Assembly: GCF_026151205.1 (NCBI RefSeq)
Contig: NC_087078.1
Span: 372,001 to 436,000, forward strand
Origin: Bolinopsis microptera
Lineage: Eukaryota; Ctenophora; Tentaculata; Lobata; Bolinopsidae
Direction of reading: 5' to 3'
Length of the DNA: 64,000 bases
Part shown: positions 1 through 64,000 of the stretch, piece after piece
How the letters are laid out: the number at the start of each line of letters is the position of its first letter
Numbering within the stretch: the first letter of the stretch is position 1
Made by a program: the position numbers and the translations under genes
Notes under the pieces: model-generated
Seen by the model: the letters and a program-made list of their open reading frames with translations, nothing else
The model's database searches: none
Told to the model about the DNA's origin: nothing

Positions 1-2805
1 ACAGTATTGTGTATGGATAAGGGGGGGGGGGGATAACTACACTTTCAATAAAATTCAAGTAAAATCGAAACGCTTTAATTGACTATGATTATCCTAAAAC
101 AAATTGAATTTATTTTTGAAAAACAAACCTTTCTTATAGAAGTAAGTAGTGTCATTTAGAGTACTCTGACTGGAACTAAGAAGTGCTGTACAGGCTAGGC
201 CTGCCAACATTGTGAGGAGCGACATAATGCTTTATGAAGGAGCAACGTATTGGCTACGTTACATAACAACAATCACTGTAACTATGGTTACAGGGAGTGT
301 AACAACGATGACTGGACTGACTGGACCATGACTGTCATTCTACGTAGGAGAGGTTCGGTTACTATTTGATTACTAAATGTTATGTAATATGTTATATAAT
401 AGAAACATATCAGTGCATTATTACCCTGACAGCAATCCTGGACGGCTGGTATATAACAAAATAGTTAGTTATTGAAATTAATTCGGAGTTTTGAGGTTTA
501 ATTCAAGTTTATAGAGACAATTCAGGGTGTCGAAAAAGTACGCTTGGTACGCAATGGGCACTGTCTAAAAATACAGTTATAAAAATAAACATTTAAAATG
601 TCGAAGTTGGGGGAAATACCACTTTCAGTAAATGGGTATAACAAAAGTGAATTTCTGAGAGCTGCTTCAATACTAAATGGGAAATAAGGTCGGTTGATAT
701 TTGTTCAAAAAGTGGAGCGTTTTGAAATCTTAGGGACTAGGTCAAGAGAAATTTCTGTCAGAATGGTAGCAATAAAGGTGCATTTGCAAATCATGCCGTA
801 TGAGAACTTTCTATGAAGAACTGTGGACGGCTACGGGGGATAAATTAAGTGTCACGTGATTCGAACTAATAAAACAATTATTTAATATTAATAAAACAAT
901 TATTTTAATAAACAACTGTGATTGGTTGCTGTTGGGTAAGTATGAAGGTTGCTACTTTGAAAGTTCATTGGAATTTGTGCGGGTGGTGCTATAAACAAAC
1001 TGGTTTGACGTTATAGCGAGGAAAGCTGTGGAAAATGTCAAATTGTGGTTTAGATAGAGCTATCACGGAATACCAAATTATTTATCACAACGAAAGGTAT
1101 AAACACTGTTCGTAAGTGTTTGTTACTCACTTTAACTAGCTACTGTAACTTAAACTGCATGATGACTTATTAGTGAATTGTAAGAGTTATATAGCTTATA
1201 TAAGTGTTTAAAAGTGACAACTTGCTGCATACTCTCGACTACTGATCATTTGTTAAAAGAAAAAAATGTGACTTATAAATCGAATTTTATCCAGCAATCT
1301 GTCAAAGTACAGTTACTGTACTACTACTATAGCTATAAACTGATGAGAATAAATCGGTAAGAGTAAGTTTAAACGTTTTACTGCGAGGGCCCCACGTACC
1401 GATTGGAGCTAAGTGGAGACGAATTAAAACATAACTGATTTTGGAATTTCCTCGAACAAAGCTTAAAACTAGCGGCCGGTTTCTAGTCTGTATTTTAATC
1501 AAAAAATGGTATTTTAATCAATACGAGGACAAGTCGTGACTCCAATAATAAGGGTTGAAGATACTGCAAACAAATAATGACCACGTGTCGCAATAATGGA
1601 CAAGATATATTGTTATATATTATTCTATTTGTTTTCCAACAAAATAATGGACAAGATCCTCATGCTGCCTCGTGCTGCCTTATCATTACTCCTTGACACA
1701 ACAACACGAAATTAATAATATAACATATTAACTAGTAAAATAACAAGTATTATTTTAACCAATGACCACGGAACAATTCTATTGAGGATAACAATACAGT
1801 TTATGAGAGTTATAAATAATTATATCAATTTTAGTACTAATATGAGTATTCTCAAAATATACCCACATTTCCATTAAAACAAAAGAATAACCGAGGATAA
1901 AATGATATTTTAATTACTTACCGCACTCTCGTAATAATACGAGTTAGGCTATAATATAAGACATTTCACTCAATCAAACGTTGACAAAGACTATTTAATA
2001 GGGTTTCATTGGTTCATTGTCGCTCAATGTGCGGACTAAGGAGCTATTGTAATCGTACTGAGAACTGTATTGTAACCATGGTAACCAGTGAAACTCCATT
2101 CAGTTTGCCTCGTTTAGGGTACCAACAAAAGTAAAAAATAAAAGCAAACGAATAAAAACTAATATGAATAGAAAATGAGAGCAGCCACAGGTACAATCTT
2201 GAAAAAGATAAGAATTTACTGCAAAAATGACAAAATAGAACACGGAGGGGTTTATAACGCTATATTAGAGTCATTATTGTAATGGTATATTATATTTAGA
2301 ATATAAATTTTGGTCTTTTAGGCATGGCCTTTTCTGTGGAAAACTTTGTTTTAAAATACTGAATGAGAACACCGTCGCAAAATAAAATTTGTATACCAAG
2401 TGCTAACAGATTTTTCCAGGCACATGCGATATATATACTGTATTAGAGTTTTAAAAATAAAAGCCGGCTCCGAGAGAGGAGTATCAAACTGCAATACAGT
2501 TTACTGGTTACCATAGTTACAAGGCGTTAACAGTAAAAGAAGTTCACAGGTTAATTGTTAACATTCTCATGATGAGAAATATCAATAAAACACGTGCACC
2601 TCACTTACCATGGTTATTGGTTACCATGGTTACACGTGCAACTAACCTTGTACTTTTTTCATATAAAGTCCGGTTGAAATGAATATAGCGGCAAAAGTGA
2701 TCACTTTCTTCACTGCAACAAAACCAGTGTTATTAACTTTCATCCCAACCTAAACCAACCTTGCCGCGCACAAGTGCATTTCATTACCTGAAATCGCGAA
2801 AAAAA
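1..2805. other. Non-coding, AT-rich region
   Basis: I see no supportable gene. The region starts with a G homopolymer near position 21 and holds dispersed X-box-like palindromes, for example at 2072-2085 and 2620-2633. Open frames are short and look random in composition. Confidence 0.6.
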
Positions 2806-2810
2806 AAACC

Positions 2811-3262
2811 AACCTACAAACCTTGCAACCTATAGACATAGTTACGATGGTAACAACCTACAAACCTTGCAACCTATAGACATAGTTACGATGGTAACAA
2901 CCTACAAACCTTGCAACCTATAGACATAGTTACGATGGTAACAACCTACAAACCTTGCAACCTATAGACATAGTTACGATGGTTACAAACCTTGCAACCT
3001 ATAGACATAGTTACGATGGTTACAAACCTTGCAACCTATAGACATAGTTACGATGGTAACAACCTACAAACCTTGCAACCTATAGACATAGTTACGATGG
3101 TTACAAACCTTGCAACCTATAGACATAGTTACGATGGTTACAAACCTTGCAACCTATAGACATAGTTACCATGGTTACAACCTAAAAACCTTGCAACCTA
3201 TAGACATAGTTACCATGGTTACAAACCTTGCAACCTATAGACATAGTTACCATGGTTACAGA
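2811..3262. repeat. Tandem repeat with GTTACGATGGTAAC core
   Basis: About a dozen units of roughly 32-44 bp contain CTTGCAACCTATAGACATAG followed by GTTACGATGGTAAC or GTTACCATGGTTAC. Two unit lengths alternate, depending on whether an extra AACAACCTA segment is present. The core is a one-base variant of the palindrome found throughout the window. Confidence 0.9.
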
Positions 3263-4425
3263 TGAGACACAGTTGCGCAGAAATAGGGACACATCTCTAC
3301 TTTATTAACAGTTCCCAGAAAGTCAGACTAAGAGGTGTTCTATTTAAAGAATAAATACTTAGTACTTAGACCTAGAGACAGTCTCTGAGCAGGGTATTAA
3401 CTATTATTACGAACTACAATGGTTGCACAGAAATAGACTAGAGATCATATTACCCTTGGTACTACTTAAACAAGAATTTCGCCGCGGTTAAACAACGCAC
3501 GATCAATTTTCCCTACGATGTACATGTAGTTGTACCATTAATTCTTTTGTGTGAAAAGTGTGACTGGAAAAATTGCAACATATTTACAAATTGTTTTTTA
3601 TAAATGAGTGGGATTTGTGCAAGGTAAAAACAAAAATTGACGATTTATTTGATCACTGTAGCGCTGCGCATTAACAATAAATAAATCCAGACAATTTTAG
3701 AAAATAACTTTGCGAAGGAGGAATTTCACTGTAATTAATAAACACATGGCTAGCGTCGCGCGCAGCATAACAAACGCTTTCTATACACATAATTATAGGG
3801 GAGTGGTCTAAATTGCGAAGGAGCAGCCGAGCAGACTTTTGTCATCAACGCAGGGCCGTCGGGCCACCTCATATATCCAAACCCGATTACTTATTCCCTA
3901 CGATCTTTTTGACTTCGGCAAAAGTAGGAAAAAATCTAGCAGCGCTGGTAAAAACCTCTCAGTCAAAACATAACACTTTAACACGATTACGAATCATCAA
4001 ATAATCATCGTAATGAAGAAACTGAACATAGAAGCATGTAGTACGATAGAACTGCCCTAAAAAAGTGCGTTATTAGTGGGTTCTGAATGTCTAATACAAT
4101 TTGTATGTCTAATACAATGAGATTTTTTGTTTCATCGTGTGTTACACCTCATTGTATTACAATGAGGTGTAACACTTACATGAGGTTAATAAAAGAGTAA
4201 TTGTGGGAGATATACTGATCTGCACTCATCAGAACAGTTTAGCTGATCTACACTGAACACTAGAACACGTCATGAGAAAATGTATTGCGCATTATTATTA
4301 TGGAAAGAGACTGAGAGGACAACCTTGTAGGTTTATAACCTACCAGGACGCGCGCCGAGTTGGACTCGTCGACGGTCCAATATTTGGAACAAATATTTTA
4401 CGAGTATCACCCGTTAAGGACGACC
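3263..4425. other. Non-coding, with a short perfect hairpin
   Basis: No gene is seen. A hairpin of about 37 bp at 4139-4175 pairs GTGTTACACCTCATTG with CAATGAGGTGTAACAC. It may be a small foldback element, but I could not define a target-site duplication. Confidence 0.5.
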
Positions 4426-4429
4426 CCGC

Positions 4430-4625
4430 AAAGGCTGGATGGCCTGTGTACTCGAGGATGCGGCTGCCTTTACAGGTGTCGATATCATCAGCAGAGACGC
4501 AGTAAAACAGTTAGCTCTAAAACGAGTGGCATGGAGGAACATGTTACACCGTAGAAGAGATAGATGTGTGTGATGCAGGCCACTTCCAACGACTAGGAGG
4601 AGACCTCTTCGTGTAGCACCTACGT
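4430..4625 (+). pseudogene. LINE 3'-end fragment (second copy)
   Basis: Read in the frame of 4449, this stretch encodes a tail beginning VLEDAAAFTGVD and containing RVAWRNMLHRRRD. It parallels the C-terminus of the LINE remnant at 6200-7046 (VLEDAAKFTGVE, then RVQWRHMLRRQRD). The downstream non-coding bases GGAGGAGACCT and a CGTAAC-like end also match. Near 4568 a small insertion (GATAGATGTGTGTGATGC against GATGTGTGTGATGC) shifts the frame just before the stop. It is a 5'-truncated dead copy. Confidence 0.75.
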
Positions 4626-4679
4626 AACTTGATGGGTGGAGCTCATGAAGAGTTCTAGCTAAACTCTTCTGAGGCAAAA

Positions 4680-5330
4680 TAATAAACTTGCAGGATACAC
4701 AAGTCGCAGTAGATGAACAAATAAAAGATTAAAAAGTGTGCCTCTAATCTGATCATGTAAGATAAGGGACGAATGAGCGTCGGATCTTGTCGACATGTCA
4801 GTTACACGTCTCCGTTTTTATATTTTAGTTTTAATAATTTGAGTATTATAATTTGAGTATTATTATGTTATGGGATGAAAGTGCTTAAACCAGGTGCAGC
4901 CTAGCTCAATAATATGACGGACTTGTTTTAATTCCAAATGAAAAGTTCGAACAGACAAGCCTCTATATATATATAGTTAATGCCTTCTTATCAAAATAAT
5001 TACCGACCCACTCAAAAGAGTGAATATTGACAATGATGTTAGGATTACGCTCTAGTTACACCTCAGTGCGGGATTACAGATAGAGTGTAGATTAACGAGG
5101 TGATAATGGAATTAACCGGGTACTTACTTGTACTCGAAAAGAGAGACCTCTCAGCAGCTTCCATTGACTAGGCTTCAAACAAAATAATAATAAATTATAG
5201 CTTGTTAGTGTGAATAACTGGATATAGAAAGTAACACTATTTTATAAGTTTTTCAACAGACACACGTTAAAAAGATGTCAATGAGAGTGCAATACAATGA
5301 TACATCAGAAAACAGGAGCGCTAAAACGAA
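4680..5330. other. Non-coding stretch
   Basis: AT-rich DNA with a TATATATATA run near 4965. I see no gene, RNA or clear element. Confidence 0.5.
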
Positions 5331-5516
5331 ACACTCCTCCCTCTCCAAAGACAGAAGTAAAAATACCATGGTTAAACTCCTCCCTCGCCAGAGACAGAAG
5401 TAAACATACCATGGTAACCATGGTTACACTCCTCCCTCTCCAAAGACAGAAGTAAACATACCATGGTTACCATGGTTACGCTCCTCCCTCTCCAAAGACA
5501 GAAGTAAACATACCTA
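5331..5516. repeat. Tandem repeat with CCATGG palindromes
   Basis: Four units of about 50 bp carry CTCCTCCCTCTCCAAAGACA followed by GAAGTAAACATACCATGG and one or two X-box-like palindromes (GGTAACCATGGTTAC). The last unit lacks the palindrome. Confidence 0.85.
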
Positions 5517-6190
5517 CCCAATCACGCACTGAGTAGTTAAACTGAGCACAAGTAATGAGATAAAGTATAGAAAATACCTAACACTAAGCCTTTACTTAAT
5601 TATCCTTCAGGTGATGCCCCTGTTCAGGTGCGATCTCATTTCATTTCACAGTCCTTTCTACGGCACTTACAAGGGAAGCACGACACTCATTCCCACTTAT
5701 ACGTGAGAAGCTTAGGACGGGAGGGGAGAGCTTTAGTAGGGGTTTGTTAGTCTTCACAGTTCACAGGGTGTTTCAATACTTTTAGAAGTAAATACACAAT
5801 ATATATAAATATAAGCAGGTAAAGTTAAGTCTAATATTGGAAAACTCTATACCTACATAAACTCAATACCTGTACCAGAAGATGCAGGTTTGTCGCTTTT
5901 TTTAGCGTTTGACACGCCTTAAAAGCTTAAAGGCAAACAAAGTTTGTTAAAAAAAACAAAGTTTGTTAAAAAAAGTTTAAATTTAAGTTTCATTCGCCGA
6001 CGGGAATGTTATCTATAAGTCTCTTTTAAAATAAGGTATTAGTCAGTAGACAGTCCATGGAAAACTTTTTAAAAGCATCAAAACTTGTTAAATACATTGA
6101 ATACTACTATATTATGAAAAATATAACAAATAATTTTAGAGCAGAATAATATGTAGACTTGTAGCCAGCTAGTTTTGAGTAAGGCATGTG
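5517..6190. other. Non-coding stretch
   Basis: AT-rich DNA with no recognisable gene. A short duplication (AACAAAGTTTGTTAAAAAA, twice) lies near 5936-5975. Confidence 0.5.
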
Positions 6191-6199
6191 TGCCCAATT

Positions 6200-7078
6200 A
6201 TACTATTACTAGTGTATTACTAGTGTATGCTGATGACATGGCTATTATGGACAACTCAGGGGAAGGACTACAGGAGTCAACTGATCTATTAGTTCATTAC
6301 AGCTCCTACGCTGGGCTCAGAATAAATGCAAAGAAGACCCAATGCATGGCTGTAAGCAAGTGCGCCTCCCAGCGACCTTTCATCAAGGATGATTGTATTG
6401 AGCTGTCGGTTGAGGGTGAACCCGTCGAGCAGGTTAGCAACTTTGTCTACCTGGGTGCAACTATCAGTGGGGATGGGACAATCAACAGAGACCTGGATGT
6501 CCGTATCCAGAAGGCTAATGGCGCCTTTCATCAGCTCTGGAACATTTGGAATAGCAGAACTATAAAAACTCCAACCAAGATCAGGATCTATAGGGCTGCT
6601 GTCCTCACCATCTTGTTGTATGGAGCTGAAGTCTGGAACACCACCAAAAAGCAGATGAAACGCTTCGAGGTTTTCCATCAAACCTCCTTAGGATTAAATG
6701 GTTCTTTCATGTGACCAACGAAGAAGTTCTTAGGAGGGCTGGCATCAAGTCAGTTGAGACTTTCATCAGTGCTGCCAGGCTACGTTGGTATGGACATGTA
6801 GTTAGAATGCCAGACTCCAGACTACCGAGGTTTCTGTTGAACTGGAAGCCAAATTATGGAAAGATGTCAAGGGGCAGACCCCGTAAGAACTGGAAGTCCT
6901 GCGTACTCGAAGATGCTGCTAAGTTTACAGGTGTTGAAAACATCGACAACAACACAACAGAAGCTTTGGCTACCAACCGAGTACAGTGGAGACATATGTT
7001 ACGCCGCCAACGCGATGTGTGTGATGCAGGCCACTCCAACGACTAGGAGGAGACCTTACCATGTAACATGTATGTAAG
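6200..7078 (+). pseudogene. 5'-truncated LINE reverse transcriptase remnant
   Basis: Two overlapping frames (to 6714, then from 6711 to 7046) together encode the C-terminal part of a non-LTR reverse transcriptase. The catalytic YADD box lies at 6222-6233. After it come the thumb-like LRINAKKTQ and the motifs FVYLGATIS, LLYGAEVW and RLRWYGHVVRMPDSRLPR, which are typical of the end of LINE ORF2 proteins. The palm N-terminal to YADD is missing, so the copy is 5'-truncated in the usual LINE manner. A frameshift near 6692 separates the two halves. A second copy of the same 3' end lies at 4430-4625. The clade is unresolved without a search. Confidence 0.85.
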
Positions 7079-7783
7079 TGTAACCCGGCCTTCGGCCGGG
7101 ATTTCACTGCCGCAGTTAAAAAGGGTAGGAGTAATTACCCGCTGAGTCAAAACCCGCATTAGGCGAGCAATTCTATTCGGAGTGCCCTCACGGCTCACGT
7201 ATCCAATAGTATCCTTACTGTCGCCAAGATGCAGTTAGGCCTAACGCCTAATTTAGGCCTAATTAAGGCCTAACTCTGCGTTAGGCCTAACTGCATCTTG
7301 GCAACAGTTAAAAAATAGTATCTTAAACAATAATCAATAGAAATTAACCCTTATTATTATTAACTCCGCACCACACCCGCATATTTGAAAACATGCATTA
7401 CATTGTATTTGTCGTATGAAAGTATGAACTCTCTCTACAGTCCAAACAGACAGCTATGAGCGATTCCTAATAAGTTTAAAGTATTACATGACAGTGTAAT
7501 ATATACGCTACATAATATACAGTAATGGGAGAGAGAGCGAGCCCCGTAACTCTTGCCGTTTTCTTGATTAAGCTGCTCAAGCCATTTTATGTAGCATTTG
7601 TGGTACAAAACCATCAATTAAACCACTTACCACCGACCGATTTAAAAAAAATTTGCTAATGGGCTTCGTCAGAGTTTTGTCGGCACTATACCGAAAAAAC
7701 CAGTCCCCTAACTCTTACCAATGTTTAAATATAATCGACCGTAAATTACACAGACGATCAGACACATGCACATTCTGAGATTA
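7079..7783 (-). mobile_element. Helitron-like non-autonomous element, copy 1
   Basis: This is an inverted copy of the repeat at 14505-15137 (about 630-700 bp, clearly homologous over its length). Its terminal hairpin, CCCGGCC-TTC-GGCCGGG, lies at 7084-7100 at the element's 3' end. In this copy the terminal tetranucleotide has decayed. It carries a hAT-type MITE at 7214-7314 that copy 2 lacks, so the MITE came later. A 61-codon open frame inside is not convincing as a gene. Confidence 0.55.
7214..7314. mobile_element. hAT-type MITE (101 bp), 8-bp TSD
   Basis: This foldback element has terminal inverted repeats containing GCCAAGATGCAGTTAGGCCT on both sides and an internal AGGCCTAA series. Perfect 8-bp target-site duplications ATAGTATC lie at 7206-7213 and 7315-7322. 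The unoccupied site can be seen in the sister copy at 14505-15137. An 8-bp duplication is characteristic of hAT elements. Confidence 0.8.
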
Positions 7784-7799
7784 TTGTTTAAGATATGCT

Positions 7800-7862
7800 T
7801 CATAGCTAAACACTAGTGTTACTATAGCAACACTAGTGTAACTATAGTAACACTAGTGTTAC
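7800..7862. repeat. AACACTAGTGTTACTATAG short tandem repeat
   Basis: Three near-identical units contain GTTACTATAGCAAC or GTAACTATAGTAAC, which are X-box-like. A related piece, CACTAGTGTTACTATAGCAAC in part, occurs at 8363-8383. Confidence 0.7.
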
Positions 7863-8750
7863 CTACCAATTATCTAGTTCTATCAAAGTGGAGAGAAAGC
7901 TCAGAGATGAGTAAAATATTTGACTGTACCAAACTGAAGGAGAACTGGATTGGTAAAAGAAATGATTTATTGAAGATTATATTTGAAGAATACATATAAT
8001 AAAATCACCCCAATTACCAGTGGAACTAGTTTAATTTTCGGGTATAGGACACTAATTGCCACTAACTGACCGCTAATAGACGAACTATCTGACGCGGGTC
8101 CGGGACTCTACGCCGGACCCCCGGACTATCTGACGCTAAATAATTACTAACTCAGACCACTGGAATACCTGTGAAATAACTGTGACCACTAAGCCATGAC
8201 CTATCAGAGCTGAGTTATTGTACTAAACTAATGCTACCATGGTTACACTTATAGCTAAACAATCAGTAATAATGAATATATATTAATTAAGTAAAGGTAG
8301 CTACGAGTATTTATTATAGTCACAGCGTATCTAGGTTCGTTAATCACAACTCACGGTATTTTCACTAGTGTTACTATAGCAACACGTCTAGTTACCATGG
8401 TAACTCACAGTATTTTCAGTGGAGCAGAGACTCAAGATGTGGACTATGTGACTCAGCTAGTAACCATGGTAACCAGCTATGAGAGTGCAGCCCTCCTAGC
8501 TTGGGAGGCTGATTGTGCTCTCAGGCTCAATACTGGCAGTTTGGTATTTTATTAGAGCATATTATAAAGTTATAATAAAGTTATAGGCGCCAGTAAATAT
8601 TGTTGAAAGAAAGGTATTATTTATAAGCTCACATAACATACATACATACGGGCTAACCAGCGAAGAATTGCTTCACTAAACAACATAATTGTAAAATTTC
8701 TGTAATAAGAAAAGGTAAACACGATGAACTTAAATTTTCCGGATTGGATC
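7863..8750. other. Non-coding stretch with X-box palindromes
   Basis: No gene is visible. Clear palindromes GTTACCATGGTAAC (8391-8404) and GTAACCATGGTAAC (8460-8473) lie here. Confidence 0.5.
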
Positions 8751-8951
8751 TACCTTATCGGACTTTATTTGAACGGAAATTAATTGGATGCTGGAGGCCC
8801 TAGCGTTCATTTTAATGTCCGTTAAATAAAGTCCGACAAGGTAGTCAAATTAAATATATTAAATGAATGCCTTTGAGCGTTCATTTTAATGTCCGTTCAA
8901 AATTATGTCCGTTCACAATTACTGTCCAGTCAAATAACGTCTGATAAGGTA
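8751..8951. mobile_element. Foldback MITE with composite inverted repeats
   Basis: TACCTTATCGGACTTTATTT at 8751 is matched in inverted form at 8824-8843 (AAATAAAGTCCGACAAGGTA) and again at the right end (CAAATAACGTCTGATAAGGT). The internal phrase GCGTTCATTTTAATGTCCGT appears twice. A rearranged copy in the opposite orientation lies at 31433-31565. The target-site duplication is not clear. Confidence 0.65.
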
Positions 8952-9902
8952 TCACTTTCTTGTGAAGTGTACATAATACAATGTATGTATTACTATTAAA
9001 AGGTTAAAGTTAACAAAATTATTTATTATTTCCGAGTCGGTGTAACAATAGAAGTAAGGGTTTCTTGCGGAGTAGTAAGTAAATTGCGGAGTAGTAAGTA
9101 AATTTATTTAAAACGCTAAAATACTAAAAAGTCAATAGCTATTATTGTGCTTTCAATTAGGGCTATAATCAGGTAATATATCTGATATCATAATATTACA
9201 ATGTGTTAGAAGTTATACAACGTGTTCAGGATAAAGCCATTAACCAGTAGTACACCACGTGACTCAGTCGGCGGCGGGCTTGGTAACCCTTGGTAACTCT
9301 GCGGGATGTACAGTAATCAATTACTCACTTTATACCCAGTTTGCTTACTTGTATTCTTCTTTACCTTCACTCTACTAAAAACATCTCCTCCTTCAAAAAG
9401 CAGCTGATCAGTAACCCTTGGTAACCATTGGGCTTGGTAACCCTTGGTAACACTTGGTAACTCGAAGAACCTTTTACGATCTCTTAACGCCTTGGTGAGT
9501 TGATATTTAACAAAGTAACAACCTCTTTAAGTAGTCTTGACATCTCTTTACGAGTCACCTCGCACTTCTGCTCAATTTTAACCTTCCTCTAAAATCTAAT
9601 CATCTCATCTGCCGCCTTTGTTTGAGAAAACAGTCACGTGTTACCATGGGAACAGTGAGAGCTTTGAAACAAGGTTATATATTGGGACTAGTAAAGTTAT
9701 ACTACCCGGCAGGTGCATAGCAGCTGTACTCGTTTAAAATGCCGACCTTGCTAACCTAATAAACTTGCTTTTTACTTTCCCACTTTGATGACTATTTTAC
9801 TTAAATGCTGCTACACTTGGACTGCTCAAATTCGCGTTTAAACGTCTTTTGCAATGAGGATTTAATATAGTCGCTGTACACCGAACTGGATCTACAAACA
9901 TT
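8952..9902. other. Upstream region of the receptor gene
   Basis: Non-coding DNA with the duplicated phrase GCGGAGTAGTAAGTAAAT near 9080 and several GGTAACCCTTGGTAAC phrases at 9280-9465. The last 300 bases probably include the promoter of the receptor gene. Confidence 0.5.
9640..9653. promoter_or_regulatory. X-box-like site upstream of receptor gene
   Basis: GTTACCATGGGAAC matches the RFX X-box palindrome with one changed half-site base. It lies about 250 bases before the start codon and about 25 bases before a TATA-like TTATATATT (9675-9683). Promoter function is inferred. Confidence 0.4.
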
Positions 9903-10469
9903 ATGTTAAATGAAGAAGAAGAAGAAGGAGATTGGTATATACCCTGGCTGGAGAAGACCTATGGAGCAATCCTGCTGTGTTGTTTTATCTGTGGGACTGT
10001 TGGCAACACCCTTTCTCTCCTTTACTTTACTGCACGTGGGCGAGGTAGCAGCGCGCAGATCTACCGCTTCATCACCAGTAACGACATAGTCACCTCCCTG
10101 ATCATGCTGCCAATGTCCCTGTCCTACTTCTCCCACAGATCTCCTGTCATGTTCTCTAACTCTGAGTTCTGTGACCTGTGGGGAGTGTTGTGGAACATCA
10201 TTGCTAGATACTCCATCTTCCTTGTAGCTGTGTTGAGTATCTCCCGTACCCTCTCCCTCTTCTTCCCTTTCCTCCGACTCAAAACATGGAAGATAGTGAC
10301 TCTGATGTGCTGCTATCTAGGGTTCCTGGTGTTGCAGGGGACTGTGCCTTTCTGGAGAGGGCAGCGGTACATTTACTTTAAAGAGTACGTCCAGTGCTTC
10401 AGCCTTCTGGGGGATTTGTTCGAGTACAACAGCGCAGGATTCATCATTTTCTACCTAATCTTCATTCAG
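9903..10469 (+). CDS. Class A GPCR, exon 1 (TM1 to mid TM5)
   Basis: This exon encodes residues 1-189 of a seven-transmembrane receptor of about 341 residues. The acidic N-terminus (EEEEE) is followed by TM1 (about 19-42, with GNTLS, the conserved GN of class A), TM2 (about 55-77, with NDIVTSL), TM3 (about 89-112, with a cysteine before it), TM4 (about 127-148) and the start of TM5. The usual DRY at the end of TM3 is SRT here (LSISRTLSLFFPF). A second extracellular cysteine (VQCFSL) can pair with the TM3 one. Exon 1 ends in phase 0 at CAG/GTTTTT. The first ATG is used; an upstream ATG is not seen in frame. The ligand is unknown; a peptide or orphan receptor is possible. Confidence 0.85.
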
Positions 10470-10610
10470 GTTTTTTAAATTATTTTTTCCTTCAGACTTC
10501 TGTTTTCTTTCATTTATTAATTTTTTAGTTCCATTCTCAAACTGTTGATGACTCACTTCTAAAATGCATAAACTTTTCACACACCTTATATACACCTGCT
10601 ATACCTACAG

Positions 10611-11069
10611 CTGGAGTACATAGCCCCACTACTCCCAATACTGATAAGCTGCGGAATGAGTACCCGAGTAATACGCGCAGTGCACGTGCAGACCCACGAG
10701 AAGTCCCACGCCGCGCGGAGGAGACAAGCTACCTGGACCATCATTCTCTTCACTCTTCTATACGTAGTGTTCAACATTCCTGCTGTGTGTTTTGAGATTA
10801 TAGGTGCAGTGGACATGTACTCCGGAGGGCGGTACAACTTCTTCTGGTGGGATCTGGGACACAGGTACTTCAGGAACATGATCACAGTACTGAGTATAGG
10901 CATAAACGCTGCTGCTAACCCTGTGCTCTACTTCTGGAGAATGAGGGGCATAAGAGCCTCTACAAGAACCAGGATCACCATGGTTACCATCGCTCTCAAA
11001 ATCAACGTGGAACACAAGAGTCAGCTCTCTGTACCAAGGAAACGTCAGATAACTCTATCTGAACTATGA
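10611..11069 (+). CDS. Class A GPCR, exon 2 (TM5 to C-terminus)
   Basis: This exon follows the acceptor TATACCTACAG and continues the frame as LEYIAPLLPILISCG, completing TM5. A basic third intracellular loop (HEKSHAARRRQ), TM6 (about residues 237-262) and TM7 with the conserved NAAANPVLYF (NPxxY-type) follow. TM6 lacks the common CWxP and reads LLYVVFNIPA instead. The short C-tail has many Arg and Ser/Thr residues and ends at a TGA. The intron is 141 bp. The join restores one continuous 341-residue reading frame, so the gene looks intact. Part of the C-tail is encoded by ACCATGGTTACCATCG (10978 on), the palindrome that fills this genome. Confidence 0.85.
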   Translation: MEYIAPLLPILISCGMSTRVIRAVHVQTHEKSHAARRRQATWTIILFTLLYVVFNIPAVCFEIIGAVDMYSGGRYNFFWWDLGHRYFRNMITVLSIGINAAANPVLYFWRMRGIRASTRTRITMVTIALKINVEHKSQLSVPRKRQITLSEL

Positions 11070-14000
11070 GAGAAGACTCCTTATATTCCAACATTATAAA
11101 CATTATAAACTCCTCGGATACTGCCGGCGTTATGTGTGTTATAAATGAATCTAGATACGTCTGCGTGCCGTGTCTATTGTAGGCCATGTCGAGAGCAGTG
11201 GCGTAACTAAGGTACGGCGCTGCGGGGCCATTGGTCGAGAGGGCGGATCAGCTAATCAGAAAATCAGGAACACTGCGCACAAACAAAACGATATATAACG
11301 ACACTTAGACAGATTGAGAATTAAACACAGTAAGAAGACACAGACAATTCAACTGTGTTGGGGTTTCTAGTCATCGGTATTACAAAAACGTATCTATTAA
11401 ACACAGTAAATATGGTGGTGTATCTAATTACATCGCAACATGCACGACACAGTTTTATATATTGGATAACGTTTTTGTTTTCGATAAATAATAAAAAACT
11501 TATTTTTTTGTGTTTATCATTATAACAGCTTAATTTTGATTTTAATTGATTTTAAGATAAGGAACGATTTTAAGGTTTAGATTTAAATGCGAAGAAAAGT
11601 TAAGAAACGTAAGTTGAGAAATACAAATGTTATAATCGTACTGTTTATGAAGGAGCACTGTTGGAAAAGATAAAATCGTGCTCATTATGTCGAAAATCTA
11701 GTTAAAAACTGAACAGATCAGGAAATTGCGATCAGTAATGAGTTTTACATTTTTACACTGCGGATTATGGGCAGATAACCCTAACCCTAATATATGCTCC
11801 AGCCACCATGACTAACATAATAACACTTTCTGTTTAGCAGGGATCCATTAATCATGATCGTTAAGAGAAATATTTAGATATTTCTAGCTGTGTTTCATCC
11901 GGATATAAGATTTAGTAACGGTAATCAGCGGTTAAGAAACGGTTATGAGTCAGCCATTAACCGGGTTACCATGGTCACGTGCCATTAACCGGGTACTAGT
12001 CAGATTAATAACCGGCTGCGGATGACGAATAACAAAACTTATCGATTATCACACTCATATTTTAGAAGTAAAAACTTTCGTGTAATTGTTTGTAAGCGGC
12101 AAGTAACTAAGCATCCGTTAGACTGTGACTCCTACTTAGTTTCCCAATATGTCACATGTGAACATGTGAACATGTGACAGCTGGACTATCGATTAAACAA
12201 GGTGTCCGGTAAAACAAACCTATTGAAACCTTATAACACGTAAAATGAAACCGAAACACTAAAACAAGTGAGCAAGTGCTGACTCAAGGTGGTGTGTAAA
12301 ATGCATAAATATTATTATACTGGTTTGTGTGATCTGTAATATGGCTATGGTAGAATTACCTTCATATTCACAATGTATGGATAATGTTACCATGGTTACC
12401 CACCCCTATGAGATTCTATTTTTAGAGAAGGAAAGTACCAAAAATAGAGAAATAATTCATATTTCATTGCTATAACAGATAACTAATAATTGTAGAAAAT
12501 GCCTTATCAATTTTAAATGGTTCTTGATGTATGACTTGAGTTTATTCTACAACAGGACCATAACACAGAGAAGAGGAGGAAAAGACAGGGCACAGAGAAG
12601 AGGAAGAGAAGCTACTACTACTACTACTACTAGCCCACAGATCGGCTAAATGGGTGATCAGTACGCAGCTCCCGAATACAGAGCTGCTCTCCTCCGATCC
12701 GGCGTGTGAGTAACCATGGTAACACTTACACACTTATACACTTACACACTTACAAACTTACACACTTACACACTTCTTATTCGTTACTTAGAGTTGTAAT
12801 TTTAGTTTGCTTGGATTAATTTAAATAAGGCTTCCAAGTTTTCGGATACTCCGCAAAATCTTTGATCTATATAATACGTATTGTGTAAAATTCGTAAAAA
12901 AAGTGTATTGCTAAAACTTCGCACGCGTTCCCAATACTTGCGCAAATATTTAGTTTAAATAGCGTGCGGAAGACTTTTAAAAAACTTTGCAGAGAATTTG
13001 TTGAGCCGCGCGCATTAAATGTTTGAATGAATAATTATAGTATCGTCTGCAAATTGATAACTATAATTCAATAATTCTGATGACAGTGATTTTGCAGGAA
13101 CCTTAAACAAACCGGTTAAAGCAATCACTACATTGACAGAAGCACGTTTTACAATGAACAAATCAAGGAAATAATAGCATTAAATATCTTTTATCAGACT
13201 TCATGGATACCAGGTAACCAAGGTAACCAGGTAACCAGGTAAGCAGGGTAACCAGTGGATACTTCAATTCTAAAATTTAACTGCGATATCCTTGCTCTCG
13301 TACCACTGTGAAGTAGTGTATACGTAGTGTTGCTATGGTGACAAGAGTATAAGTCAGGTCGGGGCTAGCAACCGACTAATCAATCAATCATACTGTAACA
13401 GGTTGGTTATTGTAATTGGTTGGCTGATCTTTGTCCAAACATTTATTAAATCGATGCTAATTTATGTAAAATCTAATTTATCAACACAATAAAAGAATAA
13501 AGATCGCTTAAGCCACGCCGAGGGGCACACAATAAAGATAGCTTAAGTCACGCCGTAGGGCACACAATACAAACAGCTGATTAACGAGCCAGCTATAGTG
13601 GGTAATAGGTACACAAACATTAACCCTCATGTGATATTGATTAATTCTTATTGTACATGCTGTACTTGTTAAGTCTCCCTAATAACCCAGCCTCAAAACC
13701 CCGTGCTATCTGAATACCCCGTTAACTTTAAGTAGGTAGGCAAGAGTTCACAATATCTGAATATCATTCAGCGTGCCTTATGCTCTTATGCTAACGTTAT
13801 TAACGTTACTAATTATAATATAGTAATATAACAGCCATGCGAGAAGACACAAAATTCTATTTATTGCTAATGATTATTCTTGCTACGGATTATATAAATG
13901 GTGCAATCTATAATTAGTGAAACTGAGTGAGGTGGTAACCATGGTAACTATGCAAATAACAATAATACCAGGTGTTATAAGAACTTTCTGACTTTCTGAA

Positions 14001-14504
14001 TAGTAATACTAATAGTAGGTACAATAATAGTAGGGCAACAGAAAGTTGCCAATAATACTATAAAATTAGCTAAAGGGTAAATACTCATCATCCCAGGCTC
14101 GCACATGTGCTGAGTGTTATAACCTTATAGAGGGGAGGAAGCTAACAGTGTTGTTTGATAAATCAGTTTTTACCGCATCAAAACTATAATAATAACTTAT
14201 ATCCCTCTGTACATGTAAAAGTTGCGGTCGTTAATTTCAATATAATAACTTTACTGTTGACCGCAACAGTAAAGTAATGCCATTACCAATTACCATATCT
14301 GGCATTCGCTCAATCGAAACGTGGAAACGACCAGTGATCGTTGACAGTGGCGTAACGAAGTAGTAGTAAGTAGTAAGTAGTAAACCCGCGATGGGTTTGT
14401 CCCTAAAATTGAACAAATTAGGTGATTTTAGAGGATACGGTGTTAAAGTTGTGGTATCATTAAAATGGTACAGAATAAATACGGATTTATATCACCTTAA
14501 TAAC
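11070..14504. other. Non-coding region
   Basis: No gene is supportable. The stretch contains X-box palindromes at 12386-12399, 12710-12723 and 13935-13948, a short GGTAACCAG run near 13211-13250, CACTTACA repeats near 12722-12770, and a duplicated phrase near 13500-13565 (AAAGATCGCTTAAGCCACGC and AAAGATAGCTTAAGTCACGC). Confidence 0.55.
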
Positions 14505-15137
14505 ACCAGAATGTGTGTGTGTGTGTGTGTGTCTGATCGTCTGTGTGTAATTTCCGAACGGTTATACAAAAAAAACGGTAATAGTTACGGGACTGGTTTT
14601 TTCGGTAAAGTGCAGACAAAACTCTGACGAAGCCAATAAGCAAATTTTATAAAAATCGGCCGGTGGTAAGTGGTTTAATTGATGGTTTTGTACCACAAAA
14701 CATGTTACATAAAATGGCTTGAGAAGAACGGCAAGAGTTACGGGGCTAGCTCTCTCTCTCTCTCTCTCTCTCTGCATAATATTCTGTAGCGTATATATTA
14801 CATGGCGTATATATTACATGGTCATATAATACTATAAACTTATTAGGGGAGGGAGTGCTCAAACGGTCTGTTTGGACTGTAGAGAGAGTTCATACTTTCA
14901 TACGACAATGTAATGCATGTTCACAAATATGATAGGCTGGTGTGGTGCATGGTGTTAAGGGTTAATTTCTATTGATTATTGATTAAGAATTACTATCTTT
15001 TAAGCATACTATTGGATACGTGAGGGCACTCCGAATAGAATTACTCGCCTAATCCGGGTTTTGACTCAGCGGGTAATTACTACTACCCTTTTTAACTGCG
15101 GCAGTGAAATCCCGGCCGTAGGCCGGGTTACACTAGT
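14505..15137 (+). mobile_element. Helitron-like non-autonomous element, copy 2
   Basis: This is the inverted partner of 7079-7783. The 3' end has a GC-rich hairpin (CCCGGCC-GTA-GGCCGGG, 15112-15128) followed after five bases by CTAG and then T. That is the arrangement expected at a Helitron 3' terminus (hairpin, short spacer, CTRR, host T). No terminal inverted repeats or target duplications are seen, which also fits. Internal (GT)n and (TC)n tracts are expanded relative to copy 1. The 5' boundary near CAGAATGTG is approximate. Confidence 0.5.
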
Positions 15138-15361
15138 ATATATATATAGTCAACGCGTTGTTTTACTGACAGTAGTGGCTGACAAACAATATATATTGTT
15201 AATTACAGAGGGTCTTTTTCTTTATTGTCACCATAAAGTGAGAACGTTTTGAGTTAGGAACTCCAAAATTTACAGACACATTTGGTTTGATAATTGAAGT
15301 GCTTTCATAGAATTTCAAGTTGGTCGTTTACAATTTAACCGAGTTATGACAATTTTAAGAT
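15138..15361. other. Non-coding spacer
   Basis: AT-rich spacer between two mobile elements with a TATATATATA tract at its start. No gene is seen. Confidence 0.4.
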
Positions 15362-15369
15362 CTGGCGGA

Positions 15370-16322
15370 GGGTGACCGACAACTGAACCCAATTGAACCT
15401 AGTTCCCACACAGTTAACAGGCTCCCAATCAGCTTAATTGGGTGACCAATCAGCTTAAATCTCAAAACGACAACTGAACCCACGTTATACTTATATCACA
15501 ACTGTACCGAAATCGGAAATACGACAACTGAACCCAACGATCGGATTTTCAGGTTCTCCTTCTTCGCAGGGGACCAGAGACAAAAGAAAATCGCGATTAT
15601 TTTTGACGGACTATACATAAAATTTGTCGCAAAGAATGGGAAAAATCGCGATCCCCTACATGCCGCGATTTCCTTTTGTCCCTGCAGGGGACTGTGGTCA
15701 TTATTACTATAGGATAGATCATGACCACTGTAATTTAGAGCATTGGAGCCCTGTGCTTACCCCGGTAAAATATTAACAAGTGGAGAAAAACGTTAAACTT
15801 CGTTTTCTCCGCATGACCATTGCTTCTCTAATCCTGCATACAGATCACTTTTCAACAGGATGTTCGCTACTACAATACCATTAGTTGAGGTAAGCCCACT
15901 CACTTAAAAAGGGTAAGATCCCCAGTTGACTTGGCCATGTTATGAGGCTGGGTGAATGGGGCGAATATGTTGCAGGTCTTTGCCTGGGGTCAATATTACC
16001 AAGCTGTCAAAATATCATTAGTGAACTAGTAGCTCACTAGTCACTACTCAAAAAGACAAATAAACCTTGTTATTGCAGCTGTCTCAATAGACGGAGAAGA
16101 CGTATATATTTTTGTTGAATATTATAACTAGAAACCAGGCAGCAGCTAAACTAGAGCGGTATTTGGAAACCTGTTTATCTGTTAGTTATTTCTAACTGAC
16201 GCGGACAATTGGGTTCAGTTGTCGTTTCAAAGTTAATTAGGTAGACTGATTGGGTTTAAGATTATTTTCCCAAGCTACCCTGTCTAGAAAAAGTCCAAAT
16301 TAGGTTCAGTTGTCCGGTAGCC
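15370..16322. mobile_element. hAT-type TIR element (953 bp), non-autonomous
   Basis: The left end GGGTGACCGACAACTGAACC and the complement of the right end GGCTACCGGACAACTGAACC are near-identical inverted repeats. Perfect 8-bp duplications CTGGCGGA flank it (15362-15369 and 16323-16330). The subterminal phrase ACAACTGAACCC recurs near both ends, as in many hAT elements. It has no transposase ORF, so it must be mobilised in trans. A second MITE is nested inside. Confidence 0.8.
15575..15684. mobile_element. Nested hAT-type MITE (110 bp), 8-bp TSD
   Basis: Ends CAGAGACAAAAGAAAATCGC and (complement of the right end) CAGGGACAAAAGGAAATCGC are inverted repeats. The 8-bp duplications CAGGGGAC lie at 15567-15574 and 15685-15692. 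It inserted into the larger element around it and is related to the MITE at 19212-19359. Confidence 0.85.
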
Positions 16323-16554
16323 CTGGCGGATACATAATCTCGGCACTTAATCTGTAGGTTATGCGACACTTAACTACTTGGTCATCTGTCTACAGAGTGA
16401 TCTGCCAATACCCTGATCAACAAGGGAGACTTTAGTTCACATTGTCTGTATTGCAGCGTTACCATGGTAACACTGCTAGTTACATTGTCTGTATTGCAGA
16501 CACAGTTGTTTTTGTGTCGGTTGTTTCCTAGTTCAGCTGTGTAAACAGACTGCA

Positions 16555-16995
16555 ATGTTGATATCACGTGACGGTTACATTACAAACTGTATCTCTGCTG
16601 GAACACTATGCTGCAGCAATATAATTAGGAGGGTCTCTCAATCAGACCCCTTTAAAGAAACTAGCGAGTCTTGTCACCATAACGACACTAGCGAGTCTTG
16701 TCACCATAACGACACTAGTGACTCTTGTCACCATAGCAACACTAGTGAATCTAATGAAGGGTCAGTAATACGAACAGTAAGAGCACGTGCTCAGCAGCTG
16801 TTAGGACAAGACAACACCCCACAACAGAGAGAACAGCAGTGTTACCATGGTGACTGGACAGCTAGAGATACAGACTGTAAGACAGCAGTAAGCTGGCAGA
16901 GTGGATTTGGAAAGTGCGTGGGACTTGTTCTGTCTCTCAAACAGTGGGAACACAGTTCCCTCCTTCACAAAGCTGGCTTACTCTCCAACTTGTAA
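16555..16995 (+). CDS. Hypothetical ORF with HHND repeats
   Basis: This 146-codon frame has no recognised domain. Residues 37-65 repeat a nine-residue unit (TSESCHHND) encoded by 27-bp units containing GTCACCATAACGAC, a degenerate X-box. The part after it (VRARAQQLLGQDN and onward) is less repetitive and has mixed composition. The end ACTT/GTAAGC could be a splice donor instead of a stop. It could equally be a chance open frame across a minisatellite. I have no functional assignment. Confidence 0.25.
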   Translation: MLISRDGYITNCISAGTLCCSNIIRRVSQSDPFKETSESCHHNDTSESCHHNDTSDSCHHSNTSESNEGSVIRTVRARAQQLLGQDNTPQQREQQCYHGDWTARDTDCKTAVSWQSGFGKCVGLVLSLKQWEHSSLLHKAGLLSNL

Positions 16996-19203
16996 GCGTT
17001 CTTTATTTACATCACTTATAGTTAGGGATTTCACTTTGAGAATTAGCATTTCAATATGCTGCTTAGCAGCAAGTTAGCAAGTTAGCAAGTACCGGCTATT
17101 TTCTCATCATTAACACGAAGCATTAGAAGGTCTAAAATTGCAAAAATGCGCTTTGAAATGTTGTTCCGACTTCCGTTCAACAGAATATTAGAATTAGATT
17201 GGCGTTCAGGCAGATAAATATAGTTCAGGGCAAATAAATATTCAACACCTATTTATGTAAGATAACATTCTGTTTGCAAACTGCAATAACATCGCCTCAA
17301 TATTGCAACAAAATTAAAGCTTTAACTCGGCGAGTGGTAGCATGTATGTATGTGGTTAATCTGTCAGTCAATAAGCAAAATACTTATCCAAAAACGATTT
17401 CATAATAACTTATTAAAGCATGTTTTGTAATTAAATTTCGCGTGTCAAATATTTTTTGAGTGCGACAACTTTTAGGTCGCGTGCAGATTTTCTTCAGTGC
17501 AGTTAAATTTAACATGTCGAGATGGTATCCCAGAACTGATTACTAACCACGCAGTCAAAAACCTGTCATCATTACAGGCAGTCACTAACACACAAGGCTG
17601 TAGTCACTAACACACAAGGCGTGGATTGTAGTGTTGCTCTACGAGTACTCTACTACAACACTATACTCTAATCCTGTAATCTGGCAAACTACTAAGACAT
17701 AAGAGTAGAATGTAAGAATGTTAGAGTGCAGACGTCCCGACGTCCGCGTAATGAATTTTGCCAGGAACAATCCAAGATGAAAATATTTAAAGAATGTCTC
17801 ATAATTTTACTTTGGGTTGGATAACATAGCAGTAGTGGCTTTTCAGATCCTACGGACGTGAGGTTAGTGAGATTAGTGAGGTTAGTGAGGTTAGTGAGGT
17901 TAGTGAGGTTAGTGACACTAACATACTACTTCAAGTAGTCTTCACATATAATGATACTCAATGAGAACTATCGTATTATTATTATGAAGGGTCTCAATAA
18001 GGGGTCTCGACTGCCTAGGCGTCAAACCTTGGCAGTCGGTAGTTTTCCTCTGGCCCGGGATCAGCTGACCCTAGGGACCAGAGGGTAAAGGTGTAGAGAC
18101 TATGTGTATCTACAAATCTTTCGAGGTTGTTTTTACAAGAGACAGGGCTTGCTACGCAAGGAAAGAAAACCGGGAGAAACAATCACAAATTATACAAATA
18201 AATATTATAAAACCTAGCAAAAAGAAATTCAAATAATCCTACACTACTACAAATGTTATTATTATTATTATGTAGAACCCTTTACAGTTCCGTGGAAGAC
18301 TACAGGACACTAAACCTATTACAGAATGAATTATCAGTATCTTAACATAACATCGGCACTTTCTATCAGATTTAACAAAGTCGGCTTCTCAAATAATTAC
18401 TCCGAAGAAAGCATATTTTATATTTAGAGAGTTTCCAAGTAACGCATAGACAGTGGAAACCTTTAAAAAAGAAACCTCTCATAAAATTGATAATGAAAAT
18501 AAATACTTTTTCGGTATGTTTTTACCACGTTGACTGGAATTTTCACACATGTAAAAAAAGAAGTGATATATTGTGTCTCATGAGTTTGGTAGCCATGGTT
18601 ACTACCCCGTACACTCTCCCGACCCTTCGTAGCTGTGATTATCAGCACTGTCTCCTTGAAATGGTGTTTACCAGAAGTAGTAGTGAAGTAATACCAGTGA
18701 AGTAGTAGCGAAGTAATACCAGTGGAGTTCTGCTGTTTTTAGTTTAAACTATTGTCGATAATTTAGAGGGCTTTTCTGATACGAACTGGCACAGAATTAT
18801 ATATTAGCACTTAGTAGTGTAGTAGAGTTATTCTGTACATTTCTGCAGTTTCTCTAAGTATCCAGGATGGATGGGTGATCACTACTTATAGGTACAGCTA
18901 CTAATATTGTAAAATCCGGATTGGAGTATTATTTATGAGTCGCATTGTTGTAATGTATTCTGTGTAAAATTATCTTTATCCCGGTATCTACTAATATTGT
19001 TACAAAACTAAATACAGCCAACACGAGAAAAAAATAAATCAATCACGCATTCTTCATAACTACTATTACTACCCCATAATACTCTGACGTTGAGTTTGGT
19101 AACCATGGTTACTACCTCATTAGTCAATTTGAAAACTTTATTAGTAATCAATTTTCTCTTTAAAAGGTTAAAAGGTGCGATGAGCTCCTACTCTTCCTTT
19201 GTA
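16996..19203. other. Non-coding region
   Basis: No gene is supportable. A short GTTAGTGAG tandem repeat (about seven units) lies at 17860-17915, and an X-box palindrome at 19099-19112. GTAGTGAAGTAATACCAGTG is duplicated near 18680-18725. Confidence 0.5.
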
Positions 19204-19211
19204 GTCCTTAC

Positions 19212-19359
19212 CAGGAACAAAAGGAAATCGCGGCATGTACGGAATCGCGATTTTTCCATTATTTGCGACAAATTTTATGTATAGTTTAATATACCGCGAA
19301 ATGTAATTCGCGGTATCGCGATTTTTGGCCAAAATAATCGCGAAATCCTTTTGTTCCTG
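19212..19359. mobile_element. hAT-type MITE (148 bp), perfect 8-bp TSD
   Basis: The left end CAGGAACAAAAGGAAATCGC and the complement of the right end CAGGAACAAAAGGATTTCGC are inverted repeats. Perfect duplications GTCCTTAC lie at 19204-19211 and 19360-19367. The CGCGATTTTT-type interior is shared with the nested MITE at 15575-15684, so both belong to one family. Confidence 0.9.
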
Positions 19360-19367
19360 GTCCTTAC

Positions 19368-19953
19368 ACGTTAAGTCGTTAAACAGGCAAATCTGAATGA
19401 TAGGTAGGCAGGGGTGCTTTCACCACTCCTCAGCTCGTGCCCTAACATTTTCCATCTAGCCTCCGCGATCCTCCCTGTCTGTTTCTACAGGTTCTCTTAC
19501 TAATAATACTCACAACAAAGTATCAGTTTAAGAAGCTGATTAGGGTTAGTAACCATGGTTACTGGGGGGTGAGGAAGCGTCCTTGACTGCTCTGAATCTA
19601 AGACAACTGTAAAATCGGAGGAATAATAAAGACGGATAATTATGCAATCTTAGGAGAAATACTTCGATAAAACAAAAGCTTTGAGGTATTCCGGCAACAC
19701 TTCCACTTGCCTAACTATTGTCAAAGTGTCAACACTTATTAGGACCTGTAACTGCAGGCTATACTTGTCACCTTCCCGGCTATTTCACTATTTCTGAGCA
19801 GAGTGTTCAGTAGTACCAACTGAACACTGAGCTGAGTGTTCAGTAGTGGACAACTACTCACAACTACTGTTGTTGGTCGTGCATAAAATGTAGTGTCGAA
19901 TAACAGATACTAAAAGATGGAACTACAGCATTACCAAGTTACCAGTGTTTATC
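19368..19953. other. Non-coding stretch
   Basis: No gene is seen. An X-box palindrome, GTAACCATGGTTAC, lies at 19549-19562, and a GAGTGTTCAGTAGT duplication near 19798-19848. Confidence 0.5.
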
Positions 19954-20192
19954 GGCAGTATCCGAGTAGCCTGACATGTGTTCGCGAACAGGTGTTCCCG
20001 AACCCTAACCCTAGCCCTAACTCTAACCCTAACTCTAACCCTAACCCTAACCCTAACCCTAACCCTAGCCCTAACTCTAACCCTAACCCTAACCCTAGCC
20101 CTAACCCTAACTCTAACCCTAACTCTAACCCTAACCCTAACCCTAACCCTAACTCTGTTCAGGAACACATGTCGGGCTACTTGGATACTGCC
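19954..20192. mobile_element. TIR-bounded element with telomere-like core
   Basis: The left end GGCAGTATCCGAGTAGCCTG (to 19991) is repeated in inverted form at the right end (20155-20192), with about 34 of 38 positions matching. Between the arms lies a CCCTAA array with CTCTAA and CCTAGC variants (about 20000-20154). The flanking 8-mers AGTGTTTA and AGTGCCTA could be a decayed duplication. The long open frames on both strands here are products of the 6-mer repeat. Confidence 0.7.
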
Positions 20193-20522
20193 AGTGCCTA
20201 TTTAATGTATTCACTCACTCTTCTACCAGAACTAGTTGTGTCAGTGACTTTATTGACGGGAATAAAAATAGAATTAATAAAACAAAACAATAGAAAAAGC
20301 AGCATTCCTGATAAATATTCTGGTCGTGTCAAGAATGCATAAGGAATCCCGCTGTGGTAAGTAACCATAGTAAGGTAGTTTAGCAAGCCAGTTCTCTCTT
20401 TTAGGTGGCTTCAACCCAGTTAGCTTTATTTATAGGATGATACCTACAAACCTAAATATCAAGTATACGCTCTCCTAATTGATGTGCTGTTATAAGTGTG
20501 ATGATGAGCACCCACAACCCAG
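20193..20522. other. Non-coding spacer
   Basis: No gene is visible between the telomere-like element and the CAGGTAAGC array. The sequence CTAAATATCAAGTAT at 20452 reappears in complement just after the array (21281), so the array lies between inverted flanks. Confidence 0.45.
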
Positions 20523-21272
20523 GTATCAATCAGGGTAAGCAGGTAAGCAGGTAAGCAGGTAAGCAGGTAAGCAGGTAACCAGGTAAGCAGGTAAGCAGGT
20601 AAGCAGGTAAGCAGGTAAGCAGGTAACCAGGTAACCAGGTAACCAGGTAATCAGGTAACCAGGCAACCAGGTAACCAGGTAACCAGGTAAGCAGGTAAGC
20701 AGGTAAGCAGGTAAGCAGGTAAGCAGGTAAGCAGGTAAGCAGGTAAGCAGGTAAGCAGGTAAGCAGGTAAGCAGGTAAGCAGGTAAGCAGGTAAGCAGGT
20801 AACCAGGTAACCAGGTAATCAGGTAACCAGGTAAGCAGGTAACCAGGTAAGCAGGTAAGCAGGTAAGCAGGTAAGCAGGTAAGCAGGTAAGCAGGTAAGC
20901 AGGTAACCAGGTAACCAGGTAACCAGGTAACCAGGTAATCAGGTAACCAGGCAACCAGGTAACCAGGTAACCAGGTAAGCAGGTAAGCAGGTAAGCAGGT
21001 AAGCAGGTAAGCAGGTAAGCAGGTAAGCAGGTAACCAGGTAACCAGGTAAGCAGGTAAGCAGGTAACCAGGTAAGCAGGTAAGCAGGTAAGCAGGTAAGC
21101 AGGTATCCAGGTAAGCAGGTAAGCAGGTAAGCAGGTAAGCAGGTAAACAGGTAACCAGGTAACCAGGTAACCAGGTAACCAGGTAACCAGGTAAGCAGGT
21201 AAGCAGGTAAGCAGGTAACCAGGTAACCAGGTAAGCAGGTAAGCAGGTAAGCAGGTAAGCAGGTAAGCAGGT
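20523..21272 (+). repeat. CAGGTAAGCAGGTAAGC minisatellite
   Basis: About 750 bp of a near-perfect 8-bp unit, AGGTAAGC, with interspersed AGGTAACC, AGGTAATC and AGGCAACC variants. On the plus strand nearly every unit reads CAG/GTAAGC, an excellent match to the 5' splice-site consensus. Variants are clustered, giving a higher-order pattern. Confidence 0.95.
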
Positions 21273-22256
21273 AGAATACTTGATATTTAGGTTTTATATT
21301 CGCATTATATTCAGGTATTCGGATAAGAAATATATGTACACTTTATATAACCATAATAAATAGGTTATATCGTTATTACTTACTCGTTAATCGCCCAATA
21401 AAAGCAAAATAAAGTAATGTGTGCTGAGTTTTGCTATTGTGAGATGTTGTTTAACAGCGACTGTTAAAAGTATATATTGGGTTTTACTGATTACTTGACT
21501 ACTACAGGTTACTGGGACTGGAGAAAACCAACCCCTTGTATCCTAGCAACCCCTTGTAACCTAGCAACCCCTCGTAGTGTAGAAACCCGCTAACTAAAAG
21601 TTCATGATGAGATTAAACCTAGCTTCAATAAGCCAGCTAGCTTCATTAAACCAGCTTACCTGCTAAGCTTTATTCGAGGAAAGTTAAAATCGGTTACTGT
21701 CATGAAGATGCCAGCGAGCTAATAGGTGAGACCGAGCTAATAGGTGAGACCGAGCTAATAGGTGAGATCAGTGCGCGGTTCTACTTATAGACTAATGGCA
21801 AAGCCGCGCACTGGTGACGACTATAATTAGCTCGGTCCCACCTAGTTACATCTTTTGTTCTAATTTATTTTCATCATTCCTTTTGCTCCGTACTGTAGAA
21901 AAGTAGAAATTATGGATTTTATTTGACTGCAAATTTTTAAGTATTTCCTAAACAATACTTAAACTGCATCAAAATAAATCAATCACGACCAAAGTTATGA
22001 TTATTCATAGCGTGGGCATCACAGTTATAGGTTGATGAGTGCGGAACCGCGCCATAAATATTATTAGTCTCTTATCTTATCTTATCTTATGAGTAGTAGT
22101 ATTGTTTATATTATGTAGATAAGATGCGTAATAAGAAATTATCATATTGACACACAATATTCTACTTTAAGCTCACTGATTTCTCATTTTGTTTATAAGG
22201 TCTATTTATAATTATAGGGAACTTATAACGAAAAGAAAGAATGGTTCCTAGGATCC
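21273..22256. other. Non-coding region
   Basis: No gene is visible. At 21716-21775 three units of GAGCTAATAGGTGAGACC are followed by a GC-rich inverted repeat (AGTGCGCGG and CCGCGCACT, 21769-21813) and an inverted CTCGGTCCCACCTA, which suggests a degraded foldback element. Confidence 0.5.
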
Positions 22257-22264
22257 GATCAATA

Positions 22265-22393
22265 CCTAAGATGAGAAGTACATGTCATACCTGGTACGGA
22301 CTTGTACGGTTAAAATAAAGGTACGGACTAGTACCGGTGTACGTACTTGTACGGTATTTTGAAAAGTACGAACAGTACGTATTTCTCATCTTA
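22265..22393. mobile_element. Small MITE (129 bp), 8-bp TSD
   Basis: TAAGATGAGAAGTAC at the left is matched by the complement of the right end (TAAGATGAGAAATAC). Perfect duplications GATCAATA lie at 22257-22264 and 22394-22401. The interior repeats GTACGGAC and GTACTTGTACGG. Confidence 0.75.
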
Positions 22394-22869
22394 GATCAAT
22401 ATGTATCTCATATTTGAGAATCAATCTTTAAGACTATAACAATGAGAACCTCCTTTATACTGAGTCACTATTATTATAAATCACAAACCACTAATAATAC
22501 AGTTATTACACTGTGATAAATCGCTGAAGTTCAATAAAATATTGGTGATTTATATGTGAGGTGTGGTCTCACAAGTGTTTTCAAGCTCATGGAAAATAAT
22601 TAATTTGGACTAATTCATCCACTAATCACCTTCCAAGCTCAACTTAAAAAAACTTTAAAGGTTTACAAGGTTTACAAGGTTTACAAGGTTTACAAGGTTT
22701 ACAAAAAATAGATCTATATTACAGAGAGATAATGTCAGATCAGCATAGCTAAAGGTCAAAGTCCGAAATCCAAATAGAAAATCCGTTACCATTAAGGTGT
22801 TTGATGAGTGTAAAGAAAAAGTGAAAATGAAGGGGCTGTGGAGGAGATGTGATATCCCGTACTGAGACA

Positions 22870-25225
22870 CTAATGTTCGTGTTTCTTCTTTATAGGGAAT
22901 CGTGTTCTGCATAGCTGAGCGACGAACTTGGTGAATTCCACTATGTGCTCCGGTAGAAAGAGGCTCTTCATGTCATGAAATAGTAATGACTTTGTGGGCT
23001 CCTTCATGTTAGTCCTACTGGAATGGTACCTGGGACATGTTCTAAGGAAGTGTTCTTCATCTTCTATTATCGGATCAACACAAGGAAGATTAACAAAGAG
23101 CTCCATCATGGACTTTTCGCTGCAGAATTCACAAATTCTGTGATGTTGACTTCCAGTTCTGCTCCCATATCTTCCAGTTTCTACGTTTAGCTTATGTCCG
23201 CTCATTCGGATCCTAGCCACTAAGTTGCTTCCAGTTCTCGACGGTAGCGTGAGGTACGGCTCCTGCTCGAAAGCACCTTTAACTTTATTATAGAACGTAA
23301 GCTTCTTATTGCTTTGTCTTTCTGTTTCCCATAGATTGATAAATCGGTTATGTGCCCTTTCCTGACATAACAATGGGTTGTAAAGTTGATGTTCAAGTTT
23401 GTTCTCGTCGAGTATCATTAGCATTGATTCCAGTGCTCTGAACCAACCTAAATCAAGTTTCTTCTGCTCAGCAAAAGCGTGCCTGGCTAGGGCTGGTGAG
23501 TCTTCTAGTTCAAGTCTTGCAAGACGATTATGGAAATCGGTGACTTGTTTAACATATCGAACTACAATAGGGGTTCTTCCGCAGTCTCCCCAAACAGCTG
23601 CGTTGGATGTAGATTTGCCAACTCCAAGGGTCCATTTAAGGATGGCGAGGTGCATTCTTTCGAATGGGTCAGCTGCAATGCCTGCCAGTGGGGATTGCTT
23701 CGTATTGTCAGTTGTGCTGGCAAAAGCCTTAATTCCTGAGCTACTGCTGATCCAGACTTCCACTCCGTACGATACAACTGGCAGTATGAGGGAGTCGAGC
23801 AGTTTAAGAACTGCGACCTTGGATATATTGTTAAGGTCTACTTCACTTTTCAGTCCAAAGTATGCCCGGAGAGCTTTTTGTCGCAGAAGGTTTAGTGCTG
23901 TCTTAAAGCTGCCCGACAGTGAGAAGGTGATCCCTAAATAGCAATATGTTTTCGCTGATGGGATTGTTGCTCCCATGTACTGAAAACCGTAACTCTCTTT
24001 GAGTTGCCTTCCACTTTTATTAAAAATCATGATGGCGGTTTTCTTGGTGTTCACCGTGAGCCCCCATTCTCTGCAGAATGACTCAAGTTCAGAGATCATG
24101 ACCTGAAGACTTTCTTTCGAAAGTGCGAGGAGGACAAGATCATCTGCCCACAAGAGGTGGGTCAGAATAGTTTCATTCAGCAATGGACTTGAGATGTCTT
24201 GAACACTGTTCAGTCGTTCCGAAAGTTCGTGGATGTAAGTTTTGAATAGTTCGGGGCTCATTGGGTGGCCCTGCTCCGTACCTGCAAGAATATCAAATGA
24301 GTCTGATATTTTAGCGATCAGCTTGATCTTAGCTTTGGAATTCTTGTACATATGTTCTAGACATTTTAGGAATTTTCCATCTATACCAAGGGTTGAGAGC
24401 TTGTACAGAAGAGCTTCACGACTGATGGAGTCGAAAGCTTTGCGAAAATCCACAAAACAAGAATAGAGTCTTTGTCCTTTGTTATTCACGTATTTGTCTA
24501 CACAAGTGGAAAGGGTGAACAGATGATCCACAGTTCTAGCATTCTTACAGAAGCCAAGCTGGTTTACTGTGTCCGGGCAATGTTCCTTCCTGAATTTTAG
24601 CAAACGGTCCAATAGGATTGTCGCGAAAAGTTTACCAAGGTTGCTCCCGATCGCAATGGCTCTGTAGTTATCGGGGTCGTAGATACATCCTTTCTTGTGG
24701 AGTGGGCTCACAATCGTAGTGTTCCATGGGTAGACACCAAGGTCCAAGCAACCATTAAAGAGCTTAACTAACACTGAGAGAGCGCAGTGGTTCTGGGCGG
24801 CAGACTTAAGCTGCTCATTGAGTAAACAATCTAGTCCAACTGCCTTACCGTTCTTAAGTGTTTTCACCGCATGTACAACCTCTTTCGATGATATCTCATC
24901 ATTTAGTATGCTCATTATTTGTTCATTTGCTTTAGTCACTGTTCTATTCTGTGGGAAGTTTGTATCCTTCTTTTTGTAGAGATCCAGAAAGAATTGGTAG
25001 AACTTCGCCATGTCGAATATGTCCAGCTTGGAGGGTTTTTCGTTAAACTTCTTCAGTTTCTTCAAGTTCTTCCACGAAATCTTATTTTCCTGCAGAATTT
25101 CCTGGTTTAACTCTTGGAAGAAAACAGCCTTTTTCCTTTTTAACAATTTTTTATAGTCCTTCTTCCTAGAGTAGAAGCGGATTCGTAGAAGGGCGTCCGA
25201 GGGGTTTTTCCCGTACTTCTTGTTA
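22870..25225 (-). CDS. LINE ORF2, reverse transcriptase half (frameshifted)
   Basis: This frame carries the reverse transcriptase. LHKKGCIYDPDNYRAIAI is followed by the palm aspartate motif CFVDFRKAFDS, then EQGHPMSPELF and the catalytic box LLWADDLVLLA. Tryptophan replaces the usual tyrosine in that box, and the sister element at 53706-58450 has the same change. The C-terminus has a zinc-knuckle-like CEFC followed by EDEEHFLRTC (CCHC spacing). Comparison with the sister element shows the frame should join the upstream endonuclease at AAGTACGGG (25210-25218), where one base is gained or lost. In-frame text continues as YGKNPSDALLR. Without that lesion ORF2 would be about 1165 residues. Confidence 0.85.
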
Positions 25226-26378
25226 GAATATTAAGCTCTCGCTTAGTTGTAATGCACTCAGCATCGAACCACTTTTGTTTTGGGCGGAGTTTACTGCGTC
25301 GTTTCTTTTTAGAAAAACACCTTATCTTTTGCTCACTATTGGCACAGTTTGAGGGTTGATCGGTGCAAAGTGCGCTTTCAAGAATGTGAACGAACTTCTT
25401 GTTCGTGGAGTAGATGTTTTCTACTGTATCAAGAGTTGAGGTCGAAATATCCAATAGCTGATTTGTTATTTCGGCCTTGTTAAGATTATCAGTAAACTGT
25501 TGGGCCGTTGCATCTCCATCCCATTTCGGTCTTTTAGGTGCATCTTGATGAAGCTCTTGAATTAATTCAGCGGCTATCATTTGGATTCTAACTGAGAGTT
25601 GACAGAGGATAGGTCTGTGATCTGATAGGTTAGTTAAGGAAAGAACTTTGAACCGTTTCACCATATTCCTGATGCTCGGTGAAACTGCTATGTAGTCAAC
25701 GACACTTTGTCCGTTGTACTGATAGCAGGTGAGCTCACCAAAAATGTCACCAATGACATTGCCGTTCAATAGAGTGAGGTCACAGCTGCCCAGAAGGTCA
25801 AGGAATCTATTACCTCTTTCATTTAGTACAGAATCTTTACTGGCTCGGCAAGGTCTGGGTGCATTCGATTTCTTCTTTTTCATCCAGTCTTTTGTCACTG
25901 GGATGAAGTTGACACCACCTGTACGAGCATTTAGGTCACCTACTAGCATGATGTCAGAGTGACCAAGTTGCTCTCCGATAAAGTGGAGAAGAGCTTCAAG
26001 AGTATTCTCCTCAACTCCAAGACTCTTCATCCTGACTTTATAAGAGGAATTTTCGGGTGAGTCGTATATGTTTATCAGAGTGATGTTCTTTTCGGCCTTT
26101 GTGTACGTTTTCGAAATGGATACTGCTTGGATGTCTGTTGAACCTGTTTCGATTTGGGTAATGTACTTTTCGAGCGACCGTTGAACACCGATGCATAGGC
26201 CTCCTGATCTTGAGGATACCCTGTTTTTGTTAAAGCAGCGGTAGTTGGGCACCACTACTTCTCCCTTTGTTTCTTGTAGACAAAATATCGGTGACATCTC
26301 GATGATCTCACGAAACTCATCAATCTCGGTCTTGTTTCCTAGTGAGTGGTGAGATATGTTATTGATGTTCCATGACAC
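25218..26378 (-). CDS. LINE ORF2, APE-type endonuclease half
   Basis: This is the apurinic endonuclease-like domain that nicks target DNA for primed reverse transcription. Its motifs in order are SWNINN (metal-binding Asn), CLQETKGE (catalytic Glu), NIYDSPE, VGDLNARTGG (Asp and Asn) and LSDHRPILC (the terminal Asp-His). All expected catalytic residues are present. The frame is lost near 25220 and ends in about 27 unrelated residues. The start is at the first ATG, 105 bases after the ORF1 stop, so ORF2 would need reinitiation or an internal start. Confidence 0.85.
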
Positions 26379-26483
26379 AACTGAGAGGTCCTGATCATGG
26401 TTTTGTGCTGCGGTGTGGGATAGTTCATCAACTTTATACTGCTATTGTCTCTCTGCAGTTTTCCCACAATTACGCTCCCTGTA

Positions 26484-29400
26484 TTATTCATTATGATCGT
26501 TGCTTCGGGTGAACTCATGTAAAGTTTGCCTAGTTAGGGTTGACGTTCTATTAAGGGTATCTCGGCATCTGAGCCATAGTTTAGCTAAACCCTTGGGCGA
26601 AAGTCTCAGTGCTTCACCGTCTTTTGTAAAATATCTCTCCAAGTAGCCGCTGAGGTTGTCATTACCGACTGTGCATATTCGGTCTTCATAGTAGTTCTCT
26701 TCTCTGAGCCATTTTATAAAGTCACCCATATATTGGTTGGCAGCTTGAATCCTTGTGTTGAGGTTAGGGTTACCTGGTGTTGGTATTATGAGCGAGTAAC
26801 ATATCTTGCAATTGGTTTCTTCTAAGGCCAATCGAAGGATACTTTTAAAGTTTCTTATGAAAGTGGGGAACGTTAGCCCCCTCTTGATGTCATTTATTCC
26901 CAAGTGAATAAAGATTATCTCAGGGTTGAAGCTTTTGATTTCGGATATGAGCTTCTGTTTTTCCACTAAGTCACTAACTGAGCTGTATTGCACTTTTTTA
27001 ATATCATAACTTCTGGAGAATTTTCGCTGGTCGAAGTCTTCATGGTAAGAATCATACACTAGGAGTACTTTCTTTTTTCTTTGATACTCGTGACTTGACT
27101 TTGTTAGTGATGCTTGTTGTGGTTTATGAGTTACTTCGGGAGATGTTTCATGCAAATTCCCTTCAGCCTCGCCTGGAGGTTGGTCAATTATCGACGCCGT
27201 AGGTTCCGCATTAACCTCTATTATCTCCGAGTACAACGTGGTAGATGATGAGCACTTATGAATGGTTTCATCGTGATTTGACTCAACTTCCTTTGATATC
27301 GCCTTTTCTTTATCTCTAGTTGAGCTTAAGAGTTGTTGCAGACAATTGATGGTATCATTTTGATTTGGCTCACAAGTAAAGTTGCTTAGCTGATCCATTA
27401 TCATCTTTTCTTTATCTTTAACTGACTCTATAAGTTGTTGCAGGCCAAAGGTGATTCTTTCAATGTCGTCAGCAGATGGTTCCTCCATATCGGCTGTTTC
27501 ATTTGCACTGTTCAGAGAATGAGGGATCATTTCTTCGGTTCGAGTTGCAATCTCGTACACAGTTGTTTCTGTCTGGGCGCAACTATCCGTCGTCGACGGA
27601 CTTGTAGATAAACTGTTTCTTAGGGTTTCTGTCTGGACGCCGATATCCACTGTAAATGGACCAGTTTCTTCATGGGTTAAAATTTCATTTGTTACAGTTT
27701 CTCGTTGAGAGTCGGCATCCTGTGAGCGGCAGATGGTTGCTGTTTTAAGGGGACTATTCATTTTTAAATCTCGGCTTTTTTCTGCATCACAGTGGCAAGA
27801 GCAGAGGACAGGCTTTGGAGAGATGTTAACCAAGGACTCCAACCTATCAACCGTTTGGGCTATTGAGTTAAATTTATTCAGGGTCTCTTCAGAGCACCGT
27901 TGACTATCCGTATTTAGCGCTTTGATATTGATGAATAGGGTCTTATCATTTTCTTCCAGAAGGTGGAAGCGTTCAGCGATTTCAGTGTTGTTTTTAAGTG
28001 GGTTTTGTATTATGGCATCCATCTTCTTCGATAGTGCTGCAACCATACTTTCTTGCTTTAGTAACCGATCATCTAGCTTCAGCATACAATTTTCCAGCGT
28101 TTTTAGGGGGCTTTCTACAACACTTAGTATTGTTGCGTTAATATCATGAGACTCAGGTGTTTGCTTAATTATGGTTGTCTTTATTCCCGGGCCAGGTTGT
28201 GCACAGACCGGTTCTGTACTAGTATAGTCGTCTTTGTGGTTCTGGCCCAACTTCGTCTTTCCTTTCTTCCCATGTTTCCCCTTCTTAGCATTTTTGTTTT
28301 TGACCGGGCTTTTATTGGCACCGTATAGATCAATGAACAGACCTGTGAGCTTGTTCTTTCTCTTTTCAGGCGTTCCGGCAATAGATGCACCTCGAGCGCT
28401 AAGTTCTTTCACTACTGCATCGTCTGTCAGGTATACGATCAGTTCTTTGATAACTTTCGGGTGAAGGGCATATCTATCACTTGTAACACTGTTTTGCAAC
28501 GGAGAGTTACTTGATGCCACATTGCCCAGGTACTCAATGAAATACACTCGGCTCCAGTCTGCCGTTTTGTTGTAACATTTTATGTTGCACTCTTTTAGCC
28601 AACCTTTAACCACGGCCCCGTTCCTTAATCTGACAACTTCTTCGTGGGCGTTGTTTTGTAAGAATGGGGTCGGAATGGTAATGTTTGTAATCTTACTGTT
28701 ATTGTCATTACTGCCAGGTAAAGAGTCAGATTGCGGAGGGTTACCAACTCCTGCTGTTTCCTGCTCTGTCTCCTCTGGCAGATTGGTCACCTCTACCTTA
28801 CCCATCTTAAGTTCGTCATTGACCTGTTTCTCATTTGGGGCCACAGCAATCTCAGCAACACTTCCCTCTCCTTTATCCGTTTCTGTTTCTGTATTGACTG
28901 CGATACCAACATATGAAGAACGTTCTTGGGCGAGATATCCATCTTCATCATCTCTGTCTTTGGGTACATTGACATCATTTTCTGAAATAGAGTCAGTTTC
29001 AGAGTGATTCATAATTCCAACTTTTTCTGTTCCAGAGTCCTCTGGTTCTTGATCGCATGAATCGTACTCACTGTCAGAGTCGGCATGATCAGGAGCTGAG
29101 AGTTTCTTCTCGTGAAAAGGTTCAGAGTCTGTCTTCTTTTCTTCATCTTCTGTTGTGACGTTCTTGCTATTTTCAGCTATCACACACTTTTTGTTGTCTT
29201 CCGCCATTGTTTCTTCTTGATGGCATGTGGTCTCCTTCCCCTGATCGTCACTGGCATCATGTATTTTTCCATCTTCAACAACTACGCAATTTTGACAAGA
29301 CTGTGACAAATTGCAGCCTTCATCACTGATGCATGGAATGATAACTATGTGGTAATCAGGTATATGCATTTCAAACTTCCTTTCGGGAGCAAAACTTGGT

Positions 29401-30647
29401 ATCATAGTTGCCCGAGTTTTCGAAGATATAGTTAAGAACGACCAGTTTCTCATTTCGACATCATAGACGTTGAGTGATAAGCGGGCAGCACGTTTAGGTA
29501 GCAGGTCAAGTCCCCTGCTCCTACCGATATGCAAGATTCCAAGCGGGTAGCAATTATCATCATCTAGTTTCATTCGTTTTGCTCTGTCCGACATGCTGGT
29601 GATTTTTAGACCGTTAAAGTTCTGATTGCATGATGTTGTGCGGGACATGTGACGGTTTATTTGACCGAGCAGGTAGAGGAGAGACTTTTGTTCGATCAGG
29701 TCACGTGGGTGTTCGTCCAGTGAACTGATTCGTGTTACTCGATCAACCTCCTCTCGGCAGAACGTTATGGTAACTGTCGGGTTTGAGTTGTCAATCTGCA
29801 TTAGGTCAGTTGACAGAGCTCTTTCCACCGCTTTAGAAATATTGCTCATATTCAAGCGGAATGGGTTATTCATGTTCAGTAAATCATTTTCCAAATGTAT
29901 ACCGGCACCGTCGGTGCCACAGTCGTGAGTGCCACTTTCCCTTATTCTAGTGCATCCAACACCTCCCTGTGAAAAGGAGAGATTATGTGAATCATTTGAG
30001 GAAATCGTAGTGGTGGCTGGTTCAGAGTTATGTCTCATCCTCGCGACTGGTGTTTCGTTGAAAGCCGCGGATCTTTCGAGCGCAATCTTTTCTTTGAGTC
30101 TTCGTTTCAAAAGAGCTGTTGGTGTTGGTTTGTGGTACGGATCACGTCTGTATGAGCTCTCAGATTTGGAGCGTGACCTGCTTTTGAAATTCGTCCTCAC
30201 TGGGGATGTGTAGTCCAGTTCGACATGTTTCCTCGGGGGTGTTCCTCTGCTTGTTGGTACTTTCGAGGTCGGTGTCAGGTAAAGGGGGGAAGGTGAAGGA
30301 CTGCCTGCAGGCTCTGATTTATCATCATCATCATATTCAGTTTCCTGAGAAATATCAGATAGATATGAGATGTCTCCGATAGTGTTCCCAACTGAGATGT
30401 TCAGGTTAACAGTGGTGTTGACTTGAGTGGCGTTAAACCCACTCACGTTACGTGCGATGTCCCATACTCTGGAAATGCCTCTAACGATTGACATATCTCT
30501 GATATTAATGAAGTTTACCGAACCTTGGTTGATATAGGTAGAATTAACAGGTAGTGGTAAAGGAGTCCACTGATCTCTTTTATCGTGAAGGTCGTTTGTC
30601 AACTCTACTTTTAAACTGTCATCATTTTCATCGATTCTTTCCTTCAT
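26484..30647 (-). CDS. LINE ORF1, 1387 aa, SGNH-like C-terminal domain
   Basis: The N-terminal third is low-complexity and Ser/Arg-rich (RSRSKSESSYRRD). An acidic stretch (about residues 480-650) precedes a SAP-like segment (ELSARGASIAGTPEKRKNKL, about 750-770), a Lys-rich tract (KNAKKGKHGKKGKTK) and a predicted coiled coil (about 840-940). Two LC8-like motifs follow, DIGVQTET and CAQTET (about 1000-1025). The last 210 residues resemble the SGNH/GDSL-esterase domain found in ORF1 of CR1-like LINEs. The nucleophile block is LLVYDSYHED, the Gly-Asn block HLGINDI, and the last block KDGEALRLSPKG, where the usual His is absent. The role is presumed RNA binding and RNP assembly; what the esterase-like domain does in any LINE is unsettled. 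Confidence 0.8.
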   Translation of the reverse strand: MKERIDENDDSLKVELTNDLHDKRDQWTPLPLPVNSTYINQGSVNFINIRDMSIVRGISRVWDIARNVSGFNATQVNTTVNLNISVGNTIGDISYLSDISQETEYDDDDKSEPAGSPSPSPLYLTPTSKVPTSRGTPPRKHVELDYTSPVRTNFKSRSRSKSESSYRRDPYHKPTPTALLKRRLKEKIALERSAAFNETPVARMRHNSEPATTTISSNDSHNLSFSQGGVGCTRIRESGTHDCGTDGAGIHLENDLLNMNNPFRLNMSNISKAVERALSTDLMQIDNSNPTVTITFCREEVDRVTRISSLDEHPRDLIEQKSLLYLLGQINRHMSRTTSCNQNFNGLKITSMSDRAKRMKLDDDNCYPLGILHIGRSRGLDLLPKRAARLSLNVYDVEMRNWSFLTISSKTRATMIPSFAPERKFEMHIPDYHIVIIPCISDEGCNLSQSCQNCVVVEDGKIHDASDDQGKETTCHQEETMAEDNKKCVIAENSKNVTTEDEEKKTDSEPFHEKKLSAPDHADSDSEYDSCDQEPEDSGTEKVGIMNHSETDSISENDVNVPKDRDDEDGYLAQERSSYVGIAVNTETETDKGEGSVAEIAVAPNEKQVNDELKMGKVEVTNLPEETEQETAGVGNPPQSDSLPGSNDNNSKITNITIPTPFLQNNAHEEVVRLRNGAVVKGWLKECNIKCYNKTADWSRVYFIEYLGNVASSNSPLQNSVTSDRYALHPKVIKELIVYLTDDAVVKELSARGASIAGTPEKRKNKLTGLFIDLYGANKSPVKNKNAKKGKHGKKGKTKLGQNHKDDYTSTEPVCAQPGPGIKTTIIKQTPESHDINATILSVVESPLKTLENCMLKLDDRLLKQESMVAALSKKMDAIIQNPLKNNTEIAERFHLLEENDKTLFINIKALNTDSQRCSEETLNKFNSIAQTVDRLESLVNISPKPVLCSCHCDAEKSRDLKMNSPLKTATICRSQDADSQRETVTNEILTHEETGPFTVDIGVQTETLRNSLSTSPSTTDSCAQTETTVYEIATRTEEMIPHSLNSANETADMEEPSADDIERITFGLQQLIESVKDKEKMIMDQLSNFTCEPNQNDTINCLQQLLSSTRDKEKAISKEVESNHDETIHKCSSSTTLYSEIIEVNAEPTASIIDQPPGEAEGNLHETSPEVTHKPQQASLTKSSHEYQRKKKVLLVYDSYHEDFDQRKFSRSYDIKKVQYSSVSDLVEKQKLISEIKSFNPEIIFIHLGINDIKRGLTFPTFIRNFKSILRLALEETNCKICYSLIIPTPGNPNLNTRIQAANQYMGDFIKWLREENYYEDRICTVGNDNLSGYLERYFTKDGEALRLSPKGLAKLWLRCRDTLNRTSTLTRQTLHEFTRSNDHNE

Positions 30648-30750
30648 TAATTCGGTTGAAGTACGGCAAGGGGCTACTGCATCGTTTTCGCACTGCGTTT
30701 TCAGCTTCTCCCGTCTAAATCCCTCGTCTTCATCGTAACGGTGCAGAGGT

Positions 30751-31432
30751 CAAACAATACTAAATTAAAAACGTTAAAATCTAAGCAATTTTTCAACATT
30801 TCTATACTCGTTTCCATAAATATAATTATCCAGGGTAAAACGATTCCCTGACAAATACCAGCTGCAGCTATTTTTCTGCCGTTACTGCAACGGTGCCAAG
30901 AAATTTGGCAAATGACATTTTTAATGTTTCATCAAAAGTTTTGCAGTTTCGCAAATTTCACAAAAACAAATACTTCAAAAATGCGTTGCTAAATGAAACT
31001 GAAAATATTTTTGTCATCTACAACTGATTGAGAGCTTACGAAAATATCATCCAATCAGGAATATTATATTCTTATAGTGCTGACAGATCACTAAACTTGC
31101 ATTTCAGCTCCACGACAACCAGCGCCAAGCCCAATTACAACTAGTAGTGGAACACAGCTGTTGTCAGGTCATCCCTGACAACATCTGACAAGCTGGCTCC
31201 CATCCCCGGCATGTGAACTTAAAGTCTTCGCAACCAGTGACCGCTCAAAGTGGCCACGTGCATTATTACCACTATTAACTTGAGGGTGACCCTCGGGTCT
31301 TTAAAAATAAAAGGAAAGTACTATTACCACAGATTCTTACAAAATAAACGATGGTTTATGGACTCACTAATATCGGGAGGCTGTGAACAACCATCCAAAC
31401 CAAAATTAACAACACTAACGACAACGTTGTTC
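30751..31432. other. Non-coding stretch
   Basis: I see no gene. The DNA is AT-rich near 30760-31080 and otherwise featureless. Short open frames on either strand look random. Confidence 0.5.
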
Positions 31433-31565
31433 TACCTGATCGGCCGACGTTATTTGACCGGACATAATCTTTAGCGGACATTAAAATGAACGCTCGAAGG
31501 CATTTATTGGATTTAACTACTTTATCTGATTTTGTTTGAATGGACATTGATTGAACGCTATCCTC
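31433..31565 (-). mobile_element. MITE copy related to 8751-8951
   Basis: GACGTTATTTGACCGGACAT followed by GCGGACATTAAAATGAACGC matches the complement of the element at 8751-8951 through most of its length. The right end is degraded; related phrases continue to about 31680. Confidence 0.6.
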
Positions 31566-32147
31566 TCGTTGGCCACCCAGGCCCAGCCTCTCTCTGTCAA
31601 AAAAGGACCTCAAGCGTCCAATTAATGTCTGTTCAAATAGGCTTGACCAGGAATTTCCACCTCAAGCGTTCAGGAATTCTGTGGAGTATGCACATCGAAA
31701 CAACATGGTTACTGGGCGGTGCTCAGCCTGTCATTCCTGTCATTCTGCCGAATATCTATTTGTTGTTATTTTTTGAACATAATAGCACTAGCAACATGGA
31801 TTTCATAGCAGCAACATGGATTTCATAGCAAACACTGACAAAAATGCACATAACTCACATGGAACGAATACAATAACCAATGTAAAAAAGCCAAAGGCAT
31901 ACTTATACAATGTTGATGGATGATACACGTTTAAATGTCTACCAAGAAGCGCGTGCCTTCTTCGCGCCGGGTCAGTTCATTAACAATGAGCAAATGCAAT
32001 GCGGGAAAGCTGTAATATATTAATATTTAATTGGACGTGACTTGGGGTTCATTCCGAAGACCATGAATTATGGATAACAGCTGACAAGCTGACTCGATTA
32101 GTCTACCCAAAAACCAGAACTTAACGATCCTAAGCAATGTAGTTGTA
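31566..32147. other. Non-coding stretch
   Basis: No gene is supported. AGCAACATGGATTTCATAGC is duplicated in tandem at 31791-31830. Confidence 0.45.
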
Positions 32148-32372
32148 CAACGGTTACCTGGTTACCTGGTTACCTGGTTACCTTGCTACCTTGCTACCTG
32201 GTTACCTGGTTACATGGTTACCTGGTTACCTGGCTACCCGGTTACCCGGTTACCTGGTTACCTGGTTACCTGGTTACCTGGTTACCTGGTTACCTGGCTA
32301 CCCGGTTACCTGGTTACCTGGCTACCCGGTTACCTGGTTACTTTGCTACCTGGTTACCTTGCTACAGGTTGC
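32148..32372 (-). repeat. GGTTACCT minisatellite
   Basis: About 28 units of the 8-bp GGTTACCT, with GGCTACCC and TGCTACCT variants. It is the complement of the AGGTAACC arrays at 32934-33018 and 34399-34640. The open frames rich in LPGYLVTW are translations of this repeat. Confidence 0.95.
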
Positions 32373-32933
32373 ATATCCCTTGTATGGTTACTGTGTCACA
32401 TGGTTTGACTACTAGTACTTTGTAAAAGAGGCCAATACCATTGTCTTGTCAATTAGCATTTAGCCTTGAATAAAATGTATAATAAACCGCTGCTCCTTAA
32501 GCTTTACGCGGTAAAGTAAGGATTCTGTAATTGAATCTTACTGTCGTACAAAAGGAAATTTTCAGATTTCCACGGGCTCGGTAAGTCTTGAAGTCCTCGT
32601 TCGTTATACAAAAGGAATCGTTACACAAGAAGATGAAGGCTTACAGTTATAAAGTTATAATATACAAGAGTTATAGACGTGTCCATTCTTCCTTTTCTAA
32701 GGGGCTGTGGTCAAGATGACCACTGTAAGATAAACTTAAAGCATTATGTGCTTACTTCGGTAAAACTTTTGAATGTGGAAATTTAAAGTTAAACTTTTAG
32801 TTTTTTCTTCGCGTTTATGAAACCGATAATCCTTGGGAGTTGGTAGATATCACACTGCCATGAAAGGAATCAAATAATGGATGGTTACCCTTGTTATGAA
32901 AATGTTCCCAGGGTCCAGAAGTTGTACATTGCT
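32373..32933. other. Non-coding stretch
   Basis: No gene is visible. ATACAAAAGGAAT phrases recur near 32545 and 32605. Confidence 0.45.
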
Positions 32934-33018
32934 TAGGTAACCAGGTAACCGAGTAACCGAGTAACCAGGTAACCAGGTAACCAGGTAACCAGGTAACCAG
33001 GTAACCAGGTAACCAGGT
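32934..33018 (+). repeat. AGGTAACC minisatellite
   Basis: About ten units of AGGTAACC with two GAGTAACC variants. Same family as 34399-34640 and, in complement, 32148-32372. Confidence 0.9.
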
Positions 33019-34398
33019 AAAATATGCACTAGGCAATACTGTACCATTGCAAAATTATGTGAGCCGCGCATACAAAATATACTTAATTGTATTGTAGCTT
33101 AGGTAGCTAAGCAGCCCCCTTATATTATGCAATGTTAGTGTTTTGCCCCCCCCCCCCCCCCCAATGTTAGTGTTTTGCGCGCACAGGTAACAGAACGCGT
33201 GGAAACTAGTAGTGTTACCATGGTAACAGAACGCGTGGAAAGTTTATCCAAATTATAATCATCTTTTTTTCAGTGTGGCGGATAGATGGCAGATTCTGGA
33301 CTACATTAACAACAGCAGGTAACTATGGCAAAGTTATTCTCATGTAGTATCGTGTAGCAGGTAACTAAAAATACAAAAGCAACGTTTAAATGCAGTGGAT
33401 GTAAAATTGCACTTTTTACCAATTTCAAAACTGTTTCGTATCATTCGTGATTCAGTGTTATTCGCACTTTTCTCTATTTTACGAAATTTGCAAATTTTGT
33501 GACACAACTCTGCATAATTTGTGTCAATTATGTAATAGATCTGAAATGTATGGAAGCGTTTTGTAAAACATTTCCCTTGAACGTTTTTTATTATTCTTTG
33601 ACATACGTTGCATGCCACTTTCCGCCACAACGTGTATCAAATTATTCTAAACTGAACAATCATGTGACTTGTGTGAGGCACGTTAACTTGGTAATTATGG
33701 CAACGTTATTAATATTATAAACAGAGCATCATGTCTGATTGAAGAAAATTCTTCAAACTTTGCCGCACATTTTGCGAAGAATGTTGCAATCAAGCCCCAA
33801 TAATTGCTATATTTTCCGCACAGCTCACTCTTGCTGCACATAAAGCAAATGTAGGCAAATGCAGAATCACATTATTCGCAAACTTTTACCGCACATATTA
33901 TTGCATTTGGACAGGAAGGGCCGGAAACAGACAATGTTAGAATCCTTCGTAAATAAACTATTGAGAGCCTCAAATTATTTGTTGTATATACTTATATAAG
34001 TATATGTTGTCTTTCGGTGACTAAAACAACACTACTACAATGTATAGTGTATTATACTGTATATATATCAGCGTAATTAATATATTAGTTATGCTATTGC
34101 TAACATCGATCTAAGATAGCAATGCTTTAACTCCATGCACCAGCATCAGTGCCCGATATAGTAGAAAAGGGCTACTTTTCTGCTACAGATTTGGCGCCCC
34201 AACAAATCATTGAACAGAATAGTATAATATAAAAGGATTCTGAATATGAATAGGGCCTTGTTAGCAACGTCCTATACAAATGCGTTACCATGGTTACAAG
34301 AGTCCTATACAAATGCGTGTTTTAAATATTGACTGCAGAGAATCCCTGTAACAGCATCTGCTAATAAGGACCTACTTGTTCATGTACTATAATCTTAT
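33019..34398. other. Non-coding region
   Basis: No gene is recognised. A C homopolymer of about 18 bases near 33144-33162 lies between two direct copies of AATGTTAGTGTTTTGC. X-box palindromes lie at 33214-33227 and 34284-34297. TGGTAACAGAACGCGTGGAA is partly duplicated near 33186-33240. Confidence 0.5.
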
Positions 34399-34640
34399 AA
34401 TGGTAACCAGGTAACCAGGTAACCAGGTAACCAGGTAACCAGGTAACCAGGTAACCAGGTAACCAGGTAACCAGGTAACCAAGTAACCAGGTAACCAGGT
34501 AACCAGGTAACCAGGTAACCAGGTAACCAAGTAACCAGGTAACCAGGTAACCAGGTAACCAAGTAACCAGGTAACCAAGTAACCAGGTAACCAGGTAACC
34601 AGGTAACCAGGTAACCAGGTAACCAGGTAACCAGGTAACC
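34399..34640 (+). repeat. AGGTAACC minisatellite
   Basis: About 30 units of AGGTAACC with occasional AAGTAACC. It is flanked on both sides by copies of CTACTTGTTCATGTACTATA (34372-34391 and 34639-34658), so the array sits between short direct repeats. Confidence 0.95.
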
Positions 34641-34658
34641 TACTTGTTCATGTACTAT

Positions 34659-35717
34659 AATGGGCTCAAAGATTTGTTAAGTGGGTCCGTTGTGTCACAT
34701 GGTTTGACTACTTATAAATAATATAACGTTAATATAACGTTGTACCTTTTTTACTTGCCTGAATTCCACAAAATTTTCAAAATATTTTAACAAAATTGTA
34801 TTTTCAAAGCCTCTTCGATATGCAAATCAACTTTAAACATAATATTATAACAAAACCTCTCTTAACATATGATTACATAGCACTAGCCCCACACTGAATG
34901 TCAGAAAGGGAAACATTGTTTTAAAATGCTCAGATGCTTATTAGCTTATTGCATATGACAGAAATCTAGGGAATAAGTTTGTAAGGTTGGAATAATCTAA
35001 AATGATGTCCATTCCATTATATTTCTGGTTCTAGGTTTGATCAAATCTACTGAAGTGACCAGACTATCCCACGAATCATGTTTTTCTGTGATTTGAGATT
35101 TGAGATTACAGAACCACTCTACCAGTGGTTCTGATACCTAATTGTGTTATTAACTACTTAAGTACAATTATTGTGGTGTCAACAAAAACTCCGAAAGGTT
35201 GAAGCACGAACATGCGATTTAGAAACATAGTTGCAGATTTAAAACTGACCAAGTACAGACAAAATAAAAAACCACAAACAAGGTAGTGGTGACACCATGC
35301 ACTATCACCATGGTGACACCATGCACTCTAGTAAAGTAGTAAACAAGTTCCCACCGTCGCGCCTACCTTTAGTAGTCTCCACAAAGTTGTCAGATTAAAT
35401 TAATTGCAAAGAACAATTGGACTGTCTATCGTTTATTTTTCTCTAACAAAACTTGCTGATACTTTCTGTAGTCTGTAGTTTCTGTATCCCCCCCCCCCCC
35501 TTTCTGTTATAGTCCTGCAACATTCCACGAACGTACTCTCATGGAAATTTCACGTGCGACAGGTTGCTAGGTGACAGTTGGTTGCTAGGTGACACTTGTT
35601 TCCCGATACTACTCAAGTCAGGTTGCTAGGTGACAGAATGCTGACAGTTTAACTGTTTAAGAAATATAAAGTCTGAAAGAGAACGTTTAGCGTGTCCGCA
35701 TAGTGAGGAGCGTTCAA
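34659..35717. other. Non-coding region
   Basis: No gene is visible. The region has a C homopolymer at about 35489-35500 and a GTTGCTAGGTGACA repeat (three copies, 35562-35632), another RFX-half-site-like phrase. GATTTGAGATTTGAGATTAC and a small CCACTctaCCAGTGG hairpin lie near 35090-35130. Confidence 0.45.
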
Positions 35718-35840
35718 CGTTAACCTGGTAACTATGGCAACGTTAACCTGGTAACTTTGGCAACGGTAACCTGGTAACTATGGCAACGTTAACCTGGTAA
35801 CTATGGCAACGTTAACCTGGTAACTATGGCAACGTTAACT
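35718..35840. repeat. GTTAACCTGGTAACTATGGCAAC tandem repeat
   Basis: Five 23-bp units. Each contains GTAACTATGGCAAC (one has GTAACTTTGGCAAC), a good X-box-like site. Confidence 0.9.
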
Positions 35841-36092
35841 TGTTTCACTTAATAACCTGAATCTTAAAGTCGCCGTTGTGAACAGCGCTATCATTATAAC
35901 AATATGTTATTATGAGAGATGAGACCCTACAAGTACTTCACCTGGCACTAAACTGCATTCCGACTGGATTCCTCTCTTTCACAATAGTGAGAGAGAAAGA
36001 AGTCTGTTTAGCTTAGTCTTATAAAAGACTAACACCAGAAGAAGGTTGCTTTAATTGTTGGTGCTTACTAATCACCAAATATTTCGTAGCTT

Positions 36093-36187
36093 CTCGTCAT
36101 ATATTATACTCGTCACCATAGCAACCTCTCGTCATATATTATACTCGTCACCATAGCAACCTCTCGTCATATATTATACTCGTCACC
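36093..36187. repeat. 35-bp tandem repeat with GTCACCATAGCAAC
   Basis: Nearly three units of CTCGTCATATATTATACTCG followed by TCACCATAGCAAC. The second half is X-box-like. Confidence 0.85.
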
Positions 36188-37484
36188 TCAAATGAATAAA
36201 ATATAAATACAACTGTATACTAAACTGTATAGTGTTTAACTATATAATAATATATATTGCCTGCGAGGAATGCCGTATTTTAAAATTCTAAAATTGGCTT
36301 CATTCTCCTTGAATAAATCAAACAGCCTGAAACTCTGCTGGTAATATCGAAGAATTTTAGGAGACAATTTTAAAATAATATTCTCTTTAGAATTCTTAAT
36401 TCGCACGCTTGTTAGGATTCAGCTTATTGCACCTCGTTACCATGGTAGCAACCTCTCTTGAGTCTCTTCAGCTTATCATCGAGTTTCTCCTCTTTACTTC
36501 CACTGCCAAGACTCTCTAACAGCGTTTAACTGATATCATGCATGGAGCACGTGGTGTCTGGTAACCTAGTGACCAGTATTAGTAACCTAGTAACCAGTAT
36601 CACCTAGAAACCACGTGCTGTCTGGATTAACAATACCTGAGATCACACATAACATCTACAGCTTGACTAAAATCTGTGAAGTTATATCACGGAATTTACG
36701 GTATATCCTCAGACGATAACGTCACGTCACGTGATCAAACATCCCTCCCTCCCTCCTCCCTCTCTCCCTCCCTCCCTCCCTCCCTCCCTCCCAGTCTTCA
36801 CTAAGATATTAGATAACATCTCATTATCTGGACTGATTTGAAATCAGCCACCCATTATGTGTTCCAGCCAGCTGGACACGAAACTACCGGGTAATTGAGG
36901 AGTACTTGGGTCCATTAAAAGGCTGGTATTTTCTAGAAGTTACGTAGGCACAGTAGCTGGCGTACTTTTCAACGCCTTGTCAGGCCGCGTTGCTAGGCAA
37001 CATTAACTCCAATATCTAACTGTGTCGTCACTTCCATTCTATCAGTGTTTATTCAGGGTTAGGTTCTTCTTTATTGTGGGCTTCAAGGCCAACTCTCTAA
37101 TAATTAAAGAAGAAACAGTAGTTGAAACACTGACAGTAGTCACACAGAAGTCAGCACTTCCAGCTCCCCAGGTATTATACAGAATATCAGACCGCTAGAA
37201 ATAATAAATATTGCCAGCGCTTACACACAGCTATACAACTTGTCAACACCACCAGTCAGCTCCAGATTCCAAAACTCGGGCTCGTATCCGACCTCACTTT
37301 CTCCCGCCTGAATCTTATTTACTTGCTCCGCTCCTTCACCTCTTGTTGCTTGGTTACCGATCTTGTTGCTTAGTTACCGTTCTTGTTGATACGTTTTTAT
37401 TGCTCAGTTACAAGTATCGTTAACTGGTGTTTTGTAACGAGTGAGCTGCGAGATCCCACAAAATCTCAGAGATCAGGGACTCTT
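36188..37484. other. Region upstream of the formin gene
   Basis: A pyrimidine tract (CCCT)n lies at about 36742-36793 and an X-box-like GTTACCATGGTAGC at about 36438. Non-coding 5' exons or the promoter of the formin may lie here, but nothing decides this from sequence alone. A small open frame (37211-37423) shows no domain. Confidence 0.45.
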
Positions 37485-37498
37485 GTAACCATGGTAAC
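37485..37498. promoter_or_regulatory. X-box palindrome just before formin start codon
   Basis: GTAACCATGGTAAC ends 15 bases before the ATG chosen for the formin. It could lie in the 5' UTR or proximal promoter. Binding is inferred. Confidence 0.35.
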
Positions 37499-37513
37499 CA
37501 TGACTCGCGGTTA

Positions 37514-39816
37514 ATGACGGAGGAGGAAAGCACGCAACATGTGGTAGTATTTGCACGGCGGTTCTCAGTAAACTCCCTGAGCTCACCACCATGTGTAGTA
37601 GCGACCCCTCCCACCCTCCCTCCCCTTCAAGTAGCTACAATACCACTAAAGGACCCAATATCAGTGGAATTAGTGAACATAAACAGGCTCTACTCATCCA
37701 GTGATTTACAGAAGAGGAGAGAGGACTTTAGGAGGAAGTATGAGACTAAAGGCCTGGCTATAGATGTTGATGTTTGTAAGTTAAACCCTCCCCCTCCTCC
37801 TCCTAAAGAAGATGGCTTCAAGCCTAAGAAATCCTCGGCTCACAGTAGCAAGAGAATGTCACAGACTATTTCATTTGACGAGTACGGCAGAGTAATCCGT
37901 CAGGAGTTTGTGCAGTCAGAATCAGCTGTATCCGAGGACTCCTCTGTGTATGACGAAGATGATGATCCTTTTAACGACGACTTTGATTTCGGAGATGCGT
38001 TCAGACTGTCAGAATCACCAGAACCTCAGGATAAGGAATGCCAGACCCACTTTGTAAATCTCACAATATCAGTGCTGACCCAGACGCCTACTAACGATCT
38101 GTCCACCACGTCGTGTCAGACTGCTAAAATAAAACAGGTTGACAGCGGTATCCAGGTGGATCCTCCTCCACAGAACGATCTGAACAAGTTTCCTAACATT
38201 GTAGTTACCCCTCCAGCTGGCAAACTCAACAACTTCATCGTCAAACCCCCCTCTATATTCGCTCACAAAACTGATTCTACCGGACAAAACTCCTTCACCC
38301 CTCAAAAGAACGAGGCTGTAGGTGGTAATGGGAAAAAGAGTCGCCTTAAAAAGATGGTCAGTGACTTTCACTCTAAGTACGTGGACAAAACCACCCCTGA
38401 GAAGCAACTCAATCATAATAATGTAGATAAACCTTCTAAACCGACCGATCTTCCCAACAAGAAGTCTACTAAAAGTATCAAGCAGTTGTTCGAGTCGAAG
38501 AAGAAGAACGTCGAGACGAGTTCAAGCAAACTGGAGTTATCAGATAAACTGAAACACGAGCTGAGGAACTCTAAAACTAGTGTGAAGAATCAGATAGGTG
38601 CTATATCAGCAAAAGAGGAGGAGGAGATTCCTCTGCTGGAACAGCTGCTCAAAGAGATCGCTAACCTCCCTCTCTATAAACTCATAGAGTTTGAGAAGGG
38701 TTTTGTTAAAAGCATTACCGACCGAGAACTGCTGGAGATCGTGAAGACGCGGTTCAGAAACAAGAGTGACCAGCAACTGATTGATATTATGAAGGAGCTT
38801 GTCAAGAACATAGATGTAGACGATATGTACGATATCTTTGAACAATACGTCAACGAACGACCGTACAGCGAGTGCAAGATATTATCAATGAAGATCTGCG
38901 AGAACTTGCTAAACAAGAAGGACATGACAGAGCTGATGATGAGGAACTTCAGCTCAATGTCAGAGAACAACAAGAAAGTGTTGGCTACAAGTCTGCTGGA
39001 AGACCTCCCTTACGAGTCCATGAAGAAAGTGATAGAACTCCAGCTACCTAAACTGAAAGAGAAAGATATCCCGAACGTTCTGAACAACATACAGACAGAT
39101 CCCAACAAGAGAGAGTTCGAGAAAGCTGTCAGTATCCTCTCCAGTAAGTTATCTGGAGACGAGACTCAGAAACTGATCCGGGATCTGGGAAGAGGGATGA
39201 AACACGAGGAGATATCTAAAGCTATAAAGCATTTGTTCGACTACCTCCCCAAGCGTGAGAGCGAGAGTTTAGCAAGACGTTATGTGGAGGTTAAGAAGGT
39301 AATGGTGGAAAGGTGGACTGAGACTAAAGCTATAGAAGTAAGAAGTAAGCTAGTGTCTAAACAAACGGGCACTGACCCTCCCAAGCAGGAGATCAAGGAA
39401 GCTAGGGCAGAGAAATCCAGGAAAGTAGTGGTTCTGCAGGGAGAGAGTTGGTTCGCTAACGACAGGAGATGTGTCAACAGGATGACCCAAACAGACGCGG
39501 TGAACAGACTGCTCTTCAAGGACAAGACAGACCTACAGAACGCAGCTGAAACCATGAACAAAGCAAAGAAGAGGTTCCTTGAGAAGTCTAAAGACACTAA
39601 CAGCAGGTCTAAGAGAGAGGACGTAATGATCGGGGGCTCCAGGACCCCCACTCCCAACTCTCTAGCTCTCAGCTCAGTAGAGACTGATGGTTGTAGGAGG
39701 AGTAGTCCGGCCAGTCCCGCTCTTATGAGTCCGGGTCTGATGAGTCCTGGTCTGATGAGTCCTGGATTAATCAGTCCCTCTGTTACGAGTCCTGCTTCTG
39801 TCACTGTCTCTACCAG
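37514..39816 (+). CDS. Formin, exon 1 (N-terminal 767 residues)
   Basis: This is the long first coding exon of a formin (actin nucleator and elongator). Residues 1-380 are largely disordered, with acidic (DDDPFNDDFDFGD) and polyproline segments and a cluster of LC8-like motifs: KECQTH (174), LTQTP (188), SCQTAK (200) and SGIQVD (211). Residues about 385-600 are a helix-rich block (for example LLEQLLKEIANLPLYKLIEF) that I do not recognise as a canonical GBD/FH3. Another motif, RMTQTDAV, precedes a basic segment and an SPGLM repeat near the end. The donor ACCAG/GTATAT leaves phase 2. The frame is open upstream of the ATG, so the start is provisional. Assignment to formins rests on the FH1 and FH2 parts downstream, joined by unbroken phasing. 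Confidence 0.75.
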
Positions 39817-40484
39817 GTATATACACTCACATTTTATATAGAATATGATAGATATTATCTTTCAGTACCTAAAACTTTGGCTAATTCAGCACCGTCAAAC
39901 CCTGATGTAAATCCCGTCTTAGTGGAATTCCAGCAGTTTGAGGCGTGGCTGTGATTAAAAACACTGTCATCCTTTATCATATCATAGTATGACCAGAACT
40001 GTACGGTGACCTAAACTAAATCTAGTTAACAGGGATGAACTGTGCGGTGACCTAAACTAAATCTAGTTAACTGGGATGAAATCAGGCTTTAAAATACACG
40101 AACTTTTGTGTGCAAGAGAAAATAAATGATATAGTGAATATCACTTCGGACCTACTGATGACTTAAAGTTAAAGTTTGACTGTAAAACAAGTAAAATATA
40201 TTGCACGTGTAAAGATAAGCCCCCTCAAAATAAGAAACCGGGTTAGCAAACTTAAAGTGTCGACAAGTTAAATTACCAAACTTATTATATGTTTGTCAGG
40301 CAGGAACATATCAACAACTAAATAACATATTAACAAATAAATAACGTTACAATTTACGTATTACATTTATCTGCAAACAATCTGCAACAGCTGCTGTCAG
40401 AAACAACTATTTGTATTAGTTATTATTAGGGAAATTAACAATATTCCATAAAGTTCTAGGTAAATAACATATGTTTCATTTCAG
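39817..40484 (+). other. Formin intron 1
   Basis: 668-bp intron, GT-AG, with no gene inside. A 49-bp phrase ending CTAAACTAAATCTAGTTAAC is duplicated near 40000-40080. Confidence 0.7.
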
Positions 40485-40543
40485 AAAGAACCTTCTGGAA
40501 GAAATAGAACGATTGAAGCAAGAAAAGCATAGTATATACGATG
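40485..40543 (+). CDS. Formin, exon 2 (start of coiled coil)
   Basis: Encodes RKNLLEEIERLKQEKHSIY in the frame given by exon 1, with acceptor TTTCATTTCAG and donor GATG/GTGAGT. It begins a coiled-coil segment that continues through the next three exons. Confidence 0.85.
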
Positions 40544-40640
40544 GTGAGTTTGGACTATGAGCTTATAAGGAAGGTGCAGGCTTTTAATGTTGTAACTAAG
40601 CTGGCAGCATAGAGCTCAAGCTGGGAAACATGCTGTTTTT

Positions 40641-40742
40641 GGTTCTTTTGCGATAGTGTAATTGCGACAACTAGCGCTGGATGGCGACAACTAGCGCTAT
40701 CCAAGTATCCAGTTGTCGCAATTACACTATCGCAAAAGAACC
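40641..40742. mobile_element. hAT-type MITE (102 bp) in formin intron
   Basis: GGTTCTTTTGCGATAGTGTA and its exact complement at the other end form inverted repeats of about 30 bp, around a tandem GCGACAACTAGCGCT. Perfect 8-bp duplications CTGTTTTT lie at 40633-40640 and 40743-40750. Confidence 0.9.
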
Positions 40743-40895
40743 CTGTTTTTAAATGATAATCCTATGTTTAGATCATATTATGATGTAGTGTTACCATGGT
40801 AACAAACCATTTAAAGTCATGTGACCATGATAACATATATACCATATAAGGTAGTGTTACCATGGTAATACACCATAAAATATAGAACATTTCAG

Positions 40896-40987
40896 ACTAC
40901 CAAGAGTACTTCAATCTGGCTCTGGACCAGGAAGAAGAAATACATTACTTGGAGGATGAACTGGAACGAACTAAGCGACAAATAAAC
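40896..40987 (+). CDS. Formin, exon 3 (coiled coil)
   Basis: Encodes DYQEYFNLALDQEEEIHYLE and on to KRQIN, in frame (enters in phase 1, leaves in phase 0). The acceptor is AACATTTCAG and the donor AAC/GTAAGT. An X-box palindrome (40992-41005) starts four bases after the exon. Confidence 0.85.
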
Positions 40988-41231
40988 GTAAGTTACCATG
41001 GTAACTAATGCTTACTCTAATGAAAGAAAAAGCATGATTAGTGTTACTTTTAGACCAGGCAAGAAGTAAACAAAATGAAATTTTACTGCAAATAACACGC
41101 CGGAATGGAACACAAATTATTGAAGCTGCAACCAATATGTTTATCAGATACCTACATTATTTAGATATTTGAAACAATTGAAAGTTATTCGCTCTAATTC
41201 ATCAAAGACACCGGGATGTGAGTTTAACGAC

Positions 41232-41953
41232 AGGTTACATATACTGCTACTAGGTTACTAGCTGGTTACTAGGTTACTAGCTGGTTACTAGGTTACTAGC
41301 TGGTTACTAGGTTACTAGCTGGTTACTAGGTTACTAGCTGGTTACTAGGTTACTAACTGGTTATTATGTTACTAGCTGGTTACTAGGTTACTAGCTGGTT
41401 ACTAGCTGGTTACTAGGTTACTAACTGGTTATCATGTTACTAGCTGGTCACTAGGTTACCAGCTGGTTACCAGGTTACTAACTGGTTCCTAGGCTACTAA
41501 CTGGTTACTAAGTAACTAGCTGGTTACTAGGTTACTAACTGGTTACTATGTTACTAGCTGGTTACTAGATTACTAGCTGGTCACTAGGTTACCAGCTGGT
41601 TACTAGGTTACTAACTGGTTACTATGTTACTAGCTGGTCATTAGGTTACCAGCTGGTTACCAGGTTACTAGCTGGTCACCAGGTTACTAGCTGGTCACCA
41701 GGTTACTAGCTGGTCACTACGTTACTAGCTGGTCACCAGGTTACTAGCTGGTCACTAGGTTACTAGCTGGTCACCAGGTTACTAGCTGGTCACTAGGTTA
41801 CTAGCTGGTCACCAGGTTACTAGCTGGTTACTAGGTTACTAGCTGGTCACTAGGTTACTAGCTGGTCACCAGGTTACTAGCTGGTCACTAAGTTACCAGC
41901 TGGTTACCAGGTTACTAGCTGGTTACTAGATTACTAGCTGGTTACTATGTTAC
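41232..41953 (+). repeat. CTGGTTACTAGGTTACTAG minisatellite
   Basis: About 720 bp of a roughly 19-bp unit with TTACC/TCACC variants fills most of formin intron 3. It ends about 20 bp before the next acceptor. The same repeat follows exon 5 at 46679-46980. Confidence 0.95.
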
Positions 41954-41974
41954 CGGTGACTAATAACATTTCAG

Positions 41975-42073
41975 GATCAAGAACTGGAGCTACATTACCT
42001 GAAGGAGGAGCGAGAAGTGGCCTACAAGGACATCAGGGATCTGGAGGATGAACTAGCAGACTCCAGACTCATG
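41975..42073 (+). CDS. Formin, exon 4 (coiled coil)
   Basis: 33 codons, phase 0 at both ends: DQELELHYLKEEREVAYKDI, then RDLEDELADSRLM. The acceptor is AACATTTCAG and the donor ATG/GTAATG. The heptad spacing of Leu, Ile and Tyr fits a coiled coil. Confidence 0.85.
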
Positions 42074-42448
42074 GTAATGTCACGTGATTTAGCACGTGTT
42101 ACTATGGTTACTTAGATTAGCACGTGGGTTACTATGAGCATAATAGGTCGGGTCAGCGTGTTCCTGTTAATACCCTCTTTTCAACAGGATCAAAGACCAT
42201 GTCAATGAAACAAGGGGTTACAAATATTCCTGTCTCTTAGATTAATATTACCTTGTTGAATTACTGTATTAGAGCTGTTCAACAGTCCATTATTATATAG
42301 TCCTGAGATGGACGGTCAGTGCGCATGTCACGTGTTACTATGGTTACTTGTTCATAGTGCACATGTTTATAATTCGTAATGAAGCTACCTTGATGCTACT
42401 TCACAATGTGAATGAAGTTTCTTTGATGCATAATCAAGCTGCAATCAT

Positions 42449-42546
42449 TAATTAAAATGCCCTCATTGTCGGCATTGGTTTAGGGAATTATGGAATTCTA
42501 TAATTCCCCAAACCACGAAGACTGACAATGCAAGTATTTTAATTAA
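42449..42546. mobile_element. Imperfect foldback element in formin intron
   Basis: AATTAAAATGCCCTCATTGT at the left pairs imperfectly with ACAATGCAAGTATTTTAATT at the right, and GGTTTAGGGAATTAT with ATAATTCCCCAAACC around a GGAATTCT centre. It is probably an old MITE. No duplication of the target is clear. Confidence 0.5.
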
Positions 42547-42739
42547 GGAATGAACGGTTACAATAAAGTAAATCCTCCATCCTTATTATTCATAACAAAA
42601 GCTTCGCAGAATGGCATATTAAAGGTATAGCATCTTCATGTTACCCACAATCCATCCATGATATTAACTATCCGCCCTACTAGTCGTAATAGAGTTAGAA
42701 AGTAATTGTTAGTAGATCAGGGTAGAATGCTGATAAGAA

Positions 42740-43797
42740 TGGAACTAGGGGGAGGAAGGACTAGGAGGGCTAGAGAGGGGACTATGAGGTCAAGAGAGGG
42801 GACTAGGAGGGCTAGAGGGGTGACTAGGAGGGCTAGAGAGAGGGGACTAGGAGGGCTAGAGGGGGACTAGGAGGGCTAGAGAGTAGAGGGGGACTAGGAG
42901 GGCTAGAGGGGTGACTAGGAGGACTAGAGAGGGGACTAGGAGGACTAGAGGGGGAACTAGGAGGGCTAGAGGGGGAACTAGGAGGGCTAGAGAGGGGACT
43001 AAGAGGGCTAGAGGGGGGACTAGGAGGGCTAGAGGGGGGACTAGGAGGGCTAGAGAGTAGAGGGGGACTAGGAGGGCTAGAGGGGGGACTAGGAGGGCTA
43101 GAGGGGTGACTAGGAGGGCTAGAGGGGGGACTAGGAGGGCTAGAGGGGGGACTAGGAGGGCTAGAGGGTGACTAGGAGGACTAGAGGGGGAACTAGGAGG
43201 GCTAGAGGGGGACTAGGAGGGCTAGAGGGGGGACTAGGAGGGCTAGAGGGGGGACTAGGAGGGCTAGAGAGTAGAGGGGGACTAGGAGGGCTAGAGGGGG
43301 GACTAAGAGGGCTAGAGAGAGGGGACTAGGAGGGCTAGAGGGGGGACTAGGAGGGCTAGAGAGTAGAGGGGGACTAGGAGGGCTAGAGGAGGACTAGGAG
43401 GGCTAGAGGGGGGACTAGGAGGGCTAGAGGGGTGACTAGGAGGGCTAGAGGGGGGACTAGGAGGGCTAGAGGGGGGACTAGGAGGGCTAGAGGGGGGACT
43501 AGGAGGACTAGAGGGGGGACTAGGAGGGCTAGAGGGGGGACTAGGAGAGCTAGAGGGGGACTAGGAGGGCTAGAGGGGGGACTAGGAGAGCTAGAGGGGG
43601 ACTAGGAGGGCTAGAGGGGGGACTAGAAGGGCTAGAGAGGGGACTATGAGGGCTAGAGGAGGGACTAGGAGGGATAGAGGGGGACTAGGAGGGCTAGAGG
43701 GGGACTAGGAGGGCTAGAGGGGGGACTAGGAGGGCTAGAGGGGCTAGGAGGGCTAGAGAGAGGGGACTAGGAGGGCTAGAGGGGGGGGACTAACCAA
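42740..43797 (+). repeat. G-rich minisatellite, block 1
   Basis: About 1.05 kb of a 19-21-bp unit, GGGGACTAGGAGGGCTAGAG, with variants that gain a G or an AGAGTAG insertion. It lies in formin intron 4 and is separated from block 2 by 640 bp that contains two palindromes. Confidence 0.95.
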
Positions 43798-44131
43798 TCA
43801 TAATATTTATTGATATTGTTCGAGTATATGATTATCATTATATACTTTTATGTAATATCCCATTGAGGCCCTTGGGTGGCCCCCATCGCGGGTTTACTAC
43901 TAGTAAGAAAAATATCAAAAGATTAAATCAATCTTCGTCGAACTTCCTTCACGGTAACAGTAGAAAGTGGATTTATCGGCCAACATTCTGTTAAATGAGA
44001 GATCCTTCCTCTGTTTAAGGGGGCCGGGGGGTCTTCCTCTATTTAAATTATCACAGCTGTTAGCAGTAGGATCAAATTAGCTCACATTTTTAGAGAAAAG
44101 TGATTTTTATCGTACGTGATTGGAAGATTCT

Positions 44132-44380
44132 GGCCGATTACCGACCGATTATCGGCACTAGGCCGGTAATCGGCACTAGAGCATTAGTCAAGTAATAAGC
44201 AAAACTGTAAAAGAGCAAGTATATATACTTGCTCTTTTACAGTTTTGCTTATTACTTGACTAATGCTCTAGTGCCGATTACCGGCCGATAATCGGTCGGT
44301 AATCGGCCTGCAAACCTTTTTTGAATAACCCTGTAAGTGTATATATACACTTACAGGGTTATTCAAAAAAGGTTTGCAGG
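44132..44380. repeat. Two adjacent long palindromes
   Basis: The first (44132-44308) folds about an ATATAT centre at 44221-44226, with arms of about 85 bp. The inner 50 bp of each arm match perfectly and the outer part has one 7-9-base loop. The arms carry GCCGATTACCG/CGGTAATCGGC repeats. The second (about 44307-44380) is a perfect palindrome of about 74 bp, also centred on ATATAT. Both lie between the two G-rich blocks in formin intron 4. Confidence 0.9.
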
Positions 44381-44434
44381 TTTGGTTCTTAAATACCTTA
44401 ATAGAGCCCGGCATTGCAGTGATTAATAATAATC

Positions 44435-46498
44435 TAGGAGGGATATAGGGGGGACTAGGAGGGCTAAAGGGGGGACTAGGAGGGCTAGAGACGGGACTAG
44501 GAGGGCTAGAGACGGGACTAGGAGGGCTAGAGAGGGGACTAGAAAGGCTAGAGGGGGGACTAGAAGGGCTAGAGGGGGGACTAGGAGGGCTAGAGAGGGG
44601 ACTAGGAGGGCTAGAGAGGGGACTAGGAGGGCTAGAGAGGGGACTAGGAGGGCTAGAGGGGGGACTAGGAGGGCTAGAGAGGGGACTAGGAGGGCTAGAG
44701 AGGGGACTAGGAGGGCTAGAGAGGGGACTAGGAGGGCTAGAGAGGGGACTAGGAGGGCTAGAGGCGGGACTAGGAGGGCTAGAGGCGGGACTAGGAGGAC
44801 TAGAGAGGGGACTAGGAGGGCTAGAGGGGGGACTAGGAGGGCTAGAGGGGGACTAGGAGGGCTAGAGGGGTGACTAGGAGGGCTAGAGGGGGGACTAGGA
44901 GTGCTAGAGGGGGATTAGTAGGGCTAGAGGGGGGACTAAGAGGGCTAGAGGGGGGACTAGGAGTGCTAGAGGGGGATTAGTAGGGCTAGAGAGGGGACTA
45001 GAAGGGCTAGAGGGGGACTAGGAGGGCTAGAGGGGGGTTAGGAGGGCTAGAGAGGGGACTAGGAGGGCTAGAGAGGAGACTAGGAGGGCTAGAGGGGGGA
45101 CTAGGAGGGCTAGAGAGGGGACTAGGAGGGCTAGAGAGGGGACTAGGAGGGCTAGAGGGGGGACTAGGAGGGCTAGAGAGGGGACTAGGAGGGCTAGAGG
45201 GGTGACTAGGAGGGCTAGAGGGGGGACTAGGAGTGCTAGAGGGGGATTAGTAGGGCTAGAGGGGGGACTAAGAGGGCTAGAGGGGGGACTAGGAGTGCTA
45301 GAGGGGGATTAGTAGGGCTAGAGAGGGGACTAGAAGGGCTAGAGGGGGACTAGGAGGGCTAGAGGGGGGTTAGGAGGGCTAGAGAGGGGACTAGGAGGGC
45401 TAGAGAGGAGACTAGGAGGGCTAGAGGGGGGACTAGGAGGGCTAGAGAGGGGACTAGGAGGACTAGAGAGTAGAGGGGGACTAGGAGGGCTAGAGGGGGG
45501 ACTATGAGGGCTAGAGGGGGACTAGGAGGGCTAGAGAGGGGACTAGGAGGGCTAGAGGGGGACTAGGAGGGCTAGAGAGGGGACTAGGAGGGCTAGAGGG
45601 GGGACTAGGAGGGCTAGAGAGGGGACTAGGAGGGCTAGAGAGGGGACTAGGAGGGCTAGAGGGGGGACTAAGAGGGCTAGAGAGGGGACTAGGAGGGCTA
45701 GAGAGGGGACTAGGAGGGCTAGAGGGGGACTAGGAGGGCTAGAGAGGGGGACTAGGAGGACTAGAGAGTAGAGGGGGACTAGGAGGGCTAGAGGGGGGAC
45801 TATGAGGGCTAGAGGGGGACTAGGAGGGCTAGAGAGGGGACTAGGAGGGCTAGAGGGGGACTAGGAGGGCTAGAGAGGGGACTAGGAGGGCTAGAGGGGG
45901 GACTAAGAGGGCTAGAGAGGGGACTAGGAGGGCTAGAGAGGGGACTAGGAGGGCTAGAGGGGGGACTAGGAGGGCTAGAGAGGGGACTAGGAGGGCTAGA
46001 GAGGGGACTAGGAGGGCTAGAGGGGGGACTAAGAGGGCTAGAGAGGGGACTAGGAGGGCTAGAGAGGGGACTAGGAGGACTAGAGGGGGGACTAGGAGGG
46101 CTAGAGAGGGGGACTAGGAGGACTAGAGAGTAGAGGGGGACTAGGAGGGCTAGAGGGGGGACTATGAGGGCTAGAGGGGGACTAGGAGGGCTAGAGAGGG
46201 GACTAGGAGGGCTAGAGGGGGACTAGGAGGGCTAGAGAGGGGACTAGGAGGGCTAGAGGGGGGACTAAGAGGGCTAGAGAGGGGACTAGGAGGGCTAGAG
46301 AGGGGACTAGGAGGGCTAGAGGGGGGACTAGGAGGGCTAGAGAGGGGACTAGGAGGGCTAGAGAGGGGACTAGGAGGGCTAGAGGGGGGACTAAGAGGGC
46401 TAGAGAGGGGACTAGGAGGGCTAGAGAGGGGACTAGGAGGGCTAGAGAGGGGACTAGGAGGGCTAGAGGGGGGACTAAGAGGGCTAGAGAGGGGAGGG
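44435..46498 (+). repeat. G-rich minisatellite, block 2
   Basis: About 2.06 kb of the same unit as block 1. Longer internal duplications are visible: a 230-bp stretch recurs at 44840-45070 and 45200-45430, and another from about 45530 recurs near 45830 and 46190. A long minus-strand open frame at 46212-46583 is a translation of the repeat. Confidence 0.95.
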
Positions 46499-46535
46499 GG
46501 TTTAAAATAATAATATTGAATAAATAACTCCCTAG

Positions 46536-46676
46536 ATTCACGATCTCCGTAACAGACCTCTGACAGTTCTCACCACTAATCAAGATGGAAAGAAAGTGAA
46601 CATAGCCAACACAGACAGACTCACGAAGGAGCTGGAGAAATTCCAGGGTCTGGACGAGGAGCTGGCTTTACTGCAG
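46536..46676 (+). CDS. Formin, exon 5
   Basis: 47 codons, phase 0 at both ends, with acceptor AACTCCCTAG and donor CTGCAG/GTAATA. It encodes IHDLRNRPLTVLTTNQDGKK and then a helical ELEKFQGLDEELALLQ. It follows a 4.46-kb intron that is mostly minisatellite and palindrome. Confidence 0.85.
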
Positions 46677-46678
46677 GT

Positions 46679-46980
46679 AATATGGTTATTAGGTTACTAG
46701 CTGGTTACTAGGTTACTAGCTGGTTACTAGGTTACTGGCTGGTTACTAGGTTACTAGATGGTTACTAGGTTACTGCCTGGTTACTAGGTTACTGCCTGGT
46801 TACTAGGTTACTAGCTGGTTACTAGGTTACTGGCTGGTTACTAGGTTACTAGCTGGTTACTAGGTTACTAGCTGGTTACTAGGTTACTGGCTGGTTACTA
46901 GGTTACTGGCTGGTTACTAGGTTACTAGCTGGTTACTAGGTTACTGGCTGGTTACTAGGTTACTAGCTGGTTACTAGGTT
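46679..46980 (+). repeat. CTGGTTACTAGGTTACTAG minisatellite, second array
   Basis: About 300 bp of the unit seen at 41232-41953, directly after exon 5. It ends in a partial copy of the exon 5 end and its donor (46981-47003). Confidence 0.95.
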
Positions 46981-47356
46981 ATTCCAGGCTTTACTGCAGG
47001 TAATATTATTTAACATTTATAAAAAGTTGAAGTAATTAATATATTAATTATGTATTAAGTTTTGTCACATAATAATAGCTGTAATATTAAATAAAGATCT
47101 CTTAAATTTGATATTTATCTCCGTAATTTAGCTAATGACAAGAGTGAAGAGATATTGGCATAAACCTCAGTGAAGTTTTGACATTTAGTTGTTTGTTTTA
47201 GGGAAAGATAAGACTTGTTTAGAACTTTTATTAACGTTTTTAAAATAAAAAATTCAACCTCCTCATCCTCTTCATAAAGTTTGTATTTTAATCTTTACAA
47301 AAGAAACTTTTGTAAAAATTAAAACTTACGAGGACCCTCTGCTGCATTATAAAGTG

Positions 47357-47424
47357 CTTGTCACTATATAGTGTTGTCACTATATAGTGTTGTCACTATA
47401 TAGTGTTGTCACTATATAGTGTGA
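47357..47424. repeat. TGTCACTATATAGTGT tandem palindromes
   Basis: Four units of a 17-bp repeat. Each unit is itself a palindrome (CACTATATAGTG). Confidence 0.9.
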
Positions 47425-47478
47425 TTACCCCCTCTGCTGTTACCGAATATCGCACTACCATAACCAAATCTCCATCAG

Positions 47479-47634
47479 GAAGACTTCCTGTTGATGGAAC
47501 AAAAGTGGCTTGCAGAGCAAAAAAGGAAGAAGTATTTCGAGGATCAAGCTCTGATAGAAGAAAAGAAGACGAAAGAGATATCTCAACAACTCTACATGAT
47601 AATGACTAACGAGCTAACTCCTGCTAGTTTCAAG
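47479..47634 (+). CDS. Formin, exon 6 (Lys/Glu-rich helix)
   Basis: 52 codons, phase 0 at both ends: EDFLLMEQKWLAEQKRKKYF and on to TNELTPASFK, with acceptor AAATCTCCATCAG and donor CAAG/GTTGGG. The donor is weak, and the open frame runs on into the X-box minisatellite to 48042, so an alternative read-through end is possible. The next exon is 11.4 kb away. Confidence 0.75.
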
Positions 47635-47637
47635 GTT

Positions 47638-48674
47638 GGGACCATACTTACTAGTTACCATGGTAACACTGCTAGTTACCATAGTAACACTACTAGTTAC
47701 CATGGTAACACTGCTAGTTACCATAGTAACCTGCTAGTTAACATGGTAACACTGCTAGTTACCATGCTAGTTACCATGGTAACACTGCTAGTTACCATGG
47801 CAACACTGCTAGTTACCATGGCAACACTGCTAGTTACCATGGTAACACTGCTAGTTACCATGGCAACACTGCTAGTTACCATCGCAACACTGCTAGTTAC
47901 CATGGCAACACTGCTAGTTACCATGGCAACACTGCTAGTTACCATGGCAACACTGCTAGTTACCATGGCAACACTGCTAGTTACCATGGCAACACTGCTA
48001 GTTACCATGGTAACACTGCTAGTTACCATAGTAACCTGCTAGTTAACATGGTAACACTGCTAGTTACCATGCTAGTTACCATGGTAACACTGCTAGTTAC
48101 CATGGCAACACTGCTAGTTACCATGGCAACACTGCTAGTTACCATGGTAACACTGCTAGTTACCATGGCAACACTGCTAGTTACCATCGCAACACTGCTA
48201 GTTACCATCGCAACACTGCTAGTTACCATGGCAACACTGCTAGTTACCATGGCAACACTGCTAGTTACCATGGCAACACTGCTAGTTACCATGGCAACAC
48301 TGCTAGTTACCATGGCAACACTGCTAGTTACCATGGCAACACTGCTAGTTACCATGGCAACACTGCTAGTTACCATGGCAACACTGCTAGTTACCATGGC
48401 AACACTGCTAGTTACCATGGCAACACTGCTAGTTACCATGGCAACACTGCTAGTTACCATGGCAACACTGCTAGTTACCATGGCAACACTGCTAGTTACC
48501 ATGGCAACACTGCTAGTTACCATGGCAACACTGCTAGTTACCATGGCAACACTGCTAGTTACCATGGCAACACTGCTAGTTACCATGGCAACACTGCTAG
48601 TTACCATGGCAACACTGCTAGTTACCATGGCAACACTGCTAGTTACCATGGCAACACTGCTAGTTACCATAAAG
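47638..48674. repeat. Array of X-box-like 21-bp units
   Basis: About 1.04 kb of GTTACCATGGCAACACTGCTA, roughly 45-50 units, most identical. Variants such as CCATAGTAAC and CCATCGCAAC are rare. A marker segment (CCTGCTAGTTAACATGG) recurs about 300 bp apart, showing a higher-order duplication. Each unit contains one full X-box palindrome. All frames are open on both strands, because 21 is a multiple of three and the units lack stops; these are not genes. Confidence 0.95.
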
Positions 48675-49551
48675 CTTCCTTACTAATCAGCTCTATATAA
48701 TGGTAAGTGTTATTACGTATTACGTATTAAATCTAATATTAATCCCATGAATAATTTAGCGATGCATCAACGAACAGTGTGCAAAAAGAAATGATAAGAA
48801 AAGGCTAATTCTAAATTATGCATCACACTTCACAGTGTCATGTTACCACAATTACTAGCGTAATAATTTGATGAGTCGATAAAAGAGACAAAACACTACA
48901 GAATACTGTACAGCATTTTCCTGTGTAGTTGAATGAAATCAAGATTTAAGTTGAGTAGTTGGAGCGGATACCGTTGCCTTTCTCGTTTAAAGCGAAAGGC
49001 GGTAAATCGCCGGTAAATTGTCGATAGGACGCTGGTAAAGTGCCGGTAAAGCAAATAATTAGGATTAACTATGATCTGGTCGTGTGTTGGAGATCATATC
49101 TTTGTTTGGAGATTTGCTGCTCGCTAGCGCTACCAAGCGTCTGATAAAGTAAACCATTATTAAGCCTCTGTTCAGGGAGGAGCCAGTTCTATGATAAAGT
49201 GAGGAGCTATGAACCATGAAATATATTTTATTGTTATTTGGAGCAATGAGTATTAGAGATAATACAGTGCAACATATCTTTCTTTGGATAAAGTAAACCA
49301 TCAAGCTATGAAATATATTGTATTGTTATTTGGAGCAATGAGCATGGGATTAGTACAATTCACCTTAGTGTGCCTTATCTAACATACACCTCATAATTGC
49401 ATATATCTAAACTACTCTTTGTGCCTCCCCCTTGTAACTACCAATCTTTAGACATTGATTATCTGACTAGACGAACACAATATTAAACTTTAAACTATAA
49501 TTATAACTCCTTTGTTAAGTGTGTTATCACGTACAGAGGTCAATCTGTTGT
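48675..49551. other. Intronic, non-coding stretch
   Basis: Part of formin intron 6. A phrase of about 115 bp (GATAAAGTAAACCAT and onward to TTGTTATTTGGAGCAATGAG) is duplicated in 49140-49345. No gene is visible. Confidence 0.55.
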
Positions 49552-49838
49552 ATTGGTTCCCCGACAAATACAGTCTGAATATTAGAGATAATATAAGTAT
49601 TAGAGATAATACAACATTTCCCCGGTACCCCGACAAATGCAGTCTCAATATTAGAGATAATATAAATATTAGAGATAATACAACATTTCCCCGGTACCCC
49701 GACAAATGCAGTCTGAATATTAGAGATAATATAAATATTAGAGATAATATAAATATTAGAGATAATATAAATATTAGAGATAATATAAATATTAGAGATA
49801 ATACAACATTTCCCCGGTACCCCGACAAACAGGATTAA
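49552..49838. repeat. AATATTAGAGATAATATA minisatellite, left block
   Basis: Complex repeat: 18-bp GATAATATAAATATTAGA units in short runs, separated by ACATTTCCCCGGTACCCCGA and CAAATGCAGTCT. The same higher-order repeat in the same orientation resumes at 58466-58862, after the two LINEs. Confidence 0.9.
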
Positions 49839-50099
49839 ACAGGATTAAACATAAATTAAACAGGATTAAACAGGATTAAACATAAATTTGTCAATGAGAG
49901 CCCTAACACTCACGTCTTGACTATACATCAATATAATAGAAATAAATAAATAAATAATGTGCAAGAGTATTCTTAAAATAAAAATTTAAAAATCATAAAA
50001 ATTTAACTTCGTCACATCTTTTGTTGAAAGAGAAACAAGTGCAAATAAAATAATTTAATTCCCATGAACATGTTCCAAAATGATATGATATGTTGATCG

Positions 50100-53000
50100 T
50101 AATATGAAATGAAATGAAGCCCGACTTGACCGTCACGTGTCCGCAGAGGAGTTCCGTTGAGGTGTAGCGGGGACTTTACAGCTGGACTTCAGCAGATCCT
50201 TCTTAGTGACTTCCTTCTTCGGGAAACGCCTGTTGTTTGCTCTCACCAAGAACCTCGCTGTCTCTCTTATGAGGCTGGTATCTGTGAATAGCCCCTCTAA
50301 GTTAGCGAAAAGACAGGTTTTGGCTCTCTGACTAAAGCGGTGTCGGTAGGAGGTGTTGGAGCAATATTTCATCTTTCCTAACTAGTTGTCAGTATAAACA
50401 ACAACGTAACGTGAAAAAATCTACCTGCTCTCAACTTAAAACATTTTCTATGAACATAAGATCCCTTATTAAGAATATAGATCAACTACGTGATGATATT
50501 GAGACTTATGATAAGTATGATATATTGTGTTTTAACGAAACTAATTGCACTTTAGGGAAATTACCGAACGGAATAAACGACGTTACCTTAGATGGATTTC
50601 ATGAACCATTTATCCAGGATCCAATTCGCCCATCTGGAAAAGGTGGGGGGCTAGCCACTTATGTACACAAACGTGTAGTCGATTATGATAAAATTGATAT
50701 TTTCACTCCAAACCCTGAACCAACTAATACTAGTGGCGAATTCCAATTTATCAAGCTCCATCAGTGCAAAGGATACAACAGAACGAAAATAATTGGCAAT
50801 GTTTACCGTTCTCCCGCTAGGAGACCTGAAGCGTTTCTAGAAATTTTCAAAAATACGCTGCACAACCTAGGGAGACACACCCGTAAACATATGACGCTTC
50901 ATGGAGATTTCAACCTTGATTTACTGAAGCACAGCAGCAACCAAGCATGTCAGAACATTATAGATATTGCGTCCTCTTACGGTTTTATTCAAATTGTATC
51001 ACGCCCAACTCGCCTAACGGACCATAGTGCCACGCTTATTGACCACATCTACACAAACAATCTTGAGGATACAATAAGCTGTAACGTCTTAACGACAGAT
51101 ATGTCTGATCACTTAGCAATAGTCACTACAATAAATCTTGATAACACGCCAACCAGCAGCTACCGCTCTGCGTCTAACTCACAAAATGTATCTCAAACTG
51201 AAACACGTAGATTTAACGACACCAACAATCAAAAATTCAGAGACTTAATTACAGATGAAAGTTGGTCAGAAATTTTTAACAATACCAATGATGCCAACGA
51301 ACAGTTCAATAATTTAAATACGGCTTATAATAAGATTTACGAGTCTGCCTATCCCACAAAAAGACAATCACGAAGACAAAATGAACGTGTTAATCCGAAA
51401 CCATGGATGCTGCCCTGGCTCGAAGAAGCTATAGAACGTAAAAATGAGTCATATTACGATTTTGTTAAGGAACCATCTGATAGTAACCGCAGTAAATATG
51501 ACCGTCTGAAGAAGTTTTGTAATAAACACATCGATAAAGCTAAAAACAAGCACTTCAAAAAATTTTTTGAGCAAAACAAAGAAAATTCTAAGAAGCAGTG
51601 GCAAATGATAAACAGTCTTCTTAATAGGAAAAAATCTAAACCTACTTCAATTAAACTGACTGACGAAGACGGCTCAATCAGCACTCCGGCAGCTGTAGCA
51701 GAAAAATTTAACGATTACTTCTCAAACATCGCTCCTAAAATTAAGTCTGAAATTAGTAGTAGGACCACTTTTGATCCTGGTGGAACCCATAGCACACTTC
51801 GCAACGCCACTCCAAGTAGTATTTACTTAAAGCCAGTCACTGCCACAGAAATTCAGGACGTCATAAACCTGCTTAAGAATAAAGCCACACTAGACACTAA
51901 AATTGAACCTCTAAAAATCGCTAACAGCTGTCCCAGTTTTACTAGTGTACTAGCCCACGTTGTCAACAGTTCTTTTGAACAGGGGATCTTTCCACAGGCT
52001 TTGAAAGAAGCGAAGGTGGTCCCAATTCACAAAGGTGGATCTAAATCTGACATAAAAAATTACAGGCCAATATCTCTTCTTGCTTCTTTCTCTAAAGTAT
52101 TTGAAAAGCTAATGCATAACCGAGTTATAAGTTTTTTAGATAAATACAGCATACTATGTGAAAACCAATACGGTTTTCGCCCGGGTAGGTCTTGTGAACA
52201 TGCTCTTCTCAACGCAAAAGACACCATTCTTAATTCAATGTCCAAAAAGCAGGTAACTTTACTTCTTTTAATCGACTTCAGCAAAGCTTTCGACCTTGTG
52301 GATCATTCCATACTCTTGCGCAAGCTGGACCATTACGGCATAAGGGGTCAAGCCTTAAACTGGTTTAAGTCATATCTCACTAACAGGAAACAGTTTGTAT
52401 CAATTGGCTCGTCAAAATCTTCAACCAACCAAATTTTATACGGCGTGCCTCAAGGGTCAATATTAGGACCTTTACTTTTTATAATCTACATAAACGACCT
52501 ACCTCAAATATCAGATATAGCAAATTTCATTATGTACGCAGATGATGCCAACATCTTCCTGATAGGAGAAAATCTTAATGAAGTTTACGATAAACTAATA
52601 ACTCTTAGCGATGCTTTAGTTAAATGGGTAGATAATAATGGTTTAGCTCTAAATCTTAAAAAAACGAATTATATGATCTTCTCTCGACAAAGAAATCTTA
52701 ATTATCGTGATGTGGCAATTTCTGGTGTCACAATTGAGAGAAAAACAGAAGCCCGTTTTTTAGGAGTTATAATAGATGATAAACTAAACTGGTCCCATCA
52801 TATTTCTGCCATGAAAATGAAAATGTCCAGATACATAGGAGTCATGTACAAACTTAAAAAATATCTGCCTCTCGAAGCACGTCTTCAAATTTATCAAAGT
52901 TTTGTGCAGTCACACCTTAATTATTGCAGCCTTGTATGGGGTTTTGCTGCCAAGTCTCATATTGAATCGCTTTTTGTAAAACAGAAAATGGGCCTTCGAG

Positions 53001-53709
53001 CAGTATTACCTGGTTTCGTCAATTACTGGTACAAGGACGGTATCCCCCCAGCAAGTACCAAGTCTGGCTTTTATTCACATAAAATATTGACAGTACACAG
53101 TATCATTGTAAAGAACGCACTCATTTTAATGCATAAATTGAAAAACTTTCCTAATCTAGTACCATTGTCTCTCAAGAAAACAATTCCCAAAAGTGCACCA
53201 TTATTTAATACTAACCTGGATTCTATTCTCACTACACAATGGTCAGAAAAGTATGGTCAACACCCTTACAACAACTCAGTATTTTTTAAAGGTCCATTAT
53301 TAGCAATAAACCGATATAATGTTGCAGCAACTTCCCCGCCGAGTCTATTTAACCTGAACATTTACAAAACTTGTATAAAAACTATGCTCATCGATCAGCA
53401 AAATGAAAACATCGAAGACGATTGGCCTAATTTCATGTTATATTGTATAACAGGACTAAGAAAATCAAAGCGTAACATAAACCAAAATGCCGATAATAAC
53501 CTTGTCTCTACATCTTAGATTATATGCACACACTTATGCATCACTCAATAAACGTCGCATATCTCATCAATTACACTGCCAACATAGGACATTCTTTTTT
53601 ATCGCCGCGATTTCAAATCAAGTTACAAATTCTACAAATTTTGAAGTGCTCAGTCTTGTTTTACTTTTCTTATCTTTACCTATTAACCATTGGAAAATAA
53701 AACTTTAAA
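50100..53709 (+). mobile_element. CR1/Jockey-like LINE, apparently intact ORF2
   Basis: A non-LTR element with a single long ORF (endonuclease plus reverse transcriptase) and a short 3' end with AATAAA at 53696. I see no separate ORF1, so it is either 5'-truncated or a one-ORF type. It ends tail to tail against the minus-strand LINE that starts at 53706-53710. The 5' boundary is uncertain (49840-50130). Confidence 0.8.
50450..53518 (+). CDS. LINE ORF2: APE endonuclease and reverse transcriptase
   Basis: About 1022 residues from the first ATG; the frame is open without ATG back to a stop at 50333. The endonuclease motifs are MNIRSL, CFNETN, LHGDFNLDLL and MSDHLAIV. The reverse transcriptase has RPISLLASFSKVFEK, LLLIDFSKAFDLVDHS, GVPQGSILGPLLFIIYINDL and the catalytic MYADDANIF, followed by WVDNNGLALNLKKTNYM. 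These are all standard for the CR1/Jockey group. No stop or frameshift interrupts it, so it may encode active enzyme. It lies in the sense orientation in a formin intron. Confidence 0.9.
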   Translation: MNIRSLIKNIDQLRDDIETYDKYDILCFNETNCTLGKLPNGINDVTLDGFHEPFIQDPIRPSGKGGGLATYVHKRVVDYDKIDIFTPNPEPTNTSGEFQFIKLHQCKGYNRTKIIGNVYRSPARRPEAFLEIFKNTLHNLGRHTRKHMTLHGDFNLDLLKHSSNQACQNIIDIASSYGFIQIVSRPTRLTDHSATLIDHIYTNNLEDTISCNVLTTDMSDHLAIVTTINLDNTPTSSYRSASNSQNVSQTETRRFNDTNNQKFRDLITDESWSEIFNNTNDANEQFNNLNTAYNKIYESAYPTKRQSRRQNERVNPKPWMLPWLEEAIERKNESYYDFVKEPSDSNRSKYDRLKKFCNKHIDKAKNKHFKKFFEQNKENSKKQWQMINSLLNRKKSKPTSIKLTDEDGSISTPAAVAEKFNDYFSNIAPKIKSEISSRTTFDPGGTHSTLRNATPSSIYLKPVTATEIQDVINLLKNKATLDTKIEPLKIANSCPSFTSVLAHVVNSSFEQGIFPQALKEAKVVPIHKGGSKSDIKNYRPISLLASFSKVFEKLMHNRVISFLDKYSILCENQYGFRPGRSCEHALLNAKDTILNSMSKKQVTLLLLIDFSKAFDLVDHSILLRKLDHYGIRGQALNWFKSYLTNRKQFVSIGSSKSSTNQILYGVPQGSILGPLLFIIYINDLPQISDIANFIMYADDANIFLIGENLNEVYDKLITLSDALVKWVDNNGLALNLKKTNYMIFSRQRNLNYRDVAISGVTIERKTEARFLGVIIDDKLNWSHHISAMKMKMSRYIGVMYKLKKYLPLEARLQIYQSFVQSHLNYCSLVWGFAAKSHIESLFVKQKMGLRAVLPGFVNYWYKDGIPPASTKSGFYSHKILTVHSIIVKNALILMHKLKNFPNLVPLSLKKTIPKSAPLFNTNLDSILTTQWSEKYGQHPYNNSVFFKGPLLAINRYNVAATSPPSLFNLNIYKTCIKTMLIDQQNENIEDDWPNFMLYCITGLRKSKRNINQNADNNLVSTS

Positions 53710-55151
53710 TTATAAACCTTCATTGCATACTTTACCGGTAGAATCTAAATTGAATAGTTTGAGATTTCCTTTACATTTTATATTTATGCATGTGCCCCAC
53801 GGGGATGAATTTCTTATTACCATTGATATTATATATATTTTTTTTGAGTAAACATTGGCTGGTACCACGGGCCAGTCCCCAACAAAAAAAAAGTCTTCAT
53901 ACAGGGAGCAGGTCCGGAGGACGTGTACCTCATCTTCGATGATGGGGTCGAAGAATGGCATTTCTGCGAAATTTTCGAGCATGTCCATGTCCTCTGTTGA
54001 GCAAGCTTTACATATCCGAGGTACGATCTGGTTTCTTTTGTGGGTTCCATGACGTCCTGTCTCAATATTGAAATTGTGTGAGCTTGATCTGAATTGAGCC
54101 AGCTTTTTGGATTCAGCGTGCGACAGATTCATATTGAGGTACTGCTCATAGCCAAAACTCATCTTTATGGTGTTGTAGAACGTTAGTTTCTTGTTGTTCC
54201 ATCTCTCAGTGTTCCATATCTGCCTGAAGTTGGAACGCATCGCTTCTTTGATTTGTGAAGGTGAGAGTTTTAGATGATGTCCATTGGGTTGGTTTAGAAC
54301 CGACCGTGCGGTCTCGATGTTGGTGTTCCAAGAAAGACTGAGGCTGCGTTGCTCTTTGAAGGCATGTCGCACAAGACTGTTAGATCCAGCTTTCTCCATT
54401 TTATCTAATCTTTCCCAGTAGTTATACACTTGGGATGATAGCTCTATCGCCAAAGGGTAGCGTCCTGTGTCACCCCAAATTGCCGCATTTGATGTTTGTT
54501 TATTGACGTTGAGAGTCCACTTGAGAAACGAGATGTGAAGTTTTTCTATTGGATCTTGCCTGATCTGTTTTAGGTTGGGAAAGTTACCCGATGAGAAGGC
54601 ACCCATGAAGTATGTCTGAGGGAGCCAAATCTGGCATCCATAAGAGACTACTGGGACAATAAGTGCATCGAAGAGTTTAAATATTATCTCTTTCCTTATG
54701 TGTCGTAAGTCTATCATGCTTTTAAGCGAAAAATAACTCCGAAGTCCTTTCTGCCTAAGTTTGGACTGTGCGACCTTCAGGGATCCTGTCAGAGTGAAAG
54801 TCATTCCTAGGTACGTGTACTCACGAACTGAGTCGATCGGTGTTAAACCAAAAGCGAAGGTCTTGCTGTCTTTGAGTATACGACCAGCGCGGTTGAACAC
54901 CATGATAGCGGTTTTAGACATGTTGACCACTAGGCCCCACTCCTGACAGTAGGCGTACAGAACAGAGAGCATTTTATGCAGACTTTCAGGATTCAAAGCC
55001 AGAAGTACTAAGTCATCAGCCCAGAGCAGATGTGTCACCTTGATGGAGTTAATGATGGGCACTTCGATGTTATCTAGCTCGTTCAGTTCTTCGGAGAGGG
55101 CATGTACGAAGCATTTGAACAGTTCCGGGGACATGGGATGCCCTTGTTCAG
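53710..55151 (-). CDS. LINE ORF2, C-terminal half (frameshifted)
   Basis: Continues the reverse transcriptase after a one-base loss near 55151 (expected QGHPMSPELF; the upstream frame reads KGIPCPRNC instead). It contains THLLWADDLVLLA, VVNMSKTAIMVFNRAGR and the C-terminal CKAC with EDEVHVLRTC, matching the element at 22631-30750. After LRTC the C-terminus departs from that relative at an A-run (53883-53891), probably a second lesion. Confidence 0.8.
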
Positions 55152-57350
55152 TCCACAGAGGACGTCAATCTTCTCAGAGAGCTTGTTGAGGAGTTTTATT
55201 TTTGCAGATGAATGGGTGTACATGTGTTCCATACAATTGAAAAATCGCCCTTGAACTCCTAGTTTCCAAAGTTTGTAGAGTAGCGCTTCCCTACAAACAG
55301 TGTCAAAAGCCTTTGCATAGTCTACAAAGCAAGAGAAGACTCGTTTCTTTTCGACTTTAACATATTTTTCAATGCATGTTGAGAGCGTTAGTATGTGATC
55401 TGCTGTTTGAGCACCCTTGCAGAAACCCAATTGGTTTGGAGTATCAGGGTTCACTACGGATCTAAATTCAATTAGTCGGTTGAGCAAAATTCCCGCAAAG
55501 AGTTTTCCCAAGTTGCTGGCCACTGCTATCGCACGGTAGTTGTTTGGGTCATAAACATTACCCTTTTTATGTAGCGGAGTCACGACAGATGTGCTCCACG
55601 GGTAGACACCAAATGACAGACATTGGTTGAATAGGTGCAACACAGCTGATTGCATGTTATTTCCCGATGATTTTAGGAACTCATTAGATATCATATCTTC
55701 GGACACTGCCTTATTTTTTTTAAGCGTCCTGATGTTGTTACACAGCTCTTCAGAAGAGATATCATGGTCGAGAATTTCCGTAATGCTTGATTGCGTGGTG
55801 TCTTTTACCATCTCGTTTTGTAGCCCTGTGATTTTTAGGTTGTCCATAGATGGTTTGCTGTAAAGATCTTTGAAGAATTTACAGAAATTGAACATATCAA
55901 ACACGTCCAGCGTACTGTCTTTAGTTTTCATCTGTTTGAGTCTCTTGAATCTCCCCCAGTTGACATTTTTGCCTGACTCAATGTCTCTGCAGAGTTCTTC
56001 AATGAAGGCAGACCTCTTCGACTTGATGAGTTTCCTATAAGATCGACGCGTATCGTAGTACAATTCCCTGAGATATTGACTTGATGGGTTTTTCCCGTAT
56101 GATTTAGCCAGCCTATTAAGCTCCCGTTTGCTGTTGATGCATGACCCATCAAACCATGGGGATTTTGGCTTCATCCGGTGCCTTTTGACTCTGTTCTTAC
56201 TTCCTGGTTTCGGTTTGGTTTGCGAGTTGGATTTTTTCGGCAAAACCGTGCCCGCTAATTCCTGGTACAGAGAGACGAGATTACTATTAAGTTCGAGTAC
56301 GTCGTTTTTATTGTTGCAACGGGTTGCCGATATCCTGGTTATCTTCGTTTGGAATTCCGGAGAATTTTGAGCAGCCAGAAAGTTGAAGTGAGTCCCTTCG
56401 TCTTCGTTGTTCCATTTGTATTTAGTGGGCGCATCTTCAAGAGAATCGAGAAGATCTGACGTATCAATTGTGGAGTTAGTACACTTCAAGTCACAAATGT
56501 AGGGTTTGTGATCAGAGTGCTTGTTCAGCTCAAGGATTTTAAAAGAAAGTACCGCTTCTTTGAGGTCAGGGGTAGCTGCCATGTAGTCAACTACACTGCA
56601 TCCATTATAGTTGACAGATGTGAACTCTCCAAAGATGTCCCCTAAAGTACATCCATTGAGAATTTGGAGTTTGTTACACGCCAGGAAGTCCAGTAAAAGA
56701 GATCCCCTGGCATTGACTATTTGGTCCTTACTGGCTCTTTCAGTGGTTCCAGGGTAACTTGCTGTATTGAAGTCTTCAGGATCTGAATCGGGCTCGAGTT
56801 CTTCTGCAGCAACGTTACGGTTCCCTGTACGAGCATTCAGGTCTCCAACCAGCAGGATCTCACCCATATTTGGATTCTGTGCTCTGAACTCCATGATTTG
56901 CTCTAGAGTGGTCATTTGGGGGTTTGGTCCACTCCCTTTGGCTTTACGTTTGGCTTTGTATGAAGACTGTTCCGGAGAGTCGTACACATTAATAATGGTG
57001 AATTTGCAGTCGTCTTGCGGAAAAATTGTCACGGCTTGGAAGTCAGGGCAACCTGTATTTAACCTTTTCACTTTTCCTGAGAGTGAGCGGTGAATTCCGA
57101 TACAGATACCTCCTGAGCGAGAGTCCTTTCTAGTGCTATTGAAGCATTCATAGTTAGGTAGGAAAAATTCTCGCTTCGTTTCCTGGAGACAAAATATTGA
57201 GCTCTGCAGCAGCACGTCTACAAAATCCTTGTCATCCGTTTTTGGTCCCTCCTTACTTGTCATAGAATCGTGGACATTCCATGATAGTATTGGGAGATCC
57301 TTGAAGACGGTCACGTGGTCTCTAAAATGTGCAGATGCGTTTTCACTCAT
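55151..57350 (-). CDS. LINE ORF2, endonuclease and N-terminal RT
   Basis: The APE-type endonuclease has LSWNVHDS, CLQETKRE, NVYDSPEQ, VGDLNARTGN and HSDHKPYIC, all catalytic residues present. It is followed by the thumb-proximal linker and RT fingers (LHKKGNVYDPNNYRAIAV) and the first catalytic aspartate motif CFVDYAKAFD. The frame then breaks. The ATG lies inside the last codons of ORF1 (7-base overlap, 57343-57350), an arrangement that suggests stop-restart translation of ORF2. The relative at 22631-30750 has a 105-base gap instead. Confidence 0.85.
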
Positions 57351-58450
57351 TTGTGTTTTTTTTATTTGTGCGTCGAGATAGGTTAAGTTTAGTTTCGCGG
57401 TCTCGGTTCAAACCAAGGGATCTTTGTAGCGCATCTTTAAGGAGGAGCCAAGCTTTCCTTTTGCCTCCTTCGGACAGGAAGATGGTCACACCGTGACTAT
57501 CAGTTCCTCTAGTTATGTATCCGCCTAACTGATCGTTGCTTGAGGTGAAAATGCGGTCGCCGTACTTTATCCTTGAATCTCTTCTCAAGTTCGAAATGAA
57601 GGATGATAGACGATCATTGACGATTCGGATCGTCTCGTTAAGGTTAGGATAACCAGGGACAGGGATAATAAGGGATATACAGATCTTTGCTTCTGTTGAT
57701 TCCAGGAGTTTGTATATGACTTGTTTGTATTTAGAAAGCAGATCATCGGCACTGGTCCTCTGCCAGAAGATGTCCTGGTGTCCTACATGTAGGAGTACAA
57801 TCTCAGGTTTTAAGTTCCGCACTTTGGATAGTAGACTGCCCTTTGTAAGGATGTCGTCAACTGAGAACGCTCTGTACTTGTTTATGTCAAACTGTCCACT
57901 GAATCTGTCGCTATCGAAATCATCGAAGAGGTCGTCGTATACAATTAGGCACTTCCTCTTGTGGGGTGCTTGGGTAGCACCTGACCGCCGGGGCTGAAGA
58001 ACATTGGTATTCACGCGCACGGGGTGATTGGTATTTAGTTTTACTTTAAGAGGTGCTTTGTCGTTGACTTTAGCTTTGTTTTCGATCATAACACTGACCT
58101 CTGTCGGAGTGGGTGTACAATGTTGAACTTGCTGCGCTATTTCTTGGTCTTTGAGTATTTCATTCATCTCAGGGTTTAGATTACCTTTTATGGGTATTGT
58201 GAGAGTGTCAGGGGATGGTGTTTTTAACACCGGTATCGCTTGAGGAGGCACTTCAATCACGTCATCACATTCCCACACATCAGTTGTCTCACATATCTCT
58301 ATTTCTTCTTCGCTAAAAATAGTATTGCTTGGCGGTGGCAAAACAGTTGCCTCCTCCGTTTCTTCCTCAACCACGTGAACATTCGACTTTTTATCTCTAG
58401 CTTTTGAGTACCTATGATCAAGGTTGATGGTAGATCTTTGGATGTTTGCT
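57343..58450 (-). pseudogene. LINE ORF1 C-terminal part, degenerate SGNH domain
   Basis: Only the last 340-370 residues of ORF1 are left. The SGNH-like domain starts at KRKCLIVYDDLFDDF, where the nucleophile Ser of the relative (YDS) is Asp. It continues with LLHVGHQDI in place of HLGINDI. The third block reads GTDSHGVTIFLSEGG. With the Ser and Asn both changed, esterase activity is unlikely. The N-terminus is cut by the minisatellite junction. Confidence 0.75.
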
Positions 58451-58465
58451 AACCAGCAATTTTTC

Positions 58466-58862
58466 CTAACAAATGCAGTCTGAATATTAGAGATAATATA
58501 AATATTAGAGATAATACAACATTTCCCCGGTACCCCGACAAATGCAGTCTGAATATTAGAGATAATATAAATATTAGAGATAATACAACATTTCCCCGGT
58601 ACCCCGACAAATGCAGTCTCAATATTAGAGATAATATAAATATTAGAGATAATACAACATTTCCCCGGTACCCCGACAAATGCAGTCTGAATATTAGAGA
58701 TAATATAAATATTAGAGATAATATAAATATTAGAGATAATATAAATATTAGAGATAATATAAATATTAGAGATAATATAAATATTAGAGATAATATAAAT
58801 ATTAGAGATAATATAAATATTAGAGATAATATAAATATTAGAGATAATACAACATTTCCCTT
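58466..58862. repeat. AATATTAGAGATAATATA minisatellite, right block
   Basis: The same higher-order repeat and orientation as 49552-49838, with a long homogeneous run of the 18-bp unit at 58690-58845. The two LINEs lie between the blocks. Confidence 0.9.
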
Positions 58863-59045
58863 CAGATCAGAGGGTTCAGTCATGAGGGTCTGACAAAAAC
58901 AAAACCATTAATAATGGAGGAACGCTCCATGACTGTTGCCTTACTCTTTCCTATTAGCGAGGATATTACCTGCTTATATTCTAATGATATGTTTGATGAA
59001 GGAGAAGGTGATACACATGCAAATAACACGTGATACTATTTGCAG

Positions 59046-59139
59046 GAGAAGGTGATGAAGCAAGACCCATCCTCTCTAGCTGAGCTCCCTCAACTAACTG
59101 GCTCCCAACTAAACGCTCTCCTCACTCTCTTCGTGGCAG
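59046..59139 (+). CDS. Formin, exon 7
   Basis: Encodes EKVMKQDPSSLAELPQLTGS and on to LLTLFVA. It enters in phase 0 after TACTATTTGCAG and leaves with one base at GCAG/GTAACG. Confidence 0.8.
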
Positions 59140-59149
59140 GTAACGTGAA

Positions 59150-59500
59150 CTAAACACTACTACTGGTACTAGTACTACTCTGTTATTAGACCAGCACGTG
59201 AATTACTGAACACTACTACCTTGCTACTACTCGTAGCAGGGTACTACTACCTTGCTACTACTCTGTGAACTGAACACTACTACCTTGCTATGTTATTAGA
59301 CCAGCACGTGAACTGAACACTACTACCTTGCTACTACTCTGTTATTAGACCAGCACGTGAACTGAACACTACTACCTTGCTAATACTCTGTTATTAGACC
59401 AGCACGTGAACTGAACACTACTACCTTGCTACCACTCTGTTATTAGACCAGCACGTGAACTGAACACTACTACCTTGCTATTACTCTGTGAACTGAACAC
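59150..59500. repeat. About 60-bp tandem repeat in formin intron
   Basis: Units contain GAACACTACTACCTTGCTAC and TCTGTTATTAGACCAGCACG. About six copies of varying length follow exon 7. Confidence 0.85.
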
Positions 59501-59878
59501 GTATTACTGTATAAGTATTAAACCAGCGCACTGCCGATAGTTTCTCGTGGGAAAATGAAAATTAGGCTAAGTCGAAGACAAGGTATCACTCAATAAACTA
59601 CCCCGGGTTGAGTGAATATGGGGCGGTATTCTAGAGGTGTTTATACTTTTATAAACTGATAAACCCATAAACTTCTTCAGTTTCAAACAAAAACATATTA
59701 CGTTTAGGCATTTAAAATCAAGCTGAGTTTGAACGAATTGAATTAGCAGCTAAGCAGCTTTCAAACTGATTCGTGAATAATGAGTTTCCGGATCGCGAAT
59801 TATAGGACTGCACCCGATATTAGCCAAGTTTGTTATTAAGTAAAGTAAAGTAAAATTAATTAATTAAATTAATTACAG

Positions 59879-59971
59879 CTGGAGCTCTACCAGAAGATAA
59901 AGTCCCGAAGAGCAGTGAGATCTTCACTCTGGAGGAACTGCAGAAGTCGGGACAGTATACTAGCGACCAAG
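59879..59971 (+). CDS. Formin, exon 8
   Basis: 31 codons' worth of sequence (enters and leaves in phase 1): AGALPEDKVPKSSEIFTLEE and on to QYTSDQ, with acceptor TTAATTACAG and donor CAAG/GTAATA. Confidence 0.8.
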
Positions 59972-60121
59972 GTAATACAATTTACTGTAATTAATTAATG
60001 ATAAATTTAAATAAAGTCAGCTGTCTGACTTTTAAAACTATTCAGTAAGGTTCATTGATTCAAACTTACCCCCTAAAATATTCAGTAAATATTCAGTTAA
60101 CTTATGTTCCCTCTGCTAACC

Positions 60122-60730
60122 CCTGTGTTACCATAGTAACCAGTTCCCCGTGTTACCATAGTAACCAGTTCCCCGTGTTACCATAGTAACCAGTTCCCCG
60201 TGTTACCATAGTAACCAGTTCCCCGTGTTACCATAGTAACTATAGTTCCCCGTGTTACCATAGTAACCAGTTCCCCGTGTTACCATAGTAACCAGTTCCC
60301 CGTGTTACCATAGTAACCAGTTCCCCGTGTTACCATAGTAACCAGTTCCCTGTGTTACCATAGTAACCAGTTCCCCGTGTTACGGTAGTAACCAGTTCCC
60401 CGTGTTACCATAGTAACCAGTTCCCCGTGTTACCATAGTAACCAGTTCCCCGTGTTACCATAGTAACTATAGTTCCCCGTGTTACCATAGTAACCAGTTC
60501 CCCGTGTTACCATAGTAACTATAGTTCCCCGTGTTACCATAGTAACTAGTTCCCCGTGTTACCATAGTAACCAGTTCCCCGTGTTACCATAGTAACCAGT
60601 TCCCCGTGTTACCATAGTAACTAGTTCCCCGTGTTACCATAGTAACCAGTTCCCCGTGTTACCATAGTAACCAGTTCCCCGTGTTACCATAGTAACTAGT
60701 TCCCCGTGTTACCATAGTAACCAGTTCCTT
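60122..60730. repeat. 25-bp tandem array with GTTACCATAGTAAC
   Basis: About two dozen units of CAGTTCCCCGTGTTACCATA plus GTAAC. Each has one X-box-like palindrome with A/T-variant centre. It lies in the intron before exon 9 and ends about eight bases before the acceptor. Confidence 0.95.
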
Positions 60731-60737
60731 CTCCCAG

Positions 60738-60866
60738 CTGCAAGTCTGCTGACAGGAAATATATCTTTCCACCCTAACGCTGGACTATACGGAGGAGTAC
60801 CTGGAGGGGTACCTGGCGGGGTACATGGCGGAGTGCCAGGGACACATCAAACATCTCTCGCGCCAG
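60738..60866 (+). CDS. Formin, exon 9 (Gly/Pro-rich, before FH1)
   Basis: Encodes ASLLTGNISFHPNAGLYGG, then GGVPGGVHGGVPG repeats, preserving phase 1. The acceptor is CCTTCTCCCAG and the donor GCGCCAG/GTTACC. A flexible linker leading into FH1. Confidence 0.7.
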
Positions 60867-60970
60867 GTTACCATAGCAACTTGTTCATGATACTATTTGT
60901 TAAATAATGCAAATCTTTAAGAATTCTGATGCTCTAGTAGTAATTTATAATAACAATAAAACCCTAACAG

Positions 60971-61077
60971 GGTTGGTGTACACCAACAAACAGGGAGGCT
61001 CTCCTCTGGGACCCGCTCAACAAGGGGGCTCCCCCCTGAGTCCTGGTCAAACTGCCCCTCCAGCCCCTCCCGCGCCA
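60971..61077 (+). CDS. Formin, exon 10 (start of FH1)
   Basis: Encodes GLVYTNKQGGSPLGPAQQGG and on to the first proline runs (APPAPPAP). It leaves in phase 0 at GCGCCA/GTTAGT. The donor region is duplicated 39 bp downstream, so an alternative end at 61116 would add 13 residues in frame. Confidence 0.7.
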
Positions 61078-61232
61078 GTTAGTTCACTTCTACTCCCTCC
61101 AGCCCCTCCCGCGCCAGTTAGTTCACTTCTTACTGTCTTGTAATATCTTAGCATTAGCTTAATTACACTTAAATAAGTAATGTTATCAAGCAACGTGTCC
61201 GTATAACCTCTCTAACCAGATAACTCTCCTAG

Positions 61233-61347
61233 AATGCGCCTAGAGCGCCTCTTCCACCACCTGCCCCTCCAGCTCCCAGACCACCTAATGCGCCTCCTCC
61301 ACCGACCGCTCCACCCGCTCCTCGCCCTCCCAACGCACCTGCCATAG
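61233..61347 (+). CDS. Formin, exon 11 (FH1 polyproline)
   Basis: Encodes NAPRAPLPPPAPPAPRPPNA and on to PNAPAI. Acceptor ACTCTCCTAG, donor ATAG/GTAGGT, exit phase 1. The proline runs would bind profilin-actin. Confidence 0.8.
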
Positions 61348-61482
61348 GTAGGTAACCACTAACCATGAGACCATGGTAACATAAGTTACGTAAACAACGT
61401 AAACTAACTTTTACATTTACAGCAAAGTTTTCTTTATTTGATTATATTATATTATATTATTAAAGTACTATTCTAATTGCAG

Positions 61483-61686
61483 GTCGGACAGCGCCCCCTG
61501 CGCCTCCTCCACCTAATGCACCTCCTAATGCGCCTCCCCCGCCGCCCCCTCCACCCGCAGCACCCCCCGTCCTGGATTCACGTATGATGGCTGGCAAACA
61601 GACTCCTGGAGGACCACCACCCCCTCCAGCACCCCCGGGAGCTTTTGTACCCAGAGGCAGATTGGAGGACCTCAAGAACAGAAAAG
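61483..61686 (+). CDS. Formin, exon 12 (FH1 polyproline)
   Basis: 68 codons' worth: PPAPPPPNAPPNAPPPPPPP, then a second run GGPPPPPAPPG and a basic end RGRLEDLKNRK. Acceptor TTCTAATTGCAG, donor AAAAG/GTAGGT, phase 1 kept. The minus-strand Gly-rich open frames here are its shadow. Confidence 0.85.
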
Positions 61687-61857
61687 GTAGGTAGCCATTT
61701 AAAAAACTGTAAACAAAGGCTGGTAGCTGCAGTACTAAATAATGAATGTTTTGGATGATAGTAAAGGGGGTTGCACAGAGACAATAATCTTAGGGCCAAG
61801 GATGAAGGATTTAGGTTGTCTATGATTCTGGTTCTTTGCGGAAAAGTATAATAGTAT

Positions 61858-61890
61858 TACAAGGTCTACAAGGTTTATAAGGTTTACAGT
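61858..61890. repeat. ACAAGGTTT-like short repeat
   Basis: ACAAGGTCTACAAGGTTTAT followed by AAGGTTTACAG resembles the terminal AAGGTTTAC run of the LINE at 22631-30750. It may be a relic of a heavily 5'-truncated insertion, or chance. Confidence 0.35.
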
Positions 61891-62131
61891 AGGATTAAGT
61901 AACCTAAATAGTTAGCTACTGCAATTGAAGCGGCTTTAAGCAACGCTATACAGTACTATGCAGACTACCATTGTAAAATGAATTGTACCAAGCGAGTCGT
62001 AACCAGGCAACCAAAACCAAATTCTAATCCTCTAAATCATAAAGCAGCTCAAAGTGAATTTATTCTGAGTTCGTCACATTATCGTCAATGAAGGGTTCTA
62101 TAAAAGAGGTTTAAACTTGTGTAACCGTCAG

Positions 62132-62274
62132 GAAGGAAAGCCAGAAACAACACGGTGATAAAAAAGAAAACTCTAACATTCGGTCCTACCAAGCCTTTAA
62201 AGGTATTTAATTGGGCAAAGCTGCCCGATGCTAAAGCTGCTAACTGTATCTGGAAAGATATCGACGAAATCGAT
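62132..62274 (+). CDS. Formin, exon 13 (start of FH2)
   Basis: After a basic linker (RKARNNTVIKKKTLTFG), KPLKVFNWAKLPDAKAANCI and WKDIDE match the beginning of an FH2 domain. FH2 is the dimeric actin-nucleating ring, and the conserved Trp residues of its lasso are visible. The pattern (FNWAKLP, then IWKDIDE) is closest, from memory, to DAAM-type formins. Exits in phase 0 at GAT/GTGAGT. Confidence 0.85.
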
Positions 62275-62384
62275 GTGAGTGTTTTATAATTATAGGGGTT
62301 ATACTCTGAAATTTTGTGTGCTTTATTATTCGGTTTATTTCAACTTATCAAAGTTTAACGTTTACTAATAAGGGCTATTCTCAG

Positions 62385-62447
62385 ATGGTTACGATGTTGA
62401 ATTTAGATGAGATTGATGAACTTTTCCAGTCCAAAAAATCTGTTAAG
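62385..62447 (+). CDS. Formin, exon 14 (FH2 continued)
   Basis: 21 codons: MVTMLNLDEIDELFQSKKSV, the expected helix after the FH2 lasso. Acceptor TATTCTCAG, donor AAG/GTAAGA. About 330 more FH2 residues should follow, but none are visible on this strand before the window ends, so the gene continues outside. Confidence 0.8.
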
Positions 62448-63048
62448 GTAAGATTTTAATTGTTATCGTTATTTAACTTGCTGTCCGTTAATACTTAATA
62501 CTTTAATATAACGTATTAATATCTCTAGTCGTATTGTATTTTGTTGCTATTTTTGTGATAAATGAAACTACAAGTTAGAAGTTAAGTTATCAAGCATCTT
62601 AAATAGTCTCAAATATGAATACCATGCAATTCAGGTTCAAATATCATTAAATAACACTTCTCAAATAGATACAGTCGATATATTACAAAATAAATAACAC
62701 CATAAAAACGTTAACTAAAATGGAACAATGTCTTCCGGAAACCCTTTCCTTCTTAATAAAAGTTCACAAACGATAAAAACAATCAACAACGCAACATACA
62801 TAAATAACATTACCTTAATGGTAGTACTACTATGGCAAAGTCACCATGGTAACCTTACTGCTAAGTTACCATGGTAACCTTACTGGTAAGTCCACAGTTA
62901 AAAGAAACCTGAGCATCACATCGCACGGCGACAAAAATGAATTTACAGCCGTTCAGGCTGTATTCTCGGAATAAATGAGCTAAACTAGAACTAAAGCTGG
63001 AACTAGAACTAAACAAGAGCTAAAATAGAACTAGATCGTCCTTATAAC
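62448..63048. other. Formin intron and 3' flank of the neuropeptide gene
   Basis: Non-coding. X-box sites lie at about 62840-62853 and at 62865-62878. TAGAACTAAA-type phrases repeat at 62985-63033. The neuropeptide transcript must end here. Confidence 0.5.
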
Positions 63049-63733
63049 TTAACCAGCCCGCGGTCTGAAGAAGAATCCTGCTAACTCGTCCTGTGTGCTC
63101 TCAGTTCCATGTTCCACTGCACGTTTAACGTTGTCATGGTAACTCTCGGCGTTGTCATGGTAACTGTTATAGAGCTCAGCAGATCGTTTTCCGCCAGGTT
63201 TGAAGAAGAATCCAGCTGCTGCATCTTCAGAAGATTCTGTTCCTTGCTCACTTACACCGCGTTTGATGTTGTTATGGTAACGTCTCAGCGTTGTTATGGT
63301 AACGGTTCTCCGCGCTTCTCCCTCCCCTCGGTCTGAAGAAGAAAGCATCCTGGGGTCCCTCAGTTGCACTTTCAGCTACCGCTCTCTTTGCTTTGATCAA
63401 ATGTAGGGGGTTTTTCGGCTTCATGAAGAAGCCTCTTGCAGCAGCAGCAGCTTGCAGCTTGTCAACCACTTGTTGAAGTGAGTTAGGTAGCTCAGCAGCT
63501 GGTTGAAGTGGTAGCTCAGCGGATCTCTTGCCGTATTTTTCTGGTTTGAAGAAGAAAGCTGCAGCTCTGTCCTCTGAAGTCTCCGTCCCCTCCTCTCCGG
63601 CTGCTCTCTTGTGTTCAGGTTTCCAGAAGAATCCAGACTGGTTGTCTATCGCTAGAATGCTTCCAGCTGAACTGATCGGAGCAGCATCTAGCTGTGAGAT
63701 GAGGGCTAGGAGGAAAGCAGGAATCAGGAACAT
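63049..63733 (-). CDS. Neuropeptide precursor (FFxKP/FFxRP peptides)
   Basis: The minus-strand start ATG (63733) opens a signal peptide (MFLIPAFLLALISQLDAAP). Copies of a core FF(F/W/M)(K/R)P follow: GFFWKPEHKR, AFFFKPEKYGKR, GFFMKPKN, AFFFRPRGGR, GFFFKPGGKR and a terminal GFFFRPRAG. Most are bounded by KR or R cleavage sites. Several have Gly before the site or at the C-terminus, giving amidated peptides. The spacers are acidic and repeated (GTETSED, GTESSED, GTESTQD). A one-base excess near 63283 shifts the frame: the first frame runs from 63733 to a stop at 63272, and the last two copies are in the other frame. I recognise no named family. It acts as secreted signalling peptides, receptor unknown. 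Confidence 0.8.
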
Positions 63734-63814
63734 GTCGTCAATATATCCAGTAGAGATAGTAAAGTTGCTTGATAGTTGTTATCGAAACTGATGGTTTTCC
63801 ATCCTGCCCCCTCA

Positions 63815-63822
63815 TACTTATA
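63815..63822 (-). promoter_or_regulatory. TATA box of the neuropeptide gene
   Basis: On the minus strand TATAAGTA lies 82 bases upstream of the start codon. A start site about 30 bases downstream (near 63788) would give a 5' UTR of about 55 bases. Predicted from sequence only. Confidence 0.5.
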
Positions 63823-64000
63823 CCTTCCCGCACGGCTGGACGGGCCAGTGCCCTGCCCAATGGGCCGTCTCTTTGTAATGCACGAAAATACCCCGCCTCT
63901 CCGAGGCCCAGTTCCCGGACCTGCAGCTGCAGCTAATTGATTGCAACAACCTGGATGGTGCATGTTCATTAGCACTACGTCAAGTTTACTATAATTAGCA

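What the first reader, a model, noticed from the sequence alone, without database searches (positions are those of the whole stretch)
1..64000. Window-wide expansion of an RFX X-box-like palindrome
GTTACCATGGTAAC and close variants (GTAACCATGGTAAC, GTTACCATAGTAAC, GTTACCATGGCAAC) fit the known RFX X-box, an inverted repeat of GTTRCC and RGYAAC. Dispersed copies include 2072, 2620, 8391, 8460, 9640, 12386, 12710, 13935, 16458, 19099, 19549, 33214, 34284, 37485, 40790, 40992 and 62865. A 14-mer should almost never recur in 64 kb. It is also the core of at least six unrelated minisatellites (2811, 5331, 35718, 36093, 47638, 60122), and the half-site GGTAAC/GTTACC is the core of several more (32148, 32934, 34399, 41232, 46679). 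Seen: the motif and its excess. Inference: a short palindromic sequence that spreads and either creates RFX sites or titrates RFX.
Basis: partly seen in the sequence, partly recalled or inferred. Interest (0 to 1): 0.85.

Follow-up and report, generated by a model that had tools for sequence, protein, structure and literature searches.

The report
RFX-site words seeding minisatellites genome-wide
A 13-14 letter DNA word that matches the landing site of RFX proteins, the switches of cilia genes, occurs thousands of times in this animal genome, forms the heart of many different tandem repeats, and differs between two copies of one region through short insertions, which suggests that protein-binding sites may drive their own multiplication.

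Summary
The motif is real and far beyond chance. GTWACCATGGTWAC occurs 28 times in the window, 13 outside tandem arrays (Markov expectation 0.00), and 4,816 times in the 264.65 Mb genome against 3 for reversed controls, arrays included. It obeys RFX X-box grammar: permitted changes (GTWACTATAGTWAC) number 1,477, equally large forbidden ones (GTWATCATGATWAC) 16. The genome encodes at least two RFX DNA-binding domains. An X-box is the core of 18 of 52 window arrays (14 distinct units). Against an inverted paralog of window 10.2-33.7 kb, 7 of 47 indels hold or adjoin an X-box (reversed pattern 0), two as clean empty sites. It is not one mobile element: flank composition is at background beyond 3 bases, and flanking duplications, frequent in the window, are not in excess at 26 C1 sites. 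Perfect palindromes are under-represented, which argues against hairpins. Some interior copies ride in repeat families. Placement is patchy: dense near the start of C1 and here, but 1 of 49 arrays in a fresh 700-kb sample. Best reading: X-boxes are minisatellite cores and insertion-prone sites, probably through RFX binding (inferred). RFX titration was not tested.

The parts
2072..2085 (+). isolated X-box GTAACCATGGTAAC
2620..2633 (+). isolated X-box GTTACCATGGTTAC, next to a partial copy at 2604
2810..3260 (+). minisatellite, units with GTTACGATGG (8 of 11) or GTTACCATGG (3 of 11)
5333..5514 (+). minisatellite with one or two X-boxes per unit
7809..7862 (+). minisatellite, core GTTACTATAGCAAC
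8391..8404 (+). isolated X-box GTTACCATGGTAAC
8460..8473 (+). isolated X-box GTAACCATGGTAAC
11953..11994 (+). X-box GTTACCATGGTCAC (11965) between 14-bp direct repeats; the paralog has a single copy and no X-box
12386..12399 (+). X-box GTTACCATGGTTAC; one base differs in the paralog and breaks the pattern there
12710..12723 (+). X-box GTAACCATGGTAAC, present in both paralogs, at the edge of an ACACTTAC array that is longer in the paralog
13209..13255 (+). 8-bp array, X-box GTAACCAGGTAAC
13935..13948 (+). X-box GTAACCATGGTAAC; the paralog has only the half-site GGTAAC (12-bp difference)
16439..16499 (+). X-box GTTACCATGGTAAC (16458) between 18-bp direct repeats, shared with the paralog
18584..18608 (+). 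25-bp segment with X-box GTAGCCATGGTTAC, absent from the paralog
19099..19112 (+). isolated X-box GTAACCATGGTTAC
19549..19562 (+). isolated X-box GTAACCATGGTTAC, shared with the paralog
32152..32359 (-). (GGTAACCA)n array, 13-bp X-boxes
32935..33020 (+). (GGTAACCA)n array
33186..33241 (+). X-box GTTACCATGGTAAC (33214) formed by a 16-bp insert between 20-bp direct repeats; empty site in paralog L024
34269..34318 (+). X-box GTTACCATGGTTAC (34284) between 17-bp direct repeats
34402..34640 (+). (GGTAACCA)n array flanked by a direct repeat of about 23 bp (read by eye)
35287..35327 (+). X-box-like ATCACCATGGTGAC between 17-bp direct repeats
35562..35598 (+). two-copy repeat, core GTTGCTAGGTGAC
35715..35839 (+). 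minisatellite, core GTAACTATGGCAAC
36092..36187 (+). minisatellite, core GTCACCATAGCAAC
37485..37498 (+). X-box GTAACCATGGTAAC, upstream of the first ATG (about 37514) of the open frame that runs to 39838
40785..40877 (+). short tandem repeat with GTTACCATGGTAAC
40992..41005 (+). isolated X-box GTTACCATGGTAAC
41248..41953 (+). minisatellite, core GTTACTAGGTTAC
46683..46981 (+). minisatellite, core GTTACTAGGTTAC, flanked by a 20-bp direct repeat (GGCTTTACTGCAGGTAATAT, read by eye)
47651..48670 (+). minisatellite, core GTTACCATGGCAAC and variants
60121..60728 (+). minisatellite, core GTTACCATAGTAAC
62838..62892 (+). two-copy repeat, GTCACCATGGTAAC and GTTACCATGGTAAC

Best explanation
The motif is an RFX X-box: two half-sites GTNRCY in inverted orientation, 1-2 bp apart. 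In this genome (probably a ctenophore) it is a common nucleus of insertion and tandem duplication. Shown: massive excess, X-box grammar, shared core of otherwise different tandem arrays, and presence or absence of whole sites through short indels (two of them with 14- and 20-bp duplication of the target) between diverged paralogs. Inferred: RFX dimers on the DNA make the site prone to breakage or fork stalling. Repair duplicates flanks and copies X-box words from other, perhaps RFX-bridged, X-box loci. Because only sites that RFX still binds stay active, copies keep the RFX consensus while everything around them differs. Independently, repeat families that carry an X-box add copies in chromosome interiors.
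For: Genome counts against reversed controls. Grammar: 1,477 permitted (control 10) against 16 forbidden (control 3) double transitions; spacer 1: 9,616 (control 54), spacer 3: 691 (control 64). RFX domains at C9 and C4; the C9 one matches hRFX1 (1dp7), 41 of 61 aligned residues identical. Arrays: 24 of 99 (window plus 300-kb set) hold a perfect X-box against 0 for the reversed pattern and 0.04 in shuffles; the top 6-mers of those arrays, counted without a pattern, are GTAACC (18 of 99, expected 1.2) and GGTAAC (16 of 99, expected 1.3). Paralogs: 7 of 47 indels hold or adjoin an X-box, 0 for the reversed pattern; clean empty sites at 11953 and 33186. Sharp boundary: flank positions -8 to -4 of 45 isolated sites at background composition. 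Fixed core columns vary less than non-core columns in 10 of 11 arrays tested. In the window 7 of 36 dispersed sites have a spanning direct repeat of 14 or more, against 2% of random positions (three of the 7 are small tandem repeats).
Against: No binding data. No relative genome to tell gain from loss. Flanking duplications are not general: repeats of 12 or more at 3 of 26 isolated C1 sites against 15% of random positions, of 10 or more at 7 of 26 against 17% (that background includes arrays). The prediction that arrays at 700 kb would be X-box rich failed: 1 of 49, shuffles 0.03. Outside arrays the random samples hold few copies with at most one change, and no more near contig starts than inside: 1 (300 kb), 1 (700 kb), 3 (6 Mb), 0 (10 Mb), in 34-46 kb each. 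GTTGCCATGGCAAC, the G form of the site, is rare (123), with no site in the first 1 Mb of C1. The grammar test compares counts inflated by arrays and repeat families.
Confidence: 0.4

Rival explanations
1. Regulatory selection: RFX sites are favoured near genes (in an animal rich in cilia), and some of them expand by ordinary slippage.
For: X-box grammar is kept; 37485 lies just before an open frame; fixed core columns vary less than others in 10 of 11 arrays.
Against: 7 of 47 indels between paralogs involve X-boxes, which selection on random indels can hardly supply; arrays of tens of units; clustering near the start of C1. Gene neighbourhoods were not surveyed.
Confidence: 0.2
2. Sequence-driven amplification without RFX: abundant GGTNAC words act as microhomology for slippage and template switching, so that common words become commoner.
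For: (GGTAACCA)n arrays are numerous; the asymmetric form GTAACCATGGTAAC, preceded by G, is a direct repeat of GGTAAC with spacer CAT, and the form is the commonest; paralog differences at 13931 and 20446 look like half-site duplications.
Against: Different arrays use different X-box spellings and two spacers; permitted against forbidden variants 1,477 to 16; no shared sequence beyond the site.
Confidence: 0.25
3. Copies are carried by transposable elements or satellites that contain an X-box.
For: Family i, units about 305 bp apart, 77 matches listed with 40 of 1,041 candidates scored; family ii carries 8 of 14 interior GTWACTATAGTWAC sites that I fetched; GTTGCCATGGCAAC pairs about 1,243 bp apart.
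Against: Only 4 of 26 sites in the first 2.6 Mb of C1 were put to family i by eye; flanks of the isolated window and C1 sites are unrelated.
Confidence: 0.1
4. Hairpin or cruciform formation by a palindrome drives the duplications; protein binding is irrelevant.
For: Dyad symmetry of the motif.
Against: Perfect palindromes 786 and 212 against 3,818 for the asymmetric form (equal sums expected if the W positions were free); mean stem of 20 X-box arrays 3.9 against 3.2 in shuffles, much as for other arrays (3.9 against 3.4).
Confidence: 0.05

Closest known systems
RFX X-box (GTNRCC N0-3 RGYAAC)
   Same: Half-sites, spacer, R/Y degeneracy; RFX genes in the genome
   Different: Thousands of copies, with A more often than G at position 4 in the forms counted, in arrays and repeats as well as isolated
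Minisatellite core sequences (human Jeffreys core and the PRDM9 hotspot motif; recalled, no call)
   Same: Different arrays share one short core; two arrays differ in length between paralogs
   Different: The core is a conserved RFX binding site and not a PRDM9 or chi-like motif; hotspot activity untested
Transcription-factor recombination hotspots such as M26/CRE in fission yeast (recalled, no call)
   Same: A transcription factor's dyad site as the proposed origin of recombination; CRE words also seen in arrays here
   Different: Here inferred from repeats only, in an animal, for RFX

Membership tests
RFX X-box | inverted half-sites GTNRCC / RGYAAC | tested here: met
   consensus read in passages of PMC10530576 and PMC5752003
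RFX X-box | spacer of 0-3 bp | tested here: met
   outside window arrays, spacer 2 commonest, then 1; 0 and 3 rare; genome spacer 1 9,616, spacer 3 691. Spacer 4 matches (44) lie inside arrays only
RFX X-box | purine/pyrimidine freedom only at the consensus positions | tested here: met
   positions 6 and 9 against 5 and 10 only: 1,477 permitted, 16 forbidden; counts include arrays
RFX X-box | host has an RFX protein with the DNA-binding domain | tested here: met
RFX X-box | bound by RFX | not testable with these tools
   needs EMSA, DAP-seq or CUT&RUN
short mobile element (MITE/SINE-like) | common sequence body beyond the motif | tested here: not met
   90 half-flanks of 45 sites: background composition at -8 to -4, weak bias at -3 to -1 (P 0.003-0.05)
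short mobile element (MITE/SINE-like) | target-site duplications | tested here: not met
   in excess among window sites (7 of 36 with 14 or more, 2% at random) but 3 of 26 C1 sites with 12 or more against 15% at random: not general
short mobile element (MITE/SINE-like) | empty sites in a homologous copy | tested here: met
   11953 and 33186 clean; 13931 and 18584 also differ by presence/absence; polarity by parsimony only
minisatellite family with a shared core | one core in otherwise unrelated arrays | tested here: met
   18 of 52 window arrays (14 distinct units), 6 of 47 at 300 kb, 1 of 49 at 700 kb, 0 of 58 interior
minisatellite family with a shared core | length variation between copies | tested here: inconclusive
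   two arrays differ in length between paralogs (12722, 16693); no population data
recombination hotspot motif | excess of meiotic breaks or crossovers at the motif | not testable with these tools
   none

The most novel reading that the evidence does not exclude
RFX binding itself is a mutational drive: bound X-boxes are broken or stalled in the germ line, and repair writes further X-boxes by copying from other bound sites, so that a transcription-factor recognition site multiplies as a selfish word without any element around it. Other dyad sites (E-box CACGTG, CRE) may do the same in this genome.
Probability: 0.2. Interest if true: 0.85.

Novelty: new variant of a known kind. Interest (0 to 1): 0.62.

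Why it matters
If binding by an ordinary transcription factor seeds minisatellites and new binding sites, then regulatory sites can multiply by mutation bias rather than by selection. That would change how excess motifs are read as evidence of function, and it would add an RFX-based case to the PRDM9 and M26 types of hotspot (recalled). If the animal is a comb jelly, as I infer, it swims with cilia, so RFX should be a central factor there (recalled).

Tried and rejected
Discrete mobile element with target duplications: attractive from window sites (11953, 16439, 33186, 34269), rejected as a general rule after 26 fetched C1 sites and the flank test. Hairpin drive: disfavoured on counts. 'Subtelomeric': the first 1 Mb of C1 holds 8 of 25 GTTACCATGGTAAC loci (expected 1, Poisson P 7e-6), but the 1.2 kb fetched at each of 6 contig ends hold at most one TTAGGG, the last 1 Mb of C1 holds none of those loci, and the fresh 700-kb set gave 1 of 49 arrays; I say only 'near the start of C1, and this window on C7'. 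X-box arrays at 300 and 700 kb (7 of 96) against interior (0 of 58): Fisher one-sided 0.03 by arrays; 4 of 20 against 0 of 20 loci, 0.05; the flagged window was left out of that test. My prediction, noted before the second sample, that the 10-Mb set would be rich in CACGTG and GACGTC arrays gave 1 and 1 of 23 (shuffles 0.10 and 0.07); CACGTG was instead frequent at 700 kb, 7 of 49. Papers (listings only): X-box + RFX + minisatellite 0; ctenophore + minisatellite 2; RFX + tandem repeats + X-box motif 1; four minisatellite-hotspot terms 0; the 14-mer itself 0; subtelomeric + minisatellite + RFX 0; staggered/duplication/filler terms 2; ctenophore + RFX + motif 10, 9 listed. None is on this subject by title and start of abstract; most subscription papers are not in that library.
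Full report
Observation. The listed copies are in the sequence. Outside tandem arrays the window holds 13 GTWACCATGGTWAC and 22 GTNRCCNNRGYNAC against 0.00 and 0.40 in 60 Markov-2 simulations. With up to two changes there are 34 dispersed sites; thirty palindromes made from shuffled halves gave a mean of 2.1, but one of them, WTACCAGCTGGTAW, gave 38. Genome-wide exact counts: GTTACCATGGTAAC 786, GTAACCATGGTAAC 3,818, GTAACCATGGTTAC 212, GTTGCCATGGCAAC 123; reversed controls 1, 2, 0, 0. Counts include arrays. On C1, with sites closer than 1 kb merged, 49 GTTACCATGGTAAC sites are 25 loci, 8 of them in the first 1 Mb and 17 in the rest; the 100 listed GTAACCATGGTAAC sites, a capped list that ends at 2.7 Mb, are 50 loci, 33 of them in the first 1 Mb.

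Genome. G000 has 264.65 Mb in 232 contigs, and the window is C7:372001-436000. The 11 large contigs whose length I saw measure 16.3-26.2 Mb, and hits reach 14.7 Mb on C12 and 15.7 Mb on C13. Passages of PMC10232365 give Bolinopsis microptera 13 chromosome-scale scaffolds, 97.23% of the assembly, and about 254 Mb; the start of the abstract of PMC11797021 gives Mnemiopsis leidyi 247.97 Mb and a karyotype of 13. A ctenophore is therefore my inference; no sequence test was made.

It follows RFX grammar. PMC10530576 and PMC5752003 (passages) give GTNRCC N0-3 RGYAAC, the first also the monomer site GTTRCY. Changing positions 6 and 9 (permitted) leaves 1,477 sites (control 10); changing 5 and 10 (forbidden) leaves 16 (control 3). 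Half-sites one base apart: 9,616 (control 54); three apart: 691 (control 64). The asymmetric form outnumbers both perfect palindromes, and the form in which neither half is RGYAAC (GTAACCATGGTTAC) is rarest. PF02257 matches at C9 and, apparently in two exons, at C4; the C9 domain aligns to human RFX1 1dp7 at E 2.3e-24 with 41 of 61 identical residues.

It is the core of many arrays. With best-scoring non-overlapping TRF arrays of period 7 or more, many of them with only about two copies, 18 of 52 window arrays hold a perfect GTNRCY-N1-2-RGYNAC. Four of the 18 share the 8-bp unit and two share a 19-bp unit, which leaves 14 distinct units. For window plus ten 5-kb samples at 300 kb the count is 24 of 99 (reversed pattern 0, shuffles 0.04); the six from the samples lie in 3 of 10 loci; for ten samples at 6 Mb it is 0 of 35. 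A pattern-free count of 6-mers in the 99 units puts GTAACC and GGTAAC on top. Fresh samples gave 1 of 49 at 700 kb and 0 of 23 at 10 Mb, so the enrichment is patchy. Outside arrays these samples hold 1, 1, 3 and 0 sites with at most one change (300 kb, 700 kb, 6 Mb, 10 Mb; 34-46 kb each), which shows no excess of isolated sites near contig starts. In 11 arrays that I chose among those with an X-box, fixed core columns vary less than non-core columns in 10 (Wilcoxon P 0.003).

How copies arise. Window 10194-33736 has an inverted paralog at C7:212.6-231.8 kb; the 15 blocks aligned are 94-99% identical over 10,937 bases. Part of window 32.3-33.0 kb lies there in the other orientation. Of 47 indels of 5 bp or more (5 lie at block edges), 7 have an X-box within or within 13 bp, 0 for the reversed pattern. 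Clean empty sites: at 33186 the paralog has one GGTAACAGAACGCGTGGAAA where the window has two with CTAGTAGTGTTACCAT between them; at 11953 one copy close to GCCATTAACCGGGT where the window has two around TACCATGGTCACGT. At 13931 the paralog has a bare half-site; 18584 is a 25-bp segment lacking in the paralog; at 20446 and, less cleanly, 17626 the paralog has extra X-box words; at 12722 only the array beside a shared X-box differs. By exact alignment position 5 X-boxes are shared, 8 are in the window only and 7 in the paralog only; the last two numbers include shifts within the 13209 array and an aligner split of the shared site 12710. One shared site (16841) carries two changes that keep the consensus; two sites differ by a point change (12386, 33319). 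Deletion between direct repeats could mimic an empty site, so polarity is parsimony only.

What it is not. Isolated copies (45 sites, 90 half-flanks) show background composition at -8 to -4 and weak bias at -3 to -1, so there is no element body. Dropped before that count: 5 of the 26 C1 sites (four in family i, one in an array), the 14 interior sites, 10 of the 20 stretches (five in family i, five arrays or clusters), and window sites in arrays or with a change. Flanking direct repeats of 12 or more span 3 of 26 isolated C1 sites and 0 of 14 interior ones, against 15% of random positions; of 10 or more 7 of 26 against 17% (this background includes arrays). In the window itself 7 of 36 sites have repeats of 14 or more against 2% of array-free random positions. 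Interior copies are often repeat-borne: family i with units about 305 bp apart, family ii at 8 of 14 sites by eye, and GTTGCCATGGCAAC pairs about 1,243 bp apart.

Mechanism. Random indels would hardly ever hold an X-box, so 7 of 47 points to mutation bias rather than to selection alone. Because different arrays use different permitted spellings, two spacers and different flanks, the common factor is best sought in the protein that reads them, RFX. I propose binding-dependent breakage or fork stalling, with repair that duplicates flanks and copies X-box words. Binding, breakage and copying are all inferred. Word-driven template switching without RFX is the strongest rival.

Verdict. I searched the held open-access library only and saw no report of it in those listings.

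Noticed in passing
L035, L039, L041, L042, L087, L090-L093, L103: Other arrays have E-box (CACGTG) or CRE (GACGTC) cores: CACGTG in 6 of 35 arrays at 6 Mb, 7 of 49 at 700 kb, 1 of 23 at 10 Mb, 0 of 47 at 300 kb (shuffles 0.1-0.3); GACGTC in 5 of 35, 1 of 49, 1 of 23 and 0 of 47.
   Followed up: partly
window 33130-33178: A run of 15 extra C between two 17-bp direct repeats (CAATGTTAGTGTTTTGC); the paralog L024 has the single copy, so insert-with-duplication is not limited to X-boxes.
   Followed up: partly
window 32152-32359 and 32935-33020: (GGTAACCA)n arrays sit where the paralog C7:212.8-215.7 kb changes orientation.
   Followed up: no
window 14490-15148: A repeat of about 660 bp with about 38 near-full copies at 92-96% listed, lacking in the C7 paralog: probably a young insertion.
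   Followed up: no
L012, L018-L020, L023, L064, L067, L068, L072: Repeat family i (by eye): an X-box between CACGTG-rich flanks; units about 305 bp apart at several places.
   Followed up: partly
L073-L076, L078, L080, L084, L086: Repeat family ii (by eye): most copies carry a double X-box GGTAACCATGGTAACTATAGTAACC; dispersed in C1.
   Followed up: no
window 63275-63778 (-): Open frame with repeated FF(M/F/W)KP-like peptides between basic residues, like a neuropeptide precursor; no Pfam match.
   Followed up: no
window 19997-20153: Interstitial CCCTAA (telomere-type) array of about 26 copies.
   Followed up: no
window 46683-46981: The array lies close after what looks like an exon end (CTGCAG|GTAATAT), and its flanking 20-bp repeat duplicates that possible splice donor (by eye).
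   Followed up: no
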